This document shows positions 1-64,000 of a stretch of DNA of 64,000 bases, in pieces (the stretch's first letter is position 1; each line of letters begins with the position of its first letter). Source of the DNA: Plazaster borealis (taxonomy: Eukaryota; Echinodermata; Asteroidea; Forcipulatida; Labidiasteridae); the NCBI GenBank assembly GCA_021014325.1, contig CM037461.1, positions 5,857,501 through 5,921,500 of the forward strand, given 5' to 3'. Both the position numbers and the translations under genes were made by a program. Under the pieces are notes generated by a model. The model searched no databases. It was not told the origin of the DNA and saw nothing but the letters and a program-made list of their open reading frames with translations.

Positions 1-536
1 TATTTAGGCTCTCGTGAAGGCCTTTGGGCTTTATACACACATTGTGCCACAAAGCGTCGAAAAGTAGAGACCACATGCGTGCGCTCTAGTGGCGAAACCA
101 CGGGGCTTTTCCCAGCTTTATATTTTGGGGTTTTGGGGATTCTGTTTTGTTTTTTACTTCATAAAGACTCAAAAATCAATTATTCATAAGTTGTATAGAA
201 AGAAGTAAAGTGCTTAAAGGTTAACCAGTCACAATGCACAATAGGTTAATGTAAGCTGACCCCATCGCTTACGAGTGGTTTGGAATTTTGCTATTCCGGG
301 AGGGTAGCAGGAATCAAGAAACAAGGGAAAACATTAGAAGATACTGACAAGTTGGAAAAGGCTCTTGTGGCTTTGCCACTCACGTGTGGTCTCCGGTTCC
401 AGTTGCTTCTCGGCTACACTGCTGCCTAAACAACGAAGACCTTGACGAAAGGCTAATGCGTATATATATTTCATCGCTATGAAAAATGTAGTTTTCTAGA
501 CATACAATGATGTTCATTTATATTATTAAGTCTTAC
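1..536. other. Intron block of the CUB/LDLa host gene (duplicated)
   Basis: Non-coding. The block from a CTCTCGTGAAGGCC motif to the CUB exon edge recurs at about 32825-33363 with only scattered differences. It also recurs, split by an insertion, at about 25230-25330 plus 27650-28013. This is the intron 3' of the CUB exon on the minus strand and marks the boundary of a repeated exon module. No gene is seen inside it. Confidence 0.6.
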
Positions 537-904
537 CGACTGTGTCATATGTAGATGCAAGGACGACCAAATTTATAAGGAATGACCAATCTCGTAAAAT
601 ACTCCGTACTACGATTGTTACTCTGCTTTCAATGGAGAACAGCATAAATGGAATAGCTGTGCCTGAACTGGAATTCTTTTCAAGGAGTGGAATTCCGTTT
701 GCTATGTCAAGCCCATCAATCACTCTCATAACATAGTCATATCCGATAAACGCCGAAATGTCCAACTTTATTCTCGTTCCGTTTGGTTTCCTCAACGTCC
801 AGATGCAGTCATAACCAGCTGTTGTTGGAAGGTGAGTCTGGTAACCTGCGGTTATGGGGAATACTTCACCTCGACTCAGCGAAACGTCGGCCTACCGCAG
901 ATGT
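537..904 (-). pseudogene. CUB-domain exon with a 1-bp frameshift
   Basis: The minus strand encodes a CUB domain. Motifs such as WTLRKPNGT, DYVMRV and STYDTVG match the CUB exon at 28014-28382. CUB domains are about 110-residue beta-sandwich modules of secreted or membrane proteins. The exon is bounded by an upstream AG acceptor and a GTAAGA donor, as in the paralogue. It is 368 bp against 369 bp because one base is missing near 893 (GGTAGG instead of GGTAAGG), which puts the 5' part of the exon out of frame and soon meets TGA. Two compensating 3-bp indels elsewhere keep frame. It is a pseudo-exon unless the missing base is a sequencing error. Confidence 0.65.
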
Positions 905-926
905 CTGTTTTATTATTTAAAAAAAA

Positions 927-957
<31 letters not shown>

Positions 958-1403
958 TAATACTAATATAATACAGTTAATAATAATTCGACGTTCTCGA
1001 CGAATAACCCTCGAAAGTTTGTTGCCGTTTTCTCAACGAGTTTACACTGTATTCAGCTGAAACATTCACATGTTTTGCTTTGTTGTATTTTTCTTTAACG
1101 TTTGCCATAAACAAAAAAATCCGTGACCCCACCTTTAAATATGAGCCTTTTTTCATAGAGCTGCGTAAGAAGAAACTAGTGATTAAAATATTGCTGATAT
1201 ACAACCGCAACCAAGAAAGCAATCAAAAATGTTACATTGCCTGTTCTTGTTTAGCTGGTAACCTTATTCTTGTAAGTAAAATAATTATTGTTTTGTGCCT
1301 TGTTACTTTTCGTGCCTAAGCAGCTCTATGCAATTTGGCTCTTGAGTTTTTAGATTAAAAATTTGACAGCCACCGAAGTGGCATAGTCGTTGTAATTCCT
1401 TAC
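905..1403. other. Intron between CUB and LDLa-1 exons
   Basis: Non-coding. It contains a short (AAT)n microsatellite at about 925-960. From about 1000 onward it is homologous to 31660-32045, the same intron of the second module. No gene is seen. Confidence 0.5.
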
Positions 1404-1514
1404 CGCAGCCGAGTTCGTCTGTATAGTCGTCGCAGTCAAAGTGACCATCGCATATTTGTTCAAACAAAATGCATTTATTCGAATCGCACTGAAATTTCAG
1501 ACGATCACAGGTAC
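1404..1514 (-). CDS. LDL-receptor class A exon (LDLa-1), partial gene
   Basis: A 111-bp exon on the minus strand encodes one LDLa repeat with six cysteines and the calcium-binding signature CDGHFDCDDYTDELGC, preceded by FQCDSNKCI. LDLa repeats are about 40-residue disulphide- and calcium-stabilised ligand-binding modules of extracellular proteins. A CAG acceptor precedes the exon and a GTAAGG donor follows; both introns are phase 1, typical of shuffled LDLa exons. It is nearly identical to the exon at 32055-32165. The full gene extends beyond the window and no start or stop codon is visible. Confidence 0.8.
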
Positions 1515-1863
1515 CTGTTTAGCATAGAATGGGAGAATAAACGTGAAATGTCGGAATAATTTAAATTACTCTATACAAGCTTATTTGCTCGCACGCTTTC
1601 TTGCCAGCTTGCTTGTTGGCTGAATGGCTGCCTTACATTGGTTTCGATTTGTATATAAAAAAATGATTAAGACACGTTATTGAAATGTTAAAATAATTAT
1701 GGTAATGATGCAATTACAGACTTAAGTAAATCTGTTGTTCTCACAAATGTGTTACTTGCTCGTAACATCCCAGATACTGGAGATCTCAACTATAATGTCT
1801 GCTGCAATATAGACTTCAATATTTCTCACTGATGTGATGAACTGTGTGAATGTGATACTATTA
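1515..1863. other. Intron sequence, no gene
   Basis: This is the part of the LDLa-1/LDLa-2 intron left of the 22.1 kb insertion. It matches about 32166-32546 of the second module. Nothing coding is seen. Confidence 0.5.
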
Positions 1864-2099
1864 GGGAAGCCTTCTTTAACTAACCCCAAATATCCGCCGA
1901 AACCCGCGGGATCCCGACTTTAATGAGCTCATTATCTTCCTGTCAATTCACATAGCTGCATTTACGTCACACGAATATTCATGAGTTCTACTCAAGCAGG
2001 CTGGGGCAGTGGCTTCACAAAGGGACCAATTATCAGCACCTTAGCTGGGGATACTTAACAATCATGCAACAGGACCTGCCCGAGATCTTCAGAAATTGA

Positions 2100-2800
2100 G
2101 ATGTAACACTTTGATTGTTCCGCTTTGTTATGGCTGCTCGCTCCGCCGGACAAGCGCTAATCCGTTGTTGATACATTATATCTAGTCTTTCAAAAGGTTT
2201 CAGTAATGACTAGTATACGTTTTGGGAACTGAAAGACTTTACTAACTGAGGGAAAAAAATAATGTTTCAAATGACTTGAATTTTGTCTCCGTTTTCTCAA
2301 ACGCATGCATTTCATAAAACGTTTATATAAATTGCATTTTCAACCAACAAAAATGCGTTAGTAAAAGCCAAATTGTTTTAATTTTTTTATCGAGATGCCA
2401 CAAGGACTATACTACAAAATGTATACAATTCAGATTTCAGAAATTGATTGTTCCGCTTTGTTATGGCTCCTCGCTCCGCCGGACAAGCGCTAATCCGCTG
2501 TTGATACATCGGTACTACTCTTTCAAAAGGTTTCAGTAATGGTCACGTTTTAGGAACAGAAAGACATTACCATCTGAGAGAAAAAATAATGTTTCAAATG
2601 ACTTGAATTTGGTCTCCGTCTCCTCAAACGCTTGCATTTCACAAAACGTTTATATAAATTGCATTTTCAACCACCAAAAATGCGTTAGTCTATTCCTACC
2701 TCCATGGTAAAAGCCAAGTTGTTTATTTTCTTGTTATCAAGATGCCACATCTAAGGACTTTACTACACAATGTTTACACTTCAGATTTCATAAATTGTTA
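2100..2800. repeat. Tandem duplication, about 335-bp unit
   Basis: The motif ATTGTTCCGCTTTGTTATGG occurs near 2114 and again near 2448. It is followed both times by CTCGCTCCGCCGGACAAGCG and by the same sequence through TGCGTTAGT. The two units differ by small indels. The repeat lies in the left arm of the 22.1 kb transposon and has no counterpart in the right arm. Confidence 0.7.
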
Positions 2801-2814
2801 CGGAACGGGATGAA

Positions 2815-3575
2815 CTATAAAGCGCATGGGAAAACATAAACGGGACGGTAAAACAATATTATTTTTAACTGAGAAATAACCCAAGACAGGAAAACATTAA
2901 ACGGGACTGAGAAGTATAGGCCTAACGGGCGGAAAAATAATAAACGAGACGGAGAAATATCCAAGGAGAGGAAAAAATACTCGGGCGGAAACATAGGCAG
3001 CATTAATGTTAAGATGGGAACTGAGAAATAATATGGGACTGGAAAATAAGAGACAGGACTGAGAAATACCCCGGGACGGGGAAATATTAAATAATGGAAA
3101 GGAAAAATAACCAGAAGTTGTTTTTGTGAATTAAAACAGTTACAAAGTTTTGTTGCAATTGAATGATGTTTTCTAATGTTATTTTGGTCTTGCGTAAAGT
3201 ATTTGGGGAACGGGATTGAGAATTAATACGGGACAGGCGGAAAATAAAAGGGGACTCGACGGGAAACAACAGGACGGGGAAACAGGACGGGGAAATAATA
3301 AACGGGACTGAGAAATACCCCGGGACGGGAAAACATTAAGTATGGGACAGGAAAAATAACCAGAAGTTGTTTTTGTGAAATAAAAAAGTTACAAAGTTTT
3401 GTTGCAATGGAATGATGTTTTCTAATGCTATTTTGGTATTGCGTAAATTATTTGGGGAACGGGATTGAGAATTAATACGGGAAGGGAAAAAAGTAACGGG
3501 ACTGACAAGAAACATGGGAATGGATATGAACAAACAGAACGGGGAAAAACAAGACTCAGAAATACTCCGAAAGAA
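2815..3575. repeat. Degenerate GGGACGGGA/GAAATA minisatellite with a 240-bp higher unit
   Basis: Short imperfect units of the type ACGGGACTGAGAAATA run through the stretch. Two longer copies (about 3060-3240 and 3300-3490) share the intervening AACCAGAAGTTGTTTTTGTG segment. The open stretches seen here are consequences of the repeat and are not genes. Confidence 0.7.
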
Positions 3576-3867
3576 ATAGCTTTTTAACTAATGATGACAT
3601 TGCCGTCCAACATAGAGGAATCCTGTGTTGAATGTGGCACACAGTTTGATCACCCAAATCTGGAGAGTTTAACAAAAATTAATTTAGCATTAGTAATACA
3701 AATGATTTACATTTTGTAAAAACTCCCGACAAAATACTGTACTAATCAAGAGCCTGACTTTCAGTGAGTCACAACATTACTAGGGTAATCCCTTAACAAT
3801 TGACAGACCTAATAGCCAAACACCTACCAGACTTCTTTTGTTGTCGCGTTGCTTATTCAGACGTTAA

Positions 3868-4395
3868 TCCCTCTGGCAAGGGACTGGGTTTTACTAGTGA
3901 TCTTAGGTTTTGAACGTACGTCGGTCGGTTGACTACGTCAGAGCCAATGAACAGCTCTCGTAGGATAGCTCCACCCAAAATGTCCATGCACGACGGTCGT
4001 TGAATACAGTGCCTTTATTTTGAGTCATTAGCAGGTTGAATATTCATGCCTCAGCCTCAGCGATGACGAAACACCTGGATGCTTACCGCGCTATTCAAAA
4101 GCGAATAAATAGACGGTGCGCTTGTGACATACCGAATGACACAAAAGAGTCCCACAAAAGACAACGTGAGTGAACACCGAAGACAGTCTTACACTTAGAC
4201 TTGACCCAAGTCGAACTTTCGTCGAGTCCTTCGTCGTCTGATTAATCCACTGCATGCACTTTTTAACTCAGAATCGCAGCTTTATTTCACCACTTTGTTG
4301 TGCGCCCTCAATCGCCAAGAAAGTGCCAATCAACTGGATTCGAAAGTCCGACTTGATGAATCTGCCAGGAGGCACCCCCCCCTGCGTGATATGTA
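3868..4395. repeat. Left inverted arm of the 22.1 kb transposon
   Basis: The sequence around GATCTTAGGTTTTGAACG, GGTGGAGCTATCC and GACAACGTGAGTGAACACCG recurs in inverse orientation at 23555-23870 and, further inward, at 22195-22345. The right arm carries a 1.2 kb insertion that this arm lacks. No coding potential is seen. Confidence 0.65.
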
Positions 4396-5287
4396 GTTAT
4401 TCATTATGCATATGCAATAGTTTAAATAAGCAACACACGCGTCCGCTGCTGACCAATGAAATCAGTTCAATTTATGAGAACTAGCTAAAGTAGGTGTTCA
4501 CAATAACTCCACGGCGTTACATTGAGGTTAATATGTTTGTGATGGGAAGAGTCGATAGAATATATGAATATAAGCCAGACTCTTTAAGATAGATTTCCCT
4601 TTGTTGACGAAGTTCCGTTTTATGTTAAGGCCTATATATTTTTTAAGAGGGGTTCTGTGCAGGTGTAACAACGGACCGTTCTTACTGCACAATGAACCGT
4701 TAAACCACAAACATTACGTGATTTTAAACTTTGAATAAGTTAACAATTATGGGAAGAAAAATTATGAAAAAATATTCTTCAACAAGCTAAACTTTTGATA
4801 AATACATTCCCAAGTTTTGAAGAATTTCCGTTTATATTTTGATATTTTTAAGACATGTGAGGGTGTGACCATGGATAGTACGTATTAACTACGACGTTGC
4901 CCCGGTCTGCATGCTTCTCCAAACCCCTCGGACTCCCGACCATTCCGGTCCCGCTGCCAGTTCGTGGGGGCTGGAGCTCCGCAGAGCTGTAGCTCCGCAG
5001 GGGCCACGAGATTCACACGGCGTCAATGCAAAACCGATTCGTTGAGCCCAAACGGTCGTCATTTTAACAACTGAACAACACCCCCACTTAAATATTGATA
5101 TACTGGCGGAAAGACAGAATCTAAAGACCTTGTTCATGATACACGATGAGCCCCTGACGTTTGAGAACCATAGCATCCACCATCCAATCATGACCACTCT
5201 AAACAACCATTAAATGCACATCGTACCTTCACCACCAATAGTCGCCATTTTTCAAAACAAAGTTGTATGGCAGAGTTTCCAAGGAAG
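4396..5287. other. Interior of the outer transposon, no gene recognised
   Basis: About 0.9 kb between the left arm and Polinton A. Several short open frames exist on both strands, but none shows a recognisable domain or a biased composition. I see no function. Confidence 0.4.
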
Positions 5288-5293
5288 TCTTGA
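5288..5293. repeat. Target-site duplication TCTTGA, Polinton A left
   Basis: TCTTGA directly precedes the terminal repeat (AGTAGTATG) and is repeated at 22085-22090 directly after the other end (CATACTAC). Six-base duplications are the known Polinton/Maverick signature. Confidence 0.8.
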
Positions 5294-5593
5294 AGTAGTA
5301 TGAACTATGGGGGTTCTGGACCACCTTGCTTTGGGGTATATACAAATAGAGCACATGGGGTTTGCTCCCAGCTTTTTTGATAGGGGTCGCCCCGCTCTCT
5401 TGGCGGGCTGCTGGTTTTTGACCACTTTTGGGTTGGGGTATATATCAATAGAGCACATGGGGTTCTGGACCACCTTGCTTTGGGGTATATACAAATAGAG
5501 CACATGGGGTTTGCTCCCAGTTTTATTGATAGGGCTCGCCCCGCTCTCTTGGCGGGCTGCTGGTTCTAGACCACTTTTGGGTTGGAGTATATA
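5294..5593. repeat. Polinton A left terminal inverted repeat
   Basis: It starts AGTAGTATGAAC and contains two nested modules of about 160 bp. Each has GGTTCTGGACCACCTTGC, a GGGGTATATAC / AATAGAGCACATGG segment and GCCCCGCTCTCTTGGCGGGC. The inverse is found at 21786-22084. The left end has one extra A relative to the complement of the right end, an asymmetry shared with copy B. Confidence 0.8.
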
Positions 5594-5622
5594 CAATTAG
5601 ACATATACACTGCACCTACACG

Positions 5623-5823
5623 ATGGAGTGTGATAAGTGCCACAAGTTTTTTAAGAGGTACTACAACCTGAAGGGACACCTGGAGAACCGTAAGACACAT
5701 TGCTTACAAGAACCACGGCAATACATATGTGTGGATTGTGGTGGGGAGCTGAGCTGTAGCTCTTCCTTGTGGAGGCACAAGAAGATTTGCCCGGCACACC
5801 GCAGAACAAAAACTGTGATATAA
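5623..5823 (+). CDS. Small C2H2-type zinc-finger protein
   Basis: 66 codons starting at ATG in the conserved CACGATGGAGTGT context that also closes the other terminus. Two zinc-binding units are visible. The first has CDKCHKFF, a basic aromatic stretch and H/H/C ligands. The second has CVDCGGE followed by WRHKKICPAH. Copy B carries the same protein (55905-56099) with few changes. It lies immediately inside the terminal repeat, so it may bind DNA there as a regulator or terminus-binding factor; that is inference. It appears intact. Confidence 0.7.
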   Translation: MECDKCHKFFKRYYNLKGHLENRKTHCLQEPRQYICVDCGGELSCSSSLWRHKKICPAHRRTKTVI

Positions 5824-5885
5824 CTTTCGTCTACGAAAGTTGAACACGAGCTAAGAGCTGTGACAACACCAACGAAAACTGTTGT

Positions 5886-6090
5886 TTAGCTTCTTTTTTT
5901 TGAGATATGTACCTATGTCTTATTTTGTCTCGGCCACAGTTTCGGCATAGCTGTATTTACAGGGTATTGAAATATTTCTGCCTTTACGGATCTTTACTAA
6001 GTGGTACTTACAATATTACCCGCAGCAGCTCCTATTACAAAGATCAACTTCACCAACTTTAACCCAAGCACAAACATTGTGTCCTTTCAT
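5886..6090 (-). pseudogene. Remnant of small Cys-rich (zinc-ribbon-like) protein
   Basis: Counterpart of the intact gene at 55588-55818 in copy B. The start region (MKGHNVCAWVK) is retained. A deletion of about 28 bp near 5960 removes the CKSCG part of the second metal-binding knuckle and shifts the frame. It converges with the zinc-finger gene. Confidence 0.6.
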
Positions 6091-6216
6091 TTCGCAGATT
6101 GAATATCTCAGGTATGCATTTATGTCTAAATGGTTTTTATCATTAGGGGAATCCCCAATTTATTGCGCAATGTGCATGGGAAATTCCCAAAGTTTTGTAA
6201 AATGAACACTTCAATA

Positions 6217-7328
6217 GACACAATCGGCGACCGGTGTCACGTGACTTATAGTGGGTATACAATGTAAACAAACAGCGCGGTGTGTATGGAAAAACATGGT
6301 AGCATCCGAGTGCCACTGCTGTAAGGGGTCATGATTCATGTTGCATTTGTTGGTTGCAAGTTACGACACGATTTTAACTTTTCTAAATCCATCTGAAGTA
6401 AATATAATATTAATAATAATAATAACGTAAACTTTTGTAGCGCCAAAATCCGTCAAAAAAGACGGAAGTGTGGCCAGTTTTGCAATGTTGAAACGTTGTC
6501 GAAATGGTTTGGTAAAGCTCCGAAAAACAGTGGCACACAAACGATCCTGGAAGTTTTGTTTATAAAGGGAAGAGTGAAATCATACATGTAGCCGTGTACA
6601 AGCAAATCAGAGGATGAGATCATCATGTAGCCACGAATTTTTGTTTATGATATTCGATATAGGCATCATATTATTTTATGAGGGATTTTTAGTGGACATG
6701 CAAAGAAAATAGTTAGTCAAGACCGGTTTATACGCACTCAAGGTGTTCAAAAGGCTTATAATTTGTTATGGTTTATAATATGAAGATTCCCCTCGTAACG
6801 AGTGAGAAAAAAACGTTTGATGCGACAAGTACAGTTCTTTTTAGAAGGGGGGAGAGAAAAAACAGAGGAAGGGTCAAAGAAAAACCGCGGGAGGGCCGGG
6901 AGGGGCGGACGAAAAGGACAGACGGACCGAGGCAGAAACCAGAGGAGTGCCAAAGCTTCGGCTCCGCCCAGACAGTCTGCAGAAAATTAATGATGAGTTG
7001 ATGGGAGTGCGGGACTAAATATAACTATTTACGGCGGTAGCCAATGAGAGAAAGCAATCTGTATAGGGAATCGTTGTGTACTGTAACTTATGTCCCATGG
7101 CTCCGGTGAGGTCTCTGAAAATGACCAAGTTCGTGTATTGTTCAAGTTGGTAGGTTAAAAAAACAGTAGGTGATGGTTAAAACAGAGCTTTTCTTCGATG
7201 TTTTCAAGCAAACTGCCGACAATCCCATTGAGCTCCCCGTGCTTAAACACTGCGCGCGAGGGTTTGTTGTGATTCTGTACCCACTATACGTCACGTGACC
7301 ACCGCTAGCTGGAGTCGCCGATTGTGTC
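6217..7328. mobile_element. 1.1 kb TIR element inserted in Polinton A (TA-flanked)
   Basis: The ends are inverted: GACACAATCGGCGACC at the left and the complement of GTCGCCGATTGTGTC at the right. Each is followed inward by CACGTGAC and TATAGTGGGTA. Copy B lacks the insertion (about 55466), giving an empty site; it is flanked by TA at 6215-6216 and 7329-7330. No transposase is visible, so it is probably a non-autonomous element (MITE). TA flanks suggest Tc1/mariner or a similar group. Copy B lacks one TA at the site, so the exact duplication is uncertain. Confidence 0.75.
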
Positions 7329-7456
7329 TATTAGAGATATGTGTGTTGTAGGTTATGCTATCACCAGCAAACCTGATGCCCTCTACTGTTGGGGTTTGTG
7401 TGTTAATGACTCTCTATTAGAGAAATACGTCGTAGGTTATACTGTAACCAATATAA

Positions 7457-9991
7457 ATGACGAGTACTTCAAAAACGTTTAGAACGGTACAAGACTACCA
7501 AAATAAGATTCTAGAGCAGTTTGAATATAAAGAGACGGATGAGCTAGTCTTTAGGCAGACCCCACGGGTGATCGGGAAATATCTGCGGGGTTGGCAGATA
7601 GTTGTGCTCAAAGGGCATCTCCTTAGCGCAGACCCCAGAGCTTTTCTGGACGACGTGCGCTCTCAGATTTACCAAAAACTTGAGGAAGAGCTTAAAGCTT
7701 TAAACGGTATTAAGTTTCAGCTGGCTCTCAAGCTTCAGCTTCGGAAAGACAACCCTGATGAGATTGAGGAATACACAGATCCCGTGCTCCGCCACAAACA
7801 AGAGTCTGTTTTGCAGGCTAACGATATTAATGATGCACTAGGCAGGGCCTTTCCCCGCACCCAGGAGACGCTTGAAAAATGTACTCAAAGAGGCTCGGGG
7901 TGGACGGTTGACCACGTAGAGATGCTGTGGCTTGACATTGCTCGGTACCAGCCCCTGAGAGGCGGCTCATACATTCCACTACCCGCAGCGGTGAAAAGCA
8001 AGAAGGCGATCATCAACGTGAAGAACAATGATGATCACTGCTTGAGATGGTTCTTACGGTCTGCTCTCTTCCCCGCCAGAGCCCACACGGATAGGCCTTC
8101 CCAATATCCCACTGATGATGGCCTAGACTTCACAGTGATCGAGGCCCCTACTCCCTACTCTCAGATCTTGAAGGTTGAAAAACAAAACAACCTAGCTATC
8201 AACATATTTGGCTTGGAAAAGGGTGTTATCGTTCACGGGCTAAGCAAAAGGCCCATGGACATGCCCAGGATTAACCTCTTGCTGATCGAGAAGGCAGGCA
8301 AGTTTCACTACACCTGGGTCAAAAACCTAAACCGTCTTCTCTACCAAGAAAACAAGCACCGGGAGCGTACGCACTTTTGTGAGAGATGTCTCCATGGGTA
8401 TTCGAGAGAAGACCTCCTAGAAGCTCACAAGCCTGAATGCTGTGGGATCGGTCAGACGGCGGTGAGGGTAGAGATGCCAGAAGAGGGAAAAAATAAGCTG
8501 ACCTTTCAAAACCACCACAAGCAGCTTCCCGCCCCTTTCATCATCTACGCCGACTTTGAGGCTCTAACTACAAAGGTAGAGGGGTCCGAGCTGGACCCCA
8601 CGAAGAGCAACACTCGGAAGACGCAGCACCACGAGACTTGTGGCTATTGCTTTGTAGTCGTTCGCTGCGATTGACGGACAAAAACACCTGTAGAATACCG
8701 TGGGTGGGCAATGAGCCAGTCGCTGCCTACAGGCGGCTTTGAGTGGGTGGAGGAGCCGTTGTCTACAAAAGTTTTAACGGAGCATCCGGCAGACAGCCCA
8801 GAGGGCTACATCTTGGAGGTACACTTAGAGTACCCTGTATAGCTCCACGACGCACACAACGCCTATCCGTTAGCGCCAGAGCGCATGGCCGTTCAGAGAG
8901 AGTGGATGTCCGAGTATCAGCACAACCTTCAATCTAAACTTTCCTCTAAAAAGGTTTCAGGCAAAAGATCGGCACCAACAGGGGTTGAAAAGCTGGTACC
9001 CAATCTCCGCGACAAAGAACGATATGTGCTACACTATCGCAACCTACAGCTGTACCTCTCTCTCGGCATGCGCTTGAAGAAGATCCACCGGGCTCTTCGC
9101 TTTGAGCAGAGCCCTTGGATGGAACCCTACATCCGGATGAACACGGAGCACCGGAAGGAGGCAACCAGCGACTTCGAAAAGAACCTCTACAAACTCATGA
9201 ACAATAGTGTGTTTGGGAAAACGATGGAGAACCTACGCAAGCGGTCGACGTTAAGCTGGTGCGCAGTGATGAAGAAGATAAGCTAAGGAGACTTATTGCC
9301 AGCCCGGCTTTTGCTTGGGCAAATATCTTTGATGACAACCTCGCGGCGATCCAGGTTCATAAGAGCCGCCCGGTACTCAACCGGCCCGCCTACGTGGGTA
9401 TGAGCATACTCGACCTCTCGAAGCACCTTATGTACGACTTCTACTATAATCAGATAAAGGCTCGGTATGGTGATCGGTGTCAGCTCCTTTACACAGACAC
9501 AGACTCTCTCCTCCTTGATATCCAAACCGAGGATGTGTACAAAGACATAGCCGAAGACCAGAACCTCTACGACACATCTGACTACCCCAAAGAGCACTAC
9601 CTCCACAACACGGTAAACAAGAAGGTATTGGGTAAGATGAAGGACGAGTGCGCCGGGCGCCCCATCGCCGAGTATTTGGGGCTGCGGCCTAAGATGTACT
9701 CTATCTTCGAGGCTGGCGGGAATAACATCAAAAAAGCCAAAGGTGTGAAAAAGTCTGTTGTGAAGAAACAAATTCGACATGAGCAGTACAAAGAGGCTCT
9801 ATCACAAAAAAGACCTTCCGCCACGGGATGGATGTTACGGGCTGCACCTGAACAAGGTATCACTCTCCCCCTTGGACACAAAGAGGTGGATAGCTGAAGA
9901 CGGTGTCACCACACTAGCCTATGGACACAGAGATATTAATCAAACTAATCTATTGCAAGCAAAAGATAATCTTTTGCAGGCAAAAGATTAG
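7457..9991 (+). pseudogene. polB: Protein-primed DNA polymerase B, inactivated (copy A)
   Basis: Family B polymerase of the protein-primed type that would replicate the element. The N-terminal part is open to 8674, including a Cys/His knuckle (HFCERCLHGYS) and Exo I (YADFEAL). There GGA is changed to TGA. About 1 kb is then deleted relative to copy B (junction near 8700, TGG microhomology), removing the HNH-like insert, Exo II, Exo III and motif A. Motif B (KLMNNSVFGKT) survives; one base is lost near 9248 and motif C (YTDTDSL) continues in another frame. A deletion of about 25 bp affects the C-terminus. The last residues, NLLQAKD twice, come from palindromic repeats. Clearly non-functional. 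Confidence 0.9.
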
Positions 9992-10112
9992 TTATTCTGC
10001 AAAACAAACTTTTGAAGACGAAAGTTGGGATAACTTTATCAACGAGATTTTCGCCTAAACCAAACTTTTCTGTAGAAAAGTTTTCGTAGACGAAAGTTTA
10101 AGCAAAAGTTTA
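9945..10112. repeat. Cluster of palindromic micro-repeats between PolB and integrase
   Basis: A perfect unit at 9968-9989 has arms AATCTTTTGC and GCAAAAGATT. Another at 10063-10082 has arms AACTTTTCT and AGAAAAGTT. Overlapping TTTTCGTAGACGAAA-type and partial units make up most of the rest. The tail-to-tail spacer between polB and the integrase consists almost entirely of these repeats, which also form the C-termini of both genes. Confidence 0.8.
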
Positions 10113-11103
10113 ACAGGTGGCACCTGGGTGTTGGGAGGCACCACAAGTAGCTCTTCTCGTACAAACCCACGAGCCGGTACCCCACGATCTTTCACAAGAT
10201 AATAAAGAACAGGCTCTGCGGGCTTAGTGACTGAACGCCCAAGCCGGTGCACCCGGAGGGACCATACTGGGTCAGTTGCGCGACGACGCCCACCTTCCAG
10301 CTCACCTGGCTGGTAGAGGTACCGAATGCCCACGTCCGAGGGGAGCTTTTGCTCGTTGAGACCAACAGGTCGGTCTGCAATGGTAGAGGGCTTTTGTTTT
10401 ACCGATTTTGCCTTGATGGCTTCTGAGGGCTTTTTTTCCGTCAATCTGGTAACCTCTGTTTTCAGAGCTAAGACAACAGCGGGAAGTCGTGCTACCCACT
10501 CAGTTGACCCCTCATCATCTGGGAGACGCAGCTCTGCCGCATACTGATGCCCAAAGAGCTTTTCTGCTAGAGTTCGGTTGAATCTTTCCACGATGCCCTG
10601 CGCTCGATGCAAATCTTTTTCACCCCGTCGGACTTTGACACCATGTTTTTCCAGAGTCTGGGATACGGAGCCCATAAACTCACGCCCAGGGTCAACCTGC
10701 AGCAGCTTCGGCCACTTCAAAGGTCCCCGCTTGTAAATGCGGGACAAAGCAGTAGCCACCTCAGCAGATTCCTTTGAAGTCAGTGGTTCAGCTTCTTTGT
10801 AGCGGCTGGCAACATCAACTACGGTCAGGGCGTATTTGTAAATCTTTCGGCCCCTGGGCAGGCGATCGTGTGGAAGAAACAATAGGTCAGCTTGGTGGAC
10901 TTCATTAGGCACTGAAATATAAAATTTTGGGCAAGCACATGGCGATGGGCTGGGAGATATATCTGCCATATAGCTTGTGTCTTGAGCCAATCTTTACTCA
11001 CATCTTGAGTGACTTTTGCAGCCCCGGCTAGTTTTTGTACGGCCGCAAGTCCCTTCCAGTATCCTTGGAGGCTGTAGTACAATGCAGACAGTTTAGCATC
11101 CAT
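10055..11103 (-). pseudogene. int: Retroviral-type integrase (DDE), frameshifted (copy A)
   Basis: An rve-fold integrase that would catalyse insertion with a 6-bp duplication. Catalytic acidic residues sit in HQADLLFLP, VDPGREF and GIVERFNRTL, with 34 residues between the second Asp and the Glu. A C-terminal domain follows (RYLYQPGELEGG). The start is ATG at 11103 by homology to copy B, and the N-terminal segment includes GYWKGLAAV. One base is missing near 10930 (GTGCTTGCC versus GTGCCTCGCC in B), separating the N-terminal part from the catalytic core. The C-terminus (KLSSTKTFLQKSLV) is encoded by two palindromic repeats. Confidence 0.9.
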
Positions 11104-11152
11104 ATAAGTTTACGCCTGCAAAGTCTAACTAAACTTTTCTGAAGAAAAAAAA

Positions 11153-11174
11153 AATCTTTTGCCTGCAAAAGATT
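11153..11174. repeat. Palindromic micro-repeat, 22 bp
   Basis: Perfect arms AATCTTTTGC / GCAAAAGATT around CT, in the spacer between the integrase start and the end of the late gene. An imperfect AACTTTTCT-type unit with an A-run adjoins it. Confidence 0.85.
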
Positions 11175-11177
11175 AGT

Positions 11178-11609
11178 TTACTTAACAATCATATAGGCTG
11201 CGAAAGAAGTAACTCCAAGCCCCATGATAACGAAAGCGATTTCGCGATCACGTTGCTCTGGGGACGGCAAGTAGAAATCTGAGAGTTTGGGTTTTGGTTC
11301 TTCTAGCGTGGGGGTCATTGAATCACTGTCAGCTATAAGATTGTACTGGCGAATAACTTTATCAACATCGCGGAAAGTGTGGACGGCATGTCCTTGGCGG
11401 CGAAGCTCTTCATTAACCCAGTCTAGGCGTTCGGCCCGCTTGCGTGACCATTCAGACTGCGCAGCTTGAAGTTGTTCTACAGCCTTGTCATGTCGTTTTC
11501 GCTTTTCATCGGCACCTGGATCACGCATCATCGAGAACAGAAAATATGACTCAGAGAACGCAAGTGCGTCCACGACCGTTCCGCCAACAAGCATTACAAT
11601 AGAAGCCAT
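11178..11609 (-). CDS. Late protein of unknown function (SPEQRDREIAF family), copy A-1
   Basis: 143 codons, apparently intact. It has an N-terminal hydrophobic segment (ASIVMLVGGTVV), then a charged helical middle (KRHDKAVEQLQAAQSEWSRK) likely to be coiled coil, then KLSDFYLPSPEQRDRE and a C-terminal hydrophobic segment (IAFVIMGLGVTSFAAYMIV). This suggests a small membrane-associated virion or assembly protein; the function is not known. Copy B has a single version at 50029-50475, with a palindrome inserted in the middle. Confidence 0.6.
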   Translation of the reverse strand: MASIVMLVGGTVVDALAFSESYFLFSMMRDPGADEKRKRHDKAVEQLQAAQSEWSRKRAERLDWVNEELRRQGHAVHTFRDVDKVIRQYNLIADSDSMTPTLEEPKPKLSDFYLPSPEQRDREIAFVIMGLGVTSFAAYMIVK

Positions 11610-11634
11610 CTTTCAAAACAAACTTTTGTTTAAT

Positions 11635-12027
11635 CTAGTTTTCGTATACGAAAGCGATTTCGCGATCACGTTGCTCTGGGGACGGCAAGTAGAAATCTGA
11701 GAGTTTGGGTTTTGGTTCTTCTAGCGTGGGGGTCATTGAATCACTGTCAGCTATAAGATTGTACTGGCGAATAGCTTCATCAACATCGCGGAAAGTGTGG
11801 ACGGCATGTCCTTGGCGGCAAAGCTCTTCATTAATCCAGTCTAGGCGTTCGGCCCTCTTGCGTGACCATTCAGACTGCGCAGCTTGAAGTTGTTCTACAG
11901 CCTTGTCATGTCGTTTTCGCTCTTCATCGGCACCTGGATTACGCATCATCGAGAACAGAAAATTTGACTCAGAGAACGCAAGTGCGTTCACGACCGTTCC
12001 GCCAACAAGCATTACAATAGAAGCCAT
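11635..12027 (-). pseudogene. Tandem duplicate of the SPEQRDREIAF late gene, truncated
   Basis: Nearly identical to 11178-11609 up to EIAFV, where it stops (VYEN) because the duplication joint lies in a palindrome ending TATACGAAAG. It therefore lacks the C-terminal membrane segment. The unit repeats about every 418 bp, and the joint uses the shared CGAAAGCGATTTCG/TACGAAAG sequence. Confidence 0.75.
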
Positions 12028-12155
12028 CTTTCAAAACAAACTTTTGTTTAATCTAGTTTTCGTATACGAAAAACTTTTCTATAGAAAAGTTTAGATAAGT
12101 TTAATTATATAAGTAATCTGTTGTGTTCAAAGTAAAACTGTTGTATTCAAAAGAT

Positions 12156-12394
12156 TTACGTTAATATGTCTGCAGGAAGTATCCCCTGCTTGACAAGCAT
12201 GTCTTTAGTTGCCATAGCTAGGCCAACATCTAGTATGACCATGCCAACATCATACGGCGCAAAGTCCAACTTTGGAGTAACACCTTTTATGATTTTTTTA
12301 CCGAGAGTAGCGTATCCTACGGCAAGTCCACTCACTACCGCGGAGTGGTACGCCAATTAGCAAGCTGTTTACCATCAGTACTGGGGGTAGTCAT
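12156..12394 (-). pseudogene. Small membrane protein (PYDVGMVILDVG family), frameshifted
   Basis: Counterpart of the 79-codon gene at 49687-49926. The start is ATG at 12394. One T is missing near 12355, so the first residues (TTPSTDGKQLAN) are out of frame with the conserved body GYATLGKKIIKGV and APYDVGMVILDVGLAMATKD. The hydrophobic centre suggests a membrane segment. The function is unknown. Confidence 0.6.
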
Positions 12395-12416
12395 TTTTTA
12401 TGCAAGTAGAAGATTG

Positions 12417-12992
12417 TTATTGCATATAATGAGGATTAGTTTGTTCGTCTAATATGTTTTTCTTCAATTTTTGCTCGTCAAAATTAGGCTCAAACTTTTC
12501 TGTAGAAAATCTTTTGCTTGCAAAAGATTGTTTGTTTGCAGACGAACTTAAAGTTTTCGGATGCGAAAGATTAGCATATACCACAGCTCCAACAGCTAAA
12601 ACAGCTCCCGCAAGGAGCAAATAATCTTTTGCCTGAAAAAATCTTTTGCCTGCAAAAGATTGGTTTAGGTTAATTTTTGATTGCGATGAGGTCTCACTTT
12701 CATGTTCGTGGTCGCACCGATAATCTTTTGCCTGCAAAAGATTGTTTGGATTCAGACTATCTTCAGAAAAATTAGGCTTGAGACTCTGTTTGGCCTTTCG
12801 CAGCTGCTCTTTCAGCGCTTCTTGTTTTGCTTTTCTAGCTGCTGCACCTTTGTGACCAGCCTCAACTTTTTTTGGATCTTTAGTCACTCTCTTGACTTTT
12901 AACGGCGTTGATGTCGTCTCTAGGTCTTGCGCTGCTGTCATCTCCAGAGCTTGTGTTGCTTCTGTCGATGTCGTTTCCAAGTTTTGTGTCAT
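12417..12992 (-). CDS. Basic protein with one TM segment, expanded by palindromes (copy A)
   Basis: 191 codons, open throughout. The N-terminal part is acidic and Thr-rich (NLETTSTEATQALEM). Next comes a strongly basic stretch (GAAARKAKQEALKEQLRKAK), then a membrane segment (YLLLAGAVLAVGAVVYA). Several stretches are translated palindromic repeats: NLLQAKDY, SFAGKRFFQAKDY and SFASKRFSTEKF. Copy B (49149-49661) has some at other places. It overlaps the upstream gene by about 113 bp in another frame, as in B. Possibly a DNA-binding or virion protein; that is inference. Confidence 0.6.
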   Translation of the reverse strand: MTQNLETTSTEATQALEMTAAQDLETTSTPLKVKRVTKDPKKVEAGHKGAAARKAKQEALKEQLRKAKQSLKPNFSEDSLNPNNLLQAKDYRCDHEHESETSSQSKINLNQSFAGKRFFQAKDYLLLAGAVLAVGAVVYANLSHPKTLSSSANKQSFASKRFSTEKFEPNFDEQKLKKNILDEQTNPHYMQ

Positions 12993-13600
12993 CTAAACTT
13001 TCGTGTACGAAAGTTTTACTTATACGATCTTTAGACGTGTCTTTAAATTGACAGTGCTTAGCAGTTGTCATCGCTGCTGTTAGCGGAGCTAAGTACATCC
13101 CATAGCGATAATACAGCTCGCAGCAGGCTGTCGTCAGCGCATGTCCGACAAAGGGGTCCTCCTCGAGGTTTATGACGAGCTGGGGCTTATTTTCGGGTGG
13201 AATGGGTAGAAATGTGCTAGCCGCAAGTGCATACATCTGCAGCGCAGACGCCCCGAGGGTTTTTGTCATTGAGGCCCCTAGTCGTGCCTCATAGCGGCCA
13301 TAGTGCTTAGAGATCTCGTCATCGCTCATCACGTCAAGTTGTGCAAGGGTTAGTCGGGTTCCTATATATTTTAGGGCTGAGCCGCCAGCCACAATTGCAG
13401 CCAGACGGGTCCGTTTTTGGCAATCTTTTGGCTGCAAAAGATTATCTTTTGCAGCAGGCAAAAGATTTGCTGAATCTTTCGTAGACGAGGTGCAGCTCAA
13501 ACTTTTGTGTCTACAAAAGTTTTGTTTAGTGTCGAGACGGGGCTTTCGTCGGGAACCTCTTGCAACAATTGGTCGATCACATCATCGCAATTTATAATCC
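12880..13600 (-). pseudogene. Late protein (SDDEISKHYGRYEARLG family), start lost and frameshifted
   Basis: The conserved body (LTLAQLDVMSDDEISKHYG, ALQMYALAASTFLPIPP, EDPFVGHAL, CELYYRYGMYLAPLTAAMTT) matches 48552-49261. In copy A the start codon ATG has become ATA, so the N-terminal NCDDVIDQLLQEVPDES part is joined to the upstream small gene. A palindrome near 13500-13520 carries two extra bases that shift the frame. A second palindrome region supplies NLLPAAKDNLLQPKD. The function is unknown; its position beside the packaging ATPase suggests a structural or assembly role. Confidence 0.6.
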
Positions 13601-13609
13601 AATCTAAAC

Positions 13610-13850
13610 TTTTCTGTAGAAAAGTTTCAGGCAAAAGATTCTGTGAGCAAACAAACTTTTGTATACGAAAGTTTACTTTTGAGATCAAACTTATTCTCTG
13701 TATAAGTTTATGCATTATTCTGCGCTTGAGTCTAACAGATTCTACAAACAACATAACAACCACTGCTAGCTGTATAGTTTGTATGGCTAGCTGTGTTTGC
13801 TCCCACATAAAACTTTTGCTTAATCTTTTGTCTACAAAAGATTAGCTTAG
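13610..13850 (-). pseudogene. Very small membrane protein (MWEQTQLAIQ), extended by palindromes
   Basis: It starts at ATG 13808. A hydrophobic segment (LAIQTIQLAVVVMLFV) is followed by a basic tail (RLKRRIMHKLIQR). In copy B the equivalent gene (48406-48513) ends at a TAA supplied by a palindromic repeat. In A the frame continues through several repeats toward the next gene. Further palindromes fill 13820-13845. Confidence 0.5.
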
Positions 13851-13910
13851 CAGGCTATTAAGCTATGTTAACAATTGATAAGCAACCGGCTGAGCAGTCT
13901 TAAGTATAAG

Positions 13911-14546
13911 CTAAGCATGTTTAGCTTTAGATAGCTGCTGTCTAAGCAGATCTCGCTCCTCTCTCGTCGGAACAACGTCATTCTCTCGCAGGCAATCTTC
14001 AAAAGAGTCTCTGTCCTTGCAGTGGAAGAGCCCTATCCACTTAGTCTGCTCGCGGAGGTCCTTAAGAACCGAGTTGTACTTCTGAGTCAAGACCCACACA
14101 GATTGTGAGGCGTGGCGCCCCGAGAACGCAAGTTCAGACAGCATGTCTTTCTTTTTGGTCAGAGCTTTACTAGCTGAGCAGTCGTCGATGATGTACAATG
14201 TCGGTTCGCCAGCAAAAATTGAGTAGAAAGCTCGCAAGCACTTTTTAAGCCGATCCCCAGGGTCGACGATATAGACCTCCGGGTCTGTCCACACCCAGGA
14301 TCGCTCGTGGTACGTTTTGTTCCAACGAATTGTGGGGCAGAGTATGACAATGTGCAAAATTGCGCCGCAGTAGTGATCTTCGAGGAGGTCTAAGATAAAG
14401 ATTGTTTTCCCACAGCCAGTCTGGCCACAGATGATGGCCGAGTGGGGTAATCTTTCGTCTACGATAAAACTTTCGTCTACGGAACAAACCTTTGTTGACG
14501 AAAACTTTTGTTTAGGTTTAGTAGAGCGTACTGATATATCGGCCAT
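13911..14546 (-). CDS. atp: Genome-packaging ATPase (FtsK/HerA, A32-like), copy A
   Basis: 211 codons from ATG 14546, which lies inside the end of MCP (29-bp overlap, conserved in B). Walker A is GQTGCGKT and Walker B is TLYIIDDCSA; a TQKYNS motif follows. Members of this family pump DNA into icosahedral capsids. The segment between the N-terminal SVRSTKP and the conserved PHSAIICGQTG is made of palindromic repeats (FSSTKV, VDESFIVDE) and differs from copy B. The C-terminus ends at a TAG where B has AAG, losing about 22 residues. The ATPase core looks intact. Confidence 0.85.
   Translation of the reverse strand: MADISVRSTKPKQKFSSTKVCSVDESFIVDERLPHSAIICGQTGCGKTIFILDLLEDHYCGAILHIVILCPTIRWNKTYHERSWVWTDPEVYIVDPGDRLKKCLRAFYSIFAGEPTLYIIDDCSASKALTKKKDMLSELAFSGRHASQSVWVLTQKYNSVLKDLREQTKWIGLFHCKDRDSFEDCLRENDVVPTREERDLLRQQLSKAKHA
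14450..14515. repeat. Palindromic repeats inside the ATPase frame (copy A)
   Basis: Consecutive partial or full units with CTTTCGTCTACGA, ACTTTCGTCTACGGA and TTTGTTGACGAAAACTTT patterns. They encode the variable linker before the Walker A domain. Confidence 0.75.
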
Positions 14547-15779
14547 TTTCGATGTTGAGCTGAGCATCCATGATAACATACAAATACATGTTCAATGTGC
14601 CCGCCGTTTCTGCATTTTTGGTGATCTGGACTGTGACCCCCTCACTTGCATTTTCTATGCGCCGGCCGCTGCCATGCAGTGAGTCATCATCGTTGCTTCT
14701 CAAGTCCAGCCATAGGCCGTACTTTGTTGTCAAATACTCTCCTACCGTTACATCAGCTAATGCTAAGTCTTTGGTGACCATTGAAGTCGTGGGGTGGCGC
14801 TTGGTTGAAGGGCTGCTAGCGAAGTACTTTCGAACTTCATCCCACTGTTGGTACCCGCGCATACCCTGGGCATACAACTGGTTTGGCTTCCCCTCGACTA
14901 TGACCTCAACTTTTCCGATATTGGGGTTATAGAACGATTCTGTATTTCGGTTAAACGCGGTCGCCGCTCCAGCATCCTCGAAGAGCATGAGTATTCCCTT
15001 AAAGCTTCGGGCTGGAACATTAAGACTGACGTTCCACAGCGTATCGCTCTTGTTGAGGGTGACCTTGCGGTGGCGCAAAATGCGGTCATACAGGATGGCA
15101 ACTCGCGTAGTATACTGGTTGTGAATCATTCGGGCTAAGTTTGGCTCGCTCATAATTTCAAACTCGAGAGAGATGTTGTCGATGACGTAGCTAGCATCTG
15201 TATCACCTGTTGCCATTATAACGCGGCTGTAGTCATTAAAGGTAAGCTCGTACTCCAATCGGTCACCAAGACCTGACTGGAAGAACGGCATGTGGCTCTC
15301 CAACAGTTCAAAGTCTAGTGGAATGCTGAATATGTTGCTGTATGCATCTGCAACAGCCTTGTCTTGCGCCGTAGAACCATCACCATCTCCAGCGCCCACC
15401 CACACCTGAGACCGGCGCTCTCCCAACGTTTTCCAAAGGTCGGTGTAGCAGCCGATAACATCGCTGTCATCTATAGACATGACCTCATTACCACTGATCC
15501 TGATTGTCTTTTTCTTCACAACGGCTTAGCCAAGGTTTTGAACCACTGTTCGATTGTCGTCGGTCGAGGTCAGGGCGATGGTGAATGCGAGGCGGGCTGT
15601 TCCAGGAACAATCACATCCTGGGCGCCAAGGTTGGGAAAGCGGACCAAGAGCTGCTGATTTTGGTCGATAGTGGAGGGGTTGTTGGTTACAACCACGCTC
15701 TGCCGTATGCCTTTGATCCGAGTGGATCCCGCAGGCTTCTAAGAGGATTCAGTTTGCGCCCGTACTTTGACGATGCCAT
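14518..15779 (-). pseudogene. mcp: Major capsid protein (double jelly-roll), copy A
   Basis: The same protein as 46376-47679, with conserved blocks such as IRISGNEVMSIDDSDVIGCY, MPFFQSGLGDRLEYELTFN, MRGYQQWDEVRKYF and NMYLYVIMDAQLN. In Polintons this gene encodes the hexon-like capsid protein; the assignment rests on family resemblance and its position next to the ATPase. Damage: one G lost near 15722, a CAA to TAA change near 15525, and an internal in-frame loss of 15 codons after RRSQV. The ATPase start overlaps its 3' end. Confidence 0.75.
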
Positions 15780-15785
15780 TCAAAC

Positions 15786-15885
15786 CAAACTTTATATTTT
15801 GTCTACAAAAGATTATCTTCAAAGTTTGTGTGTATTAAACCTTGGCGAGTGTTTAATATAAGTAAAGTTAACTTTTGTATTCAAT
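15786..15885. promoter_or_regulatory. Divergent intergenic region MCP / coiled-coil gene
   Basis: About 100 bp between the starts of two divergent late genes. It contains a TTTTGTCTACAAAAGATTA half-palindrome and TTTAATATAAGTAAAGTTAA. Copy B has the same layout (46299-46375). It is a plausible shared late promoter, inferred from position only. Confidence 0.35.
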
Positions 15886-16991
15886 ATGGCAGAAGGTGGC
15901 TTTGAAATGAACGATTTTAATGCACCCGAAAAACAACCAGAAGGCGAAGAAGACACCAGTTTTACTTTTCCTGAACCTCCTTTCGAGGCACCATTAGATG
16001 GCGAGAACAGCGAGACCGTTTAGTAGATGCTTTCTATACGGAGACAGATCGTACCTACAACCTCCGGCCTACAATCAAAGACTACGAGCGGTTTGAGGTC
16101 GACAAAGATGGCAAAACTCTTAACTGGGTAGAAGGTGATAAAAAGATCCGGCTAAGCGCTACTAAAGGCTCCACAAAGTTTTTGGGGTTGAGTACCATTA
16201 CCCAAAATGTTGGCTCTGGGGGCGCAAGAGCCATTCGAAATTCTCTCAACCTGCCTGGGTACGACAGTACACTGCGTCGTCTTTCTCCACCTACCCTTCA
16301 CGAGTAAGAAAAGGTTGCTGATAAAGCACAAAATGCAGCACAAGCAAATGATGATGTACTAGATGAATTGATTCATGATTACTTTAGCACGTCAGCTATT
16401 GACCAATCTTTTGCAAACACAAGATTTACTGAGGAAGATAATATTTTGCCTATGAGAGAGATTCTAGGGCTCGACAAAGCCCTGAAAACTTTGCTTGGCA
16501 CGAAAGCGGTGCAAGAGAGCAAAATAGTTTCTCTCCAGCAGCTGATCGAGGGCTATCGCGAAGAGCTTAAGCAACCCGGAACAACCGAGCGAGTGGACCA
16601 AATCGAACGTGAAATTACAAAAGCCGAAGATAATCTCGCAGCGGTTCGAGACAGCGTTGATGTCCTCAACCAACAACTTCGGTCACAGTTCCGCCAAATT
16701 CGTGAGACCATATCTAGCGTTCTAGATAAAAACAAATCTCTGGCCGATCGGCTACGGACTCTGTTCCGCGAGCAGGGTGTGACCATAGCCAGCATTATCA
16801 CTGCACTGGGCTTTGCCATCAGCACTCTGGTTCTTGCCTTGACTGGTGGGTCAGCTGGCGGGGTTACACCACCAACACCTCCCACACCTCCCGCAAGTAA
16901 AGATGGGGTAAAGGAGTGGGCGAAAAAACATTTGCAAGCTCTCGGGCGCCTTCTAGCCCAATTAGCTGGAAAGGCTGCAGCCGCACTACCT
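15886..16991 (+). pseudogene. Coiled-coil/membrane late protein, truncated and fused (copy A-1)
   Basis: Start MAEGGFEMNDF, as in the intact 431-codon gene 45003-46298. About 85 bp is missing near 16008, a stop follows the GEN segment, and CGA has become TAA near 16305. The coiled-coil and hydrophobic parts (NPVTIASIITALGFAI-like, VKEWAKKHLQALG) remain. At about 16991 (AAAALP) the gene is joined in antisense to the 3' part of the WCATTGCG late gene; the rest of both genes is deleted. Confidence 0.75.
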
Positions 16992-17499
16992 TTTGGTCGA
17001 TATTCTGCCGCCAGTCGGTGTGCGGTGAGACACCAAACTCCGCGCAAATTTGCTCATATGCCCTCTGGTTGTATGGGGTATCAGAGGCATCCCAAGTGTC
17101 ATCCTGTATGAGTGGCACCTGCATCTCTTCAAGAATCATTCGCACCTGGTAGTATACGTGAAAGCGGTAGACTGATCGCACCATCGGGACCTTAGAGCTA
17201 AGATGGTCTTCTGCAGAGACACCGCACCCTGTGGTAGCACACCACACTGCAAAGTTAATCTTATTTTGCCAAAATTTCATCGGGTTTGAGCTCCACGTGT
17301 CCACTACATCATCATTTTGTACGTGTGGCAGCCTATACCGCTCCGCCGACAATATATCCGGAAAGACGGTGTCAAAGCTCGCCGCCCCCGTATCAACCTG
17401 TACTGTAACATTTTGCAATACGGGTTGGGATTTTGCGGAGTATACCCCACCTGTTTGGTAAGATGCATCTGTGTTAAAGCTATAAGCTTGGTTAGACAT
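16991..17499 (-). pseudogene. WCATTGCG-motif late protein, 3'-truncated (copy A-1)
   Basis: It starts at ATG 17499 (SNQAYSFNTDASYQTGGVYS). It contains SSNPMKFWQNKINFAVWCAT and VYRFHVYYQVR, then runs at about 16991 into the antisense of the coiled-coil gene. The second half, known from copy B (44160-44929), is missing. Part of the segment just before the joint (AEFGVSPHTDWRQN) is in turn missing from copy B. Likely a virion protein; identity not established. Confidence 0.65.
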
Positions 17500-17572
17500 A
17501 ACTGCACAAACTTTGTTTGCACGGTTTAAGTTATACTCGTATAAGTTCAAAAGATTATTTGCAAAGTTCGCT

Positions 17573-17957
17573 ATGTTTGTTACACAAACCTATATTCAAA
17601 AGAGAGAAGCGCCGCTCCTCCAACCCGCAATTAACAATATTAATGGTAAACTCTGTGTTGCCCTAAGAGAGTTGCATTTAAAAAAAAAAACACTCTTGAT
17701 GTTGACTCTATTGTTCATCTTAAGTTTGACCGTATTAATAATCTTAGTTATACCTCGATTACAGTTGTTCGAGGAATGTACACCTTTGAAGATATACAAC
17801 TGTTTTTCGAAGAAAATATACCCCAAATAGAACTCCGAATGAACAAAACAACGGGGTTTGTCAGTATCAATGTCAGGAGTGGTTCTATGTATTTTAAATT
17901 TGATGACGCAATGTGTTCACCATTGGGCATTCTCTCTAATCTTTTTGACGATCGTTG
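17573..17957 (+). pseudogene. Penton-like protein 1, 5' fragment (copy A-1)
   Basis: It starts at ATG 17573 (FVTQTYIQKREAPLLQ). An A-run near 17680 shifts the frame relative to the downstream GMYTFEDIQLFFEENIPQ segment. The fragment ends at the tandem-duplication joint. The fuller copy is 19435-20123. Confidence 0.6.
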
Positions 17958-18853
17958 AGGTCGACAAAGATGGCAAAACTCTTAACTGGGTAGAAGGTGA
18001 TAAAAAGATCCGGCTAAGCGCTACTAAAGCCTCCACAAAGTTTTTGGGGTTGAGTACCATTACCAAAAATTTTGGCTCTGGGGGCGCAAGAGCCATTCGA
18101 AATTCTCTCAACCTGCCTGGGTACGACAGTACACTGCGTCGTCTTTCTCCACCTACCCTTCACGAGTAAGAAAAGGTTGCTGATAAAGCACAAAATGCAG
18201 CACAAGCAAATGATGATGTACTAGATGAATTGATTCATGATTACTTTAGCACGTCAGCTATTGACCAATCTTTTGCAAACACAAGATTTACTGAGGAAGA
18301 TAATATTTTGCCTATGAGAGAGATTCTAGGGCTCGACAAAGCCCTGAAAACTTTGCTTGGCACGAAAGCGGTGCAAGAGAGCAAAATAGTTTCTCTCCAG
18401 CAGCTGATCGAGGGCTATCGCGAAGAGCTTAAGCAACCCGGAACAACCGAGCGAGTGGACCAAATCGAACGTGAAATTACAAAAGCCGAAGATAATCTCG
18501 CAGCGGTTCGAGACAGCGTTGATGTCCTCAACCAACAACTTCGGTCACAGTTCCGCCAAATTCGTGAGACCATATCTAGCGTTCTAGATAAAAACAAATC
18601 TCTGGCCGATCGGCTACGGACTCTGTTCCGCGAGCAGGGTGTGACCATAGCCAGCATTATCACTGCACTGGGCTTTGCCATCAGCACTCTGGTTCTTGCC
18701 TTGACTGGTGGGTCAGCTGGCGGGGTTACACCACCAACACCTCCCACACCTCCCGCAAGTAAAGATGGGGTAAAGGAGTGGGCGAAAAAACATTTGCAAG
18801 CTCTCGGGCGCCTTCTAGCCCAATTAGCTGGAAAGGCTGCAGCCGCACTACCT
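17958..18853 (+). pseudogene. Coiled-coil/membrane late protein fragment (copy A-2)
   Basis: Second copy of the 16096-16991 segment, without a start. It has the same TAA near 18168, the same QSFANTRF palindrome-derived stretch and the same antisense fusion at about 18853. Confidence 0.7.
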
Positions 18854-19361
18854 TTTGGTCGATATTCTGCCGCCAGTCGGTGTGCGGTGAGACACCAAAC
18901 TCCGCGCAAATTTGCTCATATGCCCTCTGGTTGTATGGGGTATCAGAGGCATCCCAAGTGTCATCCTGTATGAGTGGCACCTGCATCTCTTCAAGAATCC
19001 TTCGCACCTGGTAGTATACGTGAAAGCGGTAGACTGATCGCACCATCGGGACCTTAGAGCTAAGATGGTCTTCTGCAGAGACACCGCACCCTGTGGTAGC
19101 ACACCACACTGCAAAGTTAATCTTATTTTGCCAAAATTTCATCGGGTTTGAGCTCCACGTGTCCACTACATCATCATTTTGTACGTGTGGCAGCCTATAC
19201 CGCTCCGCCGACAATATATCCGGAAAGACGGTGTCAAAGCTCGCCGCCCCCGTATCAACCTGTACTGTAACATGTTGCAATACGGGTTGGGATTTTGCGG
19301 AGTATACCCCACCTGTTTGGTAAGATGCATCTGTGTTAAAGCTATAAGCTTGGTTAGACAT
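18853..19361 (-). pseudogene. WCATTGCG-motif late protein, 3'-truncated (copy A-2)
   Basis: Second copy of 16991-17499 with the same truncation and fusion. It differs at a few residues (for example VRRIL versus VRMIL). Confidence 0.65.
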
Positions 19362-19434
19362 AACTGCACAAACTTTGTTTGCACGGTTTAAGTTATACTC
19401 GTATAAGTTCAAAAGATTATTTGCAAAGTTCGCT

Positions 19435-20123
19435 ATGTTTGTTACACAAACCTATATTCAAAAGAGAGAAGCGCCGCTCCTCCAACCCGCAATTAACAAT
19501 ATTAATGGTAAACTCTGTGTTGCCCTAAGAGAGTTGCATTTAAAAAAAAAAACACTCTTGATGTTGACTCTATTGTTGATCTTAAGTTTGACCGTATTAA
19601 TAATCTTAGTTATACCTCGATTACAGTTGTTCGAGGAATGTACACCTTTGAAGATATACAACTGTTTTTCGAAGAAAATATACCCCAAATAGAACTCCGA
19701 ATGAACAAAACAACGGGGTTTGTCAGTATCAATGTCAGGAGTGGTTCTATGTATTTTAAATTTGATGACGCAATGTGTTCACTATTGGGCATTCTCTCTA
19801 ATCTTTTTGACGATCGTTGGTTCCAAGGAAGAGTAGATGGAATTAGACCCTCAAGGTTCCATACTCCTAACCTGGTTTCTATACACCTCAATCAACTTTA
19901 TGCGACTTCTAGTATTATTGATGGCGCCCCCTCGTCGCTGCTAACCGTAACCCCGTTCAAATCTGAAAGCAGTGTAAACGTTAACCTTGCTTACCCTATG
20001 TACAAAAAACTTAAAGCAGAACACATATATAAACTAAACTTTCTCGTGTTAGATGAATATGGTAAAGATATGCGTGACAATCCTATCTCTATGACTGCAG
20101 TACTTGAGATTAGGCCTGTCTAG
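19435..20123 (+). pseudogene. Penton-like (single jelly-roll) protein 1, frameshifted (copy A-2)
   Basis: About 229 codons from ATG 19435 to TAG 20121. Conserved blocks are GMYTFEDIQLFFEENIPQ, LVSIHLNQLYATSSIIDGAP and NPISMTAVLEI. It is paralogous to the following gene, which has YIHLDQLSTASNIVDSAP and NPITVVLEI. This family is common in invertebrate Polintons and I infer a minor capsid (penton) role; the fold is not proven here. An 11-base A-run near 19545 breaks the frame in the N-terminal part. Confidence 0.55.
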
Positions 20124-20164
20124 TAGATGCGTCTGTGTTAAAGCTACAAGCTTCTTTGGTATAA

Positions 20165-20200
20165 CTGCATTAACAATCTTTCGTAGACAAAAGATTAGTT
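20165..20200. repeat. Palindromic micro-repeat before penton-like gene 2
   Basis: AATCTTTCGTAGACAAAAGATT-type unit, imperfect, immediately 5' of ATG 20201. Copy B has its counterpart at 42835-42856. The position is compatible with a promoter or terminator role. Confidence 0.7.
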
Positions 20201-20875
20201 ATGTTTGTGACACTAACCGATATTCAAAATGAAGAAGCGTCGCTTCTCCAGACTGTAATCGATAATACAGATGGCAAGCTCTACGCTGCCCTCAGAGGTT
20301 TGCATTATGAGGTTGGCCATCGCAATATTGGGTCTTCGGCTGGAATTTTGTGGCGTTCTACCTCGGATGATAAACCTCGAAAGATTATGATCCCTGCTGG
20401 ATTATATACCTTTGAATACCTACAAAATCTGTTCACAAAAGAGCTGCCCCAAGTATCGGTCGAGATAGATAAAGCAACAAATCTGGTCATGTTCAGCATT
20501 CCAACGGGCAGCGCCATAAAAATGCCCTCTGATATACGCCGCCTGTTGGGTGTTCACGAAAAAGGTTGGATTGATGGGGAATACCAGGGGGACAAACCCA
20601 TTAACTTCGATATTCACAAGTGGGTATACATACACCTTGATCAACTTTCTACAGCCTCCAACATCGTTGATAGCGCTCCTTCAACACTACTAGCCATAAC
20701 CCCAGCCGCACCCAAAGGTGTTATAAACATTAATCCTATTTATCCTATGTACAAAAAACTTGAGGTTGGGCACATACATCAATTGAACCTTCGCGCGTTA
20801 GATAACAATAACCTGTTGCTACAAAACCGTAGAAACCCCATAACTGTTGTGCTTGAAATTCGAGAAAATGCCTAA
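20201..20875 (+). CDS. Penton-like (single jelly-roll) protein 2, intact in copy A
   Basis: 224 codons, no break seen. Blocks are DGKLYAALRGLHYE, GLYTFEYLQNLFTKELPQ, DIRRLLGV, WVYIHLDQLSTASNIVDSAP, NPIYPMYKKLEVG and a final VVLEIRENA. It is a paralogue of the preceding gene, so the pair arose by gene duplication before A and B separated. The stop overlaps the next start (ATGCCTAA), implying a transcriptional or translational unit. Role inferred as minor capsid protein; the family is known from Polintons but its structure is not demonstrated here. Confidence 0.6.
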   Translation: MFVTLTDIQNEEASLLQTVIDNTDGKLYAALRGLHYEVGHRNIGSSAGILWRSTSDDKPRKIMIPAGLYTFEYLQNLFTKELPQVSVEIDKATNLVMFSIPTGSAIKMPSDIRRLLGVHEKGWIDGEYQGDKPINFDIHKWVYIHLDQLSTASNIVDSAPSTLLAITPAAPKGVININPIYPMYKKLEVGHIHQLNLRALDNNNLLLQNRRNPITVVLEIRENA

Positions 20876-21590
20876 GTTACCAACAGCTCCTACCATCGAA
20901 ACAACTGAGCGATTGTATCCCGTTCTTGAGCCTGAAGACAACAACGCAGGCTCTAATTATCGCTTGACTGAAATCCGCAACCTCGAACGCAAACTTGAAA
21001 AAGAGATAGAAGACAGAAGAAAGCTGTACAAAAAGTACCGTAGATCTATCAATATCGTTGATGGTATTGACACAGTGTTGATTATATCCTGCCTTGGAAT
21101 GGGAGCTACTGGTGTAGGGTTGCTCTCCACAATTATAGCCGCGCCTATTGTCATTGCACTTGAAGCAGCTGCAGGTGTTTGTGGTCTTGCCGGTATTGTC
21201 GGTAAGTTCGTCTCTCGGCGGCTCCTTGTAAAAGCTAAAAAACACAATGAGATTCGTGTTCTCGCTCTATCTAAGCTCAACAGCGTTTCAGATGTGATCT
21301 CACAAGCGCTACAAGATGGGCACATCTCCCCTGAAGAGTTCAAGCTCGTAATAAACGAAATAAATAAATATCGACAAATAAAAGCTGATATTCAGAAAAA
21401 AAGCCGCAAAGTATACGCAGCTCAAACCAACGAAGTAGCAAAAAAACGAGCTGATGGCCGAAGCCCGAGCTTCAATAATGAAAGAGCTTGCGGCAACGAC
21501 ACTGAAATAAAGTGCGGTTGCTTTGCCAGTTTTAAATTCAGCCGTGGTAGCAAACTTAACGAACCTCCACCCAGTTATTCACAAACGTAA
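20868..21590 (+). CDS. Two-TM late membrane protein (copy A), C-terminus shifted
   Basis: It starts at ATG 20868, overlapping the previous stop. The N-terminal part is Pro/Thr-rich, followed by a charged helix (ERKLEKEIEDRRKLYKKYRR). Two hydrophobic segments follow (VLIISCLGMGATGVGLLSTI and APIVIALEAAAGVCGLAGI), then a helical C-terminal region (KLNSVSDVISQALQDGHISP). One extra A near 21445 relative to B puts A into another frame, which ends with a PPPSY motif; B's frame would end LAATTLK. A virion membrane or assembly role is inferred. Confidence 0.6.
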   Translation: MPKLPTAPTIETTERLYPVLEPEDNNAGSNYRLTEIRNLERKLEKEIEDRRKLYKKYRRSINIVDGIDTVLIISCLGMGATGVGLLSTIIAAPIVIALEAAAGVCGLAGIVGKFVSRRLLVKAKKHNEIRVLALSKLNSVSDVISQALQDGHISPEEFKLVINEINKYRQIKADIQKKSRKVYAAQTNEVAKKRADGRSPSFNNERACGNDTEIKCGCFASFKFSRGSKLNEPPPSYSQT

Positions 21591-21639
21591 ACGTCTACAG
21601 TTGGGTTCACTCATTGTGTATACCGTGCTACACTCCATC

Positions 21640-21785
21640 GTGTTCAACTTTCGTAGACGAAAGTTGAGGCGTTAAGGTTGGGGTCGCTGGCTGTGGGTCG
21701 AGCCCGCCAAGAGAGCGGGGCGAGCCCTATTAAAACCTAATTTTCGTATACGAAAATTTAGTAGAACCCCATGTGCTCTATTTGT
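21640..21785. repeat. Subterminal module with two palindromic units (Polinton A right)
   Basis: It contains arms AACTTTCGT/ACGAAAGTT at about 21647-21666 and arms AATTTTCGT/ACGAAAATT near 21740-21759. GCCCGCCAAGAGAGCGGGGC lies between them. The same module forms the inner part of both terminal repeats in copy B, so palindromes are part of the termini. Confidence 0.75.
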
Positions 21786-22084
21786 ATATATACTCCAACC
21801 TAAAAGTGGTCTAGAACCAGCAGCCCGCCAAGAGAGCGGGGCGAGCCCTATCAATAAAGCTGGGAGCAAACCCCATGTGCTCTATTTGTATATACCCCAA
21901 AGCAAGGTGGTCCAGAACCACATGTGCTCTATTGATATATACCCCAACCCCAAAGTGGTCAAAAACAGCAGCCCACCAAGAGAGTGCGGCGACCCCTATC
22001 AAAAAAGCTGGGAGCAAACCCCATGTGCTCTATTTGTATATACCCCAAAGCAAGGTGGTCCAGAACCCCCATAGTTCATACTAC
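21786..22084. repeat. Polinton A right terminal inverted repeat
   Basis: Inverse of 5294-5593, ending CATACTAC, followed by TCTTGA at 22085-22090. It contains the same TGTGCTCTATTTGTATATA modules. Confidence 0.8.
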
Positions 22085-22090
22085 TCTTGA
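22085..22090. repeat. Target-site duplication TCTTGA, Polinton A right
   Basis: Matches 5288-5293. Confidence 0.8.
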
Positions 22091-22194
22091 ATATTCATCA
22101 GTTTTTCAGGTCAAAGTGTACATAACAGTAATGTATTCTGAATGCTGCAATCTCATTGGCTGCTACCCAAATCGGTAGATGAGCTCCATTGGCC

Positions 22195-22345
22195 GTGTAC
22201 AAACTTCTGGCAGATTCACCAAGTCGGGTGTCACGATCCAAAATTCACTGGATTGGCAAATAAATGACACTAGAGGGCGCGCGTTACAACACTCACAGCT
22301 GATTACTGACTCGATTAGCACGAGACCCGACTTGAACCAAGTCTA
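22195..22345. repeat. Inner part of the right arm of the 22.1 kb transposon
   Basis: Inverse homology to about 4180-4395 (TTCTGGCAGATTCACCAAGT, CGACTTGAACCAAGTCTA). It is separated from the outer arm (23555-23870) by the foldback insertion. The 22091-22194 stretch holds nothing recognised. Confidence 0.5.
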
Positions 22346-23556
22346 TCTTACACTGGGCTATGAGACTTATAAAGGCTTTCTGTGGGTCACATCATGAGAT
22401 ACAGTGGCGTAGATCCGTGTTGAAAAATGGGGGGGGGTGTAAATGAGCATACATTACTAATAATTATGAGACTTTTGAAAATGCTCTCTGGTGTATTCTA
22501 AAAAATACTTTTTGAGAGTAACAATACATTCTCAGTATCTCTGAGGTGTCTGTTGAGCAAGTATATGGTTTGAAATGTAGGTAGGTTTTTTTCTCTTGAC
22601 TTTCACGCTCTCTCTTGAAACAAATTTGTGGTTTGTATAAGAGAAGCGTGCAAACAGTATCGTGAAGTGGGTTGACAATATATCTTTCGACCCCCGGCAT
22701 TACGCCCGTTTTGAGGTGAGGTTATCATTTTACTGGTATAATTACTTGATCAAACGTGCCGGCAAATCCTAAATTAATGTCTTGGGAAAAGGGCGTTACT
22801 GTTGTTTATAGCAGGTTTTTGCTATTTTTTTAGTTACTCGCCTTATGAATGTTCAACAAAATTAATTTAAACACTGCCCAGGTCAGCGCGAATTAGTTAT
22901 TAGTGGATGCAGTAAAATTTGGACAGGAATTCAGAGGTGGTCATTAAGAACATTAGTTGATCAGTTGTTTCATTAACTTAACTCTACGTCGGTCTCCGCC
23001 GTCGAAATAACAGAGGTTTGAAAAGATGGTTTAAAGTCTCGACAGTCGGATTAACAGAGGTTTGTAAAGATGTTTTATAGTCTCCACCGTCGGATTAACA
23101 GAGGTTTGTAAAGATGTTTTATAGTCTCCACCATCGGATTTACAGAGGTTTGTAAAGATGTTTTAAGGTCTCCACCGTCGGATTTACAGAGGTTTGTAAA
23201 GATGTTTGGTAGTCTCCACCGTCGGATTTACAGCTGTTTGTGAAGATGTTTTGCAGTCTCGACCGTCGGATTTACAGAGGTTGGTAAAGATGTTTTAAAC
23301 TTGTGAGACTACATCTTCACAAACTTCTGTAAATCCGACGGTGGAGACTATAAAACATCTTTACAAACCTCTGTAAATCCGACGGTGGAGACTATAAAAC
23401 ATCTTCACAAACCTCTGTAAATCCGACGGTGGAGACTATAAAACATCTTTACAAACCTCTGTAAATCCCCATTTTTCAACACGGATCTACGCCACTGTAT
23501 CTCATGATGTGACCCCAAGAAAGCCTTTATAATATGTCTCATAGCCCAGTGTAAGA
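22346..23556. mobile_element. 1.2 kb foldback element with inverted 44-bp satellite
   Basis: About 90-bp termini are inverted (22347-22436 and 23466-23555; CTTACACTGGGCTATGAG at the outer edges). Inside, a 44-bp unit (GTCGGATTAACAGAGGTTTG...) is repeated about six times directly at 23000-23290 and about four times inverted at 23310-23465. The homologous left arm near 4185 lacks it (empty site). 22437-23000 contains no gene. It could extrude as a large hairpin. Confidence 0.75.
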
Positions 23557-23996
23557 CTGTCTTCGGGGTTCACTCACGTTGTCTTTTGTGGGACTCTTTT
23601 GTGTCATTCGGTATGTCACAAGCACACCGTCTATTTATTCGTTTTTGAATAGCGCGGTAAGCATGCCAGGTGTTTCGTCATCGCTGAGGCTGATGCATGA
23701 ATATTCAACCTGCTAATGACTCACAATAAAGGCACCGTATTCAACGACCATCGTGCATGGAAATTTTGGGTGGAGCTATCCTAGGAGAGCTGTTCATTGG
23801 CTCTGACGTAGTCAACCGACCGACGAACGTTCAAAACCTAAGATCACTATTGAGCCCTTCGGCCAGAGCGTGACCTCTTGTGTACTGGCATATTCATGAT
23901 TTTATTCAATCCTTTTGAAAGAGTTCATAGAGTATGAAGCTGCCGGGATCCTGGGGGTTGCGGCGGGAATTTGAGGTTAGTTAAAGAAGGCTCCCC
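23555..23996. repeat. Outer right arm and terminus of the 22.1 kb transposon
   Basis: Inverse of 3868-4195, and at its end of 1864-1950. It finishes GAAGGCTCCCC before the TTA duplication. Confidence 0.65.
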
Positions 23997-24023
23997 TTAA
24001 ACGCCCGTCATAAAATGACTTAC

Positions 24024-24137
24024 CGCATCCCAACTCGTCCTCATTAAACTTGCAATCTCTAACCCCATCGCAAACCTGAGACGTATCATCCAAGCACTTT
24101 AGACCAAAGTCACATGCGTATTCGCCCTCGATGCATT
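24024..24137 (-). CDS. LDL-receptor class A exon (LDLa-2)
   Basis: A 114-bp exon with a CAG acceptor and GTAAGT donor, phase 1 on both sides. The repeat has six cysteines: CIEGEYACD, KCLDD and CDGVRDCKFNEDELGC. It pairs with 32570-32683 (same position in the second module). Part of the same extracellular multi-domain gene as the CUB exons. Confidence 0.8.
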
Positions 24138-24224
24138 CTGTAACATTCAATCAAATTTTGATATATTATGAAAAGTTCCAGCAGAATAATAAAAATTATA
24201 ATTATAATAGCAATCATCATCATA

Positions 24225-25095
24225 AAAATAATGCAACGGCCTGTATCGACTACGAGGAGGCGTATGACATGGTATCGCACACATGGATAATGGAATGTCT
24301 GGATATGGTTGGAGTAGCTGATGTAGTAAAACGTCTTCTAGGTGAGAGCATGAAGACGTGGCGAACAAATCTGACAGCCAACAATGATAGTCTGGGCAAT
24401 GTATGCATAATAAGAGGTTTTTCCAAGGTGACTCTCTGTGTCCGATGCTGTTTGTTCTTGCACTGATGCAGGACGAATGTAAGATATACCATCTGCTTGT
24501 TATGGACGATTTGAAGTTGTTTGCAAAGAATGGGGCTGAGATCGATTCTTTGGTTTAGACCGTCAGGATTTCCAGCTATGACATAGGGATGTAGTTCGGT
24601 CTGGAGAGAGGAAAAGGGGAACAATCCGATGGCATTGCTCTGCCAGATGGTGCGCAGATGAGGGATGTGGGTTAGGCGAGAGTTATCGGTATATTGGTGT
24701 ACTTGAATCGGACCATGTCCTTCACGAGGAATCAAAGGTAAGTCGGAGGACAGAATACATCAGGCTTGTTAAGAATTGTTTAGGGTATGAACTGAATGGG
24801 GGAGACGTAATAAAGGCGATTAACACATGGGCCGTGTCTTTGATGAGGTACAGTGCGGTTATCATCGAGTGGACTAAAGAAGATCTAGATTTAATTGACA
24901 GGTGGACAAGAAAACTAATGACCATGCATGGCATGCACTTGGCACCATACCCAAAGCACTGGGAAAACATCTAGATGAAATAAGGACAAATGTGAGGGTA
25001 GGTATGTTTCAGAAGGCGGCGCTTTTGGGAACAGCAATGATCCTGAGAAAGACCCTTGCGATCTAAGGCTACGTGACATAGCCCGACTCGAGGAC
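24225..25095 (+). pseudogene. Degenerate LINE reverse-transcriptase fragment
   Basis: Non-LTR retrotransposon RT motifs appear in shifting frames: CIDYEEAYDMVSHTWI, then FQGDSLCPMLFVLAL near 24420, then MDDLKLFAK at 24502. Several stops and frameshifts follow. Both ends are missing. It lies in the host intron next to the LDLa-2 exon; the paralogous intron at 32.7 kb lacks it. The clade is not determined. Confidence 0.7.
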
Positions 25096-25366
25096 TTAAC
25101 TAGCACACAAGAAAATGCGATGTTTTTTTGCATGCTTTGATAAAATAAAATAATAATAACATTAATTAAGTAACTTGTCAAATAAAAAATAAAAACACAT
25201 TTCATATAAAGGTGTTTATGTGTATTTTGTTTCGTCAAGGCCTTCATGGCTTAAGCAAAACTAGTAGCCGCGAAGTGTCGGAAAGTGGCGACCACATGCT
25301 TGCGTGCGAGTTGGGAATCAACAAGGCCTTTTCCAATAATAATAATACAAATAATAATAATAATAA
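25096..25366. other. Intron remainder, no gene
   Basis: AT-rich intron sequence. From about 25205 it matches the start of the intron block at 1 and 32820 (CGTCAAGGCCTTC-type), then breaks off at an (AAT)n run where the hairpin-bounded repeat is inserted. Confidence 0.45.
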
Positions 25367-27390
25367 CTAGAGATTAGTGTTTGTTGGAACAAACACTAGG
25401 TGTTCGGCTATCTTTGGGGGTCAGTGCTTTGTTAATGTGTGAGCTATATCATTGAATCGATGAACATTTTGTTGATAGCTTTGGGAATATCAAAGAAAGC
25501 AAGGGGTTCAACTTCTATGATTATTCGATAGTTTAAACAGGAAATAAATGCAACTCACAATATGAGTTTTCAAAAATAATAATAATCTTTTGTTAAGCCA
25601 AATTAGAAAACCGATGACGTCATTATGACGTTAGATAAGTTCTTATCGAGACATTGGTATTTAAGTATAAGCTTAAAATGTTAAGTGAAAAAACAAACTT
25701 GAACTTTCAAAGTGTTTTCAGCGAAAGAGTACACTATTTAATTTATTAGAAAGGGCAGAGGGTAAATTGTCCTTTTCATACAGAGCAAGATTTTTGCGCA
25801 CAAACGACTATCAGAAGAAAAAGAAGAACTAAAATTACACATCACGGCTTGAATGCATGCTAGGTTTCAGCTGGAACGTACATTGTTTTCCCGTAAATAT
25901 ACATCTTTGAAAAGTGCACCTTTTAGCCGACGTCACGCAAAGCTTGATGACGTCATGGTAATGCGATGTCAAATTCTAGATGTAACACATCCCAACTTGA
26001 ATACATGCAAGGTTTCAGCTCGATTGCACATTTTTTTCTGCATTTATCAATCTTGTATTACTGCAGCTTTAAGTTCACGCGATCCACGTGTGTATCGTCA
26101 AGAATATATCGCGATATTCGATAATATCACGATTAATTTTTGATAAAGTCAATCTTCTACAAAGCTCCAAAGAGCAAGTTGTAGAACCTACCGTCAACTA
26201 TCCACTTTGCTCCAATGACCTATTCTTCGGGTTTTACTCTAAACCTATGGGGTGGAAACCTGGGCCTATTACTTACACACATCTAATGTGTTAACTACTG
26301 TGCATGACAGACTGTTCTATATGTGTGCATAACTAACTAGATCACGCTACTCGCATGTATGCAACACGTGATAACACCCGGGGAGCGGAACGATCTCAAC
26401 ACTATAGCGCGTTGTACGTGTTTTCAGTGCAATTCTTTTCACACGCAATTTAATTTAAGAACGAGTCACTCGATACCGGATTTCAACCGGAAGTTAAGGT
26501 CAAATAGGTAACATGTCTGTGGAAAAGTTTGAGAGGATTTAAGGACAAACAACCTGATGTTAAAATTGTGAGTAAGGTGTTTGTAAAATGTATGAATATT
26601 TCTTAAAGTATGAATTTCGAACTTTTCAACTTCCGGCTTGAATAGGAAGTTGAGGTCAAACGGTATAAGACTATGTGTAGTATTTGCTTAATTTTTCAAG
26701 ACCTCTGCGATGATGTGTAGATTGTTATAATAGCTTTTGTACTTCTTGAGTTATACATTTTTAAAGGATAAACTTTGATTTACTGTATTTTAACACTTGT
26801 TGACGTCATCATGACGTCACAACTACTTGATGGAGGTTTTATTAAGGTCCTAACACGGTGTAAATTTGAAGTCGATCTGATATACAGAAGTAAATGTTTT
26901 TGCCGGGAAAGTAATTTTTAAAGAATTACACAAATGCAAACTTTGGCCTTTCGGTACGACCGGAAGTAAAAGTCATGTGAATTTGGCGTTAACTTTTTAA
27001 ATGTTGCCCGTGTCTTGATCTATCATATGCCCAAATATAAATATCATAGCTGTAATATTCAGCGACATACAGGCATTCGCATATGGTCACTTCTTTACCT
27101 TAAATGGCTTGTAACTTGACACCCGACGACGTAATCGTGACGTCACAACTTAGTCAGCCTCTGCTAGTTATGTTCTAACTACACATGAAGTTTCAAGTTG
27201 ATCGAAAAATTGCAAGTATGCGTTTGCTTCCGGACAAAGCCCACTGAGAAGTAAAACAAAGAAGAAGAAGAAAAAAAAACGAAAAATAACAAAGAGTTGT
27301 TCGGGCGGAAGGTCCGAACACCTGAACAAAAATAACAAACAAAAACAAAGAGTTGTTCGGGCTTAATGCCCGAACACATAACTATCCCTA
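25367..27390. repeat. Hairpin-bounded dispersed repeat unit, about 2 kb
   Basis: It begins CTAGAGATTAGTGTTTGTT with a short hairpin and GGTGTTCGGC. It carries TTCAACCGG..GAAGTTAAGGTCAA and TGACGTCAT blocks, and ends with AAGAAGAAG purine tracts and hairpins TGTTCGGGC/GCCCGAACA. The part 26190-27025 is duplicated at 33392-34200. It belongs to the same family as the array at 38.8-63.6 kb. No real gene is seen. Confidence 0.6.
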
Positions 27391-27394
27391 GAAA

Positions 27395-27570
27395 ATTTAT
27401 TTAATTCCCTCAAAAAAACTATTAAGTCCCCTCGAAATAATATTTATAGGAAATAAAATTATTTAGAGGGAACAAAATAGCATTTTGAGGTAACACAATG
27501 ATTTCGAGGGAACGTAATAATATTTCTAGGGGACGAAATAATATTTCGAGGGAACGAAATAATATTAATT
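27395..27570. repeat. Minisatellite TTCGAGGGAACGAAATAAT
   Basis: Imperfect tandem units of about 20-26 bp with the core GAGGGAACGAAATAATATT, each an imperfect dyad. Short and non-coding, in the host intron. Confidence 0.6.
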
Positions 27571-28013
27571 GTTTTTTACCCTTTTAGGTTATGTACACAT
27601 CTATATATCTTTTACCTGTCCCTTTAGGGCTCCGTACATAAAGACTCCAACATAAATGTGTTTTGGTTTTTGTGCAAATAATTAAAGTGCTGAAAGGTTA
27701 ACCAGCGACATTGCATAATAGGTTAATGTTAGCTGACCCAATTGCTAATAATTGGTTTGGAATTTTGCTATCCCGGGAGGGTAGCAGGAATCAAGAAACA
27801 AGGGAAAACATTAGAAGATACTGACAAGTTGGGAAAGGCATTTGTGGCTTTGCCACTCACGTGTGGTCTCCGGTTCCAGTTGCTTCTTGGCTACACTGCT
27901 GCCTAAACAACAAAGACCTCGACGAAAGGCTAATGCGTATCTAGATTTCATCGCTATGAAAAATGTAGTTTTCTAGACATACAATGATGTTCATTTATAT
28001 TATTTAGTCTTAC

Positions 28014-28382
28014 CGACTGTGTCATATGTAGATGCAAAGACGACCAATTTTTCAAGGAATGGGTAATCTCGTATACTCTGTACTACGATTGATAGTCTGC
28101 TTTCAATGGAGAACCGAATAATTGGAATAGCTGTTCCTGAACTCGAATTCTTTTCAAGGAGTGGAATTCCGTTTGCTATGTCAAGCCCATTATTCACTCT
28201 CATAACATAGTCAATTCCGATAAACTCCAAAATGTTCAACTTTATTCCCGTTCCGTTTGGTTTCCTCAACGTCCAGATGCAGCCAGATCCAGCTGTTGCT
28301 GGCAAGTAGTGAGTCTGGTAATCTGTAGTTATATTGAAAACTTCACTTCGACTCAACGAAACGTCGGCCTTACCGCAGATGT
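28014..28382 (-). CDS. CUB-domain exon (intact)
   Basis: A 369-bp exon (123 codons) with a CAG acceptor and GTAAGA donor. It encodes a full CUB domain starting ICGKADVSLSRSEVF and containing SGCIWTLRKPNGTGIKLN, IDYVMRVNNG and VFASTYDTVG. CUB domains mediate protein or carbohydrate binding in secreted or transmembrane proteins. The gene also has LDLa exons; the overall identity is not established. Confidence 0.8.
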
Positions 28383-28567
28383 CTGTTTTATAAAAGAAGA
28401 AAAGAAAAAAATATATATATATATAAATATGTTTAACTAGTAGGGGAGATGGCCAAACGGACCTTCGTCAGAGGCTTAAACAAGCACGAACACAAACACA
28501 TCCATTTATAGCAAAAAGAGGAGCAAGGGATTATTAGGGGGTAATATATATATATAATATAAAATAA

Positions 28568-29947
28568 GATCATTACATTGAATGTGCCACTGATCCCACT
28601 CAATCTTTCTCCCAAGATATCAGCGACACCCTGGCTAGAATTTATAATACCAATGGTATCGAGAAAGATACACTTAACTATCTCCTCCCACATGACCCCT
28701 GTACAGCAAGGTTCTACCTTCTACCCAAGATACACAAGCCCAATAACCCGGATAGACCAATTGTATCTGGGAATGGTAGCCCCACAGAGCGCATTTCTGA
28801 GTTTGTTGATAGCTTTCTCAAACCCTTAGTCTGCCGTATTCCTTCCTGCATCAAGGATACCAAAGAATTTCTCCACAAACTAGATGAGGTCAAGCACCAA
28901 ATACCTGACTCTGCCATTCTGGTTACTTTTGACGTTTCATCATTGTATACTAACATACATGAAGGCATGAGTGCATATGTCTCTGCCCTCAATGCTAGTA
29001 AACAATCCCGCCCCTCAGTGAGACATATTAAGGAACTCATCAGCCACATTCTCATGAAGAATATTTTTTCATTTTCTGACAGGCATTTTCTACAGGTACA
29101 GGGTACTGCCGTGGGTACCAAAATGGCACCCTCGTATGCTAACTTATTCATGTCTCAGTTGGAGGACAGACTCCTGTCCTCTGCCCCCAACCGCCCACTA
29201 GTTTGGTGGAGATTTATTGATGATATTTTCTCCATCTGGTGTGCTGGCAAGGACAGCTTGGATGAGTTTATTGACCATATAAACTCATTTCACCCCACCA
29301 TAAAGTTCACTACCGAATACTCTCTCACAAGTGTGAATTTTCTAGATGTTACCATAACCAAATCCCCTAATGGCATTGTCACGGATGTTTACAGTAAACC
29401 TACCGACACCCACCAGTACCTTCTCTCCAACAGTTGCCACCCTAGTCACTGTAAGAAGGCAATTGCTTACAGTCAGGCCTTACGTATCATACGTATCTGT
29501 TCCACAGATACCCTGTACAAGAGGCGCTCATCGGAGCTAAGTAAACACCTTGTATCTATGGGCCACAGCGAACGCAGGGTCCAACTTGCAATCAACGGGG
29601 CTCTCAACGTACCCCGTCATACTCTGTTGACCAACACGGGAGCTAAAAAAGCTCCTACCAATAGAGTCGCCTTGGTCACCACCTTCCACCCCAAACTACC
29701 TAAACTTTCCTCAATCCACAATAATAACATGACCATCCTTCACTCCTCCAACAGGTTACACTCAGCAATCCCTGAGATCCCCATGGTTGCATTCCGCCGT
29801 CCTAAGAACCTGGGTGACATCCTAGTCAGAGCCAAACTTCCCCAGGCACGGTCCGAACAGAACCCTCAACAGAAATACTGGGCTGTCACAAATGTACCCG
29901 TTCCAAATGTAGAACGTGTTTGTACATCAAGCCCTCACTTAAGGTGA
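28568..29947 (+). pseudogene. Penelope-type reverse transcriptase
   Basis: Open from 28568. Motifs visible are DPTQSFSQD, FYLLPKIHKP, DVSSLYTNI, GTAVGTKMAPSYANLFMSQL and the catalytic FIDDIF, followed by NFLDVTITKSPNG and VYSKPTDTHQYL. Penelope-like elements use this RT with a GIY-YIG nuclease for target-primed insertion. The reading frame changes once near 29880, just before a CHKC/CRTC linker that lies in the next gene's frame. The N-terminus may be truncated at the inverted terminal repeat. Confidence 0.8.
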
Positions 29948-30300
29948 AGATTCATATCACTGGCGCTTCATACAACATTAAGACCGACTCCCAATGTAGC
30001 ACACCTAATGTAGTCTATGTCATATCATGTAAGAGATATGGGCTACAATATGTGGGAGAGACTAAGACCAAACTCAGTCTTCGCTTTGCGAATCATGTCT
30101 CTTCCATAAAGACCAAGAAACCGTACCCAGTCTCTATCCACTTCAACAGACCCAATCATAGTGTCAAGGATGTTGAACTTCTGGTGATTGAAGCTTGCAA
30201 TGGTGATGACACACACCGCAAGCACAGAGAATCACACTGGATTCACCAACTCAAGACAGTCCAACCCTTTGGACTAAACATAAACACTGGTGTTAAATAA
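29884..30300 (+). pseudogene. GIY-YIG endonuclease domain of the Penelope-like element
   Basis: It is in a different frame from the RT because of one indel. It has a Cys-rich linker (GCHKCTRSKCRTC), then VVYVISCKRYGLQYVGETK with the GIY-YIG core variants YVI/YVG, then RFANHVSSI and HWIHQLKTVQPFGLN. It ends at TAA 30298. The domain itself has no visible break. Confidence 0.75.
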
Positions 30301-32054
30301 CTTCCCATTACCCTCCACTTCACTCCTGCCTGATAATTCATGTGTTGTATATATTTTGTAAATAAAGTGTAAATAAAAATAAAAAAATCTGTCAATAAGT
30401 TGTTTTTTATAAATTTGTTACTATAAGTATCTCATGTAGTATACCTTTTTTTTTCCACAGGTCCCTCACACCTATTTTTAATATCATCCTACCTTTGATC
30501 TTGCTATTCTTTGATTGACCATTGTTAGTTGCATCATGATGCAACTTGCTCTCCAATCCTACCCTTTCATGTTTCCCTGCATTGTTATCGAACAATGCAT
30601 TTACCACTTTTATGGTCCAGTAATCCATCATTTCATACTATACATCCTTTGTCCTCACCACTTTACTCCTATTGGTTCATAGCCACCAATTTTTTTTTTT
30701 GCAATAGAAACTTTGATTGGCTATAATTTTCCCGCTTCTTTCTGGATCCTTCCCTTAATCTCTTTCCCCTCTATTTTTATATAAATGGATATGTATTTGT
30801 TTGTACTTGTTTTATGCCTCTGAAGAAAGTCCGGTCTGGATCGAAAGCTAAGGCCATCTACCCTACTCATTATAATATAAAATAATGTAATAAAAATAAT
30901 AAACACCCATTGCAAGCACTGTCTAAATTATCTACCAAATCAGGGTCTCGGGCACTAATATTGATACTTCTTGAACATCCAACACAAACACATAAAGTGA
31001 AGTAAGCACGTAAGCCTATTGACAAATTTCTATACAACCGGGCTCCCCGATTGAGAAGTCATCACCAGTTCTGGGTTAACATTCAAGAGTAGTATATTTC
31101 AAGTTCAAAGCACCAAGTTTAAGTCCACTTTAGGAAAACTAGTTGAAAACACTCTGCATTTTGCAATTTTGTTTTAAAAAGGGCTCAATTTTATATGCCG
31201 TTTTCTTCAATGCTAGTTTTTACTAATCTGGTAAATTTGTGTCAGTTCGTGGCGTCGGTGAGGTTATGTCGTTATCAAAAACGGCTGAATAATTAATTTA
31301 ATATTTGCATTTTTCAAGTTTATACATTATACTTACTTTGTTTAGTAAATTTTGTAAAACAAAACCAGATTTACCATTCAAAACGGTCGGTTTAAAGGTA
31401 GGGCCTAGGGTCATACTTTGGTAATAACACCTAAGCAAAATTGTTTATTCCACAGAAATAGTTTTGTCTGAAGTGCCTCCATTGATCAGAAACCAATAGA
31501 AGTAAATCGACAAGTTTGAAACACCAAAGATAACCTCAAGGCGATGTTTTGAGATTCAAATTTCCGTGGTGTCCGCTTGTGAAAGTCGCGGTTAGAAATG
31601 TGGTTGGTGACCGCAGTCACCTCACTAAACGTGGATAGAGTCGACGTTCTGGATGCACATACCGTGAATTTTCCTGCTTTCTCAACAAGTACATACTGTA
31701 TTCAGCTGAACCTTTCACAGTTTTTATTTTGTTGTATCTTTTTTTTCTTTTTTCTTTTTTTTCATAAAAACCAATCCGTGAACCTACCTTTAAATCTGTG
31801 CCTTTTTCATAGAGCTGCGAAAAAGACAAGAGTGATTTTAAATAATTTCCTGATAAGCAACAGCAACCAAGAAAGCAATCCAAATTGCTACATTGCAGGA
31901 TTTTTTTCAGCTGGTAACCTTATTATTTGGAAGTTAAACTGTTTTGTGCCTAGTTACTTTTCGTGCTTTAGCATTTCAATGAAATTTGGCCCAAGAGTTT
32001 GTCGATGACAAATTTGACATCCACCGAAGTGGCGTAGTCAATGTTATTCCTTAC
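30301..32054. other. Penelope 3' tail and intron, no gene
   Basis: To about 30880 this is the 3' tail and inverted terminal repeat of the Penelope-like element. The rest is intron. From about 31640 it matches 1000-1403 of the first module. Short open frames show no domains. Confidence 0.45.
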
Positions 32055-32165
32055 CACAGCCGAGTTCGTCTGTATAGTCGTCGCAGTCAAAGTGACCATC
32101 GCATATTTTCACAAACACAATGCATTTATTCGAATCGCACTGAAATTTCAGAAGATCACAGCTAC
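32055..32165 (-). CDS. LDL-receptor class A exon (LDLa-1, second module)
   Basis: A 111-bp phase 1 exon with an AG acceptor (AAATAG) and GTAAGG donor. It contains FQCDSNKCI and CDGHFDCDDYTDELGC, nearly identical to 1404-1514. It is only 0.4 kb from the LDLa-2 exon, the undisturbed spacing. Confidence 0.8.
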
Positions 32166-32569
32166 CTATTTCAAAAAGAATGGGAGAATTAAGGTGAATG
32201 TTTGAATAATTAAGAGTACTCTTATGCAATAATTTTTGCTTGCACGCTTCTTGATAGCTTGCGTGTTGGTTGGATGGATGCCTTACATATAGTTTCAACC
32301 TTATTTGTTGTTATTTAAAAAAAAAATGAATAATTAAGCCACTTTTTTGAAATGGTAGAATAATTCTGCTGAATTACAACTTTTCGGATACGCTAGGTGG
32401 GACCAGAGGTGAATCTGTTGTTCTCAGAAATGTGCACTTGCTCGTAACATCCTAGATACTGGAGATCTCATCTATAATGGCTGCTGCAACATGGACTTCA
32501 ACATTTTTCACTGGTTTGATGAACTGTGAGAATGTGATACTATTAAACGCCTGTTATAAATTGACTTAC

Positions 32570-32683
32570 CGCATCCCAACTCGTCCTCATAAAAAGTGCA
32601 GTCTCTAACCCCATCGCAAACCTGAGACCTGTTCTCCAAGCACTCTTTACCAGAGTCACAGGCGTACTCGCCCTCGCTGCATT
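32570..32683 (-). CDS. LDL-receptor class A exon (LDLa-2, second module)
   Basis: A 114-bp phase 1 exon with CAG acceptor and GTAAGT donor. It contains CSEGEYACDSGKECLE and CDGVRDCTFYEDELGC. It is the paralogue of 24024-24137. Confidence 0.8.
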
Positions 32684-33363
32684 CTGTAGTTTGATATATT
32701 TCAAAAAAATTCCTGCTAAATAAAGTTACCTTCTTATAATAATATTAATAATAATAACAAAAATAGTAAAATAACTTGAATTGTTTTTATACAAAACACA
32801 TAAAAAAAGATGTGCATTGATTATGTGTATTTAGACTCTCGTGAAGGCCTTCGTGGCTTTAAACAAACATTGTGCCACAAAGCGTCGAAAAGTGGAGACC
32901 ACATGCGTGCGCTCTAGTGGCGAAACCACGAGGCTTTTCCCAGCTTGATATTTGGGATTTTGGGGATTTTGTTTTGTTTTTTACTTTATAAAGACTCAAC
33001 AATCAAATATTCATAATTTGTACGGAAAGAAGTAAAGTGCTTAAAGGTTAACCAGTCACAATGCACAATAGGTTAATGTAAGCTGACCCCATCGCTTACG
33101 AGTGGTTTGGAATTTTGCTATCCCGGGAGGGTAGCAGGAATCAAGAAACAAGGGAAAACATTAGAAGATACTGACAAGTTGGAAAAGGCTATTGTGGCTT
33201 TGCCACTCACGTGTGGTCTCCGGTTCCAGTTGCTTCTTGGCTACACTGCTGCCTAAACAACGAAGACCTCGACGAAAGGCTAATGCGTATCTAGATTTCA
33301 TCGCTATGAAAAATGTAGTTTTCTAGACATACAATGATGTTCATTTATATTATTTAGTCTTAC

Positions 33364-33390
33364 CGACTGTGTCATAGGTAGATGCAAGAA
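33364..33390 (-). pseudogene. CUB exon stub, truncated
   Basis: The 3' end of a CUB exon (donor GTAAGA) with about 27 bp homologous to 28014-28040. Homology then stops and the repeat also found at 26190 begins. The next module is therefore cut by a repeat insertion or recombination. Confidence 0.6.
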
Positions 33391-33391
33391 C

Positions 33392-34200
33392 TACCTTTGC
33401 TCCAATGACCTATTCTTCGGGTTTTACTCTAAACCTATGGGGTGGAAACCTGGGCCTATTACTTACACACATCTAATGTGTTAACTACTGTGCATGACAG
33501 ACTGTTCTATATGTGTGCATAACTAATAAGATCACGCTACTCGCATGTATGCAACACGTTATAACACCCGGGGTGCGGAACGATCTCAACACTATAGCGC
33601 GTTGTATGTGTTTTCAGTGCAATTCTTTTCACACCCAATTTAATTTAAGAACGAGTCACTCGATACCGGATTTCAACCGGAAGTTAAGGTCAACTAGGTA
33701 ACATGTCTGTGGAAAGGTTTGAGAGGATTTAAGGACAAACAACCTGATGTTAAAATTGTGAGTAAGGTGTTTGTAAAATGTATGAATATTTCTTAAAGTA
33801 TGAATTTTAAACTTTTCATTTTCCGGTTTGAACAGGAAGCTGAGGTCAAACGGTTTAAGACTTTGTGTAGTATTTGCTTAATTTTTCGAGACATCTGCGA
33901 TGATGTGTAGATTGTTATAATAGCTTTTGTACTTCTTGAGTTATAAATTGTTCAACAATAAACTTTGATTTACTGTATTTTAACACTTGATGACGTCATT
34001 ATGACGTCACAACTACTTGATGGAGGTGTAAATTTGAAGTCGATCTGATATAAAGTAATACATGTTTTTGCCGGGAAAGTAATTTTTAAAGAATTACATT
34101 GCAAACTTTGACCTTTCGGTACGACCGGAAGTAAAGGTCATGTGAATTTGGCGTTAACCTTTTAAATGTTGCCCGTGTCTTTATCTATCATATGCACAAA
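33392..34200. repeat. Truncated copy of the hairpin-unit repeat (left part)
   Basis: Close match to 26195-27025, including CCGGAAGTTAAGGTCAA and TGACGTCATTATGACGTCAC. The homology resumes at 38606 after the transposon insertion. Confidence 0.65.
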
Positions 34201-37200
34201 TAGTCAGGGTTGTTAGGGCACTATAGGGGCTGTTTGGTTCAAATTCTTCCAAAAGCACCAAATTTGGCCCAGATGCTCCTTGTAGCATACCTTCTCGATT
34301 TTTGCCGAGCGCCAAGACGGGCGACCCCCGGGGCGGTCATTTTGGCCAAAATCCAATATGGCCGCCATCCGGGTCAGAGGTCAATGGCAGAGGAAAAATT
34401 AAAAGAGCCAGAATCATAAATGAAACAACTTTTTAGGGGTTTTCGGGGTCAGGGAATCTGATTTTGATGTTATTTTAATGATTTGAGGTCAAGTTTAACC
34501 CACAAAGTCATCGTAAAGGTCATTATGGATCAAACCTGTTGTTTCTGGTGCGCGTCACCCAGATCCCTCAAAAAACCTTTCCCTTTGCTGTATGTTGGAT
34601 GATGCAGAGCCCCTCCCAGTACGAGAATTTGCCACACCCCCTTAAATATGGTATTGGCCATTATTTAGGTAGTTCCAATCATTTGTTTCATTGTTCACTT
34701 TATCATTTACATGTACTTGGAGTGTAGTAAAAAACGAATGACTGGCATGACGTGAGTTGATCTATTTGTGAAAAGTAAATTATCATTTGAAGATGACAAG
34801 TTTCAACCTTTTTCCAAACTGGTCACAAATTGATGCAAATATGTTCATGCTGGCTGCCGTAATGATGCACAAGTTTTGTCTACATAGTCAACAACCTTTT
34901 GATGGCTCCTTCCTCCTAACTGCCTCACTGCTCCAGTAACTGAGGAGATGAGGAGGTTTTTTTTAGTGTAGTGCTCCGGGGCCCAACATTAGCTCTTCAT
35001 GGACGTGAGAAGATTGGTGAAGACGTTTGGTTGCGAGGGAGAAGAATGCATGTTACATCTCACAGCTGCTTATCTGTTACCACCATGCAGTCAAGACTGC
35101 CGCAGTACGCTACAACAAGGAAACCCCTTTCACTCTATATCATGGTCTCAAGCTGCATGGACATGCGTGGGACAACAAACAGATTGGGATTGACCATGAA
35201 CAAGGTATCTCATTATCGTACAATCGCATCATGGAAGTTAAGCGAGGTATGCCATACGGTGTGTGATCGCCATGCTCAAGATGGAATGGTGCTTCCAACC
35301 AACAGCCGTCTCAATGTCTTCACCACCCACGATATGGATAATATAGACAGCAAGGCTAAGGGCAACTTCTCACTTGATGAGTTCCATGGGTATATCCCTT
35401 ATTCCCAGACGAAGCCGCATCCACATATTCAATGAAGCACGCGATGGAGCTAACGATCTAGGGCACTCAGTTCCTCCACCCAGGCCAGACGAGCATCCTC
35501 GGTGCAGATCAGCCACTCTACGCAATCATCAAACTGCTTCAATGGCAATATCCCGACACTTTGGGAGAAGACAAGCTGGTTGCTATGATGGGCACGCTGC
35601 CCATCGAAGATAAGATACATCTTATGATCGGAAGCTGCTGCTCCACTCTAACTTGGCCACCGTCCTTTCTAAAGCTGAGGTCCTGAAATCCGGTCTTGCA
35701 CAGTCTGCACTCAATGAGCATCACATCAAGCGCACAAGGTCTCTCATGTCACACTACCTGCTCAAAGAGCACGCCTACTCAGAGTATGGTGAATAATATG
35801 ATGGGCCCACCTGAGTAATTTCATATTGATCAACGTTCCCAAACTGTTTCCCAGTTGGTTCTGGTCAACCGTAATTGAGCTGGAGCTGCTGCTGCTCCCT
35901 TTGTGCAGTCGCTAAGGGAGGGGAACTTTCCACTAAACTGTGCAATTGTGACGAACCTGCGGCTGGTTTCACGCCTTAGACCACACAAACTGTTGGCTGC
36001 CGGTCCATGTGCATGACATGGTCGAGATAGCTGAAAATCGCCCTCAGGTTTACATGATGAAGTCAAAGAGGGAAATTTTGTTGTGCAGATATCAGCTAGA
36101 AAATTCAGCCTTATGGCCAAGCACCAAGCCTATGGACATTCAAATAATAGCCTCTAGGCGCATTGCAGAGTGGTTGGACTGTATGAGAATCCTGAAGCCC
36201 TTACACTCTTTACGCTGGCTGGACCTGACTGCACTCGGATAGTTGAGGAGTTTGAGGCATCAATGAACCAACAACGTCATCCACCACTCATCATGAGGAA
36301 GGACACAGCTTGCAAGTAAAGTTTCGAAAGGATGTATCATTGTCATCGAGGTGGTAGAGCAGCTGGGCAACGCTTTCCTTGCTATAAGTCAGGAGCTTGT
36401 AGTACTCGATACACAGAATGTCATGGAACAGGCAGTTGCTACTTCTTTATCTAAAATCCATGAAACTGGTCAAGCCCTTCATGCAGCATACGTCATGAAA
36501 AGATTGGAAAAGGCTTAATCAGTACCAGTATCTGATACCATCAAGCGGAACAACATGCTAACCTTCGCCAACCGACCTGGCCCCAAGAAAAAAAGGTACG
36601 AAGGACAGTGGCATACAGAGGCAGAATATGTTTTCAATCACCCAACTTTTTGCTCTCACTCCAGACCCGTCCCAATGCCGACATAAAATACTTCTTTTTC
36701 TGGTTCGAAAATCAGAGACACTAGTCACCAAGCCTGGCGGATTAAGGATCTCTGCATTCTTGGACGAAGTATGACATTCTTCAATGCCTCAATGCACCCA
36801 CTGGCCTGGCAGCTTCTGCCAAACGAGCCACAGTGGTGGTGTTGGATATGGCAGCAGTTATCCACATGGTGCGCCCCACAACAGCGAAGACATTTAGCGA
36901 GTATGTCTGGCCCAACATTGTACCATTTCTGGAGGCACAATGACAGAGAATGGCTCAAGGATAAAAGTTGGCGATGGTAGTACTTTAATCCTGAAGCATG
37001 AATGGAACAGCGGCTTCCTAAAAAACAGAACAAAAAGGAGCTATTCTCATTCATCAGCACACAGATCTCTAGGACTGATATAGGCGGAAAGCTCCTTCTC
37101 AGTACCGGGTTCGGGACCATGCTTTCCAACAACCAATGTGACCTCACAACTCCTAAACCATGCAACCATTCTGAGGCGGCCACCAGAATCCTCCTGCATT

Positions 37201-38605
37201 TGGCACATGCGGCAGAGCAGGGTCATACAACAGCCTATGTTCTCACTGTAAACAGCGATGTTGTAGTTTTTGAATTCCGGTTTTTGGAGGTCCTTGGCCT
37301 ATCGGAGCTGTGGGTGGGTTTTGGTGATGGTACAAAATATTGTGATATACCTGTCCATACCATCTATACTCTGATCTCAGTCCGTCAAAGTCCTTGGCAC
37401 TACCCCTTTTCCACAGCCTAACAGGTTGCGACACGACCTCACAGTTTCTTGAATGTGGCAAGAAGACTGCCTGGGCAGCCTGGACAAGCATACTGGATCT
37501 CACCGACACACTTGTGGCTGTCACGCATGACCCTAAAACCTCTTCAGTCTCGAGTCTGAGCATATGCAGCGTATCCAACGCCTTATCATATTCATGTACA
37601 GCAAGGGATGTGGTTCAGCTGGTTTTAATGCTGCCAGACATCGCCTCTTCACCACTGGCAGCAGATTGCTGGAAAGCATCCCACCTACCCATGCAAGCCA
37701 CGCTGTTTCAGAATGTAAAGCGAGCGTTATTACAGGCAAGTTTCTACTGGAGGAAAGTCCTGACTTCAGTAAGTGGGGCTGGCACAAAGATGGCACTCTC
37801 AGCGATGTTTCAGTGGCATGTGCCATTCTCTTGCACTGCTGTTGCCTCAAGGCATGCACGGGAAGGTGCAAATGCAACCGTGCCAATGTCCAATGCACGG
37901 TCCTCTGCAAATGTGAAGGCGGGTGCCATAACAGAGGTGATGACCAGTAAAACTTAATTGTGGCATCATAGAGCGCAAACCAGAATGTACAGGTAGTAAT
38001 AGTATTATTGGTATGTTGGTGCTAAACAGATCCTTGAAGGACAGTTGTTTTTTGATCATTTAAATCCACACAGCGGCATACTGCATTTTGTCACTGCAGA
38101 TGTCATCTCCGAATAATTTAAAAACAATTGTTCCTAAATATAATCTTCACTGATTTGTTTATTGACATCGAGGGTAGGTGTTTTTAATATATATATGATC
38201 AATACATTAATACAGCTTATGAAGAACTTTTTTGGTAGGTGGGATTTGGTATGATGCACTATGCCACTAGAAACACAAGATTTGATCCCATAATGAACTT
38301 TACGATGACTTTGTGGGGTAAAGTTGACCTCAAATCTTATAGATAACATTAGAATCAGATTCCCTGACCCTGAAAACCCCTAAAAAGTTGTTTCATTTAT
38401 GATTCTGGCTCTTTTAATTTTTCCTCTGCGATTGACCTCTGACCCGGATGGCGGCCATATTGGATTTGGGCCAAAATGGCTGCCCCGGGGGGCGCCCGTC
38501 TTGGCGCCCGGCAAAAATCGAAAAGGTATGCTATAAGGAGCATCTGGGCCAAATTTGGTGCTTTTGGAAAAAACTGAACCAAAAAATCCCTAACACCTCT
38601 GACTA
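34201..38605 (+). mobile_element. 4.4 kb TIR DNA transposon with a degraded TGCDTTS-type gene
   Basis: About 320-bp terminal repeats are inverted (34201-34530 and about 38280-38605), starting TAGTCAG.. GTTAGGG and including GGCCAAATTTGGTGCTTTTG-type and GACCCGGATGGCGGCCATAT blocks. It is inserted in the repeat whose uninterrupted copy is at 27020-27030 (CCAAATATAAATATC). The target duplication is short (about 3-5 bp, AAA or AAATA). The superfamily is not assigned. Confidence 0.75.
34990..37957 (+). pseudogene. Transposon-encoded protein, multiply frameshifted
   Basis: Conserved pieces lie in changing frames: TPFTLYHGLKLHGHAWD (35.1 kb), NSRLNVFTTHDMDNID (35.3), adQPLYAIIKLLQWQYP-like (35.5), VVVLDMAAVIHMVRP (36.8), SLTGCDTTSQFLECGKKTAW (37.4) and a C-terminal cysteine-rich CKCEGGCHN (37.9). 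I recognise this as a protein type carried by abundant invertebrate repeats. I do not know its catalytic activity; it may be the transposase of the surrounding TIR element. Confidence 0.55.
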
Positions 38606-38815
38606 AAATATGAATAATGTAGCTCAAATATTCAGAGACATACAGGCATTGGCATAACTTTACACTCGATGACGTAATCGTGACGTCACAACTTACTCAG
38701 CTTCTGATACTTATGTTCTAACCTCACCTGAAGTTTCAAGTTGATCAAAGGTTCGCAAGTTTGCGTTTGCTTGCGGACAAAGCCCACTGAGAAGAATAAG
38801 CAAAACTGAAAAATA
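38606..38815. repeat. Truncated hairpin-unit repeat (right part)
   Basis: Continuation of the 33392-34200 copy after the transposon, matching about 27030-27245. It ends at AATAACTAG, where the first full array unit begins. Confidence 0.55.
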
Positions 38816-41093
38816 ACTAGAGCTTCAGTTTTTGTCATGTGACAAAAACAAGGTGTTCGTTGGGAGTGATTGAATGAATAGGTCACAACATTTAACCTTA
38901 TCAATCCAATGCCTGGTCCAGTAGTTATTAATTTTTCAAAAAGTTATACATCAACTTCCAGTTTGGACCGGAAGTCAAGGTCAAATATGGGTTACATTTT
39001 GTGTAGCGCGTGTTTAGTTTATGAAGACGTTTTAGATAATGTATGGATTGTAAACCTCCAACGATTTGTTGAAACATTAACATTCACTTTCCGGTTTGAA
39101 CTGGAAGTCAAGGTCAAATGAGGTCACAGTGTGTAGCGTTTCTTAAATCTTTGGAACCCTTTCCGATGATGTATAGATGATAAAAATCCAATGTGTTGTT
39201 CAGGAGTTCTGATTTTGTCAAATATTAAATTGCATCTTCCGGTTTGAACAGGAATTTAAGGTCAAACAGGGTCACACTTTGTGTAGCGCGTGTTAAGTTT
39301 GATAAGACCTTTCAGATGACGTATGGTTTGTAAATATATCCAATGTGTGGTTCAGGAGATACGACATTTTCAAATATTGAATTGTTCGCTCGTTGTTTCT
39401 TTGTATATTGCAGAGTCACGCCAAATGTATTCCTACAAGTAGCTGTACAGTACATACATTAGTCTTCAACAGGAGCGTCTTGGAACCAAGACTATACACA
39501 ATGTAAACTCGTGCATGGTTCAGCGTGTGTGCAGGGCCTACATGTGTTATTACACTGTCGTGCCGTCGTGCGTTGTCAACGTGAGTTACGTCAAGAGACA
39601 CGTGCGCTTTAACCAACGTTGGCTTTAACGTCCGGTTTTGACCATATGTAAAAGTCAAATTGTTGTCATGTCTGTGCAAAAGTTTGAGCAGGCTCAATCA
39701 TTTATCACCTGATGCAAAAACGTTGATAAAAAAACACGAGGTTTTTGGGATAAGAATTTCGTGAAATTATCAACTTCCGATTTCAACCGGAAGTCAAGGT
39801 CAAATAGGGTCATACTTTCTGTAGGGTTTGTTGAACGTTTAACGACCTATCCGATGATGTATAGATTGTAAAAATCCACTATGTGGTTCAAGAGTTATGA
39901 TTTGTTTACAAATATTAAACTTTGATTCATAGTAATTCAATACTTGATGACGTCATAATGACATCAAGTTTGTGTCGTCTTGATATTTAGGTTCAAATGT
40001 CTGATGAGTTTCAATGTAAAACTCAATTTAAATTTTGAGTTATGCTGAAGACAAGCCCGAAAATGATGTTTTTCAAGAAAAAAACCAAGGCAAACTTTGA
40101 CCTAGAGGCATGACCTTGAAGAAAAGGTCATACGATTTTGACGTGTAGCCCCAGTCTTGATCTATCACACGTTCAATTATGAACATCATAGCTTTCATAT
40201 TTAATGAGATAGAGCAAATACCAAATGGTAATTTTTCAACTTTAAAAACCTTGTAATTCAACCCCTGATGACGTCATAATGACGAAATTGTGCAAGTGCC
40301 ATGCTCATGCTAAGGTTCAAGTATATGCCAAGTTTCAAGGTTCAATTAAATTTCTATTTTGAGTTCTGTTGGTGAGAAGAGTTGAGGGGAAGAAGAAGAT
40401 GAAGAAGAAAGAAAAAACTAGTGATTGAGTTTTTGTGAGATCACAAAAACAAATGTTCGTGTCGGTGATCCTTGAATTGAAACTTATCATGCATGTATTT
40501 ATGGTAAATGTCTCATAATTCAAGAATCAAACATTTTTGATTTGAATCGAAAGTCAAGGTCAAAAATTTGGTCAAATCTTCCGGTTGACCCGGAGATAAA
40601 GGTCAACATGGGGTCACGATTACCCAAGGCTAATCTCCAATGCCCAAGGAGTCTATAACTGAAAAAAAGTTTGAAAATCGGTTGTGTAGTTCTTGAAATA
40701 TAGTCTCACTTCCGATTGACCCGGAAATAAAGGTCAACATGGGGTCACGGTTACCCAAGGATAATCTTCAATGGCCATTAGGAGTCTATAATTGAAAACA
40801 AGTTTCAAAATCGGTTGTGTAGTTCTTGAGATATGGTCTCTCTTCCGGTTGACCTGGAAATAAAGGTCAACATGGGGTCACGGTTACCCAAGGCTATTTT
40901 CCAATGCCCAAGGAGTCTATAACTGAAAAAAAAAGTTTCGAAATCTGTTGTGTAGCTCTTGAAACATGGTCCCACTTCCAGTTGACCCGGAAGTAAAGGT
41001 CAACATGGGGTCACGGTTACCCATGGCTAATTTCAAATACCTAAGGAGTCAATAACTAAAAAAAAGTTTGAAAATCGGCTGTTTACTTCTTGA
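38816..41093. repeat. Tandem array of hairpin-bounded units, left of Polinton B
   Basis: Unit 1 is about 38816-40417. Unit 2 starts at 40418 and is interrupted by Polinton B at 41094. Each starts CTAG, then a TTTTTGT..ACAAAAAC hairpin and a TGTTCG segment. Repeated blocks inside are TTCCGGTTTGAACCGGAAGT, TCAAGGTCAAA and TGATGACGTCATAATGAC. At 40570-41090 about four sub-repeats of about 134 bp occur (GGTCAACATGGGGTCACGG...TTCTTGAGATATGGTC). No genuine gene. Confidence 0.7.
41088..41093. repeat. Target-site duplication TCTTGA, Polinton B left
   Basis: Repeated at 56417-56422. The pre-insertion sequence TTCTTGAGATATGG is part of the 134-bp sub-repeat. Confidence 0.8.
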
Positions 41094-41361
41094 GTAGTAG
41101 GAACAATGGGGGTTCTGGACCACCTTGCTTGGGGGTATATACAAATAGAGCACATGGGGTTTGCTCCCAGCTTTTTTGATAGGGCTCGCCCCGCTCTCTT
41201 GGTGGGCTGCTGGTTCTAGACCACTTTTGGGTTGGGGTATATATACAAATAGAGCACATGGGGTTCTACTAAATTTTCGTATACGAAAATTAGGTTTTAA
41301 TAGGGCTCGCCCCGCTCTCTTGGCGGGCTCGACCCACAGCCAGCGACTTTCAACCTTAACG
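41094..41361. repeat. Polinton B terminal inverted repeat (left)
   Basis: GTAGTAGGAACAATGGGGG at the end, two GCCCCGCTCTCTTGG modules, and a perfect palindrome at 41272-41291 (arms AATTTTCGT/ACGAAAATT). It is inverse to 56147-56416 with one or two differences. The right end has one extra terminal base, as in copy A when aligned in the same orientation. Confidence 0.85.
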
Positions 41362-41520
41362 CTTCAACTTTCGTCTACGAAAGTTGAACACGATGGAGTG
41401 TAGCACGGTATACACAATGAGTGAACCCAACTGTAGACATTTACGTTTGTGAATAACTGGGTGGAGGTTCGTTAAGTTTGCTACCACGGCTGAATTTAAA
41501 ACTGGCAAAGCAACCGCAAT
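41362..41520. other. Subterminal spacer of Polinton B
   Basis: It contains a palindrome (arms AACTTTCGT/ACGAAAGTT) at about 41366-41385 and CACGATGGAGTGT, the sequence that carries the zinc-finger start codon at the other terminus. No gene on this side, apart from the alternative-frame tail of the membrane-protein gene. Confidence 0.5.
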
Positions 41521-42163
41521 TTATTTCAGTGTCGTTGCCGCAAGCTCTTTCATTATTGAAGCTCGGGCTTCGGCCATCAGCTCATTTTTTGCTACTTCGT
41601 TGGTTTGAGCTGCGTATACTTTGCGGCTTTTTTTTCTGAATATCAGCTTTTATTTGTCGATATTTATTTATTTAGTTTATTACGAGCTTGAACTCTTCAG
41701 GGCAGATGTGCCCATCTTGTAGCGCTTGTGAGATCACATCTGAAACGCTGTTGAGCTTAGATAGAGCGAGAACACAAATCTCATCGTGTTTTTTAGCTTT
41801 TACAAGGAGCCGCCGAGAGACGAACTTACCGGCAATACCGGCAAGACCACAAACACCTGCAGCTGCTTCAAGTGCAATGACAATAGGCGCAGCTATAATT
41901 GTGGAGAGCAATCCTACACCAGTAGCTCCCATTCCAAGGCATGATAGAATCAACACTGTGTCAATACCATCAACGATATTGATAGATCTACGGTACTTTT
42001 TGTACAGCTTACTTCTGTCTTCTATCTCTTTTTCAAGTTTGCGTTCGAGGTTGCGGATTTCAGTCAGGCGATAATTAGAGCCTGTGTTGTTGTCCTCAGG
42101 CTCAAGAACGGGATACAATCGCTCAGTTGTTTTGATGGTAGGAGCTGTTGGTATCTTAGGCAT
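41521..42163 (-). pseudogene. Two-TM late membrane protein (copy B), nonsense mutation
   Basis: It starts at ATG 42163. It has the same charged helix and two hydrophobic segments as 20868-21590. GAA has become TAA near 41672, and an extra A in an A-run near 41630 follows. Beyond these the conserved C-terminal frame (MAEARASIMKELAATTLK) ends at 41521. Confidence 0.6.
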
Positions 42164-42829
42164 TTTCTCGAATTTCAAGCACAACAGTTATGGGTTTGCT
42201 ATGGTTTTGTAGCAACAGGTTATGTTTATCTAACGCGCGAAGGTTCAATTGATGTATGTGCCCAACTTCAAGTTTTTGTACATAGGACAAATAGGATTAA
42301 TGTTTATAACACCTTTGGGTGCGGCTGGGGTTATGGCTAGTAGTGTTGAAGGAGCGCCATCAACGATGTTGGAGGTTGTAGAAAGTTGATCGAGGTGTAT
42401 GTATACCCACTTGTGAATATCGAAGTTAGAGGGTCTGTCTCCCTCGTATTTCCCATCAATCCAACCTTTATCGCTGATACCCAACAGGCGGCGTATATCA
42501 GAGGGTATTTTTAAGGCTCCGCCCGTTGGAATGCTGAACATGACCAGATTTGTTGCTTTATCTATCTCGACCGATACTTGGGGCAGCTCTTTTGTGAACA
42601 GATTTTGTAGGTATTCAAAGGTATATAATCCAGCAGGGATCATAATCTTTCGAGGTTTATCATCCAAGTTAGAACGCCACAAAATTCCAGCTGAATGCCC
42701 AATATTTCGATGGCTAACCTCATAATGCAAACCTCTGAGGGCAGCATAGAGCTTGCCATCTGTATTATCGATTACAGTCTGGAGATGCGACGCTTCTTCA
42801 TTTTGAATATCGGTTAGTGTCACAAACAT
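42156..42829 (-). pseudogene. Penton-like protein 2 (copy B), frameshifted near its C-terminus
   Basis: Matches the intact 20201-20875. It is open from ATG 42829 through WVYIHLDQLSTTSNIVDGAP. One A is missing near 42275 (PMYKNLKLG instead of PMYKKLEVG), leaving the last 30 or so residues out of frame. The stop overlaps the next gene's ATG. Confidence 0.6.
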
Positions 42830-42834
42830 AACTA

Positions 42835-42856
42835 ATCTTTTGTCTACGAAAGATTG
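42835..42856. repeat. Palindromic micro-repeat upstream of penton-like gene 2
   Basis: AATCTTT..AAAGATT-type unit with CTAC centre, 5' of the start codon on the minus strand, conserved in position with 20165-20200. Confidence 0.7.
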
Positions 42857-42907
42857 TTAATGCGGTTATACCAAACAAAGCTTATAGCTTCAACACAGAC
42901 GCATCTA

Positions 42908-43595
42908 CTAGACAGGCTTAATCTCAAGTACTGCAGTCATAGAGATAGGATTGTCACGCATATCTTCACCATATTCATCTAACACGAGAAAGTTTAGTTT
43001 ATATATATGTCCTGCTTTAAGTTTTTTGTACATAGGGTAAGCAAGGTTAACGTTTACACTGCTTTCAGATTTGAACGGGGTTATGGTTAGCAGCGACGAG
43101 GGGCGCCATCAATAATATTAGAAGCCGCATTAAGTTGATTGAGGTGTATAGAAACCAGGTTAGGGGTATGGAACCTTGAGGGTCTAATTCCATCTACTAT
43201 TCCTTGGAACCAATGACCGTCAAAAAGATTATAGAGAATGCCCAATAGTGAACACATTGCATCATCAAATTTAAAAAACATAGAAACACTCCTGACATTG
43301 ATACTGACAAACCCCGTTGTTTTGTTCATTTGGAGTCCTATTTGGGGTATATTTGCTTTGAAAAACTGTTGTATATCTTCAAAGGTGTACATTCCTCGAA
43401 CAACTTTAATCGAGGTATAACTAAGATTATTATTACTGTCAAACTTAAGATCAACAGTAGAGTCAACATCAAGAGTGTTAGTTTTTTAAAATGCAACTCT
43501 CTTAGGGCAACACAGAGTTTACCATTTACATTGTTAATTGCGGGTTGGAGGAGCGGCGCTTCTCTCTTTTGAATATTGGTTTGTGTAACAAACAT
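42908..43595 (-). pseudogene. Penton-like protein 1 (copy B), frameshifted
   Basis: Paralogue of the preceding gene and orthologue of 19435-20123. FVTQTNIQKREAPLLQ, GMYTFEDIQQFFKANIPQ and VSIHLNQLNAASNIIDGAP are visible. The frame changes near 43480 (A-run) and again near 43090 (GAPRRC). It lies head to head with the WCATTGCG gene across a palindrome-rich 85-bp spacer. Confidence 0.55.
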
Positions 43596-43599
43596 AGCG

Positions 43600-43665
43600 A
43601 ACTTAACTTTTCTACAGAAAAGTTTCTTTTGAACTTATACGAGTATAACTTAAACTTTGCAAGCA
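43600..43665. promoter_or_regulatory. Divergent intergenic region built of palindromes
   Basis: Arms AACTTTTCT/AGAAAAGTT (about 43610-43629) and AACTTATAC/GTATAACTT (about 43633-43652) lie between two divergent starts, followed by a shorter AACTTTGCAAGCAAAGTT dyad. In copy A the same spacer has GTTATACTCGTATAAGTT but lacks the AACTTTTCT unit. Confidence 0.5.
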
Positions 43666-43679
43666 AAGTTTGTGCAGTT

Positions 43680-44929
43680 ATGTCTAACCAAGCTTATAGC
43701 TTTAACACAGATGCATCTTACCAAACAGGTGGGGTATACTCCGCAAAATCTCAACTCGTATTGCAAAATGTTACAATACAGGTTGATACGGGGGCGGCGA
43801 GCTTTGACACCGTCTTTCCGGATATATTGTCGGCGGAGTTGTATAGGCTGCCACACGTACAAAGTGATGATGTAGTGGACACGTGGAGCTCAAACCCGAT
43901 GAAATTTTGGCAAAATAAGATTAACTTTGCAGTGTGGTGTGCTACCACAGGTTGCGGTGTCTCTGCAGAAGACCATCTTAGCTCTAAAGTCCCGATGGTG
44001 CGATCAGTCTACCGCTTTCACGTATACTACCAGGTGCGAAGGATTCTTGAAGGGATGCAGGTGCCACTCCCACAGGATGACACTTGGGATGCCTTTGATA
44101 CCCCATACAACCAAAGGGTATATGAGCAAATTTGCTCTCTATTAAAGAAGTGAGCAACGATTTGGTTGCTAGTGGGGGTCTTAACCCCAGCTTCGGTGTT
44201 TCGTCGAACGACTATAGAAAAGACCGCATGAGCTTTGGTGATAGACCAGCCACGTTCAGCGTCGACTACATCGGTCAGGGGCCAGATGGAGACCAAGCAT
44301 GGACAACATTTGTTCTCGACAAGTCGGAGGGCTTTACCCAACCTGGGGTTGAGAGAATCAACGACTCTATCCGAACATACGTGTGGGCTATCCTAGGCGC
44401 ACAGGCGCAGATTCGCTCGAGTATTATTGGCACCGGTGCCGCATTTGACACCCAGAAACAGTTCTTAGCGAATGTTGAGGATGCAGTCTCAAGCCCTGTA
44501 GATCTCCCGAGTGCGGTGGCACGCTACCAAGACATGCTTCGATACGCCCGCTCTAAGGTTGACTATGTATTCGGAATTGGTTTGTATATGGCTCCCAGCA
44601 ACATGGAGTTGCAGATTGGAACTATTCAGGACTACAACAACGAGATTGTGATCGCGGAGCAGGGGCAAAATTTGGGCTTTAACAACGGTATAAATGCAGT
44701 TGTCGAGAATTTGTTACCTGTAAATGATATGGAGGGGCCTCCTGCAAGGCCAGCACACCTAGCTCAAACTCCGGAAGTTAGTTTGATGGGACCGGTTTTG
44801 GCACAGCCTGATATCGACGTAGATGAAAGACAAACTTTCGTAGACGAAAGTTTAGCGCACTATGATGGGCGAACTGCACTTGTTGTTGGTGGCGTTGCTC
44901 TTGGTCTCGGTTGGCTCGCTCTACGCTAA
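43680..44929 (+). pseudogene. WCATTGCG-motif late protein (copy B), internal deletion
   Basis: The first half (43680-44153) has SNQAYSFNTDASYQ, SSNPMKFWQNKINFAVWCAT and VYRFHVYYQVRRI. The second half (44160-44929) has SFGDRPATFSVDYIGQGPDG, VWAILGAQAQIRSS and a hydrophobic C-terminus (ALVVGGVALGLGWLAL). The halves are in different frames because a segment after YEQIC, present in copy A, is missing here. TFVDESL near the end is a translated palindrome (44832-44851). A structural protein is likely; the precise role is unknown. Confidence 0.6.
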
Positions 44930-45001
44930 AACTTTTGTCTACAAAAAACTTTTGTCTACAAAAAACTTTTGTCTACAAAAAACTTTTGTCTACAAAAGTT
45001 T
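44929..45001. repeat. Tandem array of four palindromic micro-repeats
   Basis: Four consecutive AACTTTTGTCTACAAAA units at a 17-bp period fill the tail-to-tail spacer between two convergent genes. It begins directly at a TAA stop and could work as a bidirectional terminator hairpin. Copy A has deleted this region. Confidence 0.85.
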
Positions 45002-45002
45002 A

Positions 45003-46298
45003 TTATTTATAAAAGATTAAAGTTAACAGTACACCGCCGATGGCAACAATTATTGCCCATAGGTTTCCCGCGAGCCAGCCAGCAGTTTTACTCAAGAGGT
45101 TGAGGAGCCACGATATAATGCCTCCGATGATGCCCGGTAGTGCGGCTGCAGCCTTTCCAGCTAATTGGGCTAGAAGGCGCCCGAGAGCTTGCAAATGTTT
45201 TTTCGCCCACTCTTTTACCCCATCTTTACTTGCGGGGGGCGTGGGAGGTGTTGGCGGTGTAACCCCGCCAGCTGGCCCACCAGTCAAGGCAAGAACCAGA
45301 GTGCTGATGGCAAAGCCCAGTGCAGTGATAATGGTGGCTATGGTCACACCCTGCTCGCGGAACAGGGTCCGTAGCCGATCGGCCAGAGATTTGTTTTTAT
45401 CTAGAACGCTAGATATGGTCTCACGAATTTGGCGGAACTGTGACCGAAGTTGTTGGTTGAGGACATCAACGCTGTCTCGAGCCGCTGCGAGATCATCTTC
45501 GGCTTTTGTAATTTCACGTTCGATTTGGTCCGCTCGCTCAGTTGTCCCGGGTTGCTTAAGCTCTTCGCGATAGCCCTCGATTAGCTGCTGGAGAGAAACT
45601 ACTTTGCTCTCTTGCACCGCTTTTGTGGCACGCAAAGTTTTCAGGGCTTTGTCAAGCCCTAGAATCTCTCTCATAGGCAAAAGATTTTCTTCCTCAGTAG
45701 GCGGCTCAGATGACTTACTAATAAGTAAATCATCTAAAACATTAACTGTCTGATCTAGTACATCACCATCTGCTTGTGTTGCATTTTGTGCTTTATCAGC
45801 AACCCTTTCTAACTCGCGAAGGATAGGTCGAGAATGACGACGCAGTGTACTGTCGTACCCAGGCAGGTTGAGAAAATCTCGAATAGCTCTGGAGCCCCCA
45901 GAGCCAAAACTTTGGGCAATAGTACCCAATCCTAAAAACTTTTTAGGGCCTTTAGTAGCACTCATCCGAACCGTTTTATCACCTTCTACCCAGTAAAGTG
46001 TTTTACCATCTTCGCCGACCTGAAACCGTTTGTATTCTATGATCGTAGGTCGAGGGCCATTGTTTAGACCTATCTCCTCATAGAAAGCATTTACTAAACG
46101 GTCTCGCTGTTCTCGCAACTCGTCTGTACGGATGTCGTCGCGCGCTTGGTTGATGCGGTCGCCGTATTCATTAGCCGATAGCCCATCTAAGGGTGCCCCG
46201 ATAGGAGGTTCAGGGGAAATAAAACTGGTTTCTTCTTCGACTTCTGGTTGTTTTTCGGGTGCATCAAAATCATTCATTTCAAAGCCACCTTCTGCCAT
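45003..46298 (-). CDS. 431-aa coiled-coil/membrane late protein, intact in copy B
   Basis: The frame is uninterrupted from MAEGGFEMNDF to LTLIFYK. Order: acidic N-terminus (to about residue 60), a basic GKTLYWVEGDK region, KFLGLGTIAQSFGSGG, long charged helices with heptad character (about 205-305), a hydrophobic segment (TIITALGFAISTLVLALTGG), a Pro/Gly linker (VTPPTPPTPP), VKEWAKKHLQALG, and a strongly hydrophobic end (IIGGIISWLLNLL, NLWAIIVAIGGVLL). The family recurs in invertebrate Polintons. A membrane-interacting virion protein is inferred. Confidence 0.65.
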   Translation of the reverse strand: MAEGGFEMNDFDAPEKQPEVEEETSFISPEPPIGAPLDGLSANEYGDRINQARDDIRTDELREQRDRLVNAFYEEIGLNNGPRPTIIEYKRFQVGEDGKTLYWVEGDKTVRMSATKGPKKFLGLGTIAQSFGSGGSRAIRDFLNLPGYDSTLRRHSRPILRELERVADKAQNATQADGDVLDQTVNVLDDLLISKSSEPPTEEENLLPMREILGLDKALKTLRATKAVQESKVVSLQQLIEGYREELKQPGTTERADQIEREITKAEDDLAAARDSVDVLNQQLRSQFRQIRETISSVLDKNKSLADRLRTLFREQGVTIATIITALGFAISTLVLALTGGPAGGVTPPTPPTPPASKDGVKEWAKKHLQALGRLLAQLAGKAAAALPGIIGGIISWLLNLLSKTAGWLAGNLWAIIVAIGGVLLTLIFYK

Positions 46299-46375
46299 AT
46301 TGAATACAAAGGTTGGCTTTACTTATATTGAACACTCGCCAAGGTTTAATAGACAAAAGACAAAGTTTGGTTTGA
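46299..46375. promoter_or_regulatory. Divergent late intergenic region (copy B)
   Basis: 77 bp between divergent starts, AT-rich (TTTACTTATATTGAACACT), equivalent to 15786-15885. Promoter function is inferred from the layout. Confidence 0.35.
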
Positions 46376-47679
46376 ATGGCATCGTCAAAGTACGGACGCA
46401 AACTGAATCCTCTTAGAAGCCTGCGGGATCCACTCGGGATCAAAGGCATACGGCAGAGCGTGGTTGTAACCAACAACCCCTCCACTATCGACCAAAATCA
46501 GCAGCTCTTGGTCCGCTTTCCCAACCTTGGCGCCCAGGATGTGATTGTTCCTGGAACAGCCCGCCTCGCATTTACCATCGCCCTCACCTCGACCGACGAC
46601 AATCGAACAGTGGTTCAAAACCTTGGCCAAGCCGTTGTGAAGAAAAAGACAATCAGGATCAGTGGTAATGAGGTCATGTCTATAGATGACAGCGATGTTA
46701 TCGGCTGCTACACCGACCTTTGGAAAACGTTGGGAGAGCGCCGGTCTCAGGTCTACCAGGGTATTGATGTGGCGGAAGACGCTAACATGCTTAAACTGAG
46801 GGTGGGCGCCGGAGATGGTGATAGTTCTACGGCGCAAGACAAGGCTGTTGCAGATGCATACAGCAACAGATTTAGCATTCCACTAGACTTTGAACTGTTG
46901 GAGAGCCACATGCCGTTCTTCCAGTCAGGCCTTGGTGACCGATTGGAGTACGAGCTTACCTTTAATGACTACAGCCGCGTTATAATGGCAACAGGTGATA
47001 CAGATGCTAGCTACGTCATCGACAACATCTCTCTCGAGTTTGAAATTATGAGCGAGCCAAACTTAGCCCGAATGATTCGCAACCAGTATACTGCGCGAGT
47101 TGCCATCTTGTATGACCGCATTTTGCGCCACCGAAAGGTCACCCTCAACAAGAGTGATACGCTGTGGAACGTCAATCTTAATATTCCAGCCCGAAGCTTT
47201 AAGGGAATACTCATGCTCTTCGAGGATGCTGGAGCGGCGACCGCGTTTAACCGAAATACAGAATCGTTCTATAACCCCAAGATCGAAAAAGTTGAGGTCA
47301 TAGTCGAGGAAGCCAAACCAGTTGTATGCCCAGGGTATGCGCGGGTACCAACAGTGGGATGAAGTTCGAAAGTACTTCGCTAGCAGCCCTTCAACCAAGC
47401 GCCACCCCACGTCTGCAATGGTCACCAAAGACTTAGCATTAGCTGATGTAACGGTAGGAGAGTATTTGACAACAAAGTACGGCCTATGGCTGGACTTGAG
47501 AAGCAACGATGATGACTCACTGCACGGCAGCGGCAGGCGCATAGAAAATGCAAGTGAGGGTCACAGTCCAGATCACCAAAAAGGCAGAAACGGCGGGCAC
47601 ATTGAACATGTATTTGTATGTTATCATGGATGCTCAGCTCAACATCGAAAATGGTCGATATATCAGTGCGCTCTACTAA
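46376..47679 (+). pseudogene. mcp: Major capsid protein (double jelly-roll), copy B
   Basis: It starts at ATG 46376 (ASSKYGRKLNPLRSL) and ends TAA 47679, about 434 codons. Blocks are SGNEVMSIDDSDVIGC, YQGIDVAEDANMLKL (absent from A), MPFFQSGLGDRLEYELTFN, SFKGILMLFEDAGAATAFN and MRGYQQWDEVRKYF. Two 2-bp losses (near 47308 and 47560, both in G-runs) shift the frame twice. Capsid assignment is by family resemblance and position beside the ATPase. Confidence 0.75.
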
Positions 47680-48378
47680 ACCAAACTTATCTTTTGCAGG
47701 CAAAAGATTGTTTTCGTCAACGAAAGTTCAAAGTAAAACTTTCGTACACGAAAGTTTAGACAAAAGTAAAAACTTATACGAGGATAAGTTTAAACCCCAC
47801 TCGGCCATCATCTGTGGCCAGACTGGCTGTGGGAAAACAGTCTTTATCTTAAACCTTCTCGAAGATCACTACTGCGGCGAATTTTCGCACATCGTTATAC
47901 TCTGCCCCACAATTCGTTGGAACAAAACGTACCACGAGCGATCCTGGGTGTGGACAGACCCAGAGGTCTATATCGTCGACCCTGGCGATCAGCTTCAAAA
48001 GTGGTTGCGAGCTTTTTACTCGATTTTTGCTGGCGAGCCGACATTGTACATCATCGACGACTGCTCAGCTAGTAAAGCTCTGACCAAAAGAAAGACATGC
48101 TGTCTGAGCTTGCGTTCTCGGGGCGCCACGCCTCTCAATCTGTGTGGGTTTTGACGCAAAAGTATAACTCGGTTCTTAAAGATCTCCGCGAGCAGACTAA
48201 GTGGATAGGGCTCTTCCACTGCAAGGACAGGGACTCTTTTGAAGATTGCCTGCGAGAAAACGACGTTGTCCCGACGAGAGAGGAGCGAGATGCGCTTAGA
48301 CAGCAGCTATCTAAAGCTAAACACGCTAAGCTTATACTAAAGACTGCTCAGCCGGTTGCTTATCAGTTGTTAACATAG
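47651..48378 (+). pseudogene. atp: Packaging ATPase (FtsK/HerA, A32-like), copy B
   Basis: It starts at ATG 47651 inside the MCP end. Walker A GQTGCGKT, Walker B TLYIIDDCSA. One A is missing near 48090 (ACCAAAAGAAAG against AAAAAG in A), so the last third (SELAFSGRHASQ, FEDCLRENDVVP) lies in another frame. The N-terminal linker between STKP and PHSAI is much longer than in A and consists of translated palindromes (LSFAGKRLFSSTKV, KTFVHESLD, NLYEDKF). Confidence 0.85.
47690..47795. repeat. Palindromic repeats forming the ATPase linker (copy B)
   Basis: In order: ATCTTTTGCAGGCAAAAGAT, a TTTTCGTCAACGAAAG-type unit, AACTTTCGT/ACGAAAGTT with an ACAC centre, and AACTTATAC/ATAAGTT. The reading frame passes through all of them. 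Confidence 0.8.
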
Positions 48379-48405
48379 CTTAATAGCTTGCTAAACTAAA
48401 GTTCT

Positions 48406-48513
48406 ATGTGGGAGCAAACACAGCTAGCCATACAAACTATACATCTGGCAGTAGTTCTTGTGATGTTTGTCAAGTATGTTAGACTCATGCGCATAAACTT
48501 ATACAGAGTATAA
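48406..48513 (+). CDS. Very small membrane protein (35 codons)
   Basis: MWEQTQLAIQTIHLAVVLVM followed by a short basic tail. One predicted membrane segment. The stop codon TAA belongs to a palindrome (AACTTATACAGAGTATAAGT). It lies between the ATPase and the next late gene. Its function is unknown; it resembles small virion membrane proteins only in size and hydrophobicity. Confidence 0.45.
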   Translation: MWEQTQLAIQTIHLAVVLVMFVKYVRLMRINLYRV

Positions 48514-48551
48514 GTTTGATCTCAAAAGTAATCTTTTGCTCACAGAAGATT

Positions 48552-49261
48552 ATGGATTGTGATGATTTGATCAACCAATTGTTGCAAGAGGTTCCCGATG
48601 AAAGCACCGATACCACCGTCTCGACGCTAAACAAAACTTTTGTAGACAAAAGTTTGAGCTGCACCTCGTCTACAAAAGATTTGCCAGCAAAAGATTACAA
48701 AAGTTTAGATCGTTTGCAAGAACAAAAACGGACCCGGCTGGCGGCAATTGTGGCTGGCGGCACAGCTAAAAATACATAGGAACCCGACTAACCCTTGCAC
48801 AACTTGATGTGATGAGTGATGACGAGATTTCTAAGCACTATAGCCGCTATGAGGCACGACTAGGGGCCTCAATGACAAAAACTCTCGGGGCGTCTGCGCT
48901 GCAGATGTATGCACTAGCGGCTAGCACATTTCTACCAATTCCACCCGAAAATAAGCCTCAGCTCGTCATAGACCTCGAGGAGGACCCCTTTGTCGGACAT
49001 GCGCTGACGACAGCCTGCTGCGAGCTGTATTATCGCTATGGTATGTACTTAGCCCCGCTTACAGCAGCGATGACAACTGCTAAGCACTGTCAATTTAAAG
49101 ACAAAACTTATACGAGTATAAGTAAAACTTTCGTACACGAAAGTTTAGATGACAGAAAACTTGGAAACGACATCGACAGAAGCAGCACAAGCTCTGGAAA
49201 TGACAGCAGCGCAAGACCTAGAGACGACATCGACGCAGTTAAAAGTCAAGAGAGTGACTAA
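48552..49261 (+). pseudogene. Late protein (SDDEISKHYSRYEARLG family), copy B
   Basis: It starts at ATG 48552 (DCDDLINQLLQEVPDES). KTFVDKSLSCTSSTKDLPAKDY is translated palindrome sequence; the conserved body follows. One base is missing near 48765 (GGCACAGCTAAAAA against GGCTCAGCCCTAAAA), shifting the frame before the conserved domain. KTFVHESLDD near the end is another repeat. It overlaps the next gene by 113 bp. Confidence 0.6.
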
Positions 49262-49661
49262 ACTTTTGCCAGCAAAAGTTTTAACTAATAAAGATCCACA
49301 AAAAGTTGAGGCTGGCCGCAAAGGTGCAGCAGCTAGAAAAGTAAAACAAGAAGCGCTGAAAGAGCAGCTGCGAAAGGCCAAACAGAGTCTCAAGTCTGAA
49401 GATAATCTTAATCCTTCATCTACAAAAGACCGTGAACATAAAAGTGAAATCTCATCGCAATCAGAAACTAATCTTTTGCCTGCAAAAGATTATCTTTTGC
49501 AGGCAAAAGATTGTTTGCTCCTTGCAGGGGCTGTTATAGCTGTTGGAGCTGTGGTATATGCTAAGTTTTCGTATACGCCTGCAAAACAATTACCAAATGT
49601 ATCTCAAAAATCAAAGACAAACATATTAGACAAACAAACTAATCCTCATTATATGCAATAA
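49149..49661 (+). CDS. Basic protein with one TM segment (copy B)
   Basis: 170 codons, open. It has the same architecture as 12417-12992: a Thr-rich start (NLETTSTEAAQALEM), the basic stretch GAAARKVKQEALKEQLRKAK, and the membrane segment CLLLAGAVIAVGAVVYA. A 30-bp block containing a perfect palindrome (49261-49280) is present here and absent from copy A, adding ten residues (LLPAKVLTNK) in frame. LLPAKDYLLQAKD before the membrane segment is two further repeats. Confidence 0.65.
   Translation: MTENLETTSTEAAQALEMTAAQDLETTSTQLKVKRVTKLLPAKVLTNKDPQKVEAGRKGAAARKVKQEALKEQLRKAKQSLKSEDNLNPSSTKDREHKSEISSQSETNLLPAKDYLLQAKDCLLLAGAVIAVGAVVYAKFSYTPAKQLPNVSQKSKTNILDKQTNPHYMQ
49261..49280. repeat. Palindromic micro-repeat, in frame, absent from copy A
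   Basis: Arms AACTTTTGC / GCAAAAGTT around CA. Copy A reads GTGACTAAAGATCC straight through at this point. Confidence 0.9.
49470..49512. repeat. Two abutting palindromic micro-repeats in a coding frame
   Basis: The first (49470-49491) has arms AATCTTTTGC/GCAAAAGATT with CT centre. The second (to 49511) has the reverse centre AG. They encode NLLPAKDYLLQAKD. Confidence 0.85.
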
Positions 49662-49686
49662 TAATCTCCTACTTGCATAACAAAAA

Positions 49687-49926
49687 ATGACTACCCCCAG
49701 TACTGATGGTAAACAGCTTGCTAATTTGGTGTACCACTCCGCCGTAGTAAGTGGACTTGCTGTGGGATACGCTACTCTTGGTAAAAAAATCATAAAAGGT
49801 GTTACGCCAAAGTTAGACTTTGCGCCGTATGATGTTGGCATGGTCATACTAGATGTTGGCCTAGCTATGGCCACTAAAGACATGCTTATCAAGCAGGGGA
49901 TACTCCCTGCAGACATATTAAAGTAA
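49687..49926 (+). CDS. Small membrane protein (PYDVGMVILDVG family), copy B
   Basis: 79 codons, intact, starting TTPSTDGKQLANLVYH. It contains GYATLGKKIIKGV and APYDVGMVILDVGLAMATKD with a hydrophobic centre. No known function. Preceded and followed by palindrome-rich spacers. Confidence 0.6.
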   Translation: MTTPSTDGKQLANLVYHSAVVSGLAVGYATLGKKIIKGVTPKLDFAPYDVGMVILDVGLAMATKDMLIKQGILPADILK

Positions 49927-49929
49927 AGA

Positions 49930-50022
49930 TGTATAAGTTTTCTCTTTTGAATACAAAAGATTATACAAATATAAGTTAAACTAATCTTTTGTCTACAAAA
50001 AACTTTTGTCTACAAAAGTTTA
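49930..50022. repeat. Palindrome-rich spacer
   Basis: A TTTTGAATACAAAAGATTATAC.. unit and two AACTTTTGTCTACAAAA units back to back just upstream of ATG 50029. Confidence 0.75.
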
Positions 50023-50028
50023 AGTTTG

Positions 50029-50475
50029 ATGGCTTCTATTGTAATGCTTGTTGGCGGAGCGGTCGTGAACGCACTTGCGTTCTCTGGGTCAAATTTTCTG
50101 TTCTCGATGATGCGTGATCCAGGTGCCGATGAAGAGCGAAAACGACATGACAAGGCTGTAGAACAACTTCAAGCTGCGCAGTCTGAATGGTCACGCAAGA
50201 GGGCCGAACGCCTAGACTGGATTAATGAAGAGCTTCGCCGCCAAGGACATGCCGTGCACACTTTCCGCAATGTTGATGAAGCTATTCGCCAGTACAATCT
50301 TATAAACTTTTCTACAGAAAAGTTTGGCAGTGATTCAATGGCCCCCACGCTAGAAGAACCAAAACCCAAACTCTCAGATTTCTACTTGCCGTCCCCAGAG
50401 CAACGTGATCGCGAAATTGCTTTCGTTATCATGGGGCTTGGAGTTACTTCCTTCGCAGCCTATAAACTTTCGTAG
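50029..50475 (+). CDS. Late protein (SPEQRDREIAF family), copy B, modified by two palindromes
   Basis: About 148 codons from ATG 50029. It is the same protein as 11178-11609, but a 20-bp palindrome at 50305-50324 adds NFSTEKFG where A has AD (net +18 bp, frame kept). A second palindrome (50465-50484) replaces the last residues (YMIVK in A) by YKLS and provides the TAG stop. The hydrophobic ends and charged middle are conserved. Function unknown. Confidence 0.65.
   Translation: MASIVMLVGGAVVNALAFSGSNFLFSMMRDPGADEERKRHDKAVEQLQAAQSEWSRKRAERLDWINEELRRQGHAVHTFRNVDEAIRQYNLINFSTEKFGSDSMAPTLEEPKPKLSDFYLPSPEQRDREIAFVIMGLGVTSFAAYKLS
50305..50324. repeat. Palindromic micro-repeat, in frame, absent from copy A
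   Basis: Arms AACTTTTCT/AGAAAAGTT around AC. Flanks CTTATA and CAGTGATTC are the same in A, where only GCTGA lies between them. Confidence 0.92.
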
Positions 50476-50690
50476 ACGAAAGTTTGGATTGATAAGTAAA
50501 CTAATCTTTTGCCTGCAAAAGATTATCTTTTGAAAACTTTTCTGTAGAAAAGTTTGATTAGGTTTAGTTTAGTTATTTTTGCAATCACAAACTAATCTTT
50601 GCAGGCAAAAGATTTTTTTCTACAGATATTCTTTTGATTGTAAAAAAACTTTTCTTCAGAAAAGTTTAGTTAGACTTTGCAGGCGTAAAC
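50465..50690. repeat. Palindrome cluster before the integrase
   Basis: AACTTTCGT/ACGAAAGTT (50465-50484), AATCTTTTGC/GCAAAAGATT (about 50502-50523), AACTTTTCT/AGAAAAGTT (about 50533-50552), and further imperfect units to 50668. About 200 bp here contains little else. Confidence 0.8.
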
Positions 50691-50694
50691 TTAT

Positions 50695-51721
50695 ATGGAT
50701 ACTAAACTGTCTGCATTGTACTACAGCCCCAAGGATACTGGAAGGGACTTGCGGCCATACAAAAACTAGCCGAGGCTGCAAAAGTCACTCAAGATGTGAG
50801 TAAAGATTGGCTCAAGAGACAAGCTATATGGCAGATATATCTCCCAGCCCCTCGCCATGTGCCTCGCCCAAAATTTGATATTTCAGTGCCTAATGAAGTC
50901 CACCAAGCTGACCTACTGTTTCTTCCACACGATCGCCTGCCCAGGGGCCGAAAGATTTACAAATACGCCCTGACTGTGGTTGATGTTGCCAGCCGCTACA
51001 AAGAAGCTGAACCACTGACTTCAAAGGAATCCACCGAGGTGGCTACTGCTTTGTCCCGCATTTACAAGCGGGGACCTTTAAAGTGGCCGAAGGTGCTGCA
51101 GGTTGACCCTGGGCGTGAGTTTATGGGCTCCGTATCCCAAACTCTGGAGAAACATGGTGTCAAAGTCCGACGGGGTGAAAAAGATTTGCATCGAGCGCAG
51201 GGCATCGTGGAAAGATTCAACCGAACTCTAGCAGAAAAGCTCTTTGGGCATCAGTATGCGGTAGAGCTGCGTCTCCCAGATGATGAGAGGTCAACTGAGT
51301 GGGTAGCACGACTTCCCGCCGTTGTCTTAGCTCTGAACACAGAGGTTACCAGATTGACGGAAAAAAGCCCTCAGAAGCCATCAAGGCAAAATCGGTAAAA
51401 CAAAAGCCCTCTACCATTGCAGACCGCCCTGTTGGTCTCAACGAGCAAAAGCTCCCCTCGGGCGTGGGCGTTCGGTACCTCTACCAGCCAGGTGAGCTAG
51501 AAGGTGGGCGTCGTCGCGCAACTGACCCAGTATGGTCCCTCCGGGTGCACCGGCTTGGGCGTTCAGTCACTAAACCCGGAGAGCCTGTTCTTTATTATCT
51601 TATGAAAGATCGTGGGGTACCAGCTCGTGGGTTTGTACGAGAAGAGCTACTTGTGGTGCCTCCCAACACCCAGGTGCCACCTGTTAAACTTTTGCTTAAA
51701 CTTTCGTCTACGAAAGTTTAG
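50695..51721 (+). pseudogene. int: Retroviral-type integrase (DDE), copy B
   Basis: It starts at ATG 50695. Same catalytic motifs as copy A (HQADLLFLP, VDPGREF, GIVERFNRTL). One base is missing near 50728 (CAGCCCCAAGG against CAGCCTCCAAGG), and one A is missing in the A-run near 51361, so N-terminus, core and C-terminal domain are in three frames. The A copy is normal at both places and broken elsewhere. The last six residues (LSSTKV) and the adjoining TAG come from a palindrome. Confidence 0.9.
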
Positions 51722-51794
51722 GCGACAATCTCGTTGATAAACTAAACTAATCTTTGCAAGCAAAAGATAATCTTTGCAGGCAAAAGATTAGTTT
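51685..51794. repeat. Palindromes in the integrase/PolB convergent spacer (copy B)
   Basis: One AACTTTCGT/ACGAAAGTT unit at the end of the integrase, then two AATCTTTGC..GCAAAAGATT-type units. The spacer occupies the same position as 9945-10112 but with a different set of repeats. Confidence 0.75.
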
Positions 51795-54700
51795 TTATGC
51801 AGGCATAATATCTTTGTGCCCATAGGCTAGTGTGGTGACACCGTCTTCAGCTATCCACCTCTTTGTGTCCAAGGGGAGAGTGATACCTTGTTCAGACGCT
51901 GACCGTAAATTCTATGTCTCTCAGAACGCAGCACATCCATCCCGTGGCGGAAGGTCTTTTTTGTGATAGAGCCTCTTTATACTGCTCATGTCGAATTTGT
52001 TTCTTCACAACAGACTTTTTCACACCTTTGGCTTTTTTGATGTTATTCCCGCCAGCCTCGAAGATAGAGTACATCTTAGGCCGCAGCCCCACATACTCGG
52101 CGATGGGGCGCCCGGCGCACTCGTCCTTCATCTTTCCCAATACCTTCTTGTTTACCGTGTTTTGGAGGTAGTGCTCTTTGGGGTAGTCAGATGTGTCGTA
52201 GAGGTTCTGGTCTTCGGCTATGTCTTTGTACACATCCTCGGTTTGGATATCAAGGAGGAGAGAGTCTGTGTCTGTGTAAAGGAGCTGACACCGATCACCA
52301 TACCGAGCCTTTATCTGATTATAGTAGAAGTCGTACATAAGGTGCTTCGAAAGGTCGAGTATGCTCATACCCACGTAGGCGGGCCGGTTGAGTACCAGGC
52401 GGCTCTTATGAACCTGGATCGCCGCGAGGTTGTCATCAAAGATGTTTGCCCGAGCAAAGGCCGGGCTGGCAATAAGTCTCCTTAGCTTATCTTCTTCATC
52501 ACTGCGCACCAGCTTAACGTCGACCCGCTTGCGTAGGTTCTCCATTGTTTTCCCAAATACACTATTGTTCATGAGTTTGTAGAGGTTCTTTTCGAAGTCG
52601 CTGGTTGCCTCCTTCCGGTACTCCGTGTTCATCCGGATGTAGGGTTCCATCCAAGGGCTCTGCTCAAAGCGAAGAGCCCGGTGGATCTTCTTCAAGCGCA
52701 TGCCGAGAGAGGTACAGCTGTAGGTTGCGATAGTGTAGCACATATCGTTCTTTATCACGGAGATTGGGTACCAGCTTTTCAACCTCTGTTGAAACTAATC
52801 TTTTGCCTGAAAACTTTTCTGTAGAAATAATCTTTTGCTTGCAAAAGATTAGGTTGTGCTGATACTCGGACATCCACTCTCTCTGAACGACCATGCGCTC
52901 TGGCGCTAACGGATAGGCGTTGTGTGCGTCGTGGAGCTCTACAGGGTACTCTAAGTCTACCTCCAAGATGTAGCCCTCTGGGCTGTCTGCCGGATGCTCC
53001 GTTAAAACTTTTGTAGACAACAGCTCCTCCACCCACTCAAAGCCGCCTGTAGGCAGCGACTGGCTCATTGCCCACCCATATAGGTTGTTAGCATCCAGGT
53101 AAGAATTGTACCTGTTCGGCTCGGAGGGGTTAAAGCCCTTAAACAAAGGGTTGTTAGCTCTCGCAAAGCGCTTAGATACCATGGAGATACCACCTCGCAT
53201 CCCCTTCTCGATGAAAAGGTGCTGGTCATAGTCTGTGAGCAGTTTGAGTTCTACACCCGTCTTTTTGAGCAACGCGTCCCAAGAGAGGCCAGGACTGGTG
53301 TAGTAATGTGCGGGGTCCAAGCCGTACTGCCGCATGCAGGTCTTCCGGAAAGTCTCGAAGACATCTGCCAAAAGGAGCACATCTGTGCGGTTGTAGAGGT
53401 CGTGGTAGTCTCCCATGGTGTGGCATCTAAAGGTCTCCCACACCTTTTGTGCATGAACGTAGTCGGCCTCGCTAATGTACTCGTCTTTCAGCTTGCTGTA
53501 GAAGGCTTCCTTCGGAGGGAGACCTGGCTCTGCAAACCTTTCCCAAGAGTCCATGTACTCGTACGGGTAGACGCCCTTGCGCAACAAAAGATTGCGCCTT
53601 TCTTTACATGGCTCGTACTGGCCCGTTATTTGGAAAGCCTCGGGCAGGTTGGCTGCTACTAACTCGTCAAGAGAGGACGGCAAGAACTGGACGCTGTCGA
53701 TAAATCGGAGCTGACCGAGGGAGAAGCTAATGTATTTCTCGGTGTTGTTCGGGATGCAAGAAATCTTACCCTCTACCTTGGAAATAGCCTGCATCAGGAG
53801 GTGAGAATCGTAGCCCCGCAAATTGTGGAAGACCACAGGTATGGTTGTGGTTTTAGGGCTCAGGCGCAGCTTCAAGTTGCAAGCGTTGTGTGCAGCACCT
53901 CTGAATTTTCCAGTGATATGACAGTGGTCGCGGACAGTATCTCCCTCAAGTGGCTTCTCACACACGTGGCAGGTGGTGGCTGCCTTAAAGGCTCGCCGGT
54001 CATTAGCGGTCATCTTCATTGCTTTAGGGTTGGCTAGCACCTCCTTGATCTTTCGCTCCTCATACTGGATCGCTTTTAAGAAGTGCTCCGCCGCGTCGTG
54101 TCCACGGTATTCTACAGGTGTTTTTGTCCGTCCATCGCAGCGAACGACTACATAGCAATAGCCACAAGTCTCGTGGTGCTGCGTCTTCCGAGTGTTGCTC
54201 TTCGTGGGGTCCAGCTCGGGCCCCTCTACCTTTGTAGTTAGAGCCTCAAAGTCGGCGTAGATGATGAAAGGGGCGGGAAACTGCTTGTGGTGGTTTTGAA
54301 AGGTCAGCTTATTTTTTCCCTCTTCTGGCATCTCTACCCTCACCGCCGTCTGACCGATCCCACAACATTCAGGCTTGTGAGCTTCTAGGAGGTCTTCTCT
54401 CGAGTACCCATGGAGACATCTCTCACAAAAGTGCGTACGCTCCCGGTGCTTGTTTTCTTGGTAGAGAAGACGGTTTAGGTTTTTGACCCAGGTGTAGTGA
54501 AACTTGCCTGCCTTCTCGATCAGCAAGAGGTTAATCCTGGGCATGTCCATGGGCTTTTTGCTTAGCCCGTGAACAATAACACCCTTATCCCAGCCAAATA
54601 TGTTGATAGCTAGGTTGTTTTGTTTTTCAACCTTCAGGATCTGAGAGTAGGGAGTAGGAGCCTCGATCCCCGTGAAGTCTAGGCCATCATCAGTGGGATA

Positions 54701-55348
54701 TTGGGAAGGCCTATCCGTGTGGGCTCTGGCGGGGAAGAGAGCAGACCGTAAGGACCATCTCAGGCAGTGATCATCATTGTTCTTCACGTTGATGACCGCC
54801 TTCTTGCTTTTCACCGATGCGGGTAGTGGAATGTATGAGCCGCCTCTCAAGGGCTGGTACCGAGCAATGTCAAGCCACAGCATCTCTACGTGGTCAACCG
54901 TCCACCCCGAGCCTCTTTGAGTAAATTTTTCAAGCGTCTCCTGGATGCGGGGAAAGGCCCTGTCTAGTGCATCATTAATATCGTTAGCCTGCAAAACAGA
55001 CTCTTGTTTGTGGCGGAGCACGGGATCAGTGTATTCCTCACTCCCATCAGGGTTGTCTTTTCGAAGTTGAAGCTTGAGAGCCAGCTGAAACTTAATACCG
55101 TTAAAAGCTTTAAGCTCTTCCTCAAGTTTTTGGTAAATCTGAGAGCGCACGTCGTCCAGAAAGGCTCTGGGGTCTGCGCTAAGGAGATGCCCTTTGGGCA
55201 CAACCATCTGCCAACCCCGCAGATATTTCCCGATCACCCGTGGGGTCTGCCTAAAGACTAGCTCATCCGTCTCTTTATATTCAAACTGCTCTAGAATCTC
55301 ATTTTGGTAGTCTTGTACCGTTCTAAACGTTTTTGAAGTACTCGTCAT
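51795..55348 (-). pseudogene. polB: Protein-primed DNA polymerase B, near complete but frameshifted (copy B)
   Basis: About 1,180 codons. Order (residues approximate): N-terminal Cys/His knuckle HFCERCLHGYS (310), Exo I YADFEAL (366), HNH/endonuclease VII-like insert CHVCEKPL..DHCHITGKFRG..CN (455-490), Exo II NLRGYDSHL (507), Exo III YNRTDVLLLAD (650), motif A LDANNLYGW (750), motif B KLMNNSVFGKT (920), motif C YTDTDSL (1020). Loss of CT near 52706 separates motif B onward. A six-A run near 51953 (also in A) and a lost C near 51875 disturb the C-terminus. It would replicate the element from a terminal protein; here it is probably dead. Confidence 0.9.
52797..52855. repeat. Palindromes inside the PolB palm region (copy B)
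   Basis: Three overlapping units (AATCTTTTGC.., AACTTTTCTGTAGAAA.., AATCTTTTGCTTGCAAAAGATT) between SEYQHNL and VEKLVPNL. Copy A has a different, shorter repeat-derived segment at 8930-8975. The frame is open in both. Confidence 0.8.
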
Positions 55349-55587
55349 TTATAGTATAAGCTACGACGTATTTCTCTAATAGAGAGTCATTAACACACAA
55401 AACCCAACAGTAGAGGGCATGAGGTTTGCTGGTGATAGCATAACCTACAACACACATATCTCTAATTGAAGTGTTCATTTTACAAAACTTAGGAATTTCC
55501 CATGCACATTGCGCAATAAATTGGGGATTCCCTAATGATAAAAACCATTTAGACATAAATGTATACCTGAGATATTCAATCTGCGAA

Positions 55588-55818
55588 ATGAAAGGACACA
55601 ATGTTTGTGCTTGGGTTAAAGTTGGTGAAGTTGATCTTTGTAATAGGAGCTGCTGCGGTAAATATTGTAAGTACCACTTAGTAAAGATCCGTAAAGGCAG
55701 AAATATTTCAATACCCTGTAAATCCTGTGGTATTGGGGTTCAGAGTGAAATACAGCTATGCCGAGACTGTGGCCGAGATAAAATAAGACATAGGAACATA
55801 TCTCAAGAAAAAAGCTAA
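55588..55818 (+). CDS. Small Cys-rich (zinc-ribbon-like) protein
   Basis: 76 codons from ATG 55588 (KGHNVCAWVKVGEVD). Cysteines and histidines are arranged as CNRSCCGKYCKYH, then CKSCGIGVQ and CRDCGRDK, so one or two zinc sites are likely. It lies between and opposed to PolB and the zinc-finger gene. The frame is also open upstream to 55471 without an ATG. Function unknown. In copy A it is broken by a deletion. Confidence 0.55.
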   Translation: MKGHNVCAWVKVGEVDLCNRSCCGKYCKYHLVKIRKGRNISIPCKSCGIGVQSEIQLCRDCGRDKIRHRNISQEKS

Positions 55819-55904
55819 ACAACAGTTTTCGTTGGTGTTGTCACAGCTCTTAGCTCGTGTTCAACTTTCGTAGACGAAAACTTTGCCTGCAAAAGTTTGT
55901 TATA

Positions 55905-56099
55905 TCACAATTTTGTTCTGCGGTGTGCCGGGCAAATCTTCTTGTGCCTCCACAAGGAGGAGCTACAGCTCAGCTCCCCACCACAATCCATACATATGTA
56001 TTGCCGCGGTTCTTGTAAGCAAGGTGTCTTACGGTTCTCCAGGTGTCTCTTCAGGTTGTAGTACCTCTTAAAAAATTTGTGGCACTTATCACACTCCAT
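55905..56099 (-). CDS. Small C2H2-type zinc-finger protein (copy B)
   Basis: 64 codons from ATG 56099; orthologue of 5623-5823. It has CDKCHKFFKRYYNLK and CMDCGGE..WRHKKICPAH. The start lies just inside the terminal repeat. A palindrome pair at 55863-55895 separates it from the convergent Cys-rich gene. Confidence 0.7.
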   Translation of the reverse strand: MECDKCHKFFKRYYNLKRHLENRKTPCLQEPRQYICMDCGGELSCSSSLWRHKKICPAHRRTKL

Positions 56100-56146
56100 C
56101 GTGTATACAGGTGCAGTGTATATGTCTAATTGTATATACAAATGAG

Positions 56147-56416
56147 GCGTTAAGGTTGAAAGTCACTGGCTGTGGGTCGAGCCCGCCAAGAGAGCGGGGC
56201 GAGCCCTATTAAAACCTAATTTTCGTATACGAAAATTTAGTAGAACCCCATGTGCTCTATTTGTATATATACCCCAACCCAAAAGTGGTCTAGAACCAGC
56301 AGCCCACCAAGAGAGCGGGGCGAGCCCTATCAAAAAAGCTGGGAGCAAACCCCATGTGCTCTATTTGTATATACCCCCAAGCAAGGTGGTCCAGAACCCC
56401 CATTGTTCCTACTACT
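56147..56416. repeat. Polinton B terminal inverted repeat (right)
   Basis: Inverse of 41094-41361. It includes the palindrome AATTTTCGT/ACGAAAATT near 56217-56236 and ends CCTACTACT before TCTTGA. Confidence 0.85.
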
Positions 56417-56422
56417 TCTTGA
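56417..56422. repeat. Target-site duplication TCTTGA, Polinton B right
   Basis: Matches 41088-41093. Confidence 0.8.
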
Positions 56423-59400
56423 GATATGGTGCTGCAAAGATTAAGTAATTAAAGCTTTGAATTACCGTAATTTGACACCTGATGACGTTACAATAACAAA
56501 AATGTGTTTTTCATACTAATAAATTTGATAAGGTACACGATGGTATGTAACTTGTCCCAACCCAATGCCTTTTAACGAAAACCCTATTTAGAACGTACGT
56601 ATATCCTCCGTCTCTCGATTCCAACGGAAGTCCTTGACTTGTAAAAATCCATCATGTGGTTCAAGAGTTACGAGTTTTTCAAACATTAGATGGATTATCT
56701 GTGGGTGGGCAATATATCTTGTAACATCAATGCCAACGTATTCCTACATGTAGTCAAATGTTGTTGTTCATTATCATTCGACTTTCGCGATTCTCCGCTC
56801 TGCGCTCAGTGCTTTTTCACTAAATATCCAACAAAAGAGGGCGCTGTTGGGAAAACTCCAAGATTTCCCGCCACATCACACAAACGGAGATTCACACATT
56901 TGCGTGCATTTCAGCGTTATGTACATGTACTGTACATAGTGCAAACGTGTGGGTCAACAGGTGCGCTTTAACGTCCTTTTCGATCAGATTTTAAGGTAAA
57001 AATGTTGTTATCTCTGTGCAAAAGTTTAAGCGGGATTAACATTCTACAACCTGAAACCAAAATTATGCTGAAATGATTAGTAGTTTTGAAGATATGAATA
57101 AGACAAGATATTATGAAATATTCAACTCCCAATTTGAACCGGAAGTCAAGGTCAAAAGGGGTCATGCTTTGTGTAGTGTTTGTTGGAGTTTTAACGACCT
57201 ATCCGATAATGTATGGATTGTAAAAATCCAACATGTCGTTCATGAGTTATGAATTTGTACAAATATTAAACTTTGATTTATTGTAATTCAATACCTGGTG
57301 ACGTCATCATGACATCATCAAGTTTGTGTCGTCTTGATATTAAGGTTCAGTTGTCTGATGAGTTTCAATGTTCAATTCTATTTCAATCTTGAGTTATTCC
57401 GTAGATAAGCTCAAAAATGATTTTTATTAAGAAAAAACAACGAAGGTGAACTACGACCTAGGGTAACGACCCGGAAGTTAAGGTCGTATCATTTTGGCGT
57501 TAACTTTTCAAATGTTGCCCCAGTCTTGATCTATCAGATGTCCAACTATGAACATCGTAGCTTTCATATTCGTAAAGATACAGCAAAAAGCAAAAATGGT
57601 CATTTCAACTTTAAAAGCCTTGTAATTCGACACCTGATGACGTCATCATTATGTCATAAAGTTTGTGCCGTCTTCATATTGAGGTTCAATTGTCTGATGA
57701 GTTTCAATGTTCAATTCAATTTCAATCTTGAGTCAAGCTGCAGAGAAGAGTTCGGTGGAAGGAAGAAGAAGAGGGAGAAGAAGAAAAAACAGAAAACTAG
57801 AGCTTCAGCTTTTGTTTGTTACAAAAACAGGGTGTTCGAGAGTAATGTCATAAAATTATGAGTGAATGATTTGGTGTCAACAAGTTACCTTATCAATCCA
57901 ACGTCTGGTTCATAAGTTAGATTTGTTCATTATAAAAATTCAACTTCCGGTTTGAACTGGAAGTCAAGGTCAAATGGGTTTACACTTTGTGCAGCGTTTG
58001 TTGACTTTTTGAAGACCTTAACAATGATGTATACATTTTAAAAATCAATGTCTGATTAAGGAGTTATGATTGGTTAAAATATTAAACTTCAACTTCCGGT
58101 TTGAACGGGAAGTCAAGGTCAAATGAGGTCACATTCTGTGTATTGTTTCTTAAGTTGTTACATACTTTCCCAATAATGTAAAGATTGTAAAAATCCAATG
58201 TGTTGTTTAGAAGTTACGATTTGTTGAAACATTAACTTTCACTTTCCGGTTTGAACCGGAAGTCAAGGTCAAATAAGGTCACATTTTCTAGCGTTTCTTA
58301 AATCATTGGAGCCCTTTCTAATGATGTATAGATGATAAAAATCCAATGTGTGGTTCAGGAATTCTGATTTATTTCAAATATTACATTTCATCATCCGGTT
58401 TTAACAATAAGTAAAGGTCAATTGGGGTCACATTCTGTATATCATTTTTAAAAATGTTACATACTTTCCCAATGATGAATAGGTTGTAAAAATCGAATGA
58501 GTTGTTCAGAAGTTAAGATTTTTTTAAATACTAAATTTCTACTTCCAGTTTGAACCGGAATTCAAGGTCAAACAGGGTTTTACTTTGTGTAGCGCGTGTT
58601 CAGTTTATTAAGACCTTTCAGATGATGTATGGATTGTAAATATCCAATGTGTGGTTCAGGAGTTAAGAATTGTTCAAGTATTAGATGGATTATCTTTATG
58701 CCGGGGTGCGCAATATACAGCGATGCTAAATGTATTCCTACGTGTAGTTGATGTAAACTGAACTACACGTACAATTGTACACGTATCTGTACACGTGTTA
58801 TCACTATCACGCGTTATCTACGTGGATCAACACAAACGTGCGCTTTAATGCCTGTGGTTATAAGACAAGATGTAAATGTCAAAATAATGTTATTTCTGTG
58901 CAAAAGTTTGAGCAGGCTCAACGTTCTACAACCTGATGTAAAAATTATGCTGAAGTGATAAGTAGTTTTTGAGATACGAATTTTGTGAATTTTTCAAATT
59001 CCGGTTTGAACCGGAAGTCAAGGTCAAATGGGGTCATACTTTGTGTAGCGTTTGTTGAACGTTTAACGACCTATTCGACGATGTATAGATTGTAAAAATC
59101 CAATATGTGGTTCAAGAGTTATGATTTGTTTACAAATATTAAACTTTGATTCATTGTAATTCAATACCTGATGACGTCATCATGACATCATCAAGTTTGT
59201 GTCGTCTTGATATTTAGGTTCCAATGTCTGATGAGTTTCAATGTAAAATTCAGATTCAATCTTGAGTTATGTTTTAGATAAGCCCGAAAAAGATGTTTTT
59301 CAAGAAAACAAAATAAAGGCAAACTTCGACCTAGGGGCATGACCTTGAAGCAAAGGTCATACGATTTTGACGTTAACTTTTGAAATGTAGCCCACGTCTT

Positions 59401-62400
59401 GGTCTATCACATGCCCAATTATGAACATCATAGCTTTTATATTCAATGAGATACAGCAAAAACCAAATGGTCATTTTTCAACTTTAAAAACCTTGTAAAT
59501 TGACACCTGATGACGTCATCATGACGTAATGACAACTGTGCCGTCTTCGTATTGAGGTTCAATGGTCTGATAAGTTTCAAGGTTCAATTCAGTTTCAATC
59601 TTGAGTTATGTTCGAAAGTAGTTTTTTGAAGGAAAACAAAACAAAGGCGAACTTCGACCCAGGGTAACGACCCGGAAGTTAAGGTCATACCATTTTGACG
59701 TTAACTTTTTAAACGTTGCCCCAGTCTTGATATATCACCTGCCCAAGTATGAACATCATAGCTTTCATATTCGTAAAGATACAGCAAAAAGCAAAAGGTC
59801 ATTTTTCAACTTAAAAAACCTTGTAATTCGACACCTTTTGACGTCATCATGACGTAATGACAACTGTGCCGTCTTCGTATTGAGGTTCAATTGTCTGATG
59901 AGTTTCAATGTTCAATTCAGTTTCAATCTTGAGTTAGGCTGTAGAGAAGAGTTCTCCGGAAGAAGAAGATGGAGAAGAAAAAAAAAGAAAAAAAAATGGA
60001 CATTGAATTTTTGTTTACTTCAAAAACAAGGTGTTTGTGGTGAGTGATTAAATGAATAGGTCATTATACCTTATCAATCCAATTCCTGGTTCAGGAGTTA
60101 TGAATTTTTCAAAAAAAAATTAACATCAACTTCCGGTTTTGACCGGAAGTCAAGGTCAAATAGGGATCACATTTTGTGTAGCGCGTTTAGTTTATGAAGA
60201 CATTTTAGATGGTGCATTGATTGTAAACCTCCAACAATTTGTTGAAACATTAACTTTCACTTTCCGGTTTGAACCGGAAATCAAGGTCAATTGGGGTCAC
60301 ATTCTGTATATCGTTTGTTAAGTTGTTACATACTTGTCCAATGATGTATAGATTGTAAAAATCCATTGTGTGGTTCAGGAATTATGAATTTTGAAACATT
60401 AAATTTCAACTTCCGCTTTGAACCGGAAGTCAGGGTCAAACGGGGTCACAATAAGTATAACGTATGTTAGGTCTTATAAAGACCTTTCACATGATGTATA
60501 GATTGTAAAAATCCAATGTGTGGTTCAGGAGTTACGAATTTTTCAAGTATTACATGGATTATCTTTATGCAGCGATGCTAAATGTATTCTACGTGTAGTT
60601 GATGTAAACCGAACTACACGTTCAATGTACCCGTATCTGTACACGTGCTATTACACTATCTCGCGTTATCAAAGTGGGTCAACACAAACGTGCGCTTTAA
60701 TGCCGGTGGTTATAAGACAAGATGTAAATGTCAAAATGTTGTTATTTCTGTGCAAAAGTTTGAGCAGGCTCAACGTTCTACAACCTGATGCAAAAATTAT
60801 GCTGAAATGATACATAGTTTTTTGAGATACGAATTTTATGAAATTTTAAATATCCGGGTTGAACCGGATGTCAAGGTCAAATGGGGTCACTTTCTGTGTA
60901 GCGTCTGTTGGACCTTTAACGAACTTTCCGATGATGTATAGATTGTAAAAATCCAACATGTCGTTCATGAGTTATGATATTTTTTCAAATATTAAATTTT
61001 GATTTGATGTAATTCAATACCTGATGACGTCATCATGACATCATCAAGTTTGTGTCGTCTTGATATTTAGGTCCAAATGTCTGATGAGTTTCAATGTAAA
61101 ATTCAATTTCAATCTCGAGTTATGTCGTAGATAAGCCCGAAAATGATGTTTTTCAAGAAAAAAACCAAAGGCAAACTTTGACCTGGGGCATGACCTTGAA
61201 GAAATGTAGCCCCAGTCTTGATCTATCACAAGCCCAATTATTAACATCATAGCTTTCATATTCAATGAGATACAGCAAATACCAAATGGTCATTTTTCAA
61301 CTTTAAAAACATTGTAATTCGACACCTGATGACGTCATCATGACGTCATGACAACTGTGCCGTCCTCATATTGAGGTTCAATTGTCTGATGAGTTTCAAG
61401 GTTCAATTTAGTTTCAATGTTGAGTTCTGCTGTAGAGAAGAGTTGCCCGGAAGAAGAAGATGGAGAAGAAAAAAAAAACCAGAACAATAACAAGAGGTGT
61501 TCGTGCTCATATTGCACGAACACCTAAAAACAGAACAATAACAATAGGTGTTCGTGCTGAATTGCACGAACACCTAACTAGGGATTCAGTTTTTGTTGGT
61601 TACAAAAACAAGGTGTTCGCGAGTGATGTCATCAAATTATGATTAAATGCATTGGTGACAAACATCTTATGTTTGGTTCAGAAGTTAGTTTTTTCCATTA
61701 TAAAACTTCAACTTCCGGTTTGAAACTGAGGTCAGGTCAAATGGGGTCACATTTTGTGTAGTGCTTGTTGAGATTTTAAAGACATGTTTAATGACGTAAT
61801 GACGTAATGACGTAAAAAATCCATTGTGTGCATGGTGAAGGAGATATGTTTTTGACAAACATTAAATTTCATTGAAACGGAAGTCAAGGTCAAATGGGGT
61901 CACACTGTGTGTATCTTTTCTTAAGTTTTACATACTGTTCCAATAATGTGTAGATTGTAAAAACCCAATGTGTATTTCAGAAGTTATGATTTTTTGAAAT
62001 ATTAAATTTCAACACCCGGTTTAAACCATAAGTCGAGGTCAAATGAGGTCACAATGTGTATCGCAAGTTAAGTCCTTGGAGCCCTTTCGGATGACGCATA
62101 CATGATAACAATCCAAAGTGTGGTTCAGGAGTTATGATTTTTTTCAAATACCAAATTTCATCTTCCGGTTTGAACCGGAAGTAAAGGTCAAATAGGGTCA
62201 CATTGTGTGCATCGTTTCTTAAGTTGTTACATCCTTTCGCAATGATGCATAGATTGTAAAAATCCATTTTGTGGTTCAGGAATTATGAATTTTGAAACAT
62301 TAATTTTCAACTTCCGCTTTGAACCGAAAGTCAAGGTCAAACGGGGTCACAATTAGTGTACCGTATGTTAGGTTTTATAAAGACCTTTCAGATGATGTAT

Positions 62401-63588
62401 TGATTGTACAAATCCAATGTGTGGTTCAGGAGTTACGAATTTTTCAAGTATTAGATGGATTATCTTTATGCCGGGGTGCGCAATATACAAGGTAACAGCG
62501 ATGCTAAATGTATTCCTACATGTAGTTGATGTAAACTCAACTACACGTACAATGTATATGTATCTGTACACGTGTTGTTACACTATCTCGCGTTATCAAG
62601 TGGGTCAACACAGACGTGCGCTTTAATGCCGGTGGTTATAAGACAAGATGTAAATGTCAAAATGTTGTTATTTCTGTGCAAAAGTTTGAGCAGGCTCAAC
62701 GTTCTACAACTTGATGAAAAATTATGCTGAAGTGATAAGTAGTTTTTGAGATACGAATTTTGTGAAATTTTCAACTTCCGGTTTGAACCGGACGTCAAGG
62801 TAAAATGGGGTCATACTTTGTGTAGCGTTTGTTGAACTCTTGATGACCTATCCGATGATGTATAGATTGTAAAAATCCAATATGTGGTTCAAGAGTTATG
62901 ATTTGTTTTCAAATATTAAACTTTGATTCATTGTAATTCAATATCTGATGACGTCATCATGACATCATCAAGTTTGTGTCGTCTTGATATTTAGGTTCAA
63001 ATGTCTGATGAGTTTCAATGTAAAATTCAATTTCAATCTTGAGTTATGCTGCAAATAAGCCCGAAAATGATGTTTTTCAAGAAAAAAAAACAAAGGCAAA
63101 CTTTGACCTAGGAGCATGACCGGGAAAAAAAAGTCATACGATTTTGACGTTAACTTTTGAAATGTTGCCCCAGTCTTGTTCTATCACATGCCCAAATATG
63201 AACATCATTGCTTTCATAGTCAATGAGATACAGCAAATACCAAATGGTCATTTTTCAACATTAAAAACCTTGTAATTTGACACCTGATGACGTCAGCATG
63301 ACGTCATCAATTTTGTGCCGTCCTCATATTGAGGTTCAATTGTCTGATGAGTTTCAATGTTTAGTTCAGTTTCAATCTTGAGTTATGCTGTAGAGAAGAG
63401 TTCCAGGGAAGAAGAAGAAGAAGAAGAAGATGGAGAAGAAGAAAAAAAACAGAACAAAAACAAAGAGGTGTTCGTGCTCATATTGCACGAACACCTAAAA
63501 CACAAAGAGGTGTTCGCACGAACACCTAATAAAAAAAAACGAACAAAAACAAAGAGTTGTTCGGGCTTAATGCCCGAACACCTAACTA
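56423..63588. repeat. Tandem array of 1.6-2.2 kb hairpin-bounded units
   Basis: It continues unit 2 to 57796. Further units are about 57797-59996, 59997-61577 and 61578-63588. Each starts with a TTTTTGT..ACAAAAAC hairpin and AAGGTGTTCG. Each contains repeated CCGGAAGTCAAGGTCAA, GATGTATAGATTGTAAAAATCCA and TGACGTCATCATGAC blocks and ends in GAAGAAGA purine runs, some with GGTGTTCGTGC/GCACGAACACC hairpins. A 180-bp segment (GCAATATACAGCGATGCTAA..) recurs near 58710, 60570 and 62490. No genuine genes. Confidence 0.75.
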
Positions 63589-64000
63589 GACTTATAGAGT
63601 TTGTAAAAACAAACTCAAGGTGTTCGGCTATCGTTGGGGTCAGTGTTTTATTAATGGGTGAACTATTCCTTTGAACCGATGAAGAGATAATAGTGATAAT
63701 AGCTTTGGAAATGTCAAAGAAAGTAAAATGTAAGTCTTTAACGTTTATACCTAGTTCACACGGGAAACAAGAGCTTAAGTTACTACTTAAGACTGAGTTG
63801 AGCTCTACATGGAACGTGTATTATTTAAACAACTTTCACGTTTTTCAGGGCTTAGGAACCCATGGTTTAATTGCACAAGGTGTGCAATTTTGTTTGACTT
63901 TATTTCGTTGTTCACAAAGAATGTTATTGAAGTATTCAAAAGGATCTAAAAGTTGGATTCTCGTAAAAACTGCTGTTGATAAGAGTCAAACTAATGTTGA
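63589..64000. other. Start of a further array unit, then unassigned sequence
   Basis: A hairpin TTTGT..ACAAA and AAGGTGTTCGGCTATCGTTGGGG, similar to 25380-25430, then about 270 bp in which I recognise nothing. Confidence 0.4.

Follow-up and report, generated by a model that had tools for sequence, protein, structure and literature searches.

Palindromes that behave like miniature mobile parasites in two Polinton copies of the sea star Plazaster borealis

Two Polinton copies and their palindromes

The window, a 64,000-nucleotide stretch of Plazaster borealis contig CM037461.1, holds two Polinton/Maverick copies, A and B, which are listed with their palindromes in Table 1. Membership in this group is indicated by the Pfam models DNA_pol_B_2, rve and Pox_A32, matched above cut-offs and corresponding to PolB, a retroviral-like integrase and an A32-type ATPase. 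Copy B also has terminal inverted repeats of 274 nt (99%) and a 6-bp target duplication, TCTTGA, with a left border ambiguous by one base. As for a double jelly-roll capsid gene, none of the 19 element ORFs run against Pfam matched a capsid model. PolB is broken into separate frames in both copies.

Table 1. Polinton copies and palindromes in the window
Feature	Position	Strand	Remark
Polinton copy A	5294..21919	+ (PolB on +)	two tandem duplications inside
Polinton copy B	41093..56416	- (PolB on -)	TIRs 41093-41366 / 56143-56416; TCTTGA flanks both sides
Copy A			
subterminal palindrome	5821..5842	.	common to B (there with 19-nt palindromic unit inside)
perfect, AATCTTTTGC type	9968..9989	.	
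perfect, AAACTTTTCT type	10062..10083	.	21-nt in-frame integrase 3'-end addition; missing in B; lies within a further palindrome
perfect, AATCTTTTGC type	11153..11174	.	directly past ORF144 stop
perfect, AAACTTTTCT type	12071..12092	.	
perfect, AATCTTTTGC type	12508..12529	.	
perfect, AATCTTTTGC type	12640..12661	.	
perfect, AATCTTTTGC type	12722..12743	.	
perfect, AAACTTTCGT type	12995..13016	.	identical counterpart in B (49125)
two overlapping AATCTTTTGC-type units	13422..13467	.	9/10 pairs each
AAACTTTTGT type, 4-nt centre	13499..13522	.	B equivalent (48634) has 2-nt centre
perfect, in 39-nt unit	13606..13627	.	absent from B; 39-nt unit again in A PolB linker (35/39)
near-perfect	13653..13674	.	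absent from B
AAACTTATAC type	13687..13709	.	one arm base altered in A; B (48495) perfect
perfect, AATCTTTTGT type	13822..13843	.	in 27-nt unit absent from B; same module at integrase end, differing by two paired arm changes
near-perfect	20175..20196	.	common to B (42834)
subterminal perfect	21645..21666	.	common to B (41365)
terminal-repeat palindrome AATTTTCGTATACGAAAATT	21739..21758	.	
Copy B			
terminal-repeat palindrome	41272..41291	.	one B end
subterminal perfect	41365..41386	.	
near-perfect	42834..42855	.	common to A (20175)
near-perfect	43604..43625	.	in neither tandem copy in A
perfect, AAACTTTCGT type	44832..44853	.	
tandem chain of AAACTTTTGT-type units	44929..45001	.	perfect unit 44980-45001
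three palindromes (47688, 47736, 47770)	47688..47791	.	ATPase frame 5' part, before/at edge of matched domain
AAACTTATAC type, 3-nt centre	48495..48517	.	
perfect, AAACTTTTGT type	48634..48655	.	
perfect, AAACTTTCGT type	49125..49146	.	
perfect, AAACTTTTGC type	49260..49281	.	in 30-nt unit absent from A
two abutting AATCTTTTGC palindromes	49470..49512	.	
perfect, AAACTTTTGT type	50000..50021	.	directly ahead of ORF144 start
perfect, in ORF144	50304..50325	.	codes NFSTEKFG; not in A or 120 listed homologs
perfect	50464..50485	.	absent from A; provides ORF144 stop in B
two perfect (50503, 50534)	50503..50555	.	
perfect, AAACTTTTCT type	50646..50667	.	
perfect, AAACTTTCGT type	51698..51719	.	integrase 3' end
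perfect, AATCTTTTGC type	52829..52850	.	within PolB frame; linker shorter in homologs
palindromic 19-nt unit nested in subterminal palindrome	55877..55898	.	absent from A
terminal-repeat palindrome	56218..56237	.	other B end

The window contains 30 perfect dyads of the form 10+2+10, with 11 in copy A, 16 in copy B and 3 in the 32 kb of host DNA. The 27 in the Polinton copies belong to one family with a near-constant core, AAnCTT, and the 3 host dyads have other arms; 20 dinucleotide shuffles of each element yielded no perfect 10+2+10 dyad. These counts confirm the original prediction of a palindrome family enriched in both elements over host and shuffled sequence, and all six arm subtypes that it named were found, with units located in spacers, terminal repeats and coding frames as described. 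The claim that the units saturate both copies was too strong: of the units with at least 9/10 pairs, the stretch at 9.9-13.9 kb holds 15 of the 18 in A, and that at 47.7-52.9 kb holds 17 of the 22 in B. The proposed rule of an AA start and TT end has exceptions in CAACTTTCGT..ACGAAAGTTG at 21645 and 41365 and TAACTTTCGT..GTTG at 5821. A 2-nt centre is present in most units, but it is 0 nt in the terminal-repeat type (AATTTTCGTATACGAAAATT), 3 nt at 13687 and 48495, and 4 nt at 13499. Four palindromes folded as single-stranded DNA gave 9-bp stems at -5.6 to -6.8 kcal/mol.

Local windows in which both arms are of family type number 14 in A and 21 in B, as against none of the 26 (1+14+11) host windows that contain at least one family arm. 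Half-sites occur at 33.7 (A) and 36.5 (B) per 10 kb versus 3.1-5.3 in three host stretches, far from the equal host density that would have spoken against the prediction. Its statement that the surrounding DNA lacks such repeats stands for the family but not for palindromes at large: host DNA contains palindromes of different sequence (58244, 60261, 61329 and others), and they too are more numerous than in the host's own shuffles. The restriction therefore applies to the Polinton family and not to palindromes in general.

Arm co-variation, turnover and entry into genes

The two arms of a unit vary together. Arm pairs are identical in 12 of 14 cases in A and 19 of 21 in B, whereas partners re-dealt 2000 times gave means of 3.45 and 4.09 identical pairs and at best 9 and 10, upholding the predicted compensating changes between subtypes. 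The covariation score is 0.395, compared with 0.154 after shuffling and no more than 0.141 after sliding, for rows pre-selected to have at least 8/10 pairs; two of five covariation measures are not outstanding, as the value for both-side-changed pairs was reached in 62 of 500 shuffles and that for pair types in 21 of 500. The original prediction had attributed this pattern to selection on the dyad or to a mechanism that copies it, and this also holds. The comparison of A with B and with protein homologs favours copying and insertion over selection for function, because some units are found in one copy only, units nest in each other, and some lie in genes whose listed homologs lack them. The mobility of the palindromes, as read from these comparisons, is new relative to that prediction.

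The DNA comparison covers two copies, A and B, within one window. In their alignment, ten loci identified by eye have a palindrome in one copy that is missing in the other; borders are clean in five, and neighbouring bases also differ at 13653, 43604, 50304, 50464 and 52829. With only two DNA copies, the polarity of gains is limited to the three protein cases described below. The site of four of the five cleanly bounded insertions is NANC|TT, a motif defined after the sites had been seen and covering 1.77% of positions. By eye, no consistent target-site duplication was found at these five sites; a TTTA repeat at 49260 is a single case. Longer palindrome-bearing modules recur at separate places. 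One 39-nt unit is found at two, and the integrase-end module resembles A13815 in its flanks and centre, with two paired arm positions differing. Spacer inversion, a template-switch signature, is at most suggested by A12640 versus B49470; neither this pair nor A11153/B50503 is claimed as a signature, since the homology of the units is ambiguous.

Three genes carry palindrome-encoded residues seen in none of 120 listed homologs each: the PolB linker, the integrase C terminus and the small conserved protein ORF144. The PolB linker has 22 and 26 residues in the window copies. Of the 76 listed homologs (among 120) that match the anchor pattern, 75 have 9-15 residues and one has 66, with internal repeats; full-length palindrome peptides occur in 0 of 120 PolB homologs (shuffles, 0-1). 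The integrase of copy A continues for 29 palindrome-rich residues past an anchor beyond which 93 of 113 anchor-bearing homologs stop after 16-17. The ORF144 peptide NFSTEKF is found in 0 of 120 listed homologs, the closest of which (P0241, 88%) has the short form, like copy A. With a family confined to the elements in the window, positions that differ between A and B, and entry into element genes, the palindromes resemble in their behaviour miniature mobile parasites that live on the transposon.

Origin of the palindromes

The palindromes are somewhat more plausibly than otherwise explained as hairpin-forming micro-elements of ~20-24 nt, with composite modules of 27-39 nt, which make copies of themselves that insert elsewhere within one Polinton lineage. 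Proliferation probably proceeds through template switching where single strands are exposed. A fuller reading, held more tentatively, is that they may be a transposase-free micro-mobile DNA of ~22 nt that spreads through a eukaryotic virus-like transposon by hairpin-driven template switching in protein-primed replication, rewrites its arms symmetrically and invades, in frame, the genes with which the element replicates and integrates.

Polintons use a protein-primed PolB for replication. Replication of this kind exposes long single strands in adenovirus and phi29, and by analogy the Polinton enzyme would do the same. On such strands the 9-bp stems could fold, and a growing strand could leave the foot of one hairpin (AAAC/AATC) for a similar hairpin, copy the latter and return at a TT run, a jump and return that would insert a new palindrome copy. 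If a jump of the same type took place inside a single hairpin, one arm would serve as the template for the other, and compensating changes would follow. Purifying selection would afterwards confine most units to spacers, the ends of genes and linkers that tolerate them. Neither an active copy nor an intermediate was found. Short inverted repeats are described as undergoing template-switch homogenisation and spacer inversion (PMC8604942, PMC8794818), processes that would account for the perfect stems and multi-base compensating changes. As outlined in those reports, template switching changes an existing repeat; the proposal that it also spreads a palindrome family to further sites goes beyond them.

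Other origins have to be weighed. Selection could maintain the units as binding sites for a dimeric element protein, such as a replication, packaging or transcription factor, comparable to the dispersed palindromes of baculovirus hr regions. Limitation of the family to the elements in the window, conservation of the terminal and subterminal repeat copies in both, and the mostly 2-nt centre with its AAnCTT core all fit this account, and the conserved repeat copies suggest that some units are functional. As a general explanation it is unlikely: there are several arm types, each mostly symmetric, and exact symmetry at variable positions would bring a dimeric site little; units also turn over between A and B and insert into coding sequence. 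A still less likely possibility is that the units are nano-MITEs, minimal nonautonomous transposons moved by a transposase, which could be the integrase of the Polinton or an enzyme supplied by the host. The insertions are discrete, with inverted-repeat structure and an apparent short-target preference, but the five clean sites lack the fixed target-site duplication of MITEs, and modules of variable length and composite structure also recur.

A role as RNA hairpins in transcript termination or processing, along the lines of the mimivirus hairpin rule, appears improbable. Units do lie at the integrase stop and at the ORF144 stop, directly behind it in A and forming it in B, and their arm variation is compensated; yet others lie inside PolB, inside ORF144, ahead of its start and in terminal repeats, and Rfam gave no match in the window at gathering scores. 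Arms are also shared here, whereas the mimivirus hairpins are described as having no conserved nucleotide sequence (PMC4402537). Very little credence can be given to low-complexity spacer decay, in which AT-rich repeats would slip and exchange unequally without any special process. It could produce the tandem chain at 44929-45001 and the abutting pair at 49470-49512, and A 11089-11188 might have arisen by exchange between two B-like units, but dinucleotide shuffling fails to generate the dyads, and dispersed single units and coding insertions would be left unexplained.

Relation to known repeats

Searches of other collections gave matches judged to be convergent. A bacterial scan of a genome contig collection with AAACTTTYGTNNACRAAAGTTT returned 89 loci, comprising 85 (90 matches) of TTTTGT type, 3 TTTCGT and 1 mixed; the TTTTGT loci sit mostly in longer hairpins or by gttttttg-like flanks, in a limited genome set. 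Three palindrome patterns gave 0, 0 and 1 match in a viral contig collection. The single contig (L090) has two units with the AACTTTTCT arm, and its ORFs resemble, by eye, those of inovirus-type phage. Neither integrase and PolB nor the two protein alignments revealed a relative in the viral collection, and the terminal repeat had no match in a phage collection. Among the papers listed for Polinton/adintovirus terms, no title or abstract opening pointed to such a family in Polintons.

The closest parallels come from known hairpin and palindromic repeats. Yeast mitochondrial GC clusters are short palindromes that multiply within one small genome by a mechanism described as unresolved, and they share within-genome proliferation, variation by copy and homologous site, and composite units (PMC4478555). 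As described there, they are mitochondrial and GC-rich, with named clusters of 18-42 nt and a putative AG target duplication, whereas the Polinton palindromes are AT-rich, reside in a nuclear virus-like transposon, lack a consistent duplication and have several arm subtypes. The multiplication with presence and absence typical of organelle hairpins is seen at the ten loci scored by eye, but in a nonorganelle setting. Repetitive hairpin elements of sponge mtDNA (PMC2800124) and palindromic repeats of Volvox organelles (PMC2670323) are similarly selfish-looking and spacer-filling; those reports place them mainly in organelles and noncoding DNA, whereas Polinton units also occur within genes. Rickettsia palindromic elements likewise lie in frame inside protein genes, as the units do in PolB, integrase and ORF144. 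They are reported as bacterial, ~150 bp long and with a conserved peptide (PMC10969869), while the Polinton units span 20-39 nt and encode differing peptides in the three genes. Mimivirus hairpin polyadenylation signals are also gene-end palindromes with variable arms, reported to function at transcript ends and to share no sequence (PMC4402537); the Polinton units form a sequence family, with some at gene ends and others inside genes and terminal repeats.

The known analogues are from organelle and bacterial genomes, and how selfish organelle palindromes multiply is described as unresolved (PMC4478555). If a nuclear protein-primed element behaves alike, exposed single strands become a candidate common cause. 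Such a system, in which numerous young copies from a single genome could be set side by side, would make the question of multiplication testable. The palindromes also show a route by which a virus-like element may acquire new protein segments.

Palindromes in the two Polinton copies

The Polinton copies A and B are inverted relative to each other and 85–97% identical over their longer aligned blocks. Their ORFs match the Pfam models for DNA_pol_B_2, rve integrase, and a Pox_A32-type ATPase, and a capsid model had zero matches among the 19 element ORFs given to Pfam. TCTTGA flanks B at both ends (41088–41093 and 56417–56422, with one border ambiguous by one base) and also closes the left flank of A (5288–5293), which points to a preferred target or to a common history of the two insertions.

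The window contains 30 perfect dyads made of 10-nt arms around a 2-nt centre: 11 in A, 16 in B, and 3 in host DNA (the window outside the copies). When each element was dinucleotide-shuffled 20 times, none appeared. All 27 dyads of A and B belong to one family, the nearest other arm agreeing at no fewer than 9 of 10 positions, while the three in host DNA have arms unlike the family, two of them resembling each other. The palindromes are real and, within the window, confined to A and B, as the original prediction had claimed. Equal density in flanking host DNA was not found for family half-sites (single arms of family type), which occur at ~34–37 per 10 kb in the elements vs 3–5 in the three host stretches; the separation does not extend to looser dyads, which exceed shuffles in host DNA too, and host DNA has repeats of its own. 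Near the right end of the window, it holds palindromic repeats (AGGTGTTCGTGC.. and TTCCGGTTTGAACCGGAA) inside a repeat array.

Most units that pair at 9 or more of 10 positions are clustered between the DNA polymerase gene (PolB) and the ATPase gene: 15 of the 18 units in A and 17 of the 22 in B. Within the gene-rich part, conserved coding sequence contains 0 of 15 such units in A and 3 of 17 in B, and it makes up ~71% of the bases there, with limits set by hand so as to leave out the integrase end and the ATPase start that palindromes have created.

Features of the window (window positions)
Feature	Position	Remarks
Polinton copy A	5294–21919	inverted relative to B
Polinton copy B	41093–56416	inverted relative to A
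Tandem duplication in A	within 16093–18254	start-to-start 1862; 99% identical over 300 bases compared; single in B
Tandem duplication in A	within 11230–11947	start-to-start 418; 98% identical over 300 bases compared; single in B
Units in A, missing in B	10062, 13606, 13653, 13822	clean borders: 10062 (21 nt), 13606 (39 nt), 13822 (27 nt)
Units in B, missing in A	43604, 49260, 50304, 50464, 52829, 55877	clean borders: 49260 (30 nt), 55877 (19 nt)
Host palindromic repeats	61495–61576, 63466–63527, 58244, 58999, 60261, 62162	right end of window

Maintenance and movement of the dyads

The proposal that arm changes are compensated was borne out. Among windows where each arm separately resembles a family arm, the two arms are identical over nine positions in 12 of 14 cases in A and 19 of 21 in B, vs means of 3.45 and 4.09 (maximum 9 and 10) when partners were re-dealt in 2000 trials. 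A covariation score over 49 units (33 distinct) is 0.395, vs 0.154 for shuffled pairings and no more than 0.141 for slid ones. Less striking are the 6 pairs changed on both sides and the 14 pair types, numbers reached in 62 and 21 of 500 shuffles, respectively. Because the rows used for covariation are related copies, picked in advance for pairing at 8 or more of 10 positions, arm re-dealing is the fairer test. The dyad itself is maintained.

The palindromes also move. Reading the alignment of these two DNA copies by eye, ten units are present in one and missing in the other. About nine others are common to both (e.g., 12995/49125, 20175/42834, 21645/41365, and the terminal-repeat unit), and the remainder, in clusters without assignable homology, stand outside this count. 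Borders are clean in five of the ten events; in the other five, adjacent bases differ too. At 10062 and 55877, the insertion separates AAC from TTTC within a palindrome that was already there. Of the five clean insertions, four have the context NANC|TT, found at 1.77% of positions; the P value of 5e-7 is a guide only, since the motif was seen first and tested later and 49260 has several equivalent placements.

Palindromes are copied together with their surroundings. The 39-nt unit at 13600 in A occurs again at 8930, in the PolB linker (35/39). The integrase-end module (10080 in A, 51691 in B) recurs at 13815 in A with identical flanks and centre, but two paired positions differ in both arms. 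No other single case illustrates compensating change in a copied module so well.

Palindromes inside genes

For PolB, integrase, and the small conserved protein ORF144, comparison with protein homologs gives the direction of change. The PolB linker, between EWMSEYQ and EKLVPNL, could be anchored in 76 of the 120 homologs listed; it spans 9–15 residues in 75 and 66 in one. The window copies have linkers of 22 and 26 residues, whose frames run through palindromic DNA and which differ between the two copies. Homolog P0120 has a linker in the same place with several internal repeats of VEKLLLGVGVAPTE type, and the linker therefore tolerates length change elsewhere too.

The integrase anchor was found in 113 of the 120 homologs listed, with 16–17 residues to the end in 93 and long unrelated tails in two. 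Copy A has 29 residues after the anchor, the last residues and stop coming from palindromic DNA, and the C-terminal frame of copy B stops at 51721, within the palindrome at 51698. Neither KLSSTK nor TFLQKS occurs in the 120 integrase homologs listed. In B, a palindrome at 50304 encodes NFSTEKFG of ORF144; NFSTEKF is in none of the 120 homologs listed, the stretch is 22 residues vs 12–20 in those homologs, and in the closest one listed (P0241, 88% identical) the stretch is short, as in A. The three A–B coding length differences (12, 21, and 18 nt) are all multiples of three.

Several homologs (P0131, P0140, P0149, P0153, P0155, P0156, P0176, P0219, and P0326) are named as Thiodiazotropha or Sedimenticola MAG proteins. 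They are homologs of the integrase, plus one of the ORF144 protein, and probably come from DNA of the host animal that was binned together with its symbiont.

Related repeats and a candidate mechanism

Judged by title or abstract opening, no description of such a palindrome family in Polintons was found among the open-access papers listed for Polinton, Maverick, and adintovirus terms; the papers listed for adintoviruses with inverted repeats or hairpins included no adintovirus at all. From the portions of the sources consulted, the closest behaviours are those of yeast mitochondrial GC clusters, with turnover and merging like that of the Polinton palindromes (PMC4478555), sponge hairpin elements (PMC2800124), and Volvox palindromes (PMC2670323); for coding insertions, Rickettsia palindromic elements appear closest (PMC10969869).

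AAACTTTTGTNNACAAAAGTTT is repeated in bacterial genomes of several phyla (nucleotide loci L001–L089), where it is seen as a dispersed palindrome, often inside longer hairpins with GGGG..CCCC arms and gttttttg flanks. The groups with it include Negativibacillus, Ruminiclostridium, Defluviitaleaceae, Desulfovibrionaceae, and Auribacterota. A viral contig (L090) that looks like an inovirus-type phage has two palindromes with the AACTTTTCT arm, at 2415–2436 and 301–322.

Folded as single-stranded DNA, each of four palindromes forms a 9-bp stem (−5.6 to −6.8 kcal/mol). Protein-primed polymerases, as in adenovirus and phi29, expose long displaced strands, and on single strands exposed by such replication the palindromes would fold as hairpins. 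In the excerpted accounts, template switching between inverted repeats makes their arms alike and can flip the spacer (PMC8604942); perfect stems can also arise from it, as can compensating changes of several bases (PMC8794818). Dispersal of the units could then occur by template-switch jumps between distant hairpins. Alongside this mobility, the terminal and subterminal copies may have a role as binding sites.
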